In this document: piece by piece, positions 1 through 64,000 of the stretch
Layout of the letters: each line of letters begins with the position of its first letter
Position numbering within the stretch: position 1 is the stretch's first letter
Assembly: GCA_963969365.1 (NCBI GenBank)
Contig: OZ017759.1
Coordinates: 1,178,001 to 1,242,000, forward strand
Direction of reading: 5' to 3'
Length of the DNA: 64,000 nucleotides
Origin: Asterochloris sp. CNOR1
Taxonomy: Eukaryota > Chlorophyta > Trebouxiophyceae > Trebouxiales > Trebouxiaceae
Program-made: the position numbers and the translations under genes
Notes under the pieces: generated by a model
Database searches by the model: none
What the model was told of the DNA's origin: nothing
The model's input: the letters and a program-made list of their open reading frames with translations, nothing else

Positions 1-558
1 TACCAGGTGGCTGCATTGGTCGCGGAGCTGAATGCTTGGGGTCTCCAATTTAGCAGATGGCAGCTGCGTTTTGGGGTCATACCGCGGTCACCCCACCTGA
101 CACAGCAGAGCTGACGCCACAGCCTGCTCATACGCTACTGGCTGGGCAGCGGGCAGCTGCTAAAGGCTGCCTCCCTGTGCCTGGATGCGTTGCTGCAGTA
201 CCTTGCTGTGGCTCACTCACCACATTGTGATCAGCTTTTCACTCTATGCTTTGGCTGCAGATGTGGTCTGGCCATTCAGATACTTTCTGTGCCAGCCTGA
301 GACCCACTGGATTTCGACTCTGCCTGACTGCAGCTTTTCTAAATCTGCTGCTAAGGCTGCAGGTGCTCGTCAGCAGCACAAAGTTTCCAGGTCTGGTCTC
401 TAATACCGATGGCACTGATGTTCAGCTCCCTGCAGCTACTGAACCTGCTGTCGTGTCTACAGGCGCTCCAACAGAAGCGCAGACCTGCAAGCCTGCATTT
501 GAAGCAGTCCTTGGCGTCAACCTGGCTACAGCCAACCAGCCTGCTGCCATGTTTCCAG
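1..558 (+). other. Unresolved 5' part of the HhH-GPD-like gene
   Basis: This stretch lies upstream of the first exon I can assign. The family has a longer N-terminal half, so one or more exons should be here or to the left of the window. Open stretches exist, for example the first 110 bases in frame 1 and around 260-350, but none shows a motif I can align, so I did not assign exons. Confidence 0.35.
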
Positions 559-1545
559 GTGCTCTCTGGCAGCGCAGACTTGCAGGCCCTAGAGGACCCC
601 TCCATTCCGCAGCCTGAGCTGCGCAAGGCGCTGCTCGGGCTCCCTGGCATGGGCCCCTACACTTCAGCCAACGTGCTGCAGCTGCTGGGCCACTACAGCT
701 GCGTGCCCTGTGACTCTGAGACGCTGCGGCACCTGCAAGACGTGCATGGCCTGCGCAGGAGTACCATGGCAACGGTGCAAGCGGATGCTCAGAAGGTGGG
801 TCAGCCTGCTCTGAAATGAAGCACTGCAGCCCTCAGAAGTCTTTGCTGGCACCCAGGCAGCACCTGGCGTCTGTAGTCCTTGCTGCCTGCTGCTGTGTGG
901 CAGCATGGCTGTGCATGAGTGGCTGCTCAAGTCTGCCAGCTTCAGCGCCCATCACCCTGGTTGCCTGGTGCTGCTGGGCCTGCATGGTGGTGTCGAAGGT
1001 GTTGTGCATGCCTTCTCTTACCCTCGTGCAGTGCTGCTGTCTCATTCAGTCATTCTTTTGTGCAGCTCTACTCTCAGTATGCGCCTTATGAGTACATGGC
1101 GTACTGGTTCGAAATTTGGCAATCGTATGAGGCCCTGATCGGCTGCAGGTCAGTGTCCGGTACTGCTGCCTCCTCTGTGCAGCAGCTGGGTGCAGCATTG
1201 CGTCCACTCAACCATCTCTGCCCCAGTGCAGCTTTGAGCTGGCAGACCCCAGCCTCTATGGCAGGTGCACAGGTGAGTGGCGGCTGCTAGGAGCTAACTT
1301 GTCTTTGTAGGCAGCTCTGTGCACTCTGATAGCATCTTCGGCCTGCAGGCACCAACATGCGCAAGCAGGCCAAGGCCAAGTCTCCATTTAAGGCTGAGTC
1401 TGCAGACCAGGCGTCACCTGGCGCATCCGTACCCACAGCACGTAAGCGAAAGCACAAGACAGGGTGCCACCATAAAGACGCTGGACCACAGGCGCCACAC
1501 GCGGCCAGCTGCAAGCTCACACGGTCAGCTGCATGCTCAAACTGA
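559..1545 (+). CDS. HhH-GPD DNA-glycosylase-like protein, 3' exons
   Basis: Putative base-excision-repair glycosylase of the plant/algal HhH-GPD family. Four exons join in phase: 559-795, 1066-1148, 1232-1272 and 1349-1545 (stop). The first carries the helix-hairpin-helix core LPGMGPYTSANVL followed by GHYSCVPCDSETLRHL, including the Asp that follows the hairpin in this superfamily. The second encodes QYAPYEYMAYWFEIW, matching the YGKYAPFQFLAYW-type segment of plant members. The last exon is a basic, low-complexity tail (RKRKHK) ending in a stop. The 5' half is missing or unresolved, so substrate class cannot be told. The closest plant relatives I recall are annotated only as HhH-GPD base excision repair family, so enzymatic activity is inference. 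Confidence 0.85.
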
Positions 1546-1581
1546 AATCTCTGATGTGCCCACCGAGTTCAAGTTTCCTTG

Positions 1582-1586
1582 TGTAA
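1582..1586 (+). terminator. Putative TGTAA polyadenylation signal
   Basis: TGTAA lies 37 bases after the stop of the glycosylase-like gene. UGUAA is the established poly(A) signal of chlorophyte algae. Position and motif fit, but a five-base match alone is weak. Confidence 0.45.
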
Positions 1587-1891
1587 TGTGAGTTGACATC
1601 TTGACATTGAATACAGACTCTCCCCTCCCCGGTGTCCCTATCAATCTCTGCAAGCAAGGCAGCACAGGGTGACTATGCTGGAGCCACAGTTATCCACATG
1701 TGTTTGCTGGGCCTCTCCAGGCGGTGCTGATGGGGGATGCAGTGCTGCGAGTACAGGACATGAACCTGCAAAGTGAGCAATCAGCCACATTGGGACTGTG
1801 ATGTGCCTCAAGCAATGCAGGCAAACTTTGATGGTCTCAGTGGCAGCAAAGGCTGAGGGCTGTCAATCCGCAGGCTCAGTTGCAGGGGCAG
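1587..1891. other. Intergenic stretch, nothing assigned
   Basis: Probable 3' flank between two convergent genes. I see no ORF, repeat or structured element that I can support. Confidence 0.5.
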
Positions 1892-2832
1892 CTAAGGCAC
1901 CCGCACATGCGGGCACACCTCACGCAGCAGGTCGCCCCACAGCCGCCGCACAGCAGTGAGTGCCCGCTGCTGCTTGTCTCTCAGCAAGACAAAGCGCTGC
2001 TGACCAGGGCTGCGCTCGTCGGGCTGTCCATTGCATAGCTGTGACCACAGCACACAGCCTGGCACTCCGCTGTGTGTACTGGTCAAACAACTCACCTGGT
2101 GCTTGATGTTGGCCAGTACACATCAGACCACCAGCCTCACTCCCAGCCTGGCCTTCTGCTGTGCGCCCAGCATGCGCATCTGACTGTTCCACCACAGCTT
2201 GCAAGCCGGCATGCTGCTGGGCGCCTCAACAGCGCTGCTGAGCCCCTGCCGACCGACCTGACTCTGTTTGCAGACAGAGCTCTGTTGATGGCGCAGCACC
2301 AGTGCTTGCAATGATGGCCTCTCAGGGGCAGACCAGTCCAGTTGTCCTGGACAAGGGGCTGTTTCTCCGCCACTTGCCTGTAAAATGCAGCAGCTGAGGC
2401 CTCCATGCAGGCGGCAGTCCAGGTGTGCCAGGGTCAGCTTCTCCAGCTCTGGGTCACAGTGAACTGGCAGGGACATGCCTGGCTCTGGGCAATTAGCGAG
2501 GATGGTGGAACCAGCTGGGACTGGATGGGTCAGCAGAGGGATGAGGCGCCCTGCCGCCCCTGGATGGCAGTGAAGGTGACCTTTGGCTGCACCTGAGCCC
2601 CCTCAACGAAGAATTGTGGTGCAGGAGCCACAACGCCGGGTGTAGCTGGCACCGAAAGAGCTGGCATGCAGCCCTGACGCAGGCTGCAGTCCGGCACAGG
2701 GCCAGTAAGCAGAAGCCAGAAGTAGCAGATCATGGGCGAACGAGGAGCCTCTGCTCCGCACTGCCACAGCTGAACTGCATGTCCGCCAGGCACCTGTAGC
2801 ATGTCTGCAGAGGGCATCTGTGTGCAGCTCAT
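1892..2832 (-). CDS. Possible unidentified gene
   Basis: Several antisense stretches read like protein. A 99-codon frame starts at 2832 (QVPGGHAVQLWQCG, then FFVEGAQVQPKVTFTAIQ). A second frame from 2476 contains LPVHCDPELEKLTLAHLDCR. A charged helical end reads LLRDKQQRALTAVRRLWGDL and stops at 1892. They could be exons of one gene, but I found no junction set that joins them in phase and recognise no family. A weak resemblance of the last piece to UreD C-termini was not convincing. This may be a diverged gene, a remnant, or chance frames in GC-rich DNA. Confidence 0.3.
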
Positions 2833-3307
2833 GATGTTGTCAAAATGCCTATGTAGCAGACATCCTCAGCAGGGTGTCATGCATGCAAAGGCTGCACAAT
2901 TGGTCTGCAGATTGGCTCAACATGTTTGCTGACATGTGAACGCCCGTCGGGGCTCCAATAATCAGGTGCAAGAAAGCAATGCAAGCCTGTAAAGTTCCAT
3001 GCTGCCTGCAGTGTCAGGCATCAATGCAGGGGAAGAATCTAGTTTAATGGCCAAGTAGCAGGCATCTTGCCCATTGCACGCATTTCGAATTGCTCATGCC
3101 ATATACATGCAGCTTATCCTTTGCCCAGTAACAAAAGCAAATGATGAAGCGTCGCCTAGCTGTCCTTGGGTGGCAGTGGTGTCGCCCAGTCCAGATAGCG
3201 TATGGACTCCTTGGGCCTCTCTCTCTTGCTCAAACCATGCAGCAGCCTTCTGGGGCAACTGCCGAAGGGGGGGCTGTCAGTGTTAGCCGCTAGGTGGAAA
3301 GCGCTGA

Positions 3308-4867
3308 AGGCTGTTGGAAAAGATATCAGGTGATCTTGGCCAGACAGCCCTTGGGCTAGCCCCTGTTAGGGCTCACATGCCATCAAGCTGCCTGCAAAAC
3401 ATGTACGCCCAAGACTCGGCAGCGGTCGGGGCTGGAGGGGGCATATCTGAGGCGTTCAGGTGCCTGCAAGGAGTGCAGCAAGGCAGCCCCCTCAGCCCAC
3501 TCCTCTTTGGACTGCTGATCGATGTGCTGGACAAGGTCATGCGCAAAGTTAAAGGAAACCATGCACCCACGCTCATGTTTCATGATGTGCCGCTGCTGCT
3601 CTTCGCAGACGATTTGGTGCACATGAGCACAAGTGAAGAAGGACTGCAACGATTGCTGAATGCTTTACAGATATTCTGTGAAAACAGGCTGCTCAGAGTC
3701 AGTTTGGTCAAGACGGAAGTGGTGGTGTTTGAGACACAGCGCCAAGAATGCAGCACCTTCACATACAGTGGGCACCCCCTGATGCGCTCGGATTTATTCA
3801 AGTACCTGGGCCTGTGGTTTGAAGCCACCAAGGAGGGCTTTACCAAATCCCTTGGCGAGCACCTGGAAGCTGCGCGTAAAACCATGAACAACATGCTCAG
3901 GCGCTGTGCACAGGTCAGTCTGACGTGCCCGCGCCGCATCTGCAAATTGTTTGATGCCTTGGTGCTGCCCATATTGAGCTATGGCTGTGAGGTCTGGTTC
4001 TGGGACCACAGAGCAGGCACACAAGCCACAGCGCAGCTTGAGTCTCTGCATGCACAATTTTTGCGCAGATTGCTTGGCATCCACTGCCACACACACAGTC
4101 TGATTGCACTTGCTGAGTTTGGCAGATAATTCCTGGCAGTGCATTGGCAGCGGCAAGTGGACAGGTTCAGACAATGCATTTGGGACCTCAAGCCGAAGCT
4201 TCAGAAGGAGCCCCTGCTATGGGCTATGTATGACGGCGTCTGCTACCTGCCGCTGTACCGCGACCTCTCCTTGGCCCCCTTCTGTGCACTACAGGCACAT
4301 GGCAGCGCAGAGACAGCCCCTAGCCAGGAACAGCATGAGCAGCGCTTCAGAGACTGCCAGGTCGCCACCGTGGCCACCTACATGCAGATGCGGGGTCCCA
4401 ACACGGCCTATGCCATGCAGACATACCTGACCAGGATCAGAGGCTTCAGGCTACGCAGAGCCTATGCCAGCATCAGGTGCAGCAGCCACCAGCTGCGCGT
4501 ACAGACTGGGCGATACCTATTGCCCCAGCTCAAGCGAGAGGACCGGACATGCCGAATCTGTGGGTCACCGAATGAGATTGAGGATGAAAGCCATATCCTG
4601 CTACACTGCCCAGGACTTGCAGACCTCCGGTCTGCTCACAGCCACCTGTTTGCGGAGCAGCAGCAGTCGTTGGCAACGCTGTTTAAACAACCACCAAGCG
4701 GAGTGGCCACGTACATCAGGGCAGCACTGCTCCAGCACGCAACTGTGCTGGGCATCACTGGGGGCACATCTGGGCCTAAACGAGGAACAGGCACCCTGGG
4801 TGACCCCTCTATGTGCCGTGATGTGTCCCCAGCTCACCAGCTGCTGATTAGAGCCCCAATTTCATAG
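3308..4867 (+). pseudogene. LINE ORF2 fragment: reverse transcriptase and CCHC tail
   Basis: The frame runs from 3308 to the stop at 4867 with one in-frame TAA at 4127-4129; otherwise it is open for about 520 codons. RT motifs visible in order are GVQQGSPLSPLLF (motif 4 region), LLFADDLVHMS (the catalytic FADD box), and SLVKTEVVVF with FKYLGLWF (motifs D and E). An arginine-rich thumb region and LPILSYGCEVW follow. The C-terminus has CRICGSPNEIEDESHILLHC, a zinc knuckle typical of LINE ORF2 ends. The near-intact frame suggests a young copy, though it cannot move by itself because its 5' end is missing. Confidence 0.9.
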
Positions 4868-5341
4868 CCAATGCGCTAGACTCATCACAGGATTGTCTTC
4901 CCCTAAGGTCCCCATGCTGAGTTGTTGCTTGGGGTGTGCCGCCTTGGAGCCTGGTGCCCTGCGAGGGGAAGACTGCTGGCCACAGTCGTACCCAAGCATA
5001 ACTCTCTCATGACTGCGAAGTCTACGAGCTGAGAGGGCGTGGCAAGCCAATCAGGGGTGCTGGGCCCCCCCCTGCGCCATACAGGATCCAGGGTGTTTGC
5101 ATTCCGGGCAGCAACCTCAGCTAGCAGTCCAACGTGGTGATGAAGCCCAGCACAGTGCCAAGGCCTGCCATGAGCGCCGGCGCCGGCCGGCTCCCTCTTT
5201 ACCAGCCAAGTACAATGACCTGCTTGATATGCCTGTACTGCTTCTTTTTGTACCCCTACACCTTCAGCAAAGTTCATTGGTAGGATGAAATGATCACAGT
5301 CCTATGCCCGTGCATTGCGGCTACGGACTTTATATTTAAAC

Positions 5342-5361
5342 CAATCAATCAATCAATCAAT
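5342..5361 (+). repeat. (CAAT)n tail of the LINE
   Basis: Five tandem CAAT units directly follow the LINE 3' sequence. Simple-repeat tails of this kind replace poly(A) in several LINE clades and mark the 3' end of the insertion. Confidence 0.85.
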
Positions 5362-5753
5362 GGCAACAAATGGTGGCAAGTGCCTGTCTTGCTGCATATG
5401 CAGTGTCTGCAGCAGACGATGGCAGAAATGATGAACGTCTGCCGCAAGCACACAGCGCTGGACATTGCCTTCAATCAGGCAATGAGGTGCAAATCAAGCC
5501 TCCGTGCCAGCACTTCGGCAGCCGGCAGACATCAGCTCTTGCAAGGGCTGCACTGCTGCAGCGACCTGGGAGGGCACACCGCTCCGTACACTGTAGTCCT
5601 TCTTTATACGATGCCATGCTGTATGCATGCAATGGGCTTCACAGCCCCTCACAGAGCTTGCAGTGGTGACGAGCCGCATGTGACATAGGAAAACGCAACC
5701 TAAACGGTCTTCACAGCGGCTTGCAGTGCAGTCAAGTCGATCTGGGGCCTGAG
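5362..5753. other. LINE-UTP14 interval; probable UTP14 promoter and 5' UTR
   Basis: No supportable ORF. By position it should hold the UTP14 promoter and leader; I recognise no TATA box or other element. Confidence 0.4.
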
Positions 5754-8700
5754 ATGGTCGGCAACAAGCCATACAAAGGCAGGAAATCGGGTTCCAAGCA
5801 GTCCAAGTCCAAGCTCAAGAGTGATGGGAACCCCATGGATGTCTATGAGGCAGAGGAGCAGGAGCCAGAGGAGCACCGCAAAGCTGGGCAGCGCTACGAT
5901 GTGAGAAGTCCAGCAGCAATTTGGCAAATTGAGCACATTTTCTGACAGGCAGGCTGCTATCATTCACGGCATTGCCAGGTGGCTCCATGACTTCTACTGT
6001 CTGCTTTCTGCTGCCTGCAGAGGGTAGACAACTATGAGTATGAGCTGCCGTCGGACTTTGAGGATGAGGAAATTGATGAAGATGAAGCCTTTGGACCAGA
6101 TGATGATGTCAAGCTTGGCCACCTGCTGGGCAGCAAGCGCAAGGGGAAGCATCTGGCCGCAGGCGATGCTCCAGCAGAGCCTGCGGCAGAGGACACAGGT
6201 GACACAGCCCTGCGCTTCAGTGCAGGCGCGCCGATGCCAGCTGCAGTGGCGTTCAAGGGCAGATGATGCCTCCAGCTTCATGACTGCTTCCTGGCACATC
6301 TCCCAATCGTGCCTGTGCATCTAGTGCTGCGCACACCCTGTGGCATATACTCACATTCACATCTGTCCGCTTGACACACAGTTTTTCCGGGTTCCACAGG
6401 CTCTGAGAGCGAAGAGGCAGGGCTGTTGGAGAGCAGTGACGAAGATCTGGAGGCTGCTGGCATGGAGGCAGTGGACCCTGACGACCTATCTGAGGATGTG
6501 GGTTCCTGACATTGCTGTATGCCCTCTGCAGGAGTTCTGCCCTGTCCTGCTGGGCTCTTGCAGTCTTGCATTTTGCAGGCAAGAGATTGCCGGTGACACG
6601 GAGTCAACAGGGTCCCCTCAGTGGCCTATCTGATGATGTGAGGTGCTGGCAGGCCAGTGCCTGTCTACTGGTTTGGGAATGGGAGTGTTGGCAGCTGTGC
6701 ACGCTGTCTTGTGGCGTCATTGCAGGCAGGCTGGTGTGGCTTTTCACATCAGAGCTGCAGGTGTGCACAGCATAACTGCCGTCCTGTCTCATGAGCGCTC
6801 TGCTTGCCCAGGAATTGGGCCCTGACAGTCTGCTGCTGTGCATGATTGTGAAAGCTGACAGGCTGTTGAAGTATGACATGCGTCTCAGGGTGTTGAGCTC
6901 CCTGACCATTGTTGCCCTGCTCAGTTGTCACCAGGACTGCTAATACAGTGTGGGTGCGGCCAGTCGGGGTGTGGCTTTGCACGCTTGAGCTGGGAAGGCA
7001 GGCAATGCTGCGTGAGCCAGCCAGTGGCAACAGCCTGTGCTGCAGCTCTCAAGACCTCTGGCCTGGTGCCCTGCTGCTGCATGCTGCAGGATGCAGGGTA
7101 TGTTTTGCGCGTCGGGATTCATGCTTAGAGGCAGCACTACCTGCTTTGCGGTGTTGCTCTCGCTTTGTGATGTGCGGCCCTACTGCATGCTGCAGGAGGC
7201 AGAGCGTCTCTTTGGAGTAGCCCGCCCCGGCAGCATGCGCAGCCACGACCAGGCTGGGCCGAGCAAAAGCGACACTGGAGGCCAGCCTGGCGACGCTGAC
7301 CTGTTGGATATGGCAGAGGGCCTGCCAGGTTCAGAGGACGGCGAGGAAACTACAGCCATGGCCACAGACAGCGGCAGCGGTGGGACAGGTGCGCTCAAGG
7401 CCCTGCCAGACCTCTAGAGGCGTATGCAGTCCGTGGTGTGTTGGGAGCAGCGCATCACTAAATGTTTGCTAGCCGCATAGCTCAGTCTGCTTTCAGGTCT
7501 AGACAGCAAGTACTGCTGCTGCTGGCCACAAGCATTGGTAGCAAGGAACGCTGGGGACTGTGCACAGCTCAATGTCAGCTGTCAAGTCAATAATTGACTA
7601 TCCTCATGCATTCAAAATCTGCTGCAGATTCAGAGGGTGTTGACGAGGAGGCCCATGCTGGCCTGCTAGCAGATGTGCGGGCAGAGCTGCGGGGCAAGGG
7701 GGCGAAGCGCAAGGCCCACCTCATTTCAGAGGCCTACCCAGAGTCAGAGTACAACCTGCAGCCCGCAGGTGGGGTGGCAGTGGCTGCTGCAGTGGCCTTA
7801 ACTGCTGTTGGCTGCTGCCTCACTGGATGCTGCGACACCAGAGAAAGGCGTGAATGCATTCGATGTGGTGTCGTCTGACATATGCATCTTATTGTGCTGG
7901 CCATAGCTGCCCTGCCTAGAGGCCCTCCCAGAGTCAGAGTGTGATCTGCAGTTTGCAGGCATCAGACTCCCCTTGGGTGCCGCAGGAAGTCGGCTGTGGT
8001 GCATGAGCATGCTGCCCACTGCAGAGTCTGCATCCCCAATAACCAGCCTATGAGGATGTGTCGACGGGCTGAACAGCACTCTGGCGGTGGTACTTGTCTC
8101 CTGCTGCCACCAGCAGACGCGTGCCCCTTGCTGCTCGCCCTCTGCTGCTGTGAATCTCATGAGCCTCGCTGATCGCTGCCCTGTGCTGACTGCGCCCATC
8201 ATGCATGCTGCCCACGGCGCAGGCACCCTGCACACGACAGCACAGCGTCACACTCCACACATGCCTCCAGGTTGCTGGGGGATCAGCTCACACGTATACG
8301 GGCTGCACGGCCTCCACGCTGTCCCTGCTCCGCTTTGCAGGCGCAGAGGGTCAGCTCAGCATCGCCGACCTCGTCAGGGGCTTGGGGGACCAGCGTGCCC
8401 GCCTGGGGCCTGCCCGCAAAACCCTGGAGCGGCTAGCCCGAAAGGCTGAGCCGGTGGCTCCCCCACTGCCGGGGCCTGTGCAGCGCAGGCAGGAGCGCCG
8501 CGCTGGCTACGAGCATGCCAAAGAGGATGTCGCTAAATGGCGGGGCATTGTCAAGGTAATGGAAGGCCCGCAGTGCTTGAGGAGCAGGCTTGTGGCCTGA
8601 GGTCGCAGTGGGTTTGCATGAGGGCCAGGCATGGCCAAGAGCATGGGCATCCACTTCCCCCCGGGACTCAAAAATGCACAATTGCCTCAATCATGGTTGA

Positions 8701-11700
8701 GAGCGCCGCATTGGCTATGAGCATGCCAAGGAGGGTATTGCTAACTGGCATGGCATTGTCAAGGTGTGGCACCATGCTGTCTGCATCACCCGATCTGGCC
8801 AAAGTCTGTGTCAGCAATGTGCTGGGAACATGCCAAGGGAAATCTGACTGAGTGGCAGAGCATTGTCAAGGAGCCTTTGGGCTCTGCACTTGTATAGCGT
8901 CATGAAGGCAGTGCTGTTCAGGCTTGCTGCTTGGCTCCTGTGTTTGCTGCCTGGCAGAGGGCAGGGCACTATGGTCCAGAAGCTACTGAATGGGCATGAA
9001 GTTCATCATCTAATAAAGCTGGCAGAAGTCTGCACCACTTGATGAAACTCCATGCACTAGCACTGCTGATCCTTGATCACCAATGCCTAGCAAGCAAGGA
9101 GTGTCAGACCTTGCGCATCAACTTGGGGCACCAGCAAGCTGCAGGAAGTTCTGCTGGAATGGCGTCAGCACATTGTTGAAGAGCACAAGCATGTTCATGT
9201 GCAGCCGGACAAATGGCAAATTGATAAATGCTTTAAGGTGCAAGTGGTTGCAAAGAAAAGCACCCTCATGTTCTTTGCATACCTTTGGACAACCAGTTTG
9301 CAATCCCTGCAGAGCAAGTGCTATCCCTTGCCTAATGCTGGCTGCAGATGCGGCCAACACTGTCCAACAGGCGGCAGCATCCCTCAAACAACCTTGAGTG
9401 CCAGGCATGCCCCTGAGCAGGTCAATGGCGAGGCACCCCACTTTGCTCTGCATGTGGTGACACCAAGCAGCAGCTCCTAAGCAACAGGCATGCCTCTTTG
9501 CAGGCAAACAGGGAGGCCCCAACCCTGCACTTCAAGTCAGGGGCGGAGGATGTTCCCCGCACGAATAGCACAGCTGCGCTGGCAGCCAAGTTCGCCCCTG
9601 AGGCTGGCTTGGAGGCAGAGGTGGCCGCCATGCTGGCTGCTGCAGGGGCCAGCAACGCAGAGGCGCTGGCGGAGGCCGAGGAGTCTTTGGCGCTCAATGT
9701 AAGCCCCACAAAGTATATGTAAGCAGCAAAGGGGTGTCCAATGCGAGACTTCAGAGTCAGCAGTGAGGGGGCGCTGGTGTGTCAAGATGGGCTCTCTTCT
9801 TTCCTGTTTGGCCCTGCCCTTGGGATTGGGTGCAGGCGCAAGATCTGAGTCTCTCACACTGTGACACGTACTGACTCCAGATAACTTATACATGGAGGGT
9901 CGAATAAGAGAGAGGCTCCTGGCGCATAGCGGTGGACCATAGGGACAGCGGCCGCAAAGATTTGGTGCTCAGCGCGCTTTCTGCTGCTTTTTGGATGGAT
10001 GGATGATGGCACCCAATGCAGGCTTCCAGCTGTCTTCTGCTCCAAACAAGCCCTGCAGCGCTCAGTGTAGCCCGTTGCTTAGTGCCTCACGGTAGCCATG
10101 GCGTTTGGGTGCGCAGCCTGGGTCCTTTGCCCAGCTGTGGCATTGCTTTTGGTTGCTCAGGCTTGGTCATCTGTCCACTGGTGCTCTGCACTGAGCATTG
10201 CTTCTGAGTGCTCAGCATGGGGCTTCAGCTCACCTAGCCTGAGGCTTGTGCTCAGCTGTCCCTGCTCTGTGAGTTGCTGTTGGGACCTGAACAAGGATAT
10301 CTCAGCTGTGCCCTGCTCTGTGCATTCTGGTTGGATGCTCAGCAGCATGGGACTTTTGCCCTTCTGTGACCTGTTTTGGGTGTTGGGCAGTTCGCAGGTA
10401 CTGCACATCTCCGTATGCAATGCAGGTGGCACGTGTTCCCCCATAGCCATTGTCTGTGACTCTGGGCATTAGAAATATACTGCTGCTCACAGCCATGGGG
10501 GCTCCATTGCACTTCCTGTGACGTGACTGGCTGCTGGGCAAGGATGAGAATTGCTGTGATCATGAGTGCAGCCCTTGCTGCCTGATTAACGCAAAACATC
10601 ACGATTGGGTAATTCTGAGCCCCACAGTCACACCAGTATTGTCCCTTTCAGCGTGTCGTGAAAGCAAGGTGCTGTTGTCTGCCTGGGCTGCCTTGGCCGC
10701 TCTGCAGCACAAGCAGCTTGTGGCAGGCCTGCTCACATAGGGACATCACATCCCTTGCACCGCATTCAAAAAACTTAGTTGCGAGCATCTGTCTCTGCTC
10801 ATGGAAGACATGAGACTGAGAGGGCAACAGCAATGGGACATTCTGTGAAGCTTGACCTGCTTGACGAGTACTCAAAATAGGCTCTTCATGCAGGCAATGT
10901 CTGTGTTTGGGGTTCAGGCGCGTCTGCTACCTTTACTAGCTGCCTGTCCATGTGCAGGCCACCGGTGTGGATGAGGCTGACGGGATGCAGACTGTCATCC
11001 TGCATAAATGGAGGGCTGACTGCCTGTAAGCAGGAGGCCAATGGGGGACGACTCAGTCCTCTGAAGTTTTTGCAGACGTCTGTCTTGGGAGCTGTGCAGG
11101 CCATGTCTGTGGAGGAGGCCAAGGAAAGGCGGGACCGCCTGGCTCGCATGCGCAACCTGCTGTTCTACCATGAGCAGAAGGCCAAGCGCGCGAAGGCCAT
11201 CAAGAGCAGGGACTACCATCGCCACGCCAAGAAGGCTGCCAAAACGAAGGTGGGTACAGGGGCTGATCTTGGGAATGGGAGCATGAATCTGTCTGGGCAC
11301 CCTTGTGCCTTCCATAGCCATTGGCTGGACGTAGCTTGCCATGAGTTCAGGTTGATGAATCAGGCAGGGAGGAGGTCTGCTGTGTGTCTTTTGTGCTGAG
11401 GAAAGAAGAGTTGACATGATGGACCTGGGGATGAAGGAAGCCATGAGCAGCTGAGGCGTATGGTGAGGCCTGCATGCGACACCTCACCAGTGCCAATGTT
11501 CAGCAGCTGATGAGCATAATGGGGTCTTCCACCAGTCTTACCAACCTTCCATAGGCAGTGAAGGGAGGTTCTTCATGAACTTCAAGCCACAATCCCACCA
11601 CAACCAGTGGGCTTCTCAATGGGCTGCGAGTCCTGCAGTTGCGTCATGCAGGCGCACCAGGCAGCTGTGCACGTGATTGCAGATTCTGCTGGGCCTGCCT

Positions 11701-14700
11701 TGCGCCATGCATGCTTATCAAATTTGTTGTGTCTCTGTCTGCCTGACCCAGTAATTGTGCAGTGCAGGCCTAGCAATCAGGTGCAGGCTTTGGGCAGGTT
11801 CTGCAATGCAGCATCATCTGAAAAGCCCTCAGCTGTGCTCTGCAGGCCCGTAAGGCAGGCGAGGCAAACGAGGAGGACTTTCTCAGACTGGCCGCAGAGG
11901 ATGCAGAGCTCTCCCGTGCCCGCGAGCGCCTGACGCTCAAGCATCGCAATAGCAGTCGATGGGCGCGGCGGGCGCTGCGGCGGGGGGTGGACGTCATGGA
12001 CCCGGGAACCAAGGCTGCTCTGGAGGAGCAACTCAGGCTGGGGGAGCAGCTCAGGCGCAAGGTGGGCAGAGGAGGCACTATTCAGCCTGTAGACCACGCT
12101 GGTAAGCACTAAGGCACAAATTGACAGCAATTTTAATGAGAAAATGGCCCGGACATGGCGAGGAAGGCAGCTGTATAGGAGACAACCTGAGGGTCGGGGG
12201 GCAGCTCAGAAGGCTCAGGTGGACTACTGCTTGTGAGGGTCAGGTGTACCTGGCTGTGGCAAATGGCGGCGCAGGCCGAGGACTGAAGGTCTGCTGTCTG
12301 GCTTGCTTGGTAGGAATGAGGCCTGGCTTGGTGGACCCAGGGATGAAGGCATCTGTTGGTGAGTTGCTGAGGCAGAAGGTAGGGTCAGCCTGCGAACCAT
12401 GGATGTGCCCCAGTGTCAACCTGTTTTCAATGCAAGGGCAGTTGCTTTGCAGGCCTGGACTGTAGTGGGAGCGTCTTAGCAATGTGCCACCATTGGGTCA
12501 TGTTGACAAATTGGGCGACCTTCCAGCTCCATACATGTCTCATGCAGGTGGACAAGATGGGTGACAAGAGCGGCTCAGATGATGAGACGAGCAGCTCGTC
12601 TGCTGCAGACGCTGACAGCAATGCTGGAGATGGGCAGGGCGCAGCAGCAGGGCAGCAAAATGCGCGAGCAGCATCCGCCAGAGCCCAAGCTGCCGCACTA
12701 GCAGTTCTTGAGGGTGAGGCCCCTTGATGTGTGGCATGGCAGCCTGGTTTGACCAGTGAGGCCCCCTCTCCCCCCCCCCCCTCCCTCCTAAGCCTCTTGA
12801 TGGGACACTACTGAGAGCTCAGCACAGCTCTTGCCGCCCTGATGCAGGGCAGTTACAAGCAGACGTTGGCATCCAACATTGGCACGTTTTTGCTTCGCAG
12901 CGGTGCCATTACTGCTCGCTTTGTGGCTGCAGGCCAGGATGGGGTTGAAGTGCCCAAGAAGGGCCTGTTCAGCCTGCCCTTCATGGAGCGAGCCATGGAA
13001 CGCAGGAAGCAGCAGGCTCACAGGGAAGCGCTTGAGCTGCTCAAGGCGAGTGGGGCTTTATGTTTTATGAGCAGGGTATTGCATGAGTAGGCAGGGTGAG
13101 GCCTCAGCAAGCTGTTAGACATCGAGTGGAGCTGTTGGAAATGGAGACATGGCAGGGTAGTGCCTTCTGCCCATGTACGGATGGGCAGACTCATACTGCA
13201 TTTGCCCATGCAGCTGCCTTCTGCCCAAATGTGCATGCTGCCAATGGCATCTGCTGCTTGTGCCTCCAGAGGCCTGCTCAGCATTGCACCAGCAAACCTG
13301 TCCCTCATGGAAGTGCAGCTGCTGCTGTCCCAGACATGGAGCAAGACTCACTGCTGCAGACTGCCATCTTCACATGGTTCAGGCTGGCAGCTGCATGTCC
13401 AGGTGTGGGGCACTCAGCACGTGTTCCCCTGCAGGAAATGGAGCGCGAGGATGCTGCTGCAGATGGCAGGCTACCTGACAACAGCAACGCAGAGCCTGCA
13501 GATGAGGAGCCGAGTGGGGCCGGACGCTTCAGCTTTGGCATGAACCAGCAGGTCAGCACTAACAAGCTGGGTGGATGTGGCAAATGGCAGATGTGATGCC
13601 TGACAATCGCAGTGCTGGGTTGACTGATGAGGAGCCAAGTGGGGCTGATTTCCGTCACCATTGGTACCGCTCGCAAGTCAGCAGCTGGACAGTGCTTTGC
13701 TGTCCTTTGCATTTGCCTTGCGCATGCCGAGCGTTGTGCTGATGCATACAAAAGCACCGCCTGCACGTGTCCCTGCCAACCTCTTTTGCAAAGTGCTGGC
13801 TCGAGCCAATCACAATTGCAGACGGCACATCTAGCATGAATCTGAGCCTGCTGTTGTTGCCTGGCACAGGCCAAGCAGCTCTCTCAGAGCTTGTGGGTTG
13901 TGCAGCACCATGCAGCAAGTCGGCAACAGAGTTGTCATGCCTCATATTGTCTCACTCAGGAAATAATCACCAATTCACACTCATCTTGACTTGCGAACAC
14001 TGGTCGGAGACAGCTCAGAGGGGGAGGGCACTTTCGGGCCAGGTACAGTACACGCTGACGCCATTGCTCTTACCTGCACGCACAAATTGGCAGCAGATCA
14101 AGGGCATCAGTGTCTCAGAGGCAGAGGAATTGTGGGCTCTGGCAGCACCTGCTGGCCCCAGCTGGCGACAGCTTGAGAAGGGCCAGCACCTCAGACGCAG
14201 AAGGGCTGGGGGCCTGCAGTCATCAGTTACTTGCAGGCACCGTCTGAAGACAGCTCAGGAGAAGGCAGCACTCCAAACGCAGATGTGTCCGCGCCAGTAT
14301 TGGAAGCGCAGATGCGCCGGCGCCAAAATTGGATGCACTGCAGTTTGACACTCCACAACTTCCTGCAGGCACTGGCTGGAGACAGGTCAGACGGGGAGTC
14401 TGCCTCTGAAGCAGATGAGCACGAGGATGCAGAGGCCAAGGCTGAGCGACTGGGGCGGCAGCTGCAACGCCAGCAGGCACGAGCTGGCCAGAACAAAGCT
14501 CCTGCAGCGGGGGCCAGCAATGTAGGAACTGCAGCAAAGCAAAAAAAGCAGAAGGGGCGGAAGCGGAAGGTGGGCCATTTCTAAACAACTGAATAGATTG
14601 GTGGCTGGACTTTCCGCAGTGCAAACATCCTAAAACCTTGCAAGCTGTTGCTGTCAGTGTGGTACCTGGCCGTCCCCCATCGTGATGCCTGCTATACGGA

Positions 14701-17700
14701 GCGCAGAGCCACAGCTTGTGCAGGTAAAGTACCACCAGCAGACAGCAGGGTTGCAGGCCCAATGGCTTCCCCTCTGCATCGCACCTCTCCCGTTTTGTGG
14801 GGGAGATCTGGCAGCATGACAGTGGCACACTTGTCTGCAGCCAGCTGGCTCTATTCTTGCCCCAAATGATGGAAATCCACAGGCGGGGCCTGCTCATCAG
14901 ATCCTCTCTGACATCAGGCAACATACTTCTGGCCCCCATCAAGTTCCTGTTTGCCAGCTTCTGGCCGTTGCCAGTGTGTCCAGCATGGCAAGCTCAGGGC
15001 ATGTGGGTGCCAATCGCAGAGGGCCACAGGTACACAAGTAGTGCCACTCATCTGCCAGAAATAACAGAATCTTGATGTTCAAAACATGTGTCTTGTAGGC
15101 AGCACAGCAGGAGGAGGAGCAAGTAGACTTGGCCCAGCACGCTGTGGCCACTGCTGGACCTGTCAGTGTGGAGGCACCTGCTGGCCGCAGCACTCCTGCA
15201 GCAGCAACTGCCATCCCATGTGCGGTCGAAACAGGTGAGGCAGACACCAGTCTCTGTGGGGGCCCAGGGGCCACCAGCTTAGCATCAGGAACACAGAGAC
15301 TTGGGAGCTGCCCAGGGATGGTGTTGCTATATAACCCAAAAGCTCTCAGGGACGGTGTTGATATCATATGCTATATAACCCAAAAGCTCCCAGGCAGCTG
15401 ATTACATATCCAATCCTTGTGCTGCTGTCAGAGACAGGCAGCAGGGCAGCGCAGCAGGGCACCCCTCTTGTGCAAAGCAAGGGAACTGGGTTGCACCTGC
15501 TGCAATAGTGCTGCAGAGACACTGTGCTGCAATACAGCCTGCACTTTGCCAGCGCTGGGATTCCATACCGCATTTTTGGGCCAGTCAGCTGGTCCATGGC
15601 AGCCCATTCATGCTGCCCCAATCAGGTGTGAGTTCAAGCAAAATCCATGCAGGCCAGAACCTGCAGTGGCAGCAAGGCGAGACCCTCCCCCTCATGCTCT
15701 TGTCTTCCTGCTGCTATGCAGGTGCCGCCAAGACTCCAGTGCACTCTTCTGGAGCGTTGCAGACCTTGCAAGATGTGGTTCAGCAGCGCAGCAGCCGGGC
15801 CTATCTCTTCAATCCCACCTGCGTCACCCAGACGGCGCGCCAGGCGCAGCCTGCTGCCGAGACAGATGTCTGCCCAGTCAATGCATTTGAGGGGCCCCGC
15901 CCTGGCTGGGCCTTCCAGGCTGGCCCCAGAGGCCAGGGCTACTACAAGGACGCCTCAGCCAGCATGGGGACTGACAAGAAGAGCAAGCGCAGGAAGAAGG
16001 CTGAGAGCCAATCAGGCCCCTCCCGCGGGGAGGTGGCGGTTGCTGGGGCTGCTGCAGCACCTGCCCAGGCAGCTGGCAGTGTTGGAGTTGTGGCTGGGGC
16101 TGGAGGGGGGGCTGGGGCTGGGGCTGGCGGTATCGCTGCCTCACAGGCAGCTCAAAAGGCTGCTGGGCCTGCAGCCAATGGAGGGGCCACTGCTGGCCAG
16201 CTTGTTGCAGCTGACAGCCCTGGCTCCGGGTCAGAGGAGGAGCAGAATCCCATGCAACCTGTGCAAGGTGAGCTCTTCAGACATACATGCCCTGGGCAGC
16301 ACAGTCATCCTGTCTTACACTCAGGCTAAGTGCAGATCAAACCCTGGCCATGCCTCATCCCTGGCTTGGAAGCGGCCAACTGGCCCCTCAAGAGGCGGCT
16401 GATGAAGGCGTGGTAGCGCAGCCACGCAGCCCAACATGCTGATGTGCGCCTGTGGCCCTGCCAAGAGTGTCCCTCGCAAGAGTTCTGATCAAATGCCAAT
16501 GCTGCCACAGAGGTGCAGGTAGTTGGCGTTGCTGCCGCATCTAGAAGGCTTCATACCCATTTTCTGTTATTGGATTGCAGGGGCGCGGCTGAGTCAAAGA
16601 GAGCTCATTGCCAGGGCTTTTGCTGCCGACGATGTGGAGGCAGACTTTGCCGCCGAGAAGGCAGCAGACACAGAGCAGGAGCTGCCCTCAGGTGGGGTTG
16701 GCCCCTCCAGCAAGTGCTCAGCCAGCTGGGCCTCCACTTTGGCCTTTGCCTGCCACAACATGCGCCGAGAAGGCTGGGCAGAGCGCATTTCGGGTTCAGG
16801 CAAAACCTCCACCTGTTGCCTGGTTTGGCAAGATCACATCCAGTTATTGAGAGATCTGAGTTTGAGCGCTTGTCTGGCTTGTGCCAGGTGTCGCAGTGCC
16901 TTGCCTTGGCCATGCACAGTTCCCTACCTGGCTGCACTGGTGTCAGGGCCCTGACCATTTGAAGGCGTGGCCGGTTGCCCGTTCGGGTGCAGATGTGCAT
17001 GCCAAACTGTATGCCTGAGATGGTGGCGCTCTGCCTGCAGCTGAGGCTGACACCGTCCTGCCTGGCTGGGGCCAGTGGGCGGGGCAACAGCATGAGCCGC
17101 GGTGGATGCGCGAGGCCAGAGCGAAGGCTCAAAAGTGAGGCCTGGAAGTTGCTGCCTTGATTGGTTTAGCTGACCAAACACAAGTGCCATGCTTGTTCTG
17201 CTGTCCTTGTAGCTGCAAGGCGTTGCGGGCTCTGCATGTGGAACACCACCACCTCACCTTCCCTGCTGCCGCTGCACCTTTACCTGCTCAGCATCCTCTG
17301 CAATGCCGCTTCCAGTTCACCACTTAGCTGCTGGATGCGGAAGTCCCAAGTGAAGGCTCAGGAGCAAGGACTGAGCAGTCTGCTGCCTTGGCATGATGTG
17401 CTGGCAAGACTGTCGAGGCCGTGCTGCAATCGGATGCCCCTTTGTGCCACTTTGCCAGGCTGTTGTCTCATGCTGTCGAGAACTCAAATGGTGCTGCTGT
17501 CGCTGCAAAGCCATGGTGGCAGCTGCAGGCTCCTCCAAGGAAGCCAAGCGCATGTCGGCATCCTTCATGCACTGATCTGCTGTGAGGTGTGCTGAAAGGA
17601 CTGCAGGCCCAAGGAAGCAGCTCGAGCATTGTGAAGGGATGCAAAGCTGAGATCATCAATCTTGTATCAGCATATTCATGTGCTAGTGAATGACAACCGG

Positions 17701-18322
17701 CTCTTGATACAGGGCCAAGGAGGCAGCTGCCGCCTCCCGCAAGGATGCCAAGCTCAAGTCAGTCATCATCACAGAGCGCTGGGACAAAAAGGCAGCCAAG
17801 TATGGGACAGCTGATGTGCCCTTCCCGTACAGCAGCAAGGAGCACTATGACCGCAGCATCAGAACACCCTTGGGCGGCGATTATAACACTACAACTGTTC
17901 ACCGGTGAAAGACCCCGCATCATTCAGTTTGGTCTCGCCGCCGGCAGATGAAGCCATCTATCTTTATGCCTTGCATTTGCACAGTCCTAGCTCTAAGTTG
18001 CAATTTCTGCTCAGCACATCAGTCTAGCAGAGATTGAGCCCGCATTTCTGCATTGTCACACATCCGCCTAGTGCCTGTTTCAGGACACAAGGCTGGGTGC
18101 TCACACGCTGGCTTGTCCCAAGATGCATTAATTGGTGGTCACATCTGCCTTTCTTTTTGTAGGGAGCTGACCAGGCCGGCCATTATCAAGCGGGATGGTG
18201 TCATGATCCAGCCCCTCAGATACAGCAAATCCCTTGCTGATCAAAAGCTGCCAGCAAACAACGCTCAGCGCAAAACGGTCGCAGTCGTCAGCGGTGGCAT
18301 GCCCAAGAAGTCCAAATGCTGA
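5754..18322 (+). CDS. UTP14: UTP14-like SSU processome component
   Basis: Nucleolar protein of the U3 small-subunit processome; in yeast Utp14 activates the DEAH helicase Dhr1 in pre-18S rRNA maturation. Nineteen exons join in phase to 1122 aa: 5754-5900, 6021-6198, 6400-6497, 7196-7388, 7628-7768, 8341-8555, 9504-9698, 11100-11249, 11846-12061, 12548-12713, 12933-13045, 13435-13551, 14369-14569, 15099-15234, 15722-16267, 16581-16691, 17041-17134, 17713-17904 and 18163-18322. Family signatures: acidic N-terminus (FEDEEIDEDEAFGPDDD), YEHAKEDVAKW, RMRNLLFYHEQKAKRAKAIK, KKGLFSLPFM, RELIARAFAADDVEADF, LPGWGQWAG, VIITERWDKKAAKY with VPFPYSSKEHYDRSIRTPLG, and basic end MPKKSKC. The start is the first Met, in front of NKPYKG. 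The 3' splice of exon 11 uses a GC donor (AAG/GCGAGT). Longer than usual (about 700-900 aa), partly from a Gly/Ala-rich insert in exon 15. Ordinary housekeeping role expected. Confidence 0.95.
8699..8871 (+). repeat. Two intronic copies of the end of UTP14 exon 6
   Basis: Bases 8700-8764 repeat 8491-8555 at roughly 85% identity by eye, including the GT donor. They translate to ERRIGYEHAKEGIANWHG against ERRAGYEHAKEDVAKWRG. A second, more decayed copy at about 8820-8871 keeps EHAK, W and IVK in frame. A fainter trace (LLEWRQHIVEE) lies near 9150-9182. Confidence 0.85.
10090..10400 (+). repeat. Degenerate tandem repeat in UTP14 intron
   Basis: Roughly four to five loose copies of a unit containing TGCTCAGC..GGG..TT and GCCC..CTGTG, spaced about 50-75 bases apart, inside the longest UTP14 intron. 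No coding content assigned. Confidence 0.5.
12165..12381 (+). repeat. Decayed copies of the end of UTP14 exon 9
   Basis: Exon 9 ends MDPGTKAALEEQLRLGEQLR. The following intron holds DNLRVGGQLRRL (about 12180-12220) and VDPGMKASVGELLRQK followed by a GT donor (about 12331-12381). A further copy, MDLGMKEAM, lies before the exon at about 11419-11450. Confidence 0.75.
13583..13655 (+). repeat. Intronic copy of UTP14 exon 12
   Basis: The copy translates to ADVMPDNRSAGLTDEEPSGA, matching exon residues around PDNSNAEPADEEPSGAG. It starts about 30 bases after the exon donor. Confidence 0.8.
14003..14290 (+). repeat. Copies of the acidic start of UTP14 exon 13
   Basis: The exon begins LAGDRSDGESASEADEHED. 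The intron in front of it holds LVGDSSEGEGT (about 14003), GISVSEAEEL (about 14105) and PSEDSSGEGSTPNAD (about 14243), all in Ser/Asp/Glu-rich frames. Confidence 0.65.
15311..15393 (+). repeat. Two-copy direct repeat in UTP14 intron
   Basis: Two copies of a roughly 40-base unit, each containing GCTATATAACCCAAAAGCTC after a CAGGGA(T/C)GGTGTTG stretch. The second copy carries a short insertion. Confidence 0.8.
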
Positions 18323-18671
18323 ATTGACTGCCCTCAGACATGGAGTCCTGGACTTCCTTCTGCCCAACGTCTAACGATGATTTCCCTCCCTGTTTTAATG
18401 TGATAGATATGTGTTACATCATGCAATGCACGTCATTACATAGCTGATCGTAACAAGGCAGGTGTTCAAAGTTTCAGCACTAGTCACTACACCCTGCCCA
18501 GTTTCTGCTCTCCACTCTGCTTGGCTTGTCACAGCAGTCCACCCGCTGCAATTGTTTACGTGCCCCAAACGCCACTGTCGTCATGCAGGGGGCTGTGATG
18601 TTTCTGTTGTTGATTGGGAGGGGCCAGGCCACGTCCAGGGCTTCCGAGGGTCCCTGGATGGCTGCTGCTGC
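18323..18671. other. Intergenic between convergent UTP14 and Argonaute
   Basis: About 350 bases shared by two 3' ends. On the minus strand TGTAA occurs near 18410-18440 (read as TTACA on the given strand), a plausible poly(A) signal for the Argonaute gene. Nothing else seen. Confidence 0.4.
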
Positions 18672-21600
18672 TCACACATAGTACATGGAGCGGCGCAGGT
18701 CAGGGTGCACCGTTGCATACTGCACTTGCATCTCAGACGCATTGCCGGGGCCAGACATGTCACTCAGACCGTCGTCACTCGAACAGGAACCAGTGATCTG
18801 GCACAGCTCACGCTGCCGGAAGGCCGCGAGGTGAGCGTAGTAGGCAGGGGGGCACACGGACACTGCCCGGCAGCAGCGGCAGAACAGGTAGCACAGCCTG
18901 CAGGGGAGCACTCCAGGATGGTGAGAAGGATGATTGGTGGAGGTGGAGCTGCCGCATTGCTGCTGCAGATAGGCAAGGTCCTTTCAATTAACAAGCCTGC
19001 TGCATCATCAGAGGCCACAACCCTGTGACATGCCGACCTGACACAGGGCGGCCCCAGAATGAGGTCCTAGAGCTCTGCCACACATGTTGCAGCAGCCTCC
19101 AGAACCTAGCCCCGCCGCAGACATAGGCACAAGGAACAGTCTACCACATGTGCAGCTACAAAATAAGCATGCTGCAGACCCAGCATGAGGGACCACTCAC
19201 AGCATGCTCCTCCCCCCACCACCCCCATCTGTTGCCATAGAACCAAGCAGAGGTGCAGGCCTTTGCTCGAGGGCTTTGCTCCCACCTGTAGGTCAGCAGC
19301 TGCAGCTCATGCACGCCCATGTTGATCTCGTCCAGCAGCACATGGTAGTGAGCAGGCTTGTTGGTGCCTTGCACGCCGGCGTGACTGTTCAGGTAAAAGT
19401 CAAACTCTGTGGGGTGGCAGATCTCTGAGTCCACCAGCACACCTGCAGCCAGGACACCGGCGTGTCTGAGGGCATATTTGAGGCAGCGTCACCAGTGCCA
19501 AAAGGGTCAGTACAAGATACCTGATTAAGTGCTGGAGATGGCCCCTACGCTTCACCCACAACAGGGAGGTGCGCTGCAGGGCGCATGAAGCTGGCAGCAG
19601 CGCAGACCTGGCTACCTACGCACCAAGCAATCCTCTGAAATAGCTACTGCAGCTCCTCAAGCTAGCCCCAGTAAGTGGCTGCACCCCCAACATGCTGGCT
19701 GGCAGCAAAGACAATGCACAAGATGTCACAGGTGTTGTGCCTGCAGCCACCAGGCTGGCCAGTGGCCAGGCCAAAGCGCCACTGCATCAGCCGCTGCAAG
19801 CCAAGCACCAAAGAGCCCCAGCTGCCAGAGAAAGCGGCAAGCACTTCAGCTGCAGAGCAATCATCTCACCAGGTGCAATGTTGCCAGAGCGGGAGTCCAT
19901 CACTGTCTGGTCGGTGGAGTACAGGCGGGTGTTGTAGCGCTTCTGCACCACCACAAATGTGATGGGCGGGCGATAGTCATCCTCCAGCTCTAGGCACGCC
20001 GCCGCCAGCTGCAGGCATGGGAGGCAACTCTTGGTTCTGGTGACGGTCTGCTTTCGGATGGCAGCATCACTGCCAGAGGCATACAGCATGTCCAGCTGTT
20101 CCCCTGACCTGCAGCGAAGCCCTTTGCTGACCACTTTGCAGGTCTGCATTGAGACAAGGCAAGGCAAAGCCCTTGGCGCTCTGCTGCAGCAATAACGAAG
20201 CTGAGCCTGACACACTGCAGCCGTCTGTCCTGCAGCGCCGCACAGAGGCCATGTCTGGCAGCACCTGCTGCTGGTCAACTGCTGAACCCACACCTGGCCC
20301 ACCTCCTGCTGACGCAGAGAATTGCATGCACTGCCTGTTCCGTCCAAGAGCAGGCGGCCTGCGCCTGCAGCTCCTCATGCTACACAGCCCCGTGGAACGT
20401 CACTCAGCACACCTCTTGGCTCATCTGCTGCAGGTGGCCCAAAGGCAGCATGCCTACATGACGCACCTCCAGCTGAGGCATGGCGTCACCTTACATGCGG
20501 CAGATTTATCATTGACCTGCGCAGCAGAATTCACAGTGCTCACAATTAGTGCAGCTCTTGCCTACCTGGGGTAGCTCCTGCTGCTGCACAGCGTCAAATT
20601 GCCCCTCAGACACACCGTCACGGTACACAATGATGCGCTCGGGCTTCTTCTTGCCACACGCCTTGTAGAACTCGCGGAGCAGGTCCTTCATCATGCCCTT
20701 GAAGTCCTGCAGAGGCAACAGAGGGTGGCAGGTGAGTTGCCCCAGCAAAGGCTAGGCAATCTATTGGGGATCTTCACATGTGCTTGCATCCTAGCTCAAG
20801 CAATCTTCAAATAAGTCAGCTCGCCCAAAAGTGCCAACCAGTGTGCATGTCTCGCATGTGCCCCTTACATTCCTGGGCAATGCTTACCAACAATCATGAA
20901 AGGCTTTGCAGAGATCATGCCGAGCCCCTCGCGGGGGTCGGGGTGCAGAACGTTGTGAGACCCGCCCAGCTTGGCATTGACTTTCAGGGCCAAGTTGTTG
21001 GTGTACTGCTTCTGCTTTTGGGGTCCAGAGGGCGGTCTGCAGCCACAAAGCAGGCCCATGAGCAACCGCAGCCGTGAAAGCTAAGGGGTCCAAGGCTGAG
21101 CCTGAGGTTCAAGGCTGAGCCAGAATGCGGTCCAAGGCTGAGTCAGAATGAGTGTCCAAGGCTGAGCCAGAGGTCCCAGGCTGAGCTCCAAGGCTGAGCC
21201 AGGGGGGTCCAAGGCTGAGCTGGAGGTCCAAAGCTGAGCCAGAATGTCCAAGGCTGGACGTCCAAGGCTGGGCCGGAATGTCCATGAGGTCCAAGGCTGA
21301 GCCAGAATGTGCAGTGAATCCTCAGAAGCAGGCTTGGGAGGACAGGAGACCAGAGCGGTAGGGAGTGCAATGCACACGCAAGTGCTGGTCCCAAGACAGG
21401 ATGCAGAGACACCCTGCAGCATGAAGCCCCGACCCGATGCAGGCAAGCAGGCAGCCTGCAAACACCTGACTGGCTGCAGGTGCACATGCAGCACATGCTG
21501 AGGGGCAACCTTACCAATGCCGGCCTTGGTTGCCACAAAGCACTGGGAGACAATGCCCAGGCTGTGGTCAGAAGCAATCTTGACTTGCCCATGGAACGAG

Positions 21601-24600
21601 CCTGCAGGGTACAAGCTTGTAAAAGTTCATAGTGACGGCTGTAGCCTGGGTAGCATTGCAGCCCATGTTGCTTGTGAGGGCAGCAAAACTGCCACACAGT
21701 TAATGCCTTCTCAATGGTTTGTCAATGCCTTTCCCAAGGCAGAGTCCCCAAGTGGCCTGTGACCCAAGCATAGGCCTTCTCAAGGCCACCTGTCGACAAG
21801 GCAGGTCCTGCAACAACCCCAGCTGTACACGCCTGTGCTTTCCAACTGGCAAGTTCTGAACACTCACCAGCCTGTGGCAGGCACACAAAGATGATGCTTG
21901 GCTTGCCCCACCCAAACACCTTCTCAGCAGCAGCCACGGCCTTGCGTAACGTGTCCTCAGTGGTGTCTTGCCGCTGATGGAAGACCAAGGGCATGCCCAG
22001 GGAGGGCCCTGGGACATTTGCGATGCCAAAGTCACGGCAGTCCAGCAGCAGCAGCACCATGAAGGTCTGCAGGGCAATGGTTAGCAGCAAGATGAGCAGG
22101 GTGTCCCCTTCAGCTCGTTCCAAAGCCAAGAGTGCTACTGCTGCAGTGTGGTGGGGCTACAGACTCAAGCTTAGAGCCACCTCACATCTGCTAATTCCGA
22201 GCGACGCACAAGCAGGCAGGCAAAGCGGTCCTGCTGGTGCAGCAAATTGGGCAGGGGCTGGCTGCTGCTGCACAGCAGTGGGTGCTCAGGGGACCTGGCG
22301 TAGGCAAAGGCATGCAGCTGGTGCTACACTCATCATCCGGCAGCTTACACATGGTGAGAAGCTGGCCTCCACGATGCACCCTGCTCCGGTATCGCACGCC
22401 ATTCTGAGCTCACCTTCAGGTTTGGGGCTGTCACAGGGTGCGTGAAGGAGGCAAAGGCATAGGACTCCATGTTGCCTGGCCTGCAGAACTTGGCAGGGTT
22501 CCACTGCCCTGACTTGTCCGTCCTCCTGCTTGTGTCGGCATAAGTCAGGGTTGGGTACGGTAGCAGGCGCGCCTGGACCTGCATGCAGCAGCAAGTGTCT
22601 ATGCAGGGCAGTCACATGATGAAGGGAGGATGTAGGAGGACAGGGGACTGTCCTTGAGTGGCTCTGGGGCATGTAGCCACATGCCTCAGAAGCAACCCTG
22701 GCAGCACATGCTCAGCAGCACCAAATGCAAACAGAGGAGAAAGCTGCCTTTGCACTTCAGGTCAATAGCATTCCTCTCAGCATGCTGCAATCTCAGTTAC
22801 AAAAGCAGACCAGAGTTGATCAAGCAGGCAAGGACCTGAGCACGTCATCTGCAGCCAGACCTGGCTTGTTCTACAGACCAGGTGTACTGCAGCATGCTTC
22901 AGCTGCTATTGTGTTGGGGCTTCAGGACAACCCACCAACACAGAGGGCCATCTGCCATGCCCACAGAACCCATGGGTTGTGTTAAACAGTCACTTGCAGC
23001 ACGCGTTGCACCACGATCTTGCTGTGCAGCATTGTCGAAATGGATACCATGCACAGCTCAAAATGCTTTCCATTGACCATGACCTGCCTGGCTGTCAATA
23101 AAGAAGGCCCAGCCCAGTTCTGCATGTGATAATGAGCTAGCGTCGACCAGCACTGCACCTGACCCAGGACCGTCAAGATATCTGCCTCTGCAGTGACTTC
23201 CATCCCACTGCCCCACCTCCGAAGATGCCTTGCATGGCAAGCACTCACTCACCCTTTGGGGCTCGCACGCAATCTTGATGCCAAAGCCGTGCACCGTGGG
23301 GTGGTTGATGAGCCTGGGCTGCTCCATGATGGCCCTCTTGGTGCGCCCAGACCGCTCCTGCAGGGCAGCAGGGGATGCAGTCTGTGGGGGCCAGTGCGCT
23401 GAAGCCATGTTGCATGCCTGCTGGTCAGATAGGGCACAAACAGTGGCCGGACAGGCATTCTGTGACAGCTGCCTGGAGAACAGTGAGGGGCACAAGGTGT
23501 CAGTATCGGGCACAAGATGTCAGCAGGCCTGTGCTGTCCGAAAGGATCGGGAGTAAGCTGCTCTGACTGTGTGCGGGCAGGGGTGTTCGTGACAGGTCCT
23601 GCACGGCACGCCCGCCAGAGGCGGAGCCACAAGGCGTCGGTCCCATTAACGCTTTGCAGCCAGGGGGCCTGAGCCCATAGTGCTGCATCTGCAGGCTGCG
23701 ATGAGCGCCTGAGCGTGGTCGGCCACCTGCTGCTGGCAGGGCAAAAGCAAGTCCAAGCAAAGCAGGCAGCTCACGCTGGGGGTGATGGCAGCCTTCTTGA
23801 TCATCATGGCCTGCTGCCGGTCATCCAGGCAGTTCTTGCGCTGCCCTGAAATGACGTGAGAGTACTCCACTGGCACGTATGTAGGCTTGCTGCTGCTGCT
23901 GGCATTCACACAGGGAATGCTGCAGCACACAGGGGAGGATCAGGAGGGCACGTGTGCAGGCAGCCCAGGCAGGAGGTCCTGCCGTGATCAAGCTGCTGCA
24001 ATTTGCAGTGCTGCACCAGCACCTCAGGCCAATTGCAGAGTCAGACCCTGCAAGGCAGCCTTCCAGTGAGCTACAAACCACCTACTGTTCTGAACATTGA
24101 CAACATGTTGTCAGCGCCAAAGCTTGGGACCAGCAAAGGACAGCTTGTGTTGCAGCAGTCTTCTGGAAACACCGGATGCACCTGACTCACGAGCACCATG
24201 CAGCACAAAAGAAGCACAAGCCAACAGCTGAATCTCCCAGAGACCAAACACAAGATTCATGCCCAGGCCCATGGACACTTCACGGTAGCATTCAATCCTC
24301 ACAGGAGCCCGGATAGATCCCCAATATTGTGCAGCCTGCAGCATGACATGACCGACATTCCATGTTGCTATTGCAGCTTAGCATCCGGCAGGGCCACCTC
24401 AAGATCCATCCTGCATTTAGCACTGCAACCAGTATGGCGGCTGCCTGGCTCGCAGGCCATTTTCATCCAAATGGCATCCCCGAAGAGCCATCTGGAACCC
24501 ACAGCTGCAGCCCAGCACCTCACTTGGGGTGCAGGTTGAGCCCATGGTGGTCCTTGTAGTAGTGCGCCACCGTGGTCTCCTTCTCCTCACCATTCACAGC

Positions 24601-27600
24601 TTCCTTGAACTTCAGTTTGGCTGGTCCTGCTCCGTCCTCTGCTAGGCCCCTCACCCGATACTTGCGGCGGTAGCTCTGTCGCCCAAAGCCGGGAGGGGAG
24701 ATAGGCCATCTCGATCTGCAGGCGAAGGGGAAGCAAGGGGCTTGGAGGCTGCGCGAGGGGTGATGCAGGCGTAGATGGTGAGTTGTGTGGTGATTCAGCC
24801 CCTGGCCTTTGGGAAGCTGCAGGCCTTGTTGTGGCTGCTCAGGGTGACCCTTCGACAGCATCTAACAAAAAAGCTGTACAGGCATGTGTCAGCTGCATTA
24901 CCTGAATATGCACAAATGCCAGGCTACTGCTGCCCTACATAGGGTATACTCATCCTGCCTGCCAAGCCTCTCCTGCCGCCTGGGACCACTGCCTGCCTAA
25001 CAAGAGTCCAGATTCCACCCACCTGGATCCCTCTGATTTGCCCGTTGACCATGTTGACCTGCCTTTTGTTGAGGGGCCGGCATTTCAGATCATCTTTGTT
25101 GGCAAAGCCAGCAACCTGGGCAATGAAGGACGCCAAGGGTTGGGCCTTGACAAATGCTGCAAAGGTGATGTCCACATTCAGGGTCAGCCCTGACTGGCAA
25201 GGGCGCACAGACTGGTTGTACCCCAGCCGCATCTGCAGAGCAGCCAAAGCCACAGGATAAGAATGAACATGACAACCTTGCAGCTCTTTGGTACTGCACA
25301 AGGCGTGTGAGCCAACAGATGGCACTGGAGTGCGTAGAGCAGATGCAAACAACTACACGTGGAACAGTAAGCAGAAGCCAGCCGGATCCAATCCATATCT
25401 GCAGGGCAGGCATGGTGCACCGCTGAGACTCAGGCACTTCAGCAGCGTGTCGCTGCTGCCTTGAATGACTGGCTACTCTGTGGCACCCTCCTGACAAATG
25501 CTGACGATGAGACTTGCCTTACACTCTGCCGCAGGGCAGGCAGCACATGACAAGCAAGGCCACAGTAAGGTGGTCACAAAGCCAAACAATCCCACTGCCT
25601 GGCCTGACCCCATGCAATGTCAGACCGCGCCCTGAAAGCAGCTGCAACTGGCAAAGCACTGATCTTCCAGGGACTACCTGACCGCAGTGCTCACCTCGGA
25701 GGGGCCCCCAAGCCCAACAGCGCTGGCAGGGTCCTTCAGGAAGAAGGCGCGGGGCAGCGTCACCACCTGGGGATTGAACATGGCGGGCTGCTTGAGGGCC
25801 ACATCCAGGCACTGCACAGCATCCTGGGGCAGCTTGACCTGGGACACACCCCTGCAGCAGGGAGCAGACACAGTGTCAAGCACCGCACCTCAAGCCATGG
25901 CAGCAGGCAGCACAGAGAGCAGCTCATTACAGCCCAGGAGCGCAGGAGCTGAACTCAGGGTGTGCTCTGTCGCTCACAGTGTTGCAAAGCTTGGCTACAC
26001 ATTGACCAGCCTTGCTCTTGTGCCATCGAGCTCCACTGCAAGACTGCTGTGGGGATGCACGCTGACCTCATGGCAAGCAGCGACTACCCATCAGCAACGC
26101 AGATCATTCTGGCTGTGCGCACAGGAACCCACAGTGAAACGCAGGACAGAGGCCACCACAGGCAGTGCCATAGGGAGCTGCAGAATACAAACTGTGCCAG
26201 TGCCCCACTTCTCTACCACAACGCACTTGACAAAGGACTCCAGTGACTTCAGGTCAACAAGGGCGGCGGCCTTGATTGTCACATTGAAGGACTGTTTGGG
26301 GCCCTTGCCGTCGTCCATGTGGGCCTGCAGGCAAGCCACGAGAGATGAAGCAGCAAGAAGCAATTTACGGAGTGGAACAGGCTGCACACCATCTGGCCAG
26401 GTCACTGGGCAGTGGCCAGCAGCTTGTGAGGCAACTGCATGCTAGACAGCACCAGATATGCATCAGCATCGTGCAGCTTGGAGCTTACAGGCCATGTGCA
26501 ACGCCCCCAATCTGGACTGGCTAAGGTAAGATGCAGATCATCATTGCCACTTCTGTACCTGTCAGACATGGCTACACACATCAGAAAGGCAGTTGCTGGC
26601 CGGAACAGCGGAGGAGCTGCAGGTGATCAGCCACAGGGCACCATCTTAGCCTCCGCCTTGTCAGCTTCAAGTAGGCCGATGTTTGCCTGCCTGAAGTTGC
26701 CCTACATGACCTAATGATGCCATGGCATGACCCAACAGAGGAAGCTGCTGCTGACGCTATAGATGCCCCAATCATTGGCTTGAGCAGGCTGCACGACATC
26801 TGCGGCTAGGCAATTGTAAAAAGAAGCTGCTGTCTGGCCCAGCAATAGCACACCATGCAGGCAGCCCAAGCAAAGAGACTTGCAGACCCTGCTGCGCCTA
26901 GAGTCCAGTGCAACAGCAAACAATCAGTCCACCTGGATGTTGTGCGTCATGTTCCAGTCCAAAATGTGGTCAGTGGTGAACAGGTTCTTGCGCCCATCAA
27001 ATGCCCATCCAGGCGGCCACTTCTGATCCTGCGCCACCTGCTTCAGAACGTCCATGCTCACTGCTAGAGGCAGGGGGCGCAGCGCGCCTGGCAAGCTGCA
27101 GCTGCTGCGGGCAAAGATGTGGGCAGGGTCAGGCAGGACAAGGTACATGTGTTGATGGGGTGCCTCGCCAGACGTGGTCAGAGCGAGAGACAAGCAGCAG
27201 CGGCTGCTGTCTGCAGGGAAATGGGCGGCGCCAGGAATGGACAGAGCCAAGGACAGATGCAGATAGAGGGGGGCGGGGGGGATGACAGGGGCTTCAGGCC
27301 TGCTGAGCACCAGGCCCAGCAGCAGCCGCTGTAGGCCAGGTTGGAGGACGAAGGATTGTCAGGCCTTTTTACTGCAGGACCAGATGGCTTTAGCAGGTCA
27401 GGGGGCGGGCTGAAGGGGGAGCTGAATCTTGGGATTCGGGGAAGCCCAAGCCAGGTCTGGAGAAGCAGGAGTGTGGAACGCCAGGCAGGGAGGTGGGGTT
27501 GCAGGGCATGTTGCTATGTGTAGGGGACGCGGTGTGCATGAAGGTAAAGGGAGGAGGCCTTTAGTGCTGAGGGGAATGCTGAGCTGGCCAGGTGCTCTGC

Positions 27601-28215
27601 AGGCGCAGGCTGGAGGCAGACACCCAATGGTGAAGACAGTCCTGGACCGGTGCTGCTGTGATGCCCATGGCGGCAAGTTGCACCAGCGTGCCCTCAGTGC
27701 TTGCAACAGCGCCTGCAACCCAGAAACCCACCTCCTCCAATCTTGATGTCAACATCGTAGTGGAAGGCCTGCTTCCTGCAGACGCCCAGGCAAACGTCAG
27801 AGAGGATGCTGTGGCCATGAGCCTGTCACAATGCCACAATTTACCAGGCAGCTGCAGCAGCCTTGAGGCACAGTGAGAGGCACTGCTAGACAAGGGGCTT
27901 GTGGTGTGCTGGTCCACATTGCACAGTTTGGCCCGTGACCGCCCAAAAATGCAGCACACTCCTGAAGGCCCCAGCACCAGTGAAAAATCAGACCCTCAAA
28001 GTGCATCAGGACATGAAAGCCTCAAGGCAGACCCACTTGGTACAGTTGACCCGGAAGTGGTTGGTGCATACAGCGACTGGGCGACCCAATGAGGATAGAG
28101 CAGGGCGCTTGGGTCTCACAGTGCTGACAAGGCTGTTGGCGCTGCCGGCTGCAGCGACTCCTCCAGAGCTGACAGCTGCTGTGTGATAGCCGACAGAGTG
28201 GCCTGGTTCCTGCAT
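18672..28215 (-). CDS. AGO: Argonaute, possibly broken
   Basis: Small-RNA effector of the eukaryotic AGO clade. Exons in gene order: 28037-28215 (start uncertain; GRPVAVCTNHFRVN), 27732-27775 (FHYDVDIK), 26933-27060 (FDGRKNLFTT), 26227-26324, 25695-25851, 25023-25232 (SVRPCQSGLTLNVD), 24524-24715 (PAZ, RRKYRVRGL), 23775-23919, 23253-23357 (FGIKI), 22414-22578, 21868-22066 (MID, LLLLDCRDF), 21515-21601 (LGIVSQCF), 20888-21036 (LALKVNAKLGG...KPFMIVG), 20566-20706 (IIVYRDGVSEGQF), 19870-20008 (TFVVVQKRYNTRL), 19286-19442 (HPTEFDFYLNSHAGVQGT) and 18672-18897 (PPAYYAHLAAF). Present catalytic residues are Asp of YRDGVSEGQF and His of YYAH. The segment with GADVTHP and the catalytic Glu is absent between 20888 and 20706, and the flanking phases (1 and 0) do not fit. 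The junctions 25023/24715 and 21515/21036 also conflict. Family call is certain; activity is doubtful. Confidence 0.92.
21086..21306 (-). repeat. Minisatellite in Argonaute intron
   Basis: About twelve imperfect units built on GTCCAAGGCTGAGCCAGAAT, with unit lengths from about 9 to 24 bases. It fills most of the intron between the LGIVSQCF exon and the KVNAKLGG exon of the PIWI region. It lies next to one of the out-of-phase junctions. Confidence 0.9.
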
Positions 28216-28384
28216 GCCGGCAGCAGCAGTGGGGAGAAGCAGTAGATGCAATTCTGGTTCCAGGCCACCAGTGCAAGCGTGGCAGATTGGCCTCTGCTGC
28301 ATAGAAGGATTGCCTGCAGCGCTGAGCAGGCAAGTCAGAAGCTATTGGGGGCTGCACAAGGTTCTCAGTACCGTAACATTTGCT
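28216..28384. other. Probable Argonaute 5' region
   Basis: The Argonaute frame stays open a little upstream of the Met I chose (to about 28302), so the true first exon may start here or further up. No further domain is visible. Confidence 0.35.
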
Positions 28385-28585
28385 CTAGGGGTATCTGTAA
28401 GCCTTGGAGCCCTCCTTGCCCTCGATCTTGCTGTTGACATCCTTGATGGTGTCAGAGCTATCCAGCTCGAGGGTAGTGATCTTGCCTGCAGGAAGCAGGC
28501 ACTATAGGCACAGGCAGCTATGCAGCACAGCAGGGCGCTCACCAGTCGCTGTTTCCACCAAGCTTTGGAAGGCGCTGAGGAGTGC
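28385..28585 (-). pseudogene. Ubiquitin-like fragment
   Basis: Two exon-like pieces, 28543-28585 and 28385-28485, join through a good GTGAGC donor and TGCAG acceptor to read LVETATG then KITTLELDSSDTIKDV and NSKIEGKEG, ending in a stop after 8 more residues. Aligned to ubiquitin residues 4-35, 19 of 32 positions are identical. The Lys6 and Lys27 positions are Glu and Asn. The rest of the ubiquitin fold (from IPPDQQRL) is missing, so this is a remnant, or the start of an unusual N-terminal fusion to the adjacent Argonaute. I prefer a remnant, since no donor follows the ubiquitin part before the stop. Confidence 0.7.
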
Positions 28586-28936
28586 CTGCAGCAGGGTGTG
28601 TGCGCTAGGTTGCAGATGTTGATCATCTCCTGCATCACGTTCAATGCAATCCAGGCTTTGGCCAGGGGCCAGGGCAGCAGCTGTCTAGCTGTGGTAATGG
28701 GGACTGACAGATCTTCAGCTCAGACAACACGGTCGCACCTTGCAAATGTGCAAAGGCTAGGAGTGAAGCTGGCGGGATCGCAGCGTAACAGCCGGCGGAG
28801 CTGTCACAGATGTGGGAAATGGAACCGGGTTCGCGCGGGAATGCATCCAGACGATGACATGTTCGATTTCCAGGACAAATCCATTCTTGTCCTGATTTTG
28901 CTGCTGCCTGCAAGCAAAGAAGAAGCCATCAGCAGT
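28586..28936. other. Divergent region before the ankyrin gene
   Basis: Region between the ubiquitin-like fragment (minus) and the ankyrin gene (plus); by position it should hold the ankyrin promoter. An open stretch at about 28840-28936 (MHPDDDMFDFQDKS) reads into the first ankyrin exon and could be coding, but it is not supported by homology. Confidence 0.35.
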
Positions 28937-31900
28937 ATGGAACGCCGGTTTCCCCTGCTTTTCAGGTGACCCTAGCCTCTTACGTCCTGACCATATTGCT
29001 ATAATGCCCTGAGTCGGGCACAGCACACCTGAATCACACTGACATGTCCCCCTGCCCACAGGAGCAACACATTGAGCAAGACAGGCAGCATCCATGAGGC
29101 GGCTGAGCTTGGGCGCATTGAGGCACTGCAGAAGTATGTGGATGCTGGCAAGGAGATGGGATACCCTGCCAGGTGATGACTGACAGAACCTGGCCTGTAC
29201 CTGCTTGTAACTCAACGGCAGGAGCACAGTGGGCCGATCAGCAGTCTGCCTTGCAGGCCCAGCATGTCCAGCAGAGGCCAGTGGTTCTCGCATTCTGTCC
29301 AGCAATCTCCGCCATGTCCTTGGCACAGTGGCATTGGGTGCATGAGAGCTTGCCGAGCAAGTCATTAAACAGCTGTGCAGCTGCTGCTGTGCTCGGCTGC
29401 CGCCTCGCTGCCGTTGTGCGTGTGGAGCCAATGCTTCCTTTTTGCTGCCTGCAGAGCCAGTTGCTGAGGCAGGGGTCCCTCAGGCATTTATGGTTGGCAA
29501 GGGGTCCAATCAGCACAAGTTTGATGTATGTCACACCCAGCCACAATCTGCACATGCAGGGAAACTCTGCGCAAGAGGGACGAGCTGATTGGGGCGACCT
29601 GCCTCCACTTTGCAGCTGAGAATGGGCACCTGGAGTGTGTCAAAGTGAGTCTGCAGGGACCGCTGGCTGCTTGAAAGCCCCACTGTAAGAGACAATCTGT
29701 ACTCAAGCAGCACTGACTCTCTGCCTTCAACACTAAGATAGCATGATCTTTTTGCACCGCCTGCCGCAAGCACACTGGCCCATCTCACTGGCGCAGGCTC
29801 TGGACTGGGTGCTGCAAGCTTCACCACGCAGGCACCAGTTTGATGGGCTGCCTGCCTTGCGGTAGCTAGAGGGGCCCTTGAGGATTGTGCAGCAGCTTTG
29901 TGACCTCAACAGGCAGGCACCACCATGCAGGCCCCTCAGTACTGCGCGCCTGCGCCGCAATAGCTGGTCCAGAAGCAACAATATTCTGACATCTCTTGGA
30001 GCTCAGCATAGGCAGCTCTTTGCAGGGTCTCTAGTGCTCTGCTGCATCGCTGCAGCAGTATGTGGTCCAGCAGATGTGGCAGCAGGCTGGGAGCTGTCTA
30101 AATCCCATGCTGTCCTACAGCATAAAGCGCCACTGCCATGGTGTGCTGCCTGTGTTGCAGTGGCAGGCCCAGCAGGGTGCCTTGCAGCTTTACATGCCTG
30201 CCAGCAGGGGGTTCCCAGTAGTCTGCTGCCTGTACTCCAGCGACTGGTTCAGAATGGGCAAAGCCACATCACCTTGCCAGGTGAACCACCTGAAGACTTC
30301 AACATTGTCAACTGCCTGCACTGCAGTGGCTGGTCCAGAAGGATGTGGAAGTGGCAGCTGGCGACAAAACCAATGTGACGCCCCTGCACCTGGCCTCCAT
30401 CAAGGGGCATGTGGCAGTGGTGGAGTTCCTGCTGAACCAAGGGGCAGGCACAGAGTATAGGGACAAGGAGGGCGACTCAGCCATGCACTGGGCCGCCACC
30501 AAGGTGGAGGCTGCCCGGCAATTTTGTCTTCTGCGTTGCCATGCCTGCTAGCACTACTGACACCTGCGACGATCAGCACTGCTGCAATTCTTGCAAAGTG
30601 AGTGACTCTGAACAGCATGTCCCCGCCCCCTCTTGTGTGTCATCCTCAGGAAAGTTGCTTGCAGCCCATCTTCAGTGTCGTGAAGTCTGTTGGGTCCTTG
30701 ACGGAGGATTTGGCTTGGCACCAGCCTGGCGCAGCTACAGGGCATGGTGGAGTTGCTTGCGCTACTGACCCAAGCGCCTGTATCTGCCTGCATGTGGATA
30801 CTTGGGTGTGTTCTGCCCTAGCAGTGATGCCGCCCTGGCCGCTAAACAAGGGGCCTGCAGCTGCCGATCAGCTGCCTGCCTGGTCATTCTACAAGTTCCT
30901 TCAGCTGCTGCCTGCAGGGGCGTACTGCGTTTTGCACACAAATGGACATGGGCTGCCCTGACAGCAATTACTCCGGACGGCAAAGTGCCCTGGCTGCTGA
31001 TTTAGGGCCAGCTGCTGCCTGCAGGGCCTGGTCGAGGTCATGCAGATGCTGCGTAAGTTTGGCGCCCAGGTGGACATCTGCAACAACAGCAACTGGACGC
31101 CGCTGCACCGCGCTGCATACTGCGGCCACCCGCCCTGCTGTGATTGGCTGCTGAACAATGCCGCCAGCTTGCATGCCGTCAACCAGTGAGTGCCCTCAAG
31201 ATGCCACACATGCGTGGCCTGACATGTTGTGTGCTGTGACTCACCTGCTGGTGCCTGCTGACCACAGGGTCAGCTCAGATGCCACATCTGCTCCCTTGTT
31301 GCATGTTGCTGGCACCTGCGTCACAGCCCTCTCATTGTGCCTGCAGGGATGGCAACACGCCCCTGCATCTGGCCTGCCAGTGCAATCAGCTGAGCACTAT
31401 CGAAGTCTTGCTGCAGTGGGGTGCCCGAGCAGAGATGACCAATGCCAGTGGATTTGCGCCGGTGAGGCACAGCTCTGTGTTGCCACGGTGACCGGGTTTC
31501 ATGGCGTGCAGCCCTGTCTGTCTTGCATGCATGCGACCGAAGGAGTCAACAAAGCATATAAGGCCCTTAGGGCAAGCCCCTGCTTATAGAGCTGCGGGGC
31601 CAGACTGCATCTCAGATGTTCTCTGGCATTGCAAAGCATGGCCCAGCATGCATCAAATGAGAGTAGTGCTCCTGAATTCTCTCAGCGTTCCCCGGAAGGC
31701 ATTGTCTGACTCATTCAAGGTGACCCTGAGTAATGGCGGCCGTGGGCATGAGCACCAACAGTAAATTACCTCTCAGACCGCACAGCGAGCTTCTGCACAT
31801 CTGCAGGTGGACATGAGCAGCCTAGAGAGCGTGCAGAGGGTGCTGGAGCAGTCCGCGCCCGACACCCCCAAGAAACGCAGCTTGGAGGAGCGCCGTGCAA

Positions 31901-32345
31901 TGCTAGCCAAGGGCAAGAGGTGCGCATTACATCACATGCGTGGGCTTGGGGCGCCTGATGTGTCCGCAAGGCATTGTTTTGCAATGCCCTTTGCTCCACA
32001 CTGGTCTCCGCTGGCTGGGTTTGACGAGCAAGTTGCTCATGTAAAGCATCCTGCACAGTGCTGACATGGGCAGTTGGTGCAGTTGGCTCACTTTGCAGAT
32101 GGACCGGGTCTACAGGCCAGTGCACCTGTCTACTTTTGGCCAAGCCAGAGCTGACCTGAAGCTTCCCTTGCATTGCAAGCCGCAAACTGCACTTGTCAAG
32201 AAAGCTTGCAGGTCTCTGTTAGCCTGCCGCTGTCTCTGTCACTTGCTTTGTGTACACATACATGATTGTCTGCAGGTGGTCTTATCTGCGCAGGGACGTT
32301 GCGCCGTCAAACCTCGGCCCTGGCGTGGGCAACAAACCCAAGTGA
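28937..32345 (+). CDS. Ankyrin-repeat protein, 286 aa
   Basis: Small soluble protein made almost entirely of ankyrin repeats, a protein-binding scaffold; partner unknown. Eight exons join in phase: 28937-28965, 29062-29172, 29560-29644, 30327-30503, 31025-31185, 31347-31461, 31807-31919 and 32276-32345. Repeat cores are SIHEAAELGRIEALQKYV, GATCLHFAAENGHLECVK, TPLHLASIKGHVAVVEFLL, SAMHWAATK, TPLHRAAYCGHPPCCDWLL and TPLHLACQCNQLSTIEVLL, about six repeats in all. A charged linker (KKRSLEERRAMLAKGK) leads to the C-terminus GPGVGNKPK and stop. The start Met (MERRFPLLFR) was chosen because its exon donor gives the right phase for the first repeat; an upstream exon is possible. No zinc finger, kinase or membrane segment is seen. 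Confidence 0.9.
30038..30262 (+). repeat. Intronic copies of an ankyrin exon start
   Basis: The exon at 30327 starts with LQWLVQKDVEVA across its acceptor. The intron in front carries LQQYVVQQMW (about 30048), LQWQAQQGAL (about 30157) and LQRLVQNGQSHI (about 30237). A copy of the next exon (GLVEVMQMLRKFGAQVDIC) reads GMVELLALLTQAPVSAC at about 30736-30786. Confidence 0.7.
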
Positions 32346-32862
32346 GCTGGAGCAACGAGGGCCTGCAAGCTCCTGCAGTCAGTGCACATTGGGGCGTATG
32401 CAGCCAGCACAGGGCCAGCCCGTCACAGTGCAACTGTCCTGAGCAGCCAATTTTGCGGTTGTCGGAGGGCTGCACACCAGGCTTTCAGAGGCACCTTCGA
32501 GGCACTCTCTCCCTGGCGAAAACACTGCCTCTGCAGTGTGCTGCAGTTCAGCTCAGCCAGCAGAGGACTGCAGGTTCAGCTCATGAGACTCCCAAGCAAG
32601 GAGTCCCACAGGTTCCCCTCGCCCAGGGGGGCTAGGGCCCTGCCCCGAGCAATGGACTCTTGAATGCCAGTTGCCATCAGCAACTGCCCAGGGCGACCTG
32701 TGACGTTGTCCTTGAGCATGGGAGCCTGCATGCTAGCAGCCGCACCCCATACCATGCAGAACCAGCTCTCATAGGGGCACCAGACCTGGCACAAAGCGTG
32801 AATGCTCAGATTGCTCTGGTTTGGGCGCATCCTTGCAGTGACGCATCAGCACTGCCCTGCAG
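32346..32862. other. Interval before an unidentified gene
   Basis: Probable ankyrin 3' flank and the 5' part of the next gene. A long open stretch from about 32382 has no recognisable motif, and I could not fit it to the downstream exon. Confidence 0.35.
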
Positions 32863-34020
32863 GGCTGGCTCTCGGAGAAACACCAGCGATGGCTTCCCCC
32901 TGGCCCAGGACTCCCCCATGGCGCTGCCAAAGGCCACTATTTTTGAGGATGCTGATGGAGAGGACACCTCCTTCTTTGGGTTCTCAGAAAGGGAGAGGAG
33001 GGCAGAGGAGGATGCCATGACTGCCCAGCTGCAGTCCATTGGCGTCACTGTGATGGACGAAGGTCTGTCCTGTGCTTCTGGCCAGCAGGTGCACACAACA
33101 GTGGCAACCACGGGGGAGGACAGTCTGCAGGCGTGAAGCAGGGTGTTTGGGCACCATTCCTGCCGACAGCTGCCATGCCTGCCCAGTGACAGTCTGTTGG
33201 CATGCACTGTGGTAGAGATTGTTTGTGGCCAGCAACAGAGGATCAAGCGTCAGGCCAGCAACACAGATTACCCAGCAGATAAGTTTATCTGCTGGCGGCA
33301 GCATGGGAGAGAAGAGTGCGAAGGCGTGGACCAGGGTTACGTGTAGCAGCCTACAGCTGCTGGCCTACCCAGTGACAGTGAAAAGAGATGAGAGCTTGAG
33401 CCCCACCCAGAAAGCACCAGCAGCCTCCAGGCGCACATCAACTCCCCAGCAGCCTTGAGCTGCATCCTCACCCACTGCATGGAGATGGGACGCCTGGTGC
33501 TCTGCTGTCTCGTCGCATGTACCTGCAGCTCTGTGCAGCCCCTTGAAGTTCAGCAGCATTCTCAGGAGCTCTGCAGCAGGCCATGCAGATGATGGTAGCC
33601 CAGCGCGCTGCAGCCTCAGCCATTGCAAAGAGGAGTGTCAGTTGTGGGCAACATGGCATGGGTTGACAGCTGCTCAAGAACCAATTTGTGCGTCCTGCAG
33701 GGTCCATAGGTCAGATACCGGCAGCTTTCCCAGTCCAGCAGCCCATAGCAGCTGACTTGCCCAGCCACCTGGTGAGCACCTGCCTCCCATGACTTTGCAC
33801 TGCCTGGACCTGGAAAGCTTTTTAATGGTGCCATATTATACCTCTGTGTGTGCACATCCTGCAGAAGATCAGAGCATCCCAGACAAATCTGGCGAAGCCC
33901 AGAGGGTCCAGAGTGTCCAGTGGGGGTGACTCAACGGTGGGGCCATGGTCCAGCGATGCAGACTCGCGTCCCGCCAGGCAGCAGGGCACAACAAGGCGCC
34001 CAAGGCAGACTCTCAATTGA
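32863..34020 (+). CDS. Unidentified gene, partial model
   Basis: Two exon-like segments look coding. The first, 32863-33062, reads MALPKATIFEDADGEDTSFF, then GFSERERRAEEDAMTAQLQS and IGVTVMDE, an acidic, helical sequence between a good acceptor and a weaker donor. The last, 33865-34020, follows a TGCAG acceptor and encodes a Ser/Arg-rich end (KIRASQTNLAKP, then RPARQQGTTRRPRQTLN and stop). A TGTAA signal lies 43 bases after that stop. A possible middle exon near 33592 reads MMVAQRAAASAIAKR. I do not recognise the protein and could not join all pieces in phase; the 5' end is unknown. Confidence 0.42.
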
Positions 34021-34063
34021 AACACAGTAATTGGTGTCAGAAGTGTCTGGCTGGACAACACAA

Positions 34064-34068
34064 TGTAA
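34064..34068 (+). terminator. Putative TGTAA polyadenylation signal
   Basis: TGTAA 43 bases after the stop at 34018-34020 supports that stop as a real gene end. The gene converges on the glutaredoxin gene. Confidence 0.45.
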
Positions 34069-34151
34069 GAGCCAGCATTCCAGTACATTTTGCTTTTGCA
34101 GGGCCCAGCTGCAACTTGAACAGGAGCACTCAGTGTCGACTCATTCACTAC

Positions 34152-34995
34152 TTAAGCTTTGGCTGCCACTCCAGCTGCCTCTAGTTTCTCAGCCAGCTTC
34201 CCGCTGCTGTTCAACTGCATGGTGTCTGCATCACACAGTGAGACAGCTGTGAAACAGCTGCCCGCACAGGCATTCAGATTGGTAGCAAGTGCAGGTCTGC
34301 CCTCACCATCGCAGCCGCCAATGAACTCTCCCCCAATGAAGACCTGTGGGACTGTGTGGCTCTCTGTCAGCTCAGCAAGGGCATCTCTGATGTCATCTCC
34401 TTCGACTGCAACGCAGCAGCAGCGCGGTGCAGCATGATTGCTTGGACCAGTCTCAAAAAAGGTTTACCTGCTGCAGACAGCGCTGCTGCAGCGCGATGCG
34501 AGGTGACGGCCAGGGGCTGTGTCAGCAGCACCAAGCTTACCAATGGTGTCCAAGTCAATTGCCTTGAAAGGGACACCAAGCTTGTCAAATAAGCCTTTCA
34601 CCTGCAGCAAAGGGTCAGGCAGCGCCCTTGTGAGCAAACATGCCAACACCCCGCAGCATCTGGGCCAAAAGCAGGAGTCAAGGTCATGGAGATTCTGCTG
34701 CAAAATATCTCACTCCAGCACAGAAGGGGCAGTAGGTAGTGGCATACACAATGACTGGGTTTTCCTGCAAGCACAAGAGTTAGAATCAGCCATAGGTTGA
34801 CGCTTGTGTGCAGCAACCCACATAGCACTTGTTTTCACAGATCGCTGCGGCATGTGCTTGGTGCTATAGATCAAGGTTGTATCGGTGCTGCGATTCAGCA
34901 CGAATGGCCTGGATCTTCAAGGCTTCTGCAGTCAGAGCATGCAACACAGTCCGGAACTGTCTTTGCACCTCATTTTTCTGCTTGATGGCGTCTAC
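34152..34995 (-). CDS. GRX: Glutaredoxin (CPFC class)
   Basis: Glutathione-dependent thiol-disulfide oxidoreductase. Five exons join in phase in gene order: 34969-34995 (VDAIKQKNE), 34714-34764 (ENPVIVYATTYCPFCAG, the CxxC active site), 34541-34601 (VKGLFDKLGVPFKAIDLD), 34307-34399 (DDIRDALAELTESHTVPQVF then IGGEFIGGC) and 34152-34225 (DDTMQLNSSGKLAEKLEAAG and stop). TVPQVF with its cis-Pro and GGCDD are the glutathione-binding signatures. Two catalytic cysteines make it a dithiol (class I) type. The N-terminus is open. A strong CAG/GTAAGT donor near 35335, in a frame ending LLPSLSSVQ, fits the phase and may supply a leader or transit peptide, so location (cytosol or plastid) is undecided. 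Confidence 0.92.
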
Positions 34996-35695
34996 CTGCA
35001 CAGCCAGAGCAGCACAGGCTACAGCATTATACGACAGGTTGAGGGGTGGGATGAAACCATGCAGATGTGCAATCAGCAGCACTCACAGCGGCCCGCGCTA
35101 GCTGTGGCCAATGCACCTGGCTGGCATGACGAAGGTGCTCACCATGGAGCTTGCTGCTACAACATGAAATCTTCTACTGGGCAGTGTGAGCACTGCAGGT
35201 GGGCGAGCGGTGTCAATCCTCCCTGAATGTCATGAAGATGGGCAAGCCCTAAAGCCTTGTGCAAGGTCTTCAAGAGATTATGGTGCCCAACAAATGCACC
35301 ATGCAGGCCTGTCTAACCAAGATAGCCGAAGACTTACCTGAACGCTGCTCAAAGAGGGGAGTAGGCAGGTTTGTGGGTGGTCTCAAGGGCAGTGCTGTCC
35401 CTAGGAATGCAGTGCACTGCTGCACCGGCCCTGCTCTGGTCAAGGGGGATCTGCAAAGTCCACAGCGCATGAAAGTCCTGCAAGTCCCAGACAAGGGCAT
35501 CATGGCGGTCATCAGCGGCAAAGCTGCAAGGTCAAAGAACATTTCCTTTCTTATGTCTGTTGCACATGCTGAATTGCTCTTTGCAACCGGAGGTGAGTAG
35601 GGGGCATCTGGCATGCGGCAAGAGATGCTGAGTGTTCAGTAAAACAACTTCAGGGCTCCTGTGCTGCAGATCCTTCCACCACATCGAGAGAGGCC
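34996..35695. other. Glutaredoxin 5' region
   Basis: Probably contains the missing first exon(s) of the glutaredoxin gene: a long antisense open frame up to about 35525 ends at a consensus donor near 35335. No start codon could be fixed. The right end abuts the divergent microprotein gene, so promoters of both may lie here. Confidence 0.4.
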
Positions 35696-35924
35696 ATGCC
35701 AGCATCAGACGCCATCATCAAGGTCAGATGTACTGCTTCCCCCTGCCATCATTGCACAAACCAGCTTGCAGCAAGCTGGCCCAACAGCATGTCTTCTACA
35801 TGTGCAGGACGGCTGGGGCTCACTGGTCATCGTTCTGATTGGCGCACACTTGGCAGCATTGCTCTTCTGGTTGTTCCAGCTGGCCAAGACCAGCAGTAAG
35901 AAGCCTGAGGGCAAGCAGGAGTGA
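35696..35924 (+). CDS. 47-aa single-helix membrane microprotein
   Basis: Two exons join in phase, 35696-35722 (MPASDAIIK) and 35808-35924, giving a 47-aa product. A short N-terminus leads into one hydrophobic helix (LVIVLIGAHLAALLFWLF) and a basic tail (KTSSKKPEGKQE). The layout is that of a small single-pass subunit of a membrane complex or a tail-anchored microprotein. I do not recognise the family. The first exon donor (GTCAGA) is not ideal. A similar helix-plus-KPE unit follows within 140 bases, suggesting a tandem pair. Confidence 0.6.
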
Positions 35925-36060
35925 GGGCTTCAGCTCCCACACAGCTCATCGCCACCAGCAAATGAGCTCCCAGGGCACACAGGAAGGAGGGCATGTCGTA
36001 CACTGCTGAGACCCCAAGCAACTGGCAGGAGACCCTCGTCAGCAGCCTGACAGCCGAGCA

Positions 36061-36396
36061 ATGTCCACAATATCGCCTGATGTCAACGGCCTCATCACAC
36101 GGAGCCAGCTGCACAGCACAGCACACCTGCACCTCCACAGCGCACAGCACCATCCGGACCTGCACCTCTTCCATGGGCACGACATGTGGAAGGAACTCGT
36201 TGTCAGCATCGTGCTGCTGCATGCAGTCTTCATGGGCTTCCTTTGGTGGCTGTTTATGCGTGGTCAGTCACAGAAACCGGAACCCAAACGGTCTGCCAGC
36301 TCTGGCCTGAGAGCCGCCCACTTGAAGGGACCTGTCAGGTACAATTCAGCAGTGTCTAGGGCCAGAAGCACCAGCAGACTGGCATCAACTGTGTGA
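36061..36396 (+). CDS. Second single-helix membrane microprotein
   Basis: An uninterrupted frame of 111 codons. Its core DMWKELVVSIVLLHAVFMGF then LWWLFMRG and SQKPEPKR matches the plan of the preceding gene (D.W..LV, central His, aromatic LF end, KPE tail). The His-rich N-terminus (LHLHSAQHH) and Ser/Arg-rich end may be coding or partly untranslated or intronic. It may be a tandem paralogue, or a decayed copy of the neighbour's main exon. Confidence 0.42.
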   Translation: MSTISPDVNGLITRSQLHSTAHLHLHSAQHHPDLHLFHGHDMWKELVVSIVLLHAVFMGFLWWLFMRGQSQKPEPKRSASSGLRAAHLKGPVRYNSAVSRARSTSRLASTV

Positions 36397-36980
36397 AACA
36401 ACTTTTGTGAATAGTAAGCCTGGGGGACAAATCCATTGATGGTCGACCTAGTCAACGCATGCCGAGCCTCACCTCGAGCAATGCAATGAGCATACAGATA
36501 GTTCTTGAACTGTCCATTGTGTAACAGATCGTGTGAAAGGCTTGCAAGGAACTCCTGGTCTTGCCAGGGGCTCCGATAGCAGCACAGTCGCCAATAGATG
36601 CGGGCAGCAAGCCCACATGTCAGCTCAGGTGGCCTGACACAGCTGAAAGACCACTGCCACAGCCAGCATGCAGGGCACAGACAGGCCCATGGCAGAATGA
36701 GGCAGGCAAGTCAGTGCTGCATGACTGAGCTGTCAACTCATCGGAGCAGGGGGTGTGTCCTCTTGAGCTTTTGAGATGCCATCGCTGAGTCTGACCTGCG
36801 CCCGGCCACATACATGGGATTGACGCTGCTGACAAGTGGCCACAGCCTGCAGTCCTGCGGGAGGTGACCAGGCACCATTGCCATGGTGGCTCCACATCCT
36901 GCTGTGTGCCCAGTCTGGAAGGAGAGCTTAACACAAGCCAGCCCTGGCAGCGTCACGTGCTGGCCTGACCCTCAGACAGC
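36397..36980. other. Intergenic stretch
   Basis: Separates the microprotein pair from the next plus-strand gene. An antisense 72-codon frame (36738-36956) is present but has no family resemblance. Nothing else supported. Confidence 0.4.
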
Positions 36981-39942
36981 ATGCCTGCCTCACTGCAGGC
37001 GCCTCAGTGCCTGGGCGGCCCTGCTTCGGAGTGGTTGCCACGCGTGGACCTTCCCAGAGTGGACCTACCCACAGACAGGGACCAGCTGCCCCACGACGAG
37101 GTGTCCCTGGCAGCAGCAGATGCTGCTGAGGCACTGCATAAGGAGGTCCAGCAGTCACGTGAGTGCTGATCACTGGCCATTGGCGTCACAGCCCCAACTG
37201 CCTGCCTGCTGCTGTGCCAGCCCTGCTAAGGTTGCTGCACCCTTCATTGGTGCCCAGCAGGGGGCATCGTCTTGAGCTCCGCTGCTGCCTGCTTGCTTCT
37301 GTGCCATCCTTGCCAACTTGCTGGTGTCTCATGAGCACCCATCCCGCAGCACTGCTGCTTGGCTGAGATGTGGACTGGAGCTGTGCTGGCTGGCTGGCCT
37401 CATCGGACCTGCTGTTGTCCGCAGACGAGCAGGCTCAGCAACAACAGGAGGCGGTGTGCATGGCGCCATGGAACCCCTTTGTTGAGGTGCGGCTGACTGA
37501 TAGTGCACTGGCTGTCCTAGATAGTGGAAGGCCGACTGAAAGCCCACATCACCCACTGTCTCCCATGGCTTGTGTCTGCTGTACCCATTCCTATGGCCTG
37601 CTGCACATTGCCCAGTGTCACGCCTTCTGCAGGTTGTGCAGCAGGAGGGGCCACGCAGATGCTTTGGCCTCAGGCGGGGGCGCACGATGCAAGTCGTGCA
37701 GCCAGCACCATGGGTGCAAGGTGAGACTGGTGCTAAATGGAAAAGTTGCCATCTTATATAGATGTGATACTTGAAAAGAGGCTGAGCCTGGGGTATGGCA
37801 ACTTGCAAGCTGTTGGTCTGTGCCTGCCACATGCCCCTCTAGGCATGAGCAAACATGCAATCTGCAATGCAGCTTCTGCAGGTCCAGCTGTGTTCAGCTG
37901 CAGGGACTGCATGCAACAGGCAGATGTTGCTCGCCTCTCTGGGTCCTAACACTGGCCCTGGCAATCCCTGCTGACCCTGAACTTGCTGCTCTCCAGCCTC
38001 GCCGCGCTCCTGAGCCCCCAGCAAAGATTGCAGCATAATCATAGGCTCTGGGCCACAATGGTGCATTTGCAAGCCTGCAGCCTGTGCAGAACACTCTCTG
38101 CGCAGCATGTGCAGCAACTGTCCTGGCTCCCTGCGGTGCAGAGGCTCGCCATCACGCCCAGGGGTGGCCCCTCCTTGCAGGGCTGGCGGCTGGAATCCTG
38201 CTGGCTGCCACTCTTGTGTGGAGGATGCTCACACGCTGGCGACAGGTCTGTATGCCACCTGAGTGTCCAGAGATGCTTCAGTGTCTGCCATGCCTACCCA
38301 ATGACCTTCGTCTCCAGTTGCTCAACCCATGATCGCAGCATTGCAGGGCGTGCCTTGCTGGCATGGCACCATGCACGATGGCAGCCCGCAGACATCTCCC
38401 TGCTTGCAGAGGGGAACAGCAGAGCGGCAGGTGCTGCAGCAGGCCTTGCTGGGGACGCAGAGGAACTCTCAGTGCGAGAAAGTGCAGATGTTGAGTTGGA
38501 TCCTTGCTGCCTGCAGAGGCAACATGCAGGTCGGCAGGCTGCACAGGTGCTGCAGTGATCCACTTCCTGCAGAAGCACAGGCAGCACTGCTCAGGTCTTG
38601 GTCTTGCTCTTTGCAGGCACGAGCAAGCCTGCTGTCCATGCCCCTCCCCCTCCCCCCTCGCTTTGCAGAGGCAGGATTCGCTGCATGACGTGGCCCAGGA
38701 GCTGCAGCAGGTCTTCGTGCCGCTTGCAGAAGCAGAGGAAGTTGCAGGAGTCCCAGCAATACAGCAGTCTAGCTCCTCAGTAGTGGAAGAACTCACTGAT
38801 GTGTTCGCCTTTACCTGCCTGCTTGCAGAGGCAAAGAGTGGAGCAGCAGGCAGCGCAGGTGCTGCAGCAGAAGGCAGAGATCCTGGACAAGGTCAGGCAT
38901 CGCTTCAGGAGAGCCATTGAGAACGAGGACGACGAACCAGAGCAAGAGGCAGCAGTCGCTGGGGCACTAGAGGATGGGAAGCAGCAAGTAATTTTGCATC
39001 CCTGCAAGGAGTGGCGGCAGTCCATCTGGGATGTCAATTTGAGTTGTCGGATGTGTGGGTCAAGCCATGACCCCAGGGAATAGGATGGGGATGAGCTACA
39101 GATAGAGGGGCCTGACGCTATAAGAGATAGGCCTGGGGAACAGCAGGTGATTGTGCACCGTTGCTGGGGCCTGTGTGATGGTTTGATGGTGGGCGCAAGG
39201 CAGCGCCTAAGGGCATGCAGACGCAGAACAGGCAGGGGCTGTGGACAGGGGAGAAACAGGTGAGAGGACAGTCAGTGCTCTTGCTATCAGTCCTGTGGTA
39301 CACCGCGCCTTATTCCATTTCGGCCCAGCTCAGCCAGGCTCAAATAACTATATGCTGTGCCTGACAAACTGCTGCCCCTGCAGATCCTGTCTGACAGCAG
39401 CCCCAACCAACCTGAGGAGGGCGCTGCCCAGTATGAGCTCGCAGTTGAGGGCCCAACCTGGAACGATCCCTCAGACTGGGACACCGACACACAGAAGGAC
39501 TGGGAGCGTTTCATGAATGGGTCAAAGTCACGGGAGGTAAGCACTGCATGCGTTTGTAAGCAGAATCGATGAACTTCATCCACCGGTCACATGCATCCAG
39601 TTTGGGAGTGGGGACTGTGTCACGTGAAGTGCACTGCATGGACTGTGTTGCATGCTGCCTCATGCTGTTGCCTCCTGCGTGCTGAGGCAGCTGATGTGTG
39701 GCATGCTGCCCTGTAGCAGGCCCTGAAGCATTGATAGGCAGGTTGATGATATGCAGTACATGCTGGGTTTTGGTGTTGAGTGTTGTATTTTGCCCCAAGC
39801 CGCAGCTTGCGTTGCAGCTGAGGTGTGTCTGCGCTGCCTGCAGCTGACGGCAGATCAGTGGTGGGACACAGAGACCCAGCGGGACATGCCCATTCCTTCC
39901 CAAATATTGATAAATTTTGTGCACGAGGACGGTGCCAGTTGA
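36981..39942 (+). CDS. 280-aa single-pass coiled-coil protein, unidentified
   Basis: Seven exons join in phase: 36981-37158, 37425-37486, 37633-37720, 38142-38245, 38829-38987, 39384-39536 and 39844-39942 (stop). The N-terminal part is polar with helical Ala/Glu/Gln stretches (AAADAAEALHKEVQQS, EQAQQQQEAV). One membrane helix (LLAGLAAGILLAATLVW) is followed by RMLTRWRQ and a coiled coil (RQRVEQQAAQVLQQKAEILD). The end is acidic and rich in Trp and Asp (WNDPSDWDTDTQKDW, DQWWDTETQRDMPIPSQI). Basic residues right after the helix suggest the coiled coil faces the cytosol or stroma. I know no family with this order. An alternative third-exon extension at 37882-37949 (CRDCMQQADVARLSG) would give a shorter 131-aa product. 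Confidence 0.68.
38397..38770 (+). repeat. Array of copies of the coiled-coil exon start
   Basis: The exon at 38829 starts RQRVEQQAAQVLQQKAE after a GCTTGCAG acceptor. The intron in front holds similar acceptor-plus-exon units at about 38407 (RGTAERQVLQQALLG), 38517 (RQHAGRQAAQVLQ), 38569 (KHRQHCSG), 38670 (RQDSLHDVAQELQQ) and 38730 (KQRKLQESQQYSS). Confidence 0.75.
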
Positions 39943-40086
39943 GTCTTAGATACACTAATTAATTTGATAGAGACAGCAAGGGAGTGCTGGACTACACATG
40001 GTGCTTCAGCATGCATAGTTCCTGTCTACAAGGGTGGGCCAGAGCTGATGATGTGGGTCAATAGGATGGTGAGAAATGTCAGTCAA
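39943..40086. other. Short interval between convergent genes
   Basis: About 140 bases between two stops (plus-strand 280-aa gene and minus-strand BIG). Nothing else seen. Confidence 0.5.
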
Positions 40087-43000
40087 TCAGTCAGAGACAA
40101 CATCACAACCAACTCTTTCAGGGCTGGCTTGCAGAGCATGACAGACAAAATCGTGGACAGAGGCAATGCCCTCAGAGAGGGCCACCGGCAGCAGTTCTGC
40201 ACAGTCAAGCAGCTCCTGCAGACTGCTGGCGTCATCAAGCTCACTCAGCAGCTCCAAGAGATCGTCTGCACTGCTCAGCGCGGCTGGCAAGTCTTCAAGC
40301 CTGCACCAGCAGTCATTGCATGCACTCAGGCCCATGGGGGTCCTAGCATTCTCCTATCAAACTCACCTGCTGACTCTGCAAAGGCCAAGCACACCTCCAA
40401 ACCTCACCCAGTGCGCTGGCTTGCAAGGAGAGCTGCTCCCAGTCCATCCTAGACCAAAACCTGAAGTCTGCAGCTACCTCACAGGTAGGCTGTAATAAGC
40501 AAGTGCTGCCAATTTGACACAAGACCATTGCTCTGCATGGGTTCGCACCTGACCCGCAGGTTCTCATGCCAGTTGGCGCCAGAGCCTTTCAGGCCCTGCA
40601 GCCTGTTGACCAGGGCCCCCAGCTTCAGCATGGGCCCAAAATGTTGCAGCCTGGCAGCCTCATCCAACTGACCAAAGGCAGCCACCAGGTTGACCCGGGT
40701 GGCGCTTGAGCTGGTGCCCACAGGGTCAGTCGCGCTCTGGGCCGGGCCTGCTTCAGGCTCCTGCTGTGGGTTGCTGGCCAATGCACAGGCACTGCCCCGC
40801 ATTACATTCAGCAGCACGCTGCGCAGGGCAGCGGACCACTCCTCAGGGCTAGTCAGCAGCAGGCTCAGGGCCAGCTGGAACGCGGTCCTGGGCAAGTCAT
40901 TTCTGGGCGAGCTGCTGCTAGCTGCAGCCCCTGCGCGGGCCTCTGGCGGCCAGGAGAGCAGCTGTTTCAGGCTTGCATGGTGGTCCTGCACCCAGCAGAG
41001 CAACAGGTCCAGGGTCTGCTCCATGCCAAGGTATCCAGCCAATCCAGCGTCTCAGCTGTTCCATCTCATCTCAGCAGGAGGCTGATCAGCTGATGCGAAG
41101 GCCATCATTCAGAGGTACATGCACTGCTGGGACCTGCATGGAAGGCATCTAATCTTAGGCATGCTGCAGGCGGTGGTCTGCAGCGCAACACACACCTGCA
41201 GCTCTGGCTGCGCCGCAAAATCTGCAAAGTACCGCCCCATCTGAAGCAGGTATAGCAGCAGGCGGGCATTTGAGTGCTTCCCGCCGCCGTGGGACTCGTC
41301 CGAGAACGAGCGCCTGAAGGCAAAGCGCGTCAGCAGGGATGCCAGATCCGAAGCCACCGCTGCCACTCTGGCGGGCGGCGAGCTTGCTGCAAGGGCCGGC
41401 TCTGCAGCTCTGCGGACGCTGCCAGACGACAAGGTGCGGCCGGGGCCGGGCGCTGCCTGCAGCAGTGTGATTACACACGTCAGCTGGACGTGGCAGCATG
41501 GCCAGGCTTGCGGTCAGGGCCTCTGCTGCTGTGCATGCGCTGACGGTCGAAGGTGTACACGCTCAGCCCGGTGCAGCCTGCAGCAGGGAGCACTTATTCA
41601 CAAGTGGCCAAGGTGGCATTGCCAGAGCAAGCCAGTGGGACATCTGCAGCCCTGCTGCTTGCTGCGGGATGGTCTTGGGAGGATGGACTTCTGTACAGCT
41701 GGCTACCACACAGTGACAGGTGTGGTGGAGGAGGCCTTTGCAATGCTGTGGGTGCTGCCAGATGCAGGGGTGCCAGCCCCCAGGCTGGTTGCAGCCTGCA
41801 GCAACATGGTAGGGTCTCTGACGGCATACGTTCACAGTCAGGGTTGCCTTTGGGGTTTCGCCAGACAAGGGGTTGCAGTCTGGGTCATATGCAGCCTACA
41901 TGGGACTTTTGAAAGATAGCTCCTGTGCAGCGAATATCCACTGTTATCCACTCTGCAGTGCTGGTGCAATCCTATGGCTCCAGGATCAGCTTACGCAGGA
42001 TCTGACTGGCATGCAGAAATGCAACAAGTTGCTGGTCACCTCGGGACAAGGGGCCCCAGACTGTATCTGGCCCAGCGGACGAAGATTATGGGGTGCCCCA
42101 TCTTGATGCTCAGACCAAGCACCTAAGTAGAGCCACGCACTGCCAACTTGTACTCTGCCCCGGCAGGCCAGTTGTGTCCGACCCACAGACATGAATGCCG
42201 ACTGGAGGAGGCACCCCATGAAGCACACACCCACAGCCACGGGAACCAGGCGTGTCCACAGCGCAGATAATCAAGGCCCCACCTGCAGGTTCTCCCAGAA
42301 GGTGGCCACGGCTGATGCATAGGCCGCATCTGACACGCAACCTCCCCGCACGGGAACCAGGTTGTTGCACAGGGTTTCCCCATTGCGCAGAGTGGCCCCC
42401 TCCCACTCCCTCTTAGGGTGGCGCAGTGCTGCATCCGCTCTGCGGGCTGCCTGGTGGCAGGCCACATGGATGAGGCTGAAGTGGCTAACTGTGCAGTGCA
42501 CCTGCAGACACAGGGCGATGTGAGGTGGTGGCGGGCCAAGGAGAGTGCCTGGCAGTAAGTAAGAATGAATGGACGAGGCGGAACGTGCAGACAGTGCACT
42601 GCGACTGCATGCAAGTGACAAAGATCCAGCCGAGCTTGCATTGCATCAGCAGGGCATGGATAAAGAACATGCCGGTGTTGCCAGGTTGTCTGGGAGAGCG
42701 GGCGGACACCAGCTAGCTGTCAAGACAGAAGGCAACCCAAGCTGCCCTGTGCAATGTGGCAGCAGAGATTGCCTTGAAGGACAAGGCAGTGAGAGCTTGT
42801 TGCCTGTGCAGCAGCCACAACGAGGCACCTCCTTGAAGCTGCCTGTCCTGTGTCTGGCCGGCAGACACATCAACACAAGCAGTACACTCCGCATGCCTGG
42901 TCGCCTTGTCAGTTGCAGTGCTTTCATGGCCTTGTTGACTGGTTGCACACCTGAGCCTCACCTGCACGTGGCCAGCAGGCACTCGAGGCAAAACACTGGA

Positions 43001-46000
43001 GCCACACTGAGCTGCAATCCACTGGGCCCATACCAGAGCTGCGTTGCTTGCCCAGCAGTGCCAGCCCACTCACCTGCACCTGGCCAGCAGGCACGCCAGG
43101 ACGAGCCACCAGCTCCACAGGCGGCGCCTCCGCACCGCAGTCGGCCACAGGGACGCGCCGGCAGAAGCAGTAGGCTCCCAGCAGCTGCGTGGGGCTGCCT
43201 GCGTACCCCTCCTTGCACACCATGCAGGTGACCTCGGCTGGCTCCTCCTCAGCTGTCATGGCAGCCATGGCCTGTGCCAGCTCGCTGCCTGCGGGGGCGG
43301 CGGGGAGAGCAGGGCGCGCTCCGCTGCCAGGGCCCTGCACACGGTAAGGAGGACGTACAGGTCAGTATTGAAAGTATGGGTGCTCTGAGGAAGTCCACAT
43401 CATCTTGAGGCATCCTTTCTGCTTGTGCACTCACCCCTGTCATGCCCATGCTGGCCAGCATGGCCTGCCGGCTCCGCACGGCCATGTCGCGCTTGCGCTC
43501 CCTTGTGGCTGCCCTCAGCCCCTCCACAGCATCTGCGACAGACACAGCCTCAGGTCAGATGCCTGGTTCCAGACCACTGTTCAAGTAATCTCCTGGAGCT
43601 ACCCAGTCGCCACCCTTGACGTAGCTGCCATGTCAGGCTCGTATCAGCACATCAGCTGCCTGGGGTGTCTGAATGCTGTGCCTGAGGCCAGTCAAGTCCG
43701 CACCTCTGCACGAAGCACCACCGGAGGTCACCAGCTCCTCCAGCAAGGCTTCAGCCAGTGGCACCACACTCACAGCTGCGCTGCTGGAGGTTTCCAGCTG
43801 GTGCAGCAGGGGCAGCAGGTCTGCCTGGGCAGCCAGGTTGTCGCACACGGCCTGCAGCCAGGGCAGTGGACAGGGGTCGCGCAGCCGAGCAGGCCGAGCA
43901 ATGTGCCTGCTCAACCAGCCTCAGATACCACGACGGGACGCAGTCTGCACAGCAGGGGTGACAAGTCTACCTGAGCAGCAAGACTGATGCACACAGCCTG
44001 CAGCGGAAGGCGTGGCAGCAGTCAGCGCGGCTGTGCAGGCTCAGCGACATGTGTTGGGCATGGCAGCAAGGGTAGCAGGACTGCAGGTCAAAATTCAGGC
44101 GACTGGGCACTGACCAGCACCAACATGTGGTGCTAGCTGCAGCAATGGCTTGCAGACTGGCGATTCCTGAGGGCTGGGGTTCAGGGTTGTAGCATGCCTC
44201 TGGTGGCAGGGTTCCACCATTCAGCAATCTCCGCTGAAACAAGCTGAGACATCAGCTGAAACACCTCAGATGCAGCATCACTCTGCAGATCAGAGCATGA
44301 CATGCTAGTCCAACACTAGCTGACCACAGCTTGCCTGATGACCCTTGGCCACGGCAGCCAGCAGCTCCAGAGCCACAGCCACCCCTGGTAGGGCTGCTGC
44401 CTTGCCCCACTGCTCACTGCTGCTCTCCAGCACCGCTCTTGCACCAGGCTCAGTCTGAGCTGCATTAGAAGGCGCTGCCTCGACTGGCTGCTGCAGGGCA
44501 AAGAAGAGACGCATGTCGACCACTGACGCCATGTGTGTGGGAGTGCTTAACCCAGCATCACTGGAATCAGCAGCAGCAGAACTACAGTCAAAGCAGGCAC
44601 CCCAGAGCTTGAGCGCGCCGGGCAGGGGCCAGCAGCAGGTGCTGTTGGTGCCCTCCCACAACTGTGTCGACCTGTCACAGCTGTCACATGACTTTGCGCA
44701 GTTTGTCTGGACATCATTCTGCAGATGTTGCTAACCTGTGCCTCGGGGGGCTCCTGTGCGCTGGCGCCGTCTGCTGGGGCTGCAGGTGCAGCCCTGAAGC
44801 TCTGTACCACATAGCCTGCCAAATTTTGAGATATGCCCTGCTGAAGGACCAGATGCCTGAACCCAGAGTCGGGAGACGCCCCCTGCTCATCGATCGACTG
44901 TGCCAGTCGCAGCAGGCTCTGCAGCTCATACTGCTGCTCCTGCAGGGAGACCAACTGCAGGTGTTTGTCTGGCGCCAGTACGGCAGTACTGGTGTGCTGC
45001 CAGGCCAGAAAGACAGAGAGGTGCCAGGTACGGGCCCTGCCACTTGCTGTTGAGCTCACTGAGGGACCAGTGGAATGAGGGCAACTGAGCTACTGAGTGG
45101 CGCTCATGCTCTCCTTGCACAGCACCTCAGGTTCCAGCAAGCTCTCCCTGCTTCCGCTGCAGTCCCAAATAGGGATATTGCTGTGCATCTGCTGCAAGCA
45201 GGCTCCCATGCTTTGCGGACAAACCCTCCAGCAGGCTACTGGGTGAGCTATACACCTCTGGCATGTGATCAGGGGGGGGGGCACACGCCAGATGCGCTCA
45301 CAATGCCGATGAAATCAAATGAAATCGTAAGCCAAACCAAGCGCGGGCTGTCAGGTGGGACTCACCTCTCGCTGCGGCGTGCCTGCCCCTGCAGCATCCA
45401 GTGCCTCCAGATCCAAAGACTGGGCATAGTGTTGCAGCAGTGCAGCCTGGGCTGCTGCATTGCCATGCGCCACATGAGGCAGCACTCGTGCCAGAGTCCC
45501 TGCAAGGCGCACTGGTGTCGTTATGCAAAAGACACTGCAATACAGCTTTAGCTTCTGCGAGAAGACCCAGCACTTGCCCAAGGAGTTGAGCACATGCTTC
45601 CTTTAGGAGAAGACAGCTCCAACCAACCACCAGGGTGCCTACATGCCCCTGCTGGGGGGGGGGGGGGGGGGGGGGGGGTCCTTCATTCAAAACGGTGCTT
45701 GTATACCTTGACAGCTGCATGGGTGAGATGCATGTGCGAGACATGGACCTTGATACTCAGACGCAACCAACAAACTGGCTCCACATCCAGTCCGGCACAG
45801 CGTGCAGCTTGGTCAACAACGGCCGCATGAGCATGATATGGGCCCATGCATCTTCAACCCCATCTGCAGATTTACTTGTGCTGCATGACCCAGGCAGGCG
45901 GACAAGGGGCAAGGAGGGAGGCACTGCAGCCAATCAGAGCTCCATCTGTCAGAACCGGGCTGGATGGGGGCCAGCCTCATCTGCACACTTGCTCATGCTG

Positions 46001-49000
46001 CATGACCCAGCTTCATAAGCGTTGGGGAGGAGGACAGAGTGGCCTGCTTCAGCACAGCCTGAGAGGAGGAGTCACAGCCTCACAACACTTGCTGAACCCC
46101 TGAGCTGACCTGCAGGCTTGCTCATCCCCCGCTCCACCAGTGCCCTGAGGCCCTCAGCCAAGGCCTTCACATTGATTTGCAGCTCCTGCAGGGAGAGGTG
46201 AGCAGCTGGGTGAGCAGCTCCACAGCTCTCCAACCCGAAACGCCATAACAAGCACCACACCGATCTGCAACTCTTGCTGGGACATGCCCACAGTGGTTAG
46301 CCAGCAGGCTGGCTAACAAGGCAGACAGCCAGCTGGCCACAACCAGGGTGGCCTCACTGCAGTCTGCAGCCACCAGGCGTCAGCATGGGTCACGCAGGAG
46401 TGCGATGGTACACATCAGCAGCATGGCCACCCTACCACAAAGCATGCATATTTGCTGGTAACAAAGGGAATCCGTTCCACGTCACATGACCAGCGAGCAC
46501 TGTCGAGACGACCTCACAAGGTACATACTGTTACAAGTGCAGAGCCACATCAGCACGAGTTTGGATCAATAACACCAGTGAGACACCTCATAGCAAAAGA
46601 TGCAGGAGTGCACTCACCCTGTGATCCTGGCCCCTCTCAACTGCGCTGGAGGCCAGCTGCTCCAGCACCAGCAGCAGCAGCTCCAGGTCATCCTTGTGCA
46701 CCGTGAGCTGCCTGAAGCCTGGCTTGCTGCTGCCGGGTGCGGCGGGGACAGGAGTGCTGGGACGCACGACTGCAGGGGCCTGCACCTGGGCTGTGGACAC
46801 AGACAGAGGGGCCAGCACAGCCTCCACGTGCTGCAGCAGCTTGGGCAGCGCATCTGCCGCCAGCAGCACCTGCCGGCAGTCCTGCACACAGGGAGCCTGG
46901 GTCTGAGGATGGGCCAGCCTGGGGTCGTCACAGGCACACAGCAATGGCAGGACAGGTGGAGGATGCTCTCCAGAATGCTCGCATGGTGACACAGCTGGCA
47001 GAGGCAGGCAGGACCTGAGTGAACGGAGCGTCGTGCAGTGCTGCGACACAGCTGCTGGCAGACAGTGCGGCCCCACAGCCAGACCTTGGGACGCAGGGCA
47101 GCATTGCTGCCAAGCCTTCTGCAACAATGCCTGCTGTCTGGTCTTTGGGGAGAGGCGAGCAGCTACTGCGCCTCATGCGCACAGGTGGCAGCGCAGGCTG
47201 AAGCAGGGTGTCATGCGTGGCTAGCACTGGGATGCACAGGAGCACTGTACGGTGGAGCCTCACCCGCAGATGGCATGCATGGTGCAGCAGGTGCAGCACG
47301 CTGGCATACTCCTGGCTGTCCTCCGTCCCCTGGGCAGCCTTGGTCAGGACACGCTCCAACACCAGCTGGAGGGGCCCTGCAACAGGCAGGCAGCACATGC
47401 AGTGAGATCTGGGCTGAAGTCCGGCCTTGGTCAGCGTGCATGTCAGCGTCGAGAGGAAGGCCACACATGGGGGCAGGCAGCGCCCCAGCGCCAAGGGCAG
47501 TGCAGCCTGGAGCTTGAGACATCCACCAGGCCAGAGCAGGCGCCCATGTGGCAAACAATGGGCAGGGGCTGCCTGAGTGAGTCACGACCACAGCAACGGC
47601 TTGACATTCCAGCACCAGCTGCAGACATGCCGTAAGCCAGCGTGTAGCATGCAGAGCAATGCTTCGGCACCGTTCATCAGGGTCGCAGCCCATATGCTGG
47701 CTACAGGGCTCTCCTTGCCCTCTGAGGCACGGGCAGCATATGTAGCAGGGAGGCCTCTGGCAAGCAGAGCATTTGGCGGCTTAAGAAAGACTACACCCTC
47801 AGAGCGGGCAAACGACACGGCCATGGCGTGTTGAGTGGTGCGATTTGGTCACTGCTACACCTTGCTCACATTGTGCAACACTCCCAGCCATAGCGTAACG
47901 CTGCTGAAGGGCTGTAGTGATGTCTGGGAGGGGTGCGCCAGGGTCTGCTCAGGATGGGCAGTGACCCTTCTTTCAATAGGGTGCTGCTCAAGGGAAGCAA
48001 TTGCTGTCTTGGATGGGCTCAGCTCACCAGAGTCTGCACCCTGCTCAACAGGTTGGGCAAGCACCCTGGCCACAGCAAACTGCTGCTCAGGGTCCTGCTC
48101 CTCTGCTGCTGGCTCGCGTAATTGCTCTGTGATGGGCTCTGTGGCTTCCCCATCCAGGCCCTGCAGAATGTTGTTTGGAATGTAAGCTATTGCAGTACAA
48201 CATGCTTTGCTCCTGCAGCTGCTGTGTGATGGGCTCCATAGCTTCCCAATACATAAATGCTGCAGTGAAACAGGAATAGTGAGCTGTTGCAGCGTCGCAT
48301 CCTACGATGCCTCTCCCAGGTGCAATGGGCTCTGTGGCCACTTCAAATGAAGGGGTATAATGACTGGAAGGCAGGGTTGACCTGCCGGGCATGTTGGTGA
48401 TCTGCACATTTATTTTTGCCATTCTTTGAGCAGCCATGCCAGCTTGCACTAAAGCAGCGCAACATTCACAAGACAGGACTGACCTGCAAGCGGTAGGTTA
48501 TCTGCATGGGTGGACCAACAACCTCCATCTCTCCGCGCAGGGGCGACGCCATCCGTGTCCCTGCGCCTATACAGCAGGCGGCCCCAGTCAATGCCTGTTG
48601 CAGGCAGCATATGCAGCTGTGACCAGACTCTGGCCACGTCCTCATGGGTGCTAACTGGGGCAGCGCTGCAATGTGCAATCGTTCACATTTGGTGTAAGCA
48701 TCCAGAACTTATGGCAGAGCAAGGAAGGCTGTCATGAAAAGCACCATGCAGGGAGGTTGCAGTCTGTGCACAGACTGATCACAAGCAGCATGTGCACCTG
48801 TGAAGAAGACTTGCTGCAGCAGTTGGCTCATGCTCATGTAGGACGTTGTTTGCATACGCACCTGCTGCAGGAGCTGGGGCCTGCTGGACTGAGCCTCTCT
48901 GGGCTCCGCGCAGGGAAGGGCGCCACACGCACTCGAACACCAGCCGCACAGGCAGATTCAAGCTGATGATGTTGCCACAGACCAGCAGCTCCATGCCAAA

Positions 49001-52000
49001 GTCATCCTCCACCAGGCCTGCAGCAGGTGACTAGCATGATAAGTGGGGGCAACATGGTCATCGATGTTGCCGCAGACCGGCAGCTGTATGCCAAAGTCAT
49101 CTGCCAACAAGCCTGCAGCCGCAGTCTGCTGGTTAAGCAATGTGAGGTGATGCCCATCATATTTCTTACTAATGAAATGTGGTGAGTCAGTTGTGCTGCA
49201 GCACAGCCAATATGCCTCCTCAGCACATAAGAGGCTCAAAGGTACATCAGTCAATACCTTTATCATACAGCTCCAGGCAAAAGGAAGATGTCACTCGCCC
49301 TGCAAGGCCTTGGGTGTAAGCAAAAGTCAACGGCAGCACCCACCCTCCATGTCCAGTTCACGGCAGACAAAGTTCTTCACGTCGCGCATGAGGGGCCCCA
49401 CTTCCAGGCTGGTGTATGGGTTGTGGGTCATGTGGCCACGGATGAACTCCTCTTGCGTGGGGGATTTGTCCAGTTGCAGCAAGTAGGCCACCTCAGCCAC
49501 CTCGGGCTTGATGGCCCAACACATCTGCAGGTAATAGGGCCGAGCTGGCAATCGCTCAGTAGACAGCTCTGCACATTCTCAGGCCGCATGCATGGGGCAC
49601 AGTATACTCACAGAACCCTCATGCCCCATCGAAAGGCAGGCAGCAATAGTACGCGTGTTGCTTCCATGTAGCAGTAGCAGAACGTAATCCAAAGAAGATG
49701 GCAACAGATGCTTCTGTGAGGGTGCCAGGCAAAGCCTGCTGCATGTCAGCAAGGGCTTCACAGCAGCACTATTTGCTGCACAATCATGTGCATGGCGACA
49801 CGGAGGCTGGCTGATGCTGCATTCTGCCTGCAGTTGGGGACTGCTGAAGACTGTCAGCAGTGACAGAACTTGCATGACCAAGGCTTGCTAGGCCGAGCCT
49901 GCAATCTGCGCAAAGCGGTGGCAGAGGGAATCTCTTGGGGCTTGCAGGCTTGCCTGCTCAAGGACGCAGGCTGCCAACTGCGCTGGCAGCCCTGAAGCCG
50001 GCTTGCTGACAGGTGATGCTGCAGCCCTCTCAAGTCCAGCCTCTGCACGCCACAGCTGCACTAGCAGCTGCGCACTAGCTGCTGCAAAGGCCTCCCTGGC
50101 AGCAGAGCTTGCTGCCACCCAGCGAGTCTGCAGCCAAATTGATCTCTGACAAAACTCACATGTTGAAAGGAATGCACATCAACCCGCCTGACTGCAGGAA
50201 AGCAAATAGGCTGCAGAAAGGCTCAGCACAAACAGGGCCCAGTTCTGCTCAGCCAAATCAAACGGCATGTCAGAGCACCTGCTGAATTCGGAAGATCTGC
50301 TCCACATGCCTGTCAGGCAGTCATGTCTGGTGCAGTGCTTTGCCTTCAGAGACGGGTGCCAAGCCCTGCAGCATGCAGTGCCTGCAGACCTGCAGGAGCT
50401 CCTGGAGGTCGTCTTCAGCGTCCATGGTCAGCTGGGTGCGACAGACCACCAGCGTGGCCAGCCCTGCAACCGCCAGGGTGGCCTGCTGCAGCAGCGAGTT
50501 GCCGCGGAAAGCACGGCCGGCGCTGGGGGCGGCCAGGCACAGCTGGAGGGCCTTGACCAGGTGCGTCAGCGTATAGCCAGCTGTGGAGGGGTCCTGCTGA
50601 GACAGCCTGCAGCATGCAGATGCGGGTGTCAGCAGGGGCTCTCGGGGGCACAGATGTAGAGGTTGTGTCAGGATGTCGCCAGCTTGTGAACAGATCTTGG
50701 GTCCTGTTGGAGGAATCCGCAGTGCACCTGTGCTGACAAGCCCTGCAGTGTGCTAGTACAGATGTGCACAGTGGCACCTCTGCAGGACCACCAAAGGGTG
50801 AAGGGGGGGTGTGCTAGGGTTGCAGAAAGCCCGCAGCGTGGGCCGTGTTCACACCAGAGAACTTATATGTGGTTTGACATGGCCCTACAGGTCTTTGGCT
50901 GTGGAGCATCTCTGCCAATGCTGTAGTGCCTACCAAAAGACTGTTTATGAGGAGCAAGGGTCTAGGCGCTGTGAGGGAGCAGGGATGAGACCCCGGCCAT
51001 AGCGGTATACACTAGCATTGGAAGCTGAAGTTTGGCTGCCCAGTGTCAGAGCCTATGGCTCACCCTGACGTAGGGCTTCCCTTGAAGTCAGCCCCCTCGC
51101 CAGCAGGCCGCAGGATGCTCGTCAGGCGCAGCGCCGCGCCATGCTCCTGACAGCAGAAGGCGTCCACGTGCTGCAGAATGTGGTGCAGCAGCACCGCCAC
51201 GCCACCGGTGGCTATCACATGGCTAGCCGACACCTGGTCCTGAAGCAGGTCAGCCAGCAAGGCAAAGAAGCTGCTGGCAGCAGTGCCTGCAGCATGAGGG
51301 CATGGTTTGCGACCAAGCAGGGCATGCATTGGAGGCTGGCATTGGAGCAGGGCGGCCAGCAGGACAAGGAGGCGGCCGACAGTTAAGCCTAAAGCACAGT
51401 GGTGAGCATGATCATGGCATGGGGTATGCCAGGATGCAGAGGGAGGCTGAAAGAGCAGGGCAGTCAACAAGGCGGAAAAATAAGCAGCAGTGTCTGCAGA
51501 CAGCACAGCCACCAGCTGAGACTTGCCAGTTTTTTTAGCCTGGCTTGCTGTAGAAGCAAGCTCTAGCCTTTCTAGGCTGTTGGCACCCATCAGCTGGAAG
51601 GCAACTACTACACTGAAGCAGGGCATGCAGGGCTGTGGGGTGGATGCCATGACAGCAGGGCTGCCATCAGAGCAAGTGCCTGCAGTGCCTGGCAACTGCG
51701 TGATGCAGGGCAGGCCACCTGCCAGGGGGCTGCTGGCTGCTGTGTCTGCGCATCACGCAGAGAGACAGGGTGTGCTGGGTCGACAACAGGGCGTGCAGCC
51801 AAAATGTGCCATGGCAGTTGCTGCAGACCAAGTACGTTGTGACCCTACCAGCCACTGAGGCCTGGGCCCACAGGGCCAGTTCAACAGGCAGAAGGCGGGC
51901 GCTTGTACACCCATGTAGCTCTGCCATGTAATTGCTGCAGACCAAGCAATCTGGCAACCCCACCTGCTGCATAGATTGGTGGCAGCAGAGCCATCAGCCC

Positions 52001-55000
52001 ACCCAGCTGGTTACTGACAGGACAGTCCTAGATCTGCACACAGGGCATAGCTGCACACCATGTCGCATACGCTGACGCACCTGCCGAGGAAGCCTGGGGC
52101 AACAGAGCCATCAGCCTCGCCAGCAAGCGGAAGCGCAGGTGGCTCGTCCCCAGGCACATGCGGCGCAGCAGCTCCACAGTCTGTTCGCGTACATCTTTGT
52201 TGGCAGGGTTGAGCAGCAGGGCCCCTGCAGTGCACGTATGTTGCAGTCAAGGCCTGTTGAATTTGCATTGCCCACTCACAGACCCAACCCCCACCGCCAA
52301 ATCTCACGGGACCCTGCACTGCACCCATGTTGCAGAAAATGTGCGCTAAGCAGCCCTGTACAACAGTTATGCCCATACTCACGAGACCCAGATATGCACC
52401 GCAGGGTGGCAGAATTGGGGAGCTGAGGCCCCTGTGTCGCAGTTCTGGCACTGCCATCAGGTGTATGAGAGGTGCTCTTGAGTCTGACTTCAGCAGGAGG
52501 CTCCAGACAGGCTTCTGGGGCAGAGGCACAGGTATTGATAGGATGCAGGTTCGTCATGGCAATTAGCAGGTCAGACCACACCGATATCAGCCTGTAACCA
52601 ATTTGCAAGGGTGTCACAGAACCACTATAGCCACCTCCATGTTGCTCACCAATCAGGGCACCCCGCTCCAGAAGGGGACTGGCCGCCGCCGCTGCTGGCA
52701 TTGCACCAAGCCCTGGCCCACCGGAATTGATGGCCTCCGCAGAGGCGGCCTGTGCTGGCGGAGCAGCGGCAGACTGCGGCACCTCAGGGCAGGGCTGCGT
52801 GACAGATGGCGGGTGGCGGCTGCTGGCCAGCAGCGCTGCCCGCCTGCGCCACTTCTGAGCGAGCCTGCAGGGGCCAACATCCAATGTTGCAAACACGCCT
52901 TCCCCAGGCAGCTGGACAGCAATGCTGCCCCCCTTGAGCCTTGTAAAGTATCCTGTGGGGGCAAGCAAAGCATTTGCAAGCCTTAGTGGCCTGACAGAAG
53001 AGAATCTAATTTCTGCTTGCCCAGTTCACGGCATATGAACTTCAAGGAGTACAGGGAAGTATGATGCATAAGGCAAAGCGCGCAATGCCATTGCATGTGC
53101 TGACACATACAATGACTGTCTTGCAGTGCTGACAGTTAAACTTGCCATGTGGAGCACATGTGAAGTGATCGCACCTGGAAGCTGTCTTCTGTGGGCCAGT
53201 CAAGCCCCCTGGCGCGCCGCGCCACTGCCGCAGGTAGTCTCCAAAGCCTGTCCTTCCCTCAGCAAACTGCTGCAACGACACGGGCTGGCGGGGTTGTCCT
53301 CCATGCAATACTGCAGGCAGCAGAGTGGGGCACTTATTCATGACCCTTTTGTAAGCAGCGTCCCGCCGCCACGTGATCACACTGGCTCCTGATGGCCCCT
53401 CCAGGCAGGACTGCAGGCAGCAGCAGACTTTAGCAATCGTTCGGGCAAGACTGCTTGCCACCTGCAGCATCATGGGTCATCAAGCTTTGGGAGAAGGACA
53501 TGTGAACAGCTGTCCTTCCCCCAAAGCTTGATGACCCACGATGATTCGTTTCACATCACCGCTGAATCCAATATCAGTAGATAAGGCACCGTAATGCCAA
53601 GTGCACACAATACGCGGACAAGGACTATGCTGAGACGTCAACTGTCCAGTGACGGAAAACATGCCAGAATGCATGCCCATCCAGACTGCAGCCTGGCTCT
53701 TTACACATCAGGCATGGTTCTAAGCAGCACTGACCTGGCTGAGATGGAAGGCTCCTGGGTGCCTACTGATGCTGGGCAGCCTCCACAGCTGCTGCTGCAC
53801 AGTTGGCAGCTGGCCACTGACACAGTGGGCACACATTTACCAGGACTGACCTGCCTGGGGTGGAAGACTCCTGGGTGATTGCTGATGCTGTGCAGGCTCT
53901 GTAGCTGCTGCAGCTCCTGCTCGCCGCCCACCCCTGGCAGTGGGCGCCCTGCCTCCCTCAGCTGGGACTCCTGTTGGGGCAGGGCCTCTTGTGGGCCCAT
54001 TACTTGGCGCAGCCTGTACCTCGCTGCCGCCAATCATGAGCAGCAGCATCTTGAGGCAGGGGGCCAGCACGTGCTCTGCCACAGGGGGGCTCCGTGCAGG
54101 CGGCCCTGCGTGGGCAACAGCTTAAACAGTTGCAGGGCTTGAAGGTGGCAACAGCGAAAGTCGTTTCGCTGGGCCACAGTAGAAGACCATGAAGCCCGTG
54201 CATTGAGCCAGTAAAGACTGACATGAGATGGACACAGCATGCACAGCTTTGGACTCGCAGTGGCCCCTGTAGTGCAGGTCAGCCCGCCTCTCAGAGCCAG
54301 TTCCAGAGCATGCCATGGCCCCAGCCTCCAGCCTCACAACCAAAGTAGGCATGTTTGTTGCCTGGACTACACTCTGGTAGCCCAGTAGGCACCAGAAATG
54401 CGCACCTGAGGCCGCCAGCAGGAGGTGCACCACCAGCCGCAGCTGGGCTTCCCACTCCTGCACATCAGCTGCTGTGCCTGCAGACATACTTGACCAATGT
54501 TTGGCGGTCCCTTGCACCTATGCGCTGCTGTCAGGCTGCACCCTACTTTGGCATGGCACCTTGCAGCTGCTGTCACGTTGCTGCCAGCTTGTGTGCTCAG
54601 GCTGAGCAGCAGCGGCCTGTGATGTGGACCGCAGCAAGGCTGGCCCGCTCCAAGGGAAGTAGGTCCAGGCATCTCAGCAGTCACACCGACCCTGTGATGA
54701 GCCCTCAGTCAGGCTGCACCCTTCATCAGGCAACTGAGGGGCTTCAACAGTTTGAAGGATGACCTGCGCACATGCTGTGACCACATGCTAGGTGCTCTGT
54801 TGGCAGCACCATATGAGGGTCAAAGGCAAGGGCTCTGGCTTACAGTCTGAACAGGGTGTTGACCCTAGGCACCTTCTTGCATGCACGACCTCTGGTGGCA
54901 ACAACCCATAGTGGAGTGCAGCAGCTCTTACCTGCAGCAGCGGAGGACGAGGCTGCCGCCAGCTCAGCTAACAGTGAGAGCTCGTCTGAAACCACTGCCG

Positions 55001-58000
55001 CCACATCCAAGGCAGCGTGGTTCTGGATGCAGTACATCACGCGAGCCCGCGTCAGGGCCAGCAGGCGTGGCATGGCGCCGCTTTCCCCCTGCAACAAAGA
55101 GGTGACAAAGCAGCTTTCTAGGAGAAACGGGGCCTTCCAGTAGTCCTGGCAGCAGAGCAACATGGCAGTCTGCAGGGAGGGGAAGCAGTCCCAGCAGGTG
55201 ACATAGGCCTGCAAAGCAGGCAACACTGGGGCAGCAGGCCTCAGCTTTTGCTGTGGCACCATGCATTGGGCTGGGCTCTCTGCAACTGCCTCCTGAAGAG
55301 GCCTGCACACAGGGACTGCAGAGCTGCATTACCATGCAGCTGGTGAAACATCTGCAGGGTTTGGTGTGTTTCCAGTTCAACTAGTTGGTCAGCATCCAGC
55401 CTGAGGCGCAGCCTGGTGCATGCATATAGCATGCCTCTGAAGTTAGTGAGTTCAGTTCTTGCAGCTTTCTTACCCCCCTCCACATGGGATTAAGCTATGC
55501 GCTACAGGTCCAAAGGAGGTGGAGGCGGGCGCCAGCAGCGCTGTGTTCCTCATATATGGGTATTCCAGCAGAAGGGGATGCACTGCAGGGCTGTGGGAGC
55601 CCACCTGCTGCCCTTAAGGGGGGCCGCGCAGGCAACAGTGCATCAAGCAATCTTAAGTGCAGCCATACAGTGCGGCTCAGCTGCAGCCTCATGGCCTGGA
55701 GGATGATGCTGGCAACATCTCAATATGTCTCTGAATCACAGTGACCACGCAACAAAAGTGCTGAGACCACACCTGCCGCCCCAGTGTTTGGAGGAGGGCG
55801 CTGGCGGCATTGCGTGCCTCGAGGGGTCCCCGCTTCAGGTTGTTGCCCAGAAGCTCCTCGATTGCCCCTGCCTTGACAAAAGAGGTGGCGCAGGCTGTCG
55901 GGCCAGCACGAGCCACCAGCATCAGGCAGGGCAGCAGGCCACCCAGAAAGAGATGTGCATACCTGCAGGGCAGGGAGCAGGCTGACATGCATTGCTTCAG
56001 GAGCCTCGCAGTCAGGGTAGCAGGTCGCACAGGAAGAGATGTGAGGGTATGAAGAGGGGTCTCAACAAGGCTGCCAGGTGAGGCATGGCAGGCCATACGA
56101 CACCCTCTCAGGCAGGAGGTGTGTGTGGCTGCAGGGTCAGCAGTCAGCCAAAAGATCAGTTGCCTGCTGGGCGGGCGCTGCCTAAGTCGTCCACACAGTG
56201 TGAGACCATATGCAGGCAGCCTGCCAGGTCTGCTTTGAGGACATAACAGCCTAGCATGATCAGGAGCCACACGACAGGTTGCACGTGAGTTTCAAGAATG
56301 GCCGTGCTCTTTGCAAGCTTGCCTGCTGGGCACCCCACCCATGCTTGGACGCAGTCTTTGCAGATGACAACGATTCCTGTACTTTCAGGCTCAGTTATGA
56401 ACCCGCCACCAGCACTCAGGTGTAGCCTCTTGCAGGTAGTCATGCCCAACCAGTGTTTGGGGGGGGGCAGTCTATGGGCAGCACTGTTGCCGTTACCTGC
56501 TGAGGTACCATCACACAAGCACAGGGAACGCTCACGCCAGACCATCAGGCCAGTCAGTTCCCCTGTGATCACCACAATTGAGTGTGTCGCCACCACAATT
56601 CGGAACCCCTCAGCAGCTGCTGGGCATGACCTGTAGTCCTGCGTGGGGGCCACAGCCAGTGCCACCTCTCCAAGTTGCTGCTGCGCGGCGCCGCCCTGCT
56701 GCTTCAGGTAGCGAGCCAGCGAGGCACGCAGGCCAGCTAGTGCCAGAGTTGAGTGTGCCACTGCAGCATGGGCGGGCCTGCACTTGTCCACATAGGCGCT
56801 CCCTAGTGCTGCCACCGCCCGATTCACACCCTTGGCTGCTGTTGGTGCTGCCACAGCCCCAGCATCTGCAGAGGGCGCAGCTTCAGCCGCCCCAGCTGTG
56901 GTCTCCTGCTCGGAGGGTGCTGCTGCCTCCTGCCGAGGTGCCTGGCCCTGCCAAACGCGCAGGGCAGTCTCCACGGGCCTGCAGCGGGCACAGCCCAGTT
57001 GCCATATGTGGGCCACAGTAGCAGCAGGCTTGTGCTTAAAGCTTGATCTGCCCCCTGCTGAGGTGCGTGACACTGAAAGATGCACAGGACGGTCTTGATA
57101 GGCCTGCCGCGGCGTCAAAAGCGTCTAGGGAATGCTGCCTCCTGATGCGGCCCATCATTCTGCCAAATGCACAGGGCAGTCTCAACAGCCCTGCAAGGCT
57201 CAGCCGCTAATCCCACACAGCTGCCAGGGTGCCATGCACATATTTGGCAAGTGAAGGGGGGGGGGGGGGGGGGGGGTACAGGTGCTTGCAGGCTGCATCC
57301 CTATGTCCTCTGGTTGGGTCAGTTGCCGCACAAGCCCCAGGGCACAGCATTGTTTGCAGACTCTCTCAGCAGTAGGAAGCAAGGGCAGCGCAAATTTGGG
57401 GCAGCCTGGCGCTCTCTGCCTTCAGTGACAGACACAGAGCGGTTTCACTGACATGACTGGCACATGACTCACTTGGCGGTGGAGGCGAGGGCAGCGCGCG
57501 TGCGCTGCAGGCTGTCGCTCTCCAGCTCCAGGAAGCCCAGGGCTCGTTGCATGTCATCCTCACTCCTGATGGTTGGCCAGGCAGTGCAGGGAGCCGCCAG
57601 AACGGTGAAGTCCAGGCGTCCAAAACGGCAGTGGCCGCACTCGTTGCACAGGAAGGCATCAAGGTCCTCATAGTTGATGTTCCTGCAGCAGACCTTGATG
57701 ATGTTGTTGCTGCTTAGCTACTTTGCAGTCAAAGCTTGTGCTGTTTGCCATGGATGGTCCATCAGAGGTCCTCTGCCTGGCTGGACCGAAAAGCATGCCA
57801 GTCTGTGTTGGGAGTGATGCCAGCGCATACTGACAAGGGCTTGACAGGTCATGTGATACGGCAAATGTTGCATCGTGCAATGCAACACAGGTCCCGCACA
57901 CATGTTGACCCTTGCTGTGGAAAGAATACTGGTTGTAAGAGCGAGAAGAAAGGCCTGGGGCCCAAGGTTGTCTGGCACTGGACGAGGCCATGGCAGACTG

Positions 58001-61000
58001 AGTGGTTCTGGCAACCGATGGAACGGGCGTGTCACGAAAGGCACTGCTGATGAGCGGCCTCTTACCTTGACAAAGGGGCAACATGTCTCAGCTGCCTTGC
58101 AGCAAAGCAGATGCTATCAGCCAGGCAATACTGAAGGCCTCTGCCCAGCTTGGACTGCAGCAAGGCTGCAAGGGGCGACCCATGCAATGGGCGGCCGCCG
58201 CCGCCTGGCTGCCAGACCAAAAATGCAGATATAGAATATGCTGCTGCGCATGAGACCACCCTGCAGCAGAACTACCTGCACTGGCAGGTGTGCCTGTGGC
58301 AGGAGCGGCAAGCCCCACCAGAATCTTCCTCCTGGTTTGCTCACCCAGCACCCTGGCTCCAGCAATCCTGCCTCCAGCTTGTACTCATTCACATAAGCGG
58401 CTCAGCAAGCCCAGCTAGCCCCCCTCAGCTCAAGGTAGCCCCTCACCGACAATGCCTGCACTGGTATGCGTTCTCGTGGCAGTAGCGGCAGACCCCAAAG
58501 GGGTCCGTCACCAGCTGGTTGCACCGTGGGCACTGCAGGACCTCAGCGCTGGCCTCAGACAGGTTGTCCCAGAAGTCTGTGAGCTCCACCATGAGGCAGG
58601 CTGCAGGGATGGGCAGGGGAAAGCTGTGCCGAGCATCGACCTGGTAGGGCTTCAGAGTCATTGTGGCAGCCTGCAGGCCAGGAAGCAGACAGAGCTCAAT
58701 GGCAGCCTACATGAAGCTGGCAGGGCGGGATGGCAGCCTGCAGAAGTTCTCTGAGTCCATTAGGGACTCGCAGGGGGAACCTCTGCCGTGTGGCAAGCTA
58801 GTATGGCAACAGATCTGGTGATGCCGGCCTGCATGCCACAGCAAAGGGAGAGCAGTTCACCCTGCGGTGGCCGAGGCAGTATGGAGGGACACTGCATCTC
58901 CAGGCGAGGCCTTCGATGGTCTGTCAGTGTGGGCTGTCAACCACCTGAGTCAGTTCCGTCCAAGGAGGCAGAACAGCACCATCAGGCGGCACACTGCAGG
59001 CAGAGCGAAGTCACCTGCTGCCAAAGGTCTGACCGCGTCTTGAGCTCAGACAGCTCGGACACAGGGTGGGCGCAGAAGTGAACCTTCAGGCGCCGCACCA
59101 TGCGCGCTTTCTTCAGCGAGTGCACCCTCAGCGTCAGGCTCCTGCACGCCAGCACGGTGAATGACTGCCGGGAACAGCTTTGCATGTGCTGATGGCAGCT
59201 GGGAAGGGGGCTTAGGGCACTTCATGCATCAGGCTCCTGTCAGGCAGCACGGCGGGGAGCATCTGACGTGCATGTCAAGGTGCTGATGGGCTGAGGGGGA
59301 TAGTGTCACCAGATGGTCTGCAGCATGGGCATGGGCTCAGCACAGTGCGCCTCTTCTCTAGCACGGATCTGCTCAACAAGAGTTTGCAGGGTGAGGTGGC
59401 AGATTTTTGTGATGGCTCTTCTGAGATGCATGTTAGCCTTCACGGTGCTCGTGAAAAGCTTCTGCATGCTCTTGCACGACACCCAACAAGCGTGGAAGCT
59501 ATCCACTGTGAGGGCCAGCATAGACAGCATACAGCGGGCTTAAAATCGCTGAGGCAGCCTGAGGGTGGCCAGCAGCAGGCAGCAGAACGTCGCGATGCCA
59601 GACAGCTTGCTTAGTGGCCAGCAGAACACTCACACAAAGAGATAGGGCTGTGGCTTACTTGAGGTAGTATGTGCTAGAGAGACGGACGGTGATCCGGCTC
59701 CCGCTGTACTTCACTTCAGCCTCCAGGCTCTCCAGGCGAGAGGAAGCAAACTTGCGCTCAGGCTGCAGGCTGCCCTGAGGCGCTGGCGCTTCAAGCAGGC
59801 ACTCTGGGCAGTCTGTGAGCTTCTGCAGGGCAGGGACGGCATCTGAGTCAGCTTCCGGGCTGCATGTGGCATGTGTGAGATGCAAGCTTTTATGCTGCTG
59901 GGCAGACGAGGGTCTCAGAGCCGACCAGCAATAGCTGACTGCCAGGCATAACTTTGCTTTCCATCAAGAGGGCAGGGCAGGCAGCCATTTTCTGACTGTG
60001 ACATGTCCTCTAATAAGCTGAGGGGTCCCAGATGTGACTCAGCAATGTCTGCCTGGCAGGCAAGCAGGCCCTGAACAGCTGTCTGTGCGCTGCAGCGGGG
60101 CAGGGAGGTCGGGGTGACCGTGACAGGCAACGTAGCCAGCGTATTGCACAAGCGGCAGGGCTGGCCAGAGATGGACAACATTATGTGCATGCCCTGAGTA
60201 ATCCTGCTGGCAGCCCACAGGGGCCACCCGGGATGTCAGGCTGACTCATGGTCAGCGCCCTGCAGTCTGCAGCAGTCACCTCAGTGAGGCCCTTGTGCTT
60301 AGGACTTGCTCAGCATTGCAGGGGCCATGTGCTGGGAGCAGGCTCACCAACAGCAGGCTGCTGATGCAGAGCAGCGTGCCCATGGTGCATGCAGCCTCAC
60401 CTCCAACAGGCTGTAGGCTCTCGTGCTAGGGAGTTTCACGGCATTGTACAGTGCCTATGCATTGGGCAAAGTCACCTTGGGCAAGCCCACCTTCAGCAGA
60501 GGTGCTGCTTGGGCACCACCACAGGACTGCAAGGCCAGCCACTGATGACCTCACCTCCAGCAGGCTGTAGTCCCTCGCGTGGGGATGGTCACACAGCACA
60601 GCATTGTGATCCCGCAGCGCCTGAAGCATGCTGGGCAGCACTTCGGGCCACAACTCCTTCACCAGGCACCCAACCCCGGAGGTTTTGAGCGACAGGGTCT
60701 CGGCCTTGCGCTTGGCGTCCTCGGGGGCTGAGCGGGACGGCGTGGACCGTGCGGAGCCCAATCCCTCCCCCTGCGGCGTGCTGGTGCCTGCAGGATGCAG
60801 GCATTGTTCACACAGGTACTCCAGGAAAGGAGCAAAGCGGGTCAGGTTGGTCCATGTGAAGCACGTCTCCACTCCCGTTGGCCACCTGGTGCCTGCAGGG
60901 ACTGGAGCATGCCTCCAGATTTAGGCAGGGCAGGGACATCTGTGCAGAGCCTGGCCCCTTTCCCCTGTGACCCTGTGGTAACTGCACCAGACCACAGCGT

Positions 61001-64000
61001 GACTCAGCAGGGGTCATGTGGCCATGCAGTGCCTGAGCTTTTGCCATGCAACTAGTGGGCACCTGCAGTGCCAGGACAATATGCCAGAGTCGTGTGATGG
61101 GCTAGAATGGCCGGTGCAGGGCCTGGCCCATCTCCCTCTGGCCTTGTGGAGCCCAACTGGGACAGATGCAGTGTTCAGAGGGCCTAGCGGGTGTCTGCAA
61201 GAGGTGAGCTGGGCAGGCTGGCCCATGCTGAGCTGACCCCTCTGCCCCTGCGAACAGCTGATGCTCGACTGCCGATGCTGTTGAGGATACCGTCACTGTC
61301 GAAAAGCAGGCATGCCTGATCGAAGGGTCTGCAGCTACTGAGCTGTCACCAGGGCTGGCAGGGACAACATCTGTGGACATGGAAACCAAGCGACTTCAAC
61401 AAGAGGGCCCAACAAACCACCTCTGGCAGGAAGCTCACCTGCAGCCCTGCTGCCTGCATTGCTGGGCGCTGTGTCGGCCTTGAGGACCCAGGTAAGGGCC
61501 TCCCAGAAGGGCCCGGCAAAGTCCCCATAGCCGCTCAGCTGAGGGGCCAGCCGTAGCAGCAGTCTGAGCAGCCCCGACAATACGCTGCGGGCCCAGGCAC
61601 GATGCTTGGGTGCTCCGCTGCCATCCCCCATGTGCATGGCGGCCAGGAAGAGCCAGGCACCCTTCACCAAGCTGCATGCTGCCTTCCGCAGCGCTTCAGA
61701 GGTTGCCCCCAAGCCATAGGATACAATCACATGCGCCAGCAGGCTGCTTGTCAGGCTTGGGGTTGCGGGAGCCCCAGCACCCCCTCCTGGCCCTGCAACA
61801 CCCCCTTCTGCAGTTGCAGCAGCGGCAGGGGCGGTGACCTGGCTGCTACTGCTGGATGGCGTGTCCTCACGGTGTGGTGCAGCTGCCAGCTGGGGCAGCA
61901 GCCACTCAAACCGCAGCTCCAAGGCCTTCCGGTCCAGCCTGCAATGGCAGGGCCGCACATCAGGTGATCACTCCAGACCGGCTGTTGCACACAAAGTCGA
62001 GCTCATGTAGATTTGATGTCTCAGATGGGGACCGCCGGCCCGATGACTGCAGCTGGTCAGAATGGCAGTGTGGGTTGCAGAGGCAGAGCAGTGCATGCAG
62101 CCGCTCACTTGGCAGTGGTCTGGCCAGCCTCCATCTTGGGAAGGGCGAGTGCCAGCAGCCCAGTGACAGCCTGAGCTGCAGGCTCAGACTCCCATCGCAG
62201 GCTGGCGGTGACCAGCCAGGCCATCGCGTTGTCTGCAAACATGGACAGACTCAATTTGAGTGAGGAAGACGTCAAGTGTTCTGCAGTCACAACGGTACCC
62301 ACTATGTGTCTTTCGGCATCAGGTCGGCAGTGGCCAGTCAGGCCATTGTGTTGTCTTCAGACATGACCAACCTGTTCGCACAGGCCGAGCAGACAGGCGA
62401 TGGCCAGCTAGGCCCTTGCTTTGTCTGGAATCAACAGCACCTGCTACGAAGCCACCATGACAATGCGAGACCAAGCGGCCTGCTGTCTGCCTGCAGCGGC
62501 CTGACCTCAAGGTCCCAGCTGATGATGATGATTGATGCAGGCATCAGGCAGACAGAACGCCTGCGCCCAGCAGGCTTATGAGCTGTGAACTTGCAGAAAC
62601 AGCAGTGCATATCATCATGCAGAAGGCAGCTGAAGCGTTACAGTCGCATCAAGGGTTTGTGATGGTTGTCACCTGAGTCAGCGTCTGCCAGCCACTGTTC
62701 ACAGTACTAGGGCTTCACGAGTTCACCCACCTGGGGCACCCTCCTGATCCAGCAGAAACCTGATCCAGGTCTGCACCCTGCCCTCTGCAACCTCCAGCAA
62801 TCCTGCAGCGGCCTCAGTCAGCTGGGCTTGCAGCCTGTAGGTGCCGGGCTGCTCCGTCAGGGCAGCATCCAAGTGTCGGATGACCTGCACCAGCAGGCAA
62901 GAAGCTGTGAACTGCCCCTGGCTGCTTCCGTCAGCAGCGGCTGAAGTCTTCAGGTGCCAGGCTGCTCCTGCAGCGCAGCTTTTGAGTGCCTGATGACTGA
63001 AGGTGATCGCAGCAGCTTTTGCATTGTGAGCCAATACAGGTGCATTGCAAGACACTGCAGATTGCATGCTTATGGGGGGCAGTGTCAGGAGGCTGCTTGG
63101 CCAAACATGCAGGAAAGAAGTGGCAGGCAAGAATGGGGCACTGCCCTCAAGCACTGATAGAGTGAGCCAAGATGCCGGTGCATGTGTGTCAAGAGGCGGC
63201 AAGGGGTGCTGGCCTACCAGGTCATGATGCCCTTTTAAGTGGTGCAGCCAATCTGGCGCGTCTATCATTTGGGCGGGATGTGAGCAATGATGACAACACA
63301 CCTGCAGGATTCTGATCAACAGCCCTGATCAACACATGAGGAGGTCTAACCTGCAGCTTCTGCTGGATGCGGAACATCGTCTTGGCATTGCGGTACCCGC
63401 TGTGGCGCCCACACAGGGCGTTCAGCAGCTTGCGGCAGGGCTTGCGTGCCTTGCTCAGAGCGTCACAGTGCAGCACCTTGAACAGAGCCTGCTCCCAGGC
63501 GACACGCTCAGTGTCTGCAGAAACAGGAGTTGCTCAGATGGGGCACAGTGCAGCACTTTAGCCACAGCCTCTAGCTTCTGGGTGGCTGCGCTCAGCCTAT
63601 ACATGCAGCAGCAACCCCGTGCTCAAGCACGATAGTGCAGCATTTCTCTGGCAATATGTGCTCAGAGTCCATGCAGCAGACTGAGAGACTCGAAGTGTGA
63701 CTTTTGGCATGTGAAAGCAGTGAAAGCTGTGATTCACTGGCACACAAAGCATAGTTGCATTAATCTTTTATGCATTGCTGCCTAAAGCACAACAGGAGAA
63801 GAGCATACAAGTATTACGTCAGGCCTATCTGCACTGCTGATCAAGCCAGATTTGCAATGTTTGAACACCCACCGCTGAGCAGCTGGCCGCCCAAGGAGTC
63901 AGCAATGCATGCTGCAACGTGCAGCGCCGCTGTGACGGCCACCAACGGCTGCCCTTGAGCACCGCCTGGACTGGCCAGCAGGTGATCCTTCTCCAACTTG
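40087..64000 (-). CDS. BIG: BIG/UBR4 giant E3 ligase, C-terminal part
   Basis: Homologue of plant BIG (about 5100 aa, auxin transport, light and defence) and animal UBR4, an N-degron-pathway E3. The gene enters from the right edge, so the N-terminal half, including any UBR box, is outside. Landmarks in gene order: ARKPCRKLLNALCG (63.4 kb), FASSRLESLEAEVKYSGSRI (59.7 kb), LRVHSLKKARMVRRLKV (59.1 kb), the Cys-rich CPRC module (58.6-57.5 kb), GMELLVCGNIISLNLPVRLV (49.0 kb), GEATEPITEQLRE (48.1 kb), VLPHVAHGNAAAQAALLQHY (45.4 kb), the hemi-RING CMVCKEGY module (43.3-42.3 kb), SFSDESHGGGKHSNARLL (41.3 kb) and a C-terminus ending ELDDASSLQELLDCAELLPV...DFVCHALQ with stop at 40087. The last two exons (40549 upward; 40087-40300) join in phase. 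At least 25 short exons are likely; many boundaries between 44 and 57 kb were not worked out. Confidence 0.93.
42283..43334 (-). other. BIG: Hemi-RING E3 module of BIG (two exons)
   Basis: Exon 43074-43334 encodes TAEEEPAEVTCMVCKEGY, then GSPTQLLGAYCFCRRVPV, ending GVPAGQVQ. Exon 42283-42501 continues VHCTVSHFSLIHVACHQAAR, REWEGATLRNGETLCNNLVP, VRGG. The Cys pair of CMVC, the later Cys, and the His/Cys of SHFSLIHVACH are the metal ligands expected for the UBR4-type hemi-RING. All are present, so the ligase module looks intact. Confidence 0.92.
43955..44010 (-). repeat. Copy of a BIG exon start
   Basis: Minus-strand reading LQAVCISLAAQVDLSPLLCR copies LQAVCDNLAAQADLLPLLHQ of the adjacent BIG exon (about 43800-43860), including the CTGCAG acceptor. 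Confidence 0.85.
45654..45678 (+). repeat. 25-base poly-G run
   Basis: An uninterrupted run of about 25 G in a BIG intron. On the transcript it is poly-C at the pyrimidine-rich side of an intron. The length may be unreliable in sequencing. Confidence 0.9.
48214..48350 (-). repeat. Two copies of a BIG exon start
   Basis: The BIG exon near 48090-48160 reads GEATEPITEQLREP. The intron upstream in gene order carries WEAMEPITQQLQEQ (about 48210-48255) and EVATEPIAPG (about 48310-48345). Confidence 0.82.
49063..49130 (-). repeat. Copy of a BIG exon start
   Basis: Reads AGLLADDFGIQLPVCGNID against GLVEDDFGMELLVCGNIIS in the BIG exon at about 48985-49015. It keeps the TGCAG acceptor and about 45 similar bases. 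Confidence 0.88.
53468..53543 (-). repeat. 33-bp hairpin in BIG intron
   Basis: Arms 53468-53500 and 53511-53543 are inverted copies (31 of 33 identical) separated by 10 bases. In minus-strand RNA both differences become G-U pairs, so all 33 positions pair. The core is CATCAAGCTTTGGG and its complement. It could be a small-RNA precursor, a small inverted-repeat element or a chance palindromic duplication. Confidence 0.9.
53733..53805 (-). repeat. Copy of a BIG exon end
   Basis: Minus-strand QQLWRLPSISRHPGAFHLSQ matches QQLQSLHSISNHPGVFHPRQ at about 53842-53910. Both are followed by GTCAGT, a donor-like sequence. Confidence 0.83.
57045..57240 (-). repeat. Two copies of a BIG exon start
   Basis: The BIG exon near 56935-56990 starts CRPVETALRVWQGQAPRQEA after TGCAG. 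The intron upstream in gene order has CRAVETALCIWQNDGPHQEA (about 57140-57200) after a TTGCAG acceptor, and GRPIKTVLCIFQCHAPQQG (about 57047-57105). Confidence 0.88.
57256..57276 (+). repeat. 21-base poly-G run
   Basis: A second long G homopolymer in a BIG intron, just beyond the exon copies at 57.05-57.24 kb. Confidence 0.9.
57473..58670 (-). other. BIG: Cys-rich (MYND-like) module of BIG
   Basis: Exon 58447-58670 encodes MVELTDFWDNLSEASAEVLQ, CPRCNQLVTDPFGVCRYCHE, NAYQCRHC. Exon 57473-57682 continues NINYEDLDAFLCNECGHCRF then GRLDF. The split codon gives an Arg as in plant BIG. Eight or more Cys in CxxC pairs align with the CPRC...CRNINYE...CNECGY segment conserved from plants to animals. 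Both splice sites and the phase fit. Confidence 0.93.
62322..62430 (-). repeat. Copies of a BIG exon
   Basis: Minus-strand MSEDNTMA, stop, LATAD at about 62322-62365 mirrors the exon MFADNAMAWLVTAS at about 62200-62245. A second trace (DKARA, stop, LAIA) lies at about 62395-62430. In both the Trp codon has become a stop. Confidence 0.75.
62935..63005 (-). repeat. Copy of a BIG exon start
   Basis: Minus-strand VIRHSKAALQEQPGT, stop, RLQPLLTEAARG matches VIRHLDAALTEQPGTYRLQA, QLTEAAAG of the exon at about 62800-62885. One Tyr codon is now a stop; the rest stays in frame. Confidence 0.88.

What the first reader, a model, noticed from the sequence alone, without database searches (positions are those of the whole stretch)
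6401..63005. Exon echoes: introns filled with decayed copies of the adjacent exon
In UTP14, the ankyrin gene, the 280-aa gene and BIG (with a possible case in Argonaute), introns hold copies of a neighbouring exon end, usually 40-80 bases, often with the 3' splice site and sometimes the donor. At least twelve clear cases lie on both strands in unrelated genes. Most keep the reading frame, with changes that leave hydrophobic or charged character similar. This is not a transposon signature, since each echo matches only its own neighbour. It suggests a genome-wide habit of small tandem duplications of exon plus flank, which would both lengthen introns and supply alternative exons. I know of no description of this as a general mode of intron growth in algae.
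Basis: partly seen in the sequence, partly recalled or inferred. Interest (0 to 1): 0.9.

Follow-up and report, generated by a model that had tools for sequence, protein, structure and literature searches.

The report
Introns hold decayed exon-edge tandem duplicates
In this stretch of what is probably a green alga's nuclear genome, over a quarter of the introns carry a worn copy of the edge of the exon next door, apparently left by old tandem duplications of roughly 80-210 bases; the copies look like debris rather than spare exons, but they show one way in which introns grow.

Summary
With my own gene models (97 exons of 50 nt or more, 87 introns), 28 of 174 exon edges have a copy in the adjoining intron at score 18 or more; expected 0.28 with swapped introns and 0.4 with shuffled introns. 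They lie in 25 of 87 introns. In 28 of 28 exon-intron pairs the acceptor-side echo lies upstream and the donor-side echo downstream.

Best reading: small tandem duplications across a splice site (spacing 84-122 nt in 14 of 25 pairs, 146-212 in 11), with the exon copy held by selection and the intron copy rotting. Echoes keep the splice dinucleotide in 12 of 25 but show no coding constraint. The same spacing occurs within introns (15 clusters against 0.3; about five are echo-to-echo) and weakly between genes (three places), so the process is not exon-specific. Simulations fit only old duplications, and the drop of similarity just inside the intron is sharper than any setting reproduced.

Observation confirmed; tandem duplication supported; alternative exons not supported. 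Known process; unusual density, size and registration. One window, unnamed organism.

The parts
5754..18322 (+). UTP14 gene (own model), 5 of 18 introns with an echo
   Evidence: HMM model; Pfam Utp14 1.7e-84; counts
7918..7958 (+). donor-edge echo of exon end 7728-7768, lag 190
8701..8763 (+). donor-edge echo of exon end 8493-8555, lag 208, 84% over 63 nt, GT kept
8821..8870 (+). second echo of the same exon end, lag 315
12151..12209 (+). donor-edge echo of 11998-12054, lag 153
13580..13645 (+). donor-edge echo of 13459-13520, lag 121
13998..14026 (+). acceptor-edge echo of 14370-14398, lag 372; further copy 14237-14285, lag 132
17510..17562 (+). acceptor-edge echo of 17714-17767, lag 204; further copy 17609-17655, lag 106
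33171..33216 (+). donor-edge echo of 33013-33057 in the ankyrin gene, lag 158
38408..38442 (+). acceptor-edge echo of 38835-38870 in the 280-aa gene, lag 427; further copy 38517-38595, lag 312
40087..64000 (-). BIG/UBR4-like gene (own model, open at the window end), 18 of 40 introns with an echo
   Evidence: Pfam UBR4 5.6e-11; closest solved chain named auxin transport protein BIG, 2e-42; counts
41506..41555 (-). acceptor-edge echo, exon edge 41456, lag 119
42962..43006 (-). donor-edge echo, exon edge 43074, lag 113, GT kept
43950..43997 (-). acceptor-edge echo, exon edge 43851, lag 146; intronic flank also homologous (z 2.9); weaker copy 44063-44084
47855..47910 (-). donor-edge echo, exon edge 48028, lag 182
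48209..48253 (-). acceptor-edge echo, exon edge 48160, lag 97; intronic flank clearly homologous (z 5.2)
49063..49112 (-). acceptor-edge echo, exon edge 49017, lag 95, 84% over 50 nt, AG kept; flank not homologous in register (z -0.06)
51336..51382 (-). acceptor-edge echo, exon edge 51286, lag 102; weaker copies 51454-51499 and 51701-51744
51981..52007 (-). donor-edge echo, exon edge 52081, lag 117, GT kept, flank homologous (z 2.4)
52907..52934 (-). acceptor-edge echo, exon edge 52864, lag 89
53735..53830 (-). donor-edge echo, exon edge 53851, lag 115, 95 nt of exon, GT kept
56009..56043 (-). acceptor-edge echo, exon edge 55962, lag 86
57020..57095 (-). acceptor-edge echo, exon edge 56978, lag 125; further copy 57133-57186, lag 212
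57375..57425 (-). donor-edge echo, exon edge 57473, lag 106
58282..58317 (-). donor-edge echo, exon edge 58462, lag 180, GT kept
58762..58813 (-). acceptor-edge echo, exon edge 58670, lag 157; weaker copy 58958-59000
60401..60498 (-). donor-edge echo, exon edge 60555, lag 166, GT kept
60829..60892 (-). acceptor-edge echo, exon edge 60787, lag 105 (score 16); the higher-scoring match for this edge is 61181-61264, lag 477
62320..62354 (-). acceptor-edge echo, exon edge 62232, lag 122, AG kept; further copy 62389-62424, lag 192
62921..62997 (-). acceptor-edge echo, exon edge 62884, lag 113, 77 nt gap-free at 73%
63530..63595 (-). acceptor-edge echo, exon edge 63514, lag 84

Best explanation
Shown: exon edges are copied, in direct orientation, into the adjoining intron, mostly 84-212 nt away, often with the splice dinucleotide; the copies carry no sign of coding constraint. 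Inferred: each echo is one copy of a small tandem duplication whose unit straddled an exon-intron boundary. Splicing kept using the outer splice site that leaves the protein unchanged, so the inner copy of exon plus splice site became intron. Selection held the exon copy; the echo decayed by substitution and indels, and the duplicated intronic flank faded faster because both its copies drifted. Repeated rounds at one edge gave arrays of two or three echoes. Each event lengthened the intron by one unit. The process also acts inside introns; exons only make it visible. The molecular source (for example fill-in of staggered breaks followed by end joining) is a guess from the literature.
For: 28 of 174 edges against 0.28-0.43 expected and 0.4 shuffled. 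28 of 28 exon-intron pairs (score>=22, lag<=450) have the side that tandem duplication demands. Reverse complement 0 of 87 twice. Splice dinucleotide at the matching place in 12 of 25 (7 of 12 GT, 5 of 13 AG) against 6.3% of random intron places. Intronic flanks more alike than random: mean z 0.55, SE 0.2, n 25; 3 of 25 above 2; an exon-only copying model (one parameter set) reached that mean in 0 of 2000 resamples. Neutral echoes: codon positions 0.217/0.195/0.270, 6 stops against 7.8 simulated. Same spacing inside introns: 15 clusters at lag 80-130 against 0.33. No clear excess between exon pairs at lag 80-130 with the stricter windows (6 against 1.4 and 0 against 1.5 at 18 of 24; 0 and 1 at 25 of 40). 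10 of 28 edges have two or more copies.
Against: Similarity drops to background within about 10 nt of the splice site (0.58, 0.35, then 0.25 at 11-20 nt); none of ten simulated settings gave both the observed exon identity (0.69) and so low a flank (lowest comparable 0.31-0.38). 22 of 25 flanks are individually below z 2.5. Tandem duplication fits only if nearly all events are old (0.3-0.4 substitutions per site with indels); young or evenly aged events are rejected, and no pair above 91% identity was seen outside the minisatellite, which needs a past burst or collapse of young repeats in the assembly. Even ages predict exon-intron to intron-intron about 0.85 against 36 (plus 3 partial) to 6 seen. 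Argonaute has 0 of 14. Intron-intron DNA also has excess at lags 20-80, so the size is not exclusive.
Confidence: 0.75

Rival explanations
1. Copying of the exon edge alone, bounded by the splice site: by templated filler synthesis at breaks or an RNA-linked route, so that no intronic flank was ever duplicated.
For: Step of similarity at the splice site; most flanks individually at background.
Against: Mean flank z 0.55 and clear flank homology at 48160, 43851 and 52080; the exon-only model gives mean z -0.15, 0 of 2000 resamples reaching the observed (one parameter set); fixed side, fixed orientation and a narrow range of spacing are not demanded by it.
Confidence: 0.12
2. Functional alternative or mutually exclusive exons kept by selection.
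For: 15 of 25 blocks gap-free, 11 of them also stop-free; 12 of 25 keep a splice dinucleotide.
Against: Mostly parts of exons, with one edge only; flat codon positions, stops as in neutral simulation, 19 of 23 gaps not multiples of three.
Confidence: 0.05
3. Intron gain by tandem duplication of an exonic AGGT segment: the intron itself is the duplicate.
For: The same class of mutation; documented elsewhere.
Against: That model puts the copy of the downstream exon start at the intron's 5' end and makes spacing equal intron length; here echoes sit beside their own exon in introns of 255-1377 nt with spacing mostly 84-212; the short introns listed (63-135 nt) show no score above 13.
Confidence: 0.03
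4. Tandem duplicates in which exon-to-echo gene conversion refreshes the echo but not its flank.
For: Would explain flank similarity fading faster than neutral simulations.
Against: No direct evidence; not tested. Flat codon-position pattern needs no conversion.
Confidence: 0.04

Closest known systems
Small tandem duplications from double-strand-break repair (PMC8355091, passages read; Vaughn and Bennetzen 2014 on rice not held, known only as cited)
   Same: Short, direct, adjacent duplications independent of sequence repeats, found across species.
   Different: That paper speaks of short (<100 bp) insertions; here spacing clusters at 84-122 and 146-212 nt and the copies are old. Junctions are too worn to test the mechanism.
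[quoted passage not shown] Gao and Lynch 2009 not held, recalled)
   Same: Tandem duplications inside genes that include intron end and exon start; the potato case carries 3' splice signals along, with another 83-bp duplication inside an intron.
   Different: There a new intron arises; here an existing intron is lengthened and the copy dies in it.
Tandem exon duplications and degenerate intronic exon copies (PMC9013439 passages; Exonize PMC12343006 passages and Results section)
   Same: Exon homology found in neighbouring introns; Exonize is built to detect degenerate exons there.
   Different: Here the copies are exon edges, densely packed, in register with one splice site, and without coding constraint.
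Repair-mediated proximal duplications in vertebrates (PMC2671141, passages read)
   Same: Local copies (median 147 bp) that sometimes include partial exon/intron.
   Different: Those are non-tandem by definition (copies within 50 bp excluded) and average 1.2 kb apart; one cited exon copy is inverted. Here no inverted exon copies at score>=20.
Introners (PMC9860276, passages read)
   Same: A source of intron DNA found in algae among others.
   Different: Introners share sequence across unrelated introns; echoes do not.

Membership tests
Small tandem duplication | Two copies in direct orientation close together | tested here: met
   reverse complement 0 of 87 twice
Small tandem duplication | Homology runs over the whole unit, intronic part included | tested here: inconclusive
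   Mean z 0.55 (n 25), three clear pairs, most at background; fits old duplications in simulation but step sharper than simulated
Small tandem duplication | Junction with little or no microhomology or repair scar | not testable with these tools
   Copies too diverged
Functional tandem or mutually exclusive exon | Coding constraint on the copy | tested here: not met
Functional tandem or mutually exclusive exon | Copy is spliced into mRNA | not testable with these tools
   No RNA data
Intron gain by AGGT tandem duplication | Spacing equals intron length; copy of the downstream exon start at the intron's 5' end | tested here: not met
Introner | Similar sequence shared by introns of unrelated genes | tested here: not met
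   within this window of 87 introns only
Repair-mediated proximal capture | Non-tandem placement | tested here: inconclusive
   Clustered spacing and fixed side argue for tandem, but full-unit homology is not shown for most pairs

The most novel reading that the evidence does not exclude
In this algal lineage a tandem-duplication process with a preferred unit near 80-130 bases (and near 200) is a main source of intron DNA: it lengthens introns unit by unit, and exon edges act as frozen references that let one count and date the events long after ordinary intron duplicates have become unreadable.
Probability: 0.35. Interest if true: 0.75.

Novelty: new variant of a known kind. Interest (0 to 1): 0.6.

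Why it matters
Long introns of compact green algal genomes lack an agreed cause: the Chlamydomonas comparative paper (PMC8226300, passages read) reports median introns of 198-343 bp without the usual 60-110 bp peak and says that whatever drives intron length is likely ancient. Echoes give a direct, countable trace of one cause. Because the exon copy is nearly fixed, an echo also records neutral change since a dated event inside the same gene. The window has not been shown to come from that group.

Tried and rejected
Chance or low complexity: rejected by swapped, permuted, length-controlled and shuffled controls. Transposon or introner: rejected within the window. Coding echoes: rejected. Exon-specific process: weakened, because intron-intron clusters share the spacing (15 at lag 80-130 against 0.33; about 5 of the 15 lie between two echoes of one edge). 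Intergenic support: one search had counted the gene at 1-1391 as intergenic; with 1-1500 dropped, four clusters at three places remain at lag 80-130 (2053, 27071-27091, 35095), and these may lie in unannotated gene parts, so it is weak. A lower bound on spacing set by splicing: considered because exon-intron pairs lack lags 50-80 (10 against 19 expected) while intron-intron DNA does not; left open.

Dropped before counting: 53 of 150 predicted coding segments of about 50 nt or less; the minisatellite at 21070-21330; pairs at lag 300 or more and scores under 18 (25 of the 30 pairs kept); scores under 20 as well (20 pairs). In one search many printed alignments are self-matches of overlapping flanks and mean nothing; only its position lines are used. 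Of six intron-intron pairs, two are echo-to-echo and one (430/526) looks like an echo of an exon start that my model missed (by eye). Gene models are from a home-made HMM with gene spans and seed exons set by hand from reading; no RNA or protein alignment backs single exon borders. Failed: timed out; too few genes; too many tiny exons.

Full report
Observation. A self-comparison of the window gave 11 pairs at E<1e-3, all direct and 95-212 bases apart, two of them in a minisatellite. With that minisatellite masked, matches at fixed lag peak at 80-129 (298 windows) and 190-219 (107), against 0.16 per ten lags in the background. The repeat finder lists many of the same pairs; it finds four local inverted pairs of 22 nt or more within 400 bases, one a strong hairpin. 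My BLAST script dropped self-palindromic hits, so its zero count of nearby inverted pairs (score 18 or more) is not complete; the exon-to-intron reverse-complement test (0 of 87 twice) does not have that flaw.

Gene models. I trained a small HMM on hand-picked seed exons within gene spans set from reading. Pfam supports UTP14 (1.7e-84), Argonaute (Piwi 7.8e-68), ankyrin repeats, glutaredoxin (4.3e-18) and UBR4 (5.6e-11) in the translations; the 280-aa protein and a glycosylase-like protein had no match at 0.01. 97 predicted exons of 50 nt or more define 87 introns, median 417.

Significance. At score 20, 22 of 174 near edges match their own intron, against 0.15 for shuffled introns; at score 18, 28 of 174 against 0.28 for permutations, 0.43 with length control and 0.4 shuffled. 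Far exon ends do not match when exons are long enough to separate the ends (1 and 0 of 60). Echoes sit in 25 of 87 introns, which are longer than the rest (572 against 378.5, p 9e-5). Ten of 28 edges have two or more copies. Argonaute has 0 of 14 introns with an echo (Fisher p 0.008 against the rest).

Anatomy. In 28 of 28 exon-intron pairs the echo lies on the side that a tandem duplication retaining the protein would give. In 25 pairs (score 18 or more, lag under 300) the spacing is 84-122 in 14 and 146-212 in 11, and 35-110 nt of exon are matched. The splice dinucleotide is kept in 7 of 12 donor and 5 of 13 acceptor echoes. Identity is about 0.69 over the first 25 exon bases, 0.58 in the last five intron bases, 0.35 in the next five and background beyond.

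Decay. Differences per site at codon positions 1, 2, 3 are 0.217, 0.195, 0.270; stops 6 of 407 codons against a simulated 7.8 (3-14); 4 of 23 gaps are multiples of three. The echoes decay like neutral DNA.

Mechanism. Tandem duplication should also duplicate the intronic flank. Flanks are on average more alike than random (mean z 0.55, SE 0.2), clearly so at 48160, 43851 and 52080, not at most others. In simulation this mean fits duplications 0.3-0.4 substitutions per site old with indels, rejects younger or evenly aged ones, and rejects exon-only copying under the one setting tried. No setting reproduced the sharp step fully. Even ages predict about equal exon-intron and intron-intron pairs (ratio 0.85), while 36 (plus 3 partial) to 6 were seen; old age raises the predicted ratio. 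So old duplications are the best fit, with unexplained residue; a past burst, or loss of young identical repeats in assembly, is needed.

Generality. Lag 75-219 holds 95 clusters against 4 at far lags, and 15.8% of intron bases lie in a detectable copy. Intron-intron DNA has 15 clusters at lag 80-130 against 0.33, about five of them between two echoes of one edge; intergenic support shrinks to three places after removing a gene that one search had counted as intergenic. How much intron DNA has this origin beyond the 15.8% is inference.

Origin. The closest solved chain to the BIG piece is named auxin transport protein BIG (2e-42; next UBR4 5e-33), and the Argonaute piece matches Argonaute 10 and human-type Argonaute 2 about equally (5e-63, 1e-62). 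Searches for relatives found none.

Known or new. Internal tandem duplications, new introns from them, degenerate exon copies in introns and break-repair duplications are in print. What is unusual here is the density, the preferred spacing and the registration to splice sites. The link to unexplained long introns in Chlamydomonas relatives is a suggestion.

Noticed in passing
53468-53543: Hairpin with 33-nt arms, 94% complementary, 10-nt loop, inside a BIG intron.
   Followed up: no
21085-21309: Minisatellite of GTCCAAGGCTGAGCCAGA-like units in an Argonaute intron.
   Followed up: no
3382-4867: Reads by eye like a broken reverse-transcriptase (non-LTR) element; the family search failed on a wrong reference, so this is unverified.
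   Followed up: no
360-800: A gene resembling a helix-hairpin-helix DNA glycosylase (recalled motif; no Pfam match) whose exon start near 578 seems to have echoes near 461 and 363 (by eye; pair 430/526).
   Followed up: partly
10082-10260: Intron-intron repeats with start-to-start spacing 44-55 in the long UTP14 intron (family D7).
   Followed up: no
30137-30345: Three acceptor-like copies spaced 80 and 86 before the ankyrin exon at 30327 (family D4), below my exon-only threshold.
   Followed up: no
18672-27055: Argonaute introns have no echo (0 of 14) and the region has fewer local duplicates (0.76 per kb against 1.5-2.6 in the other multi-intron genes).
   Followed up: partly
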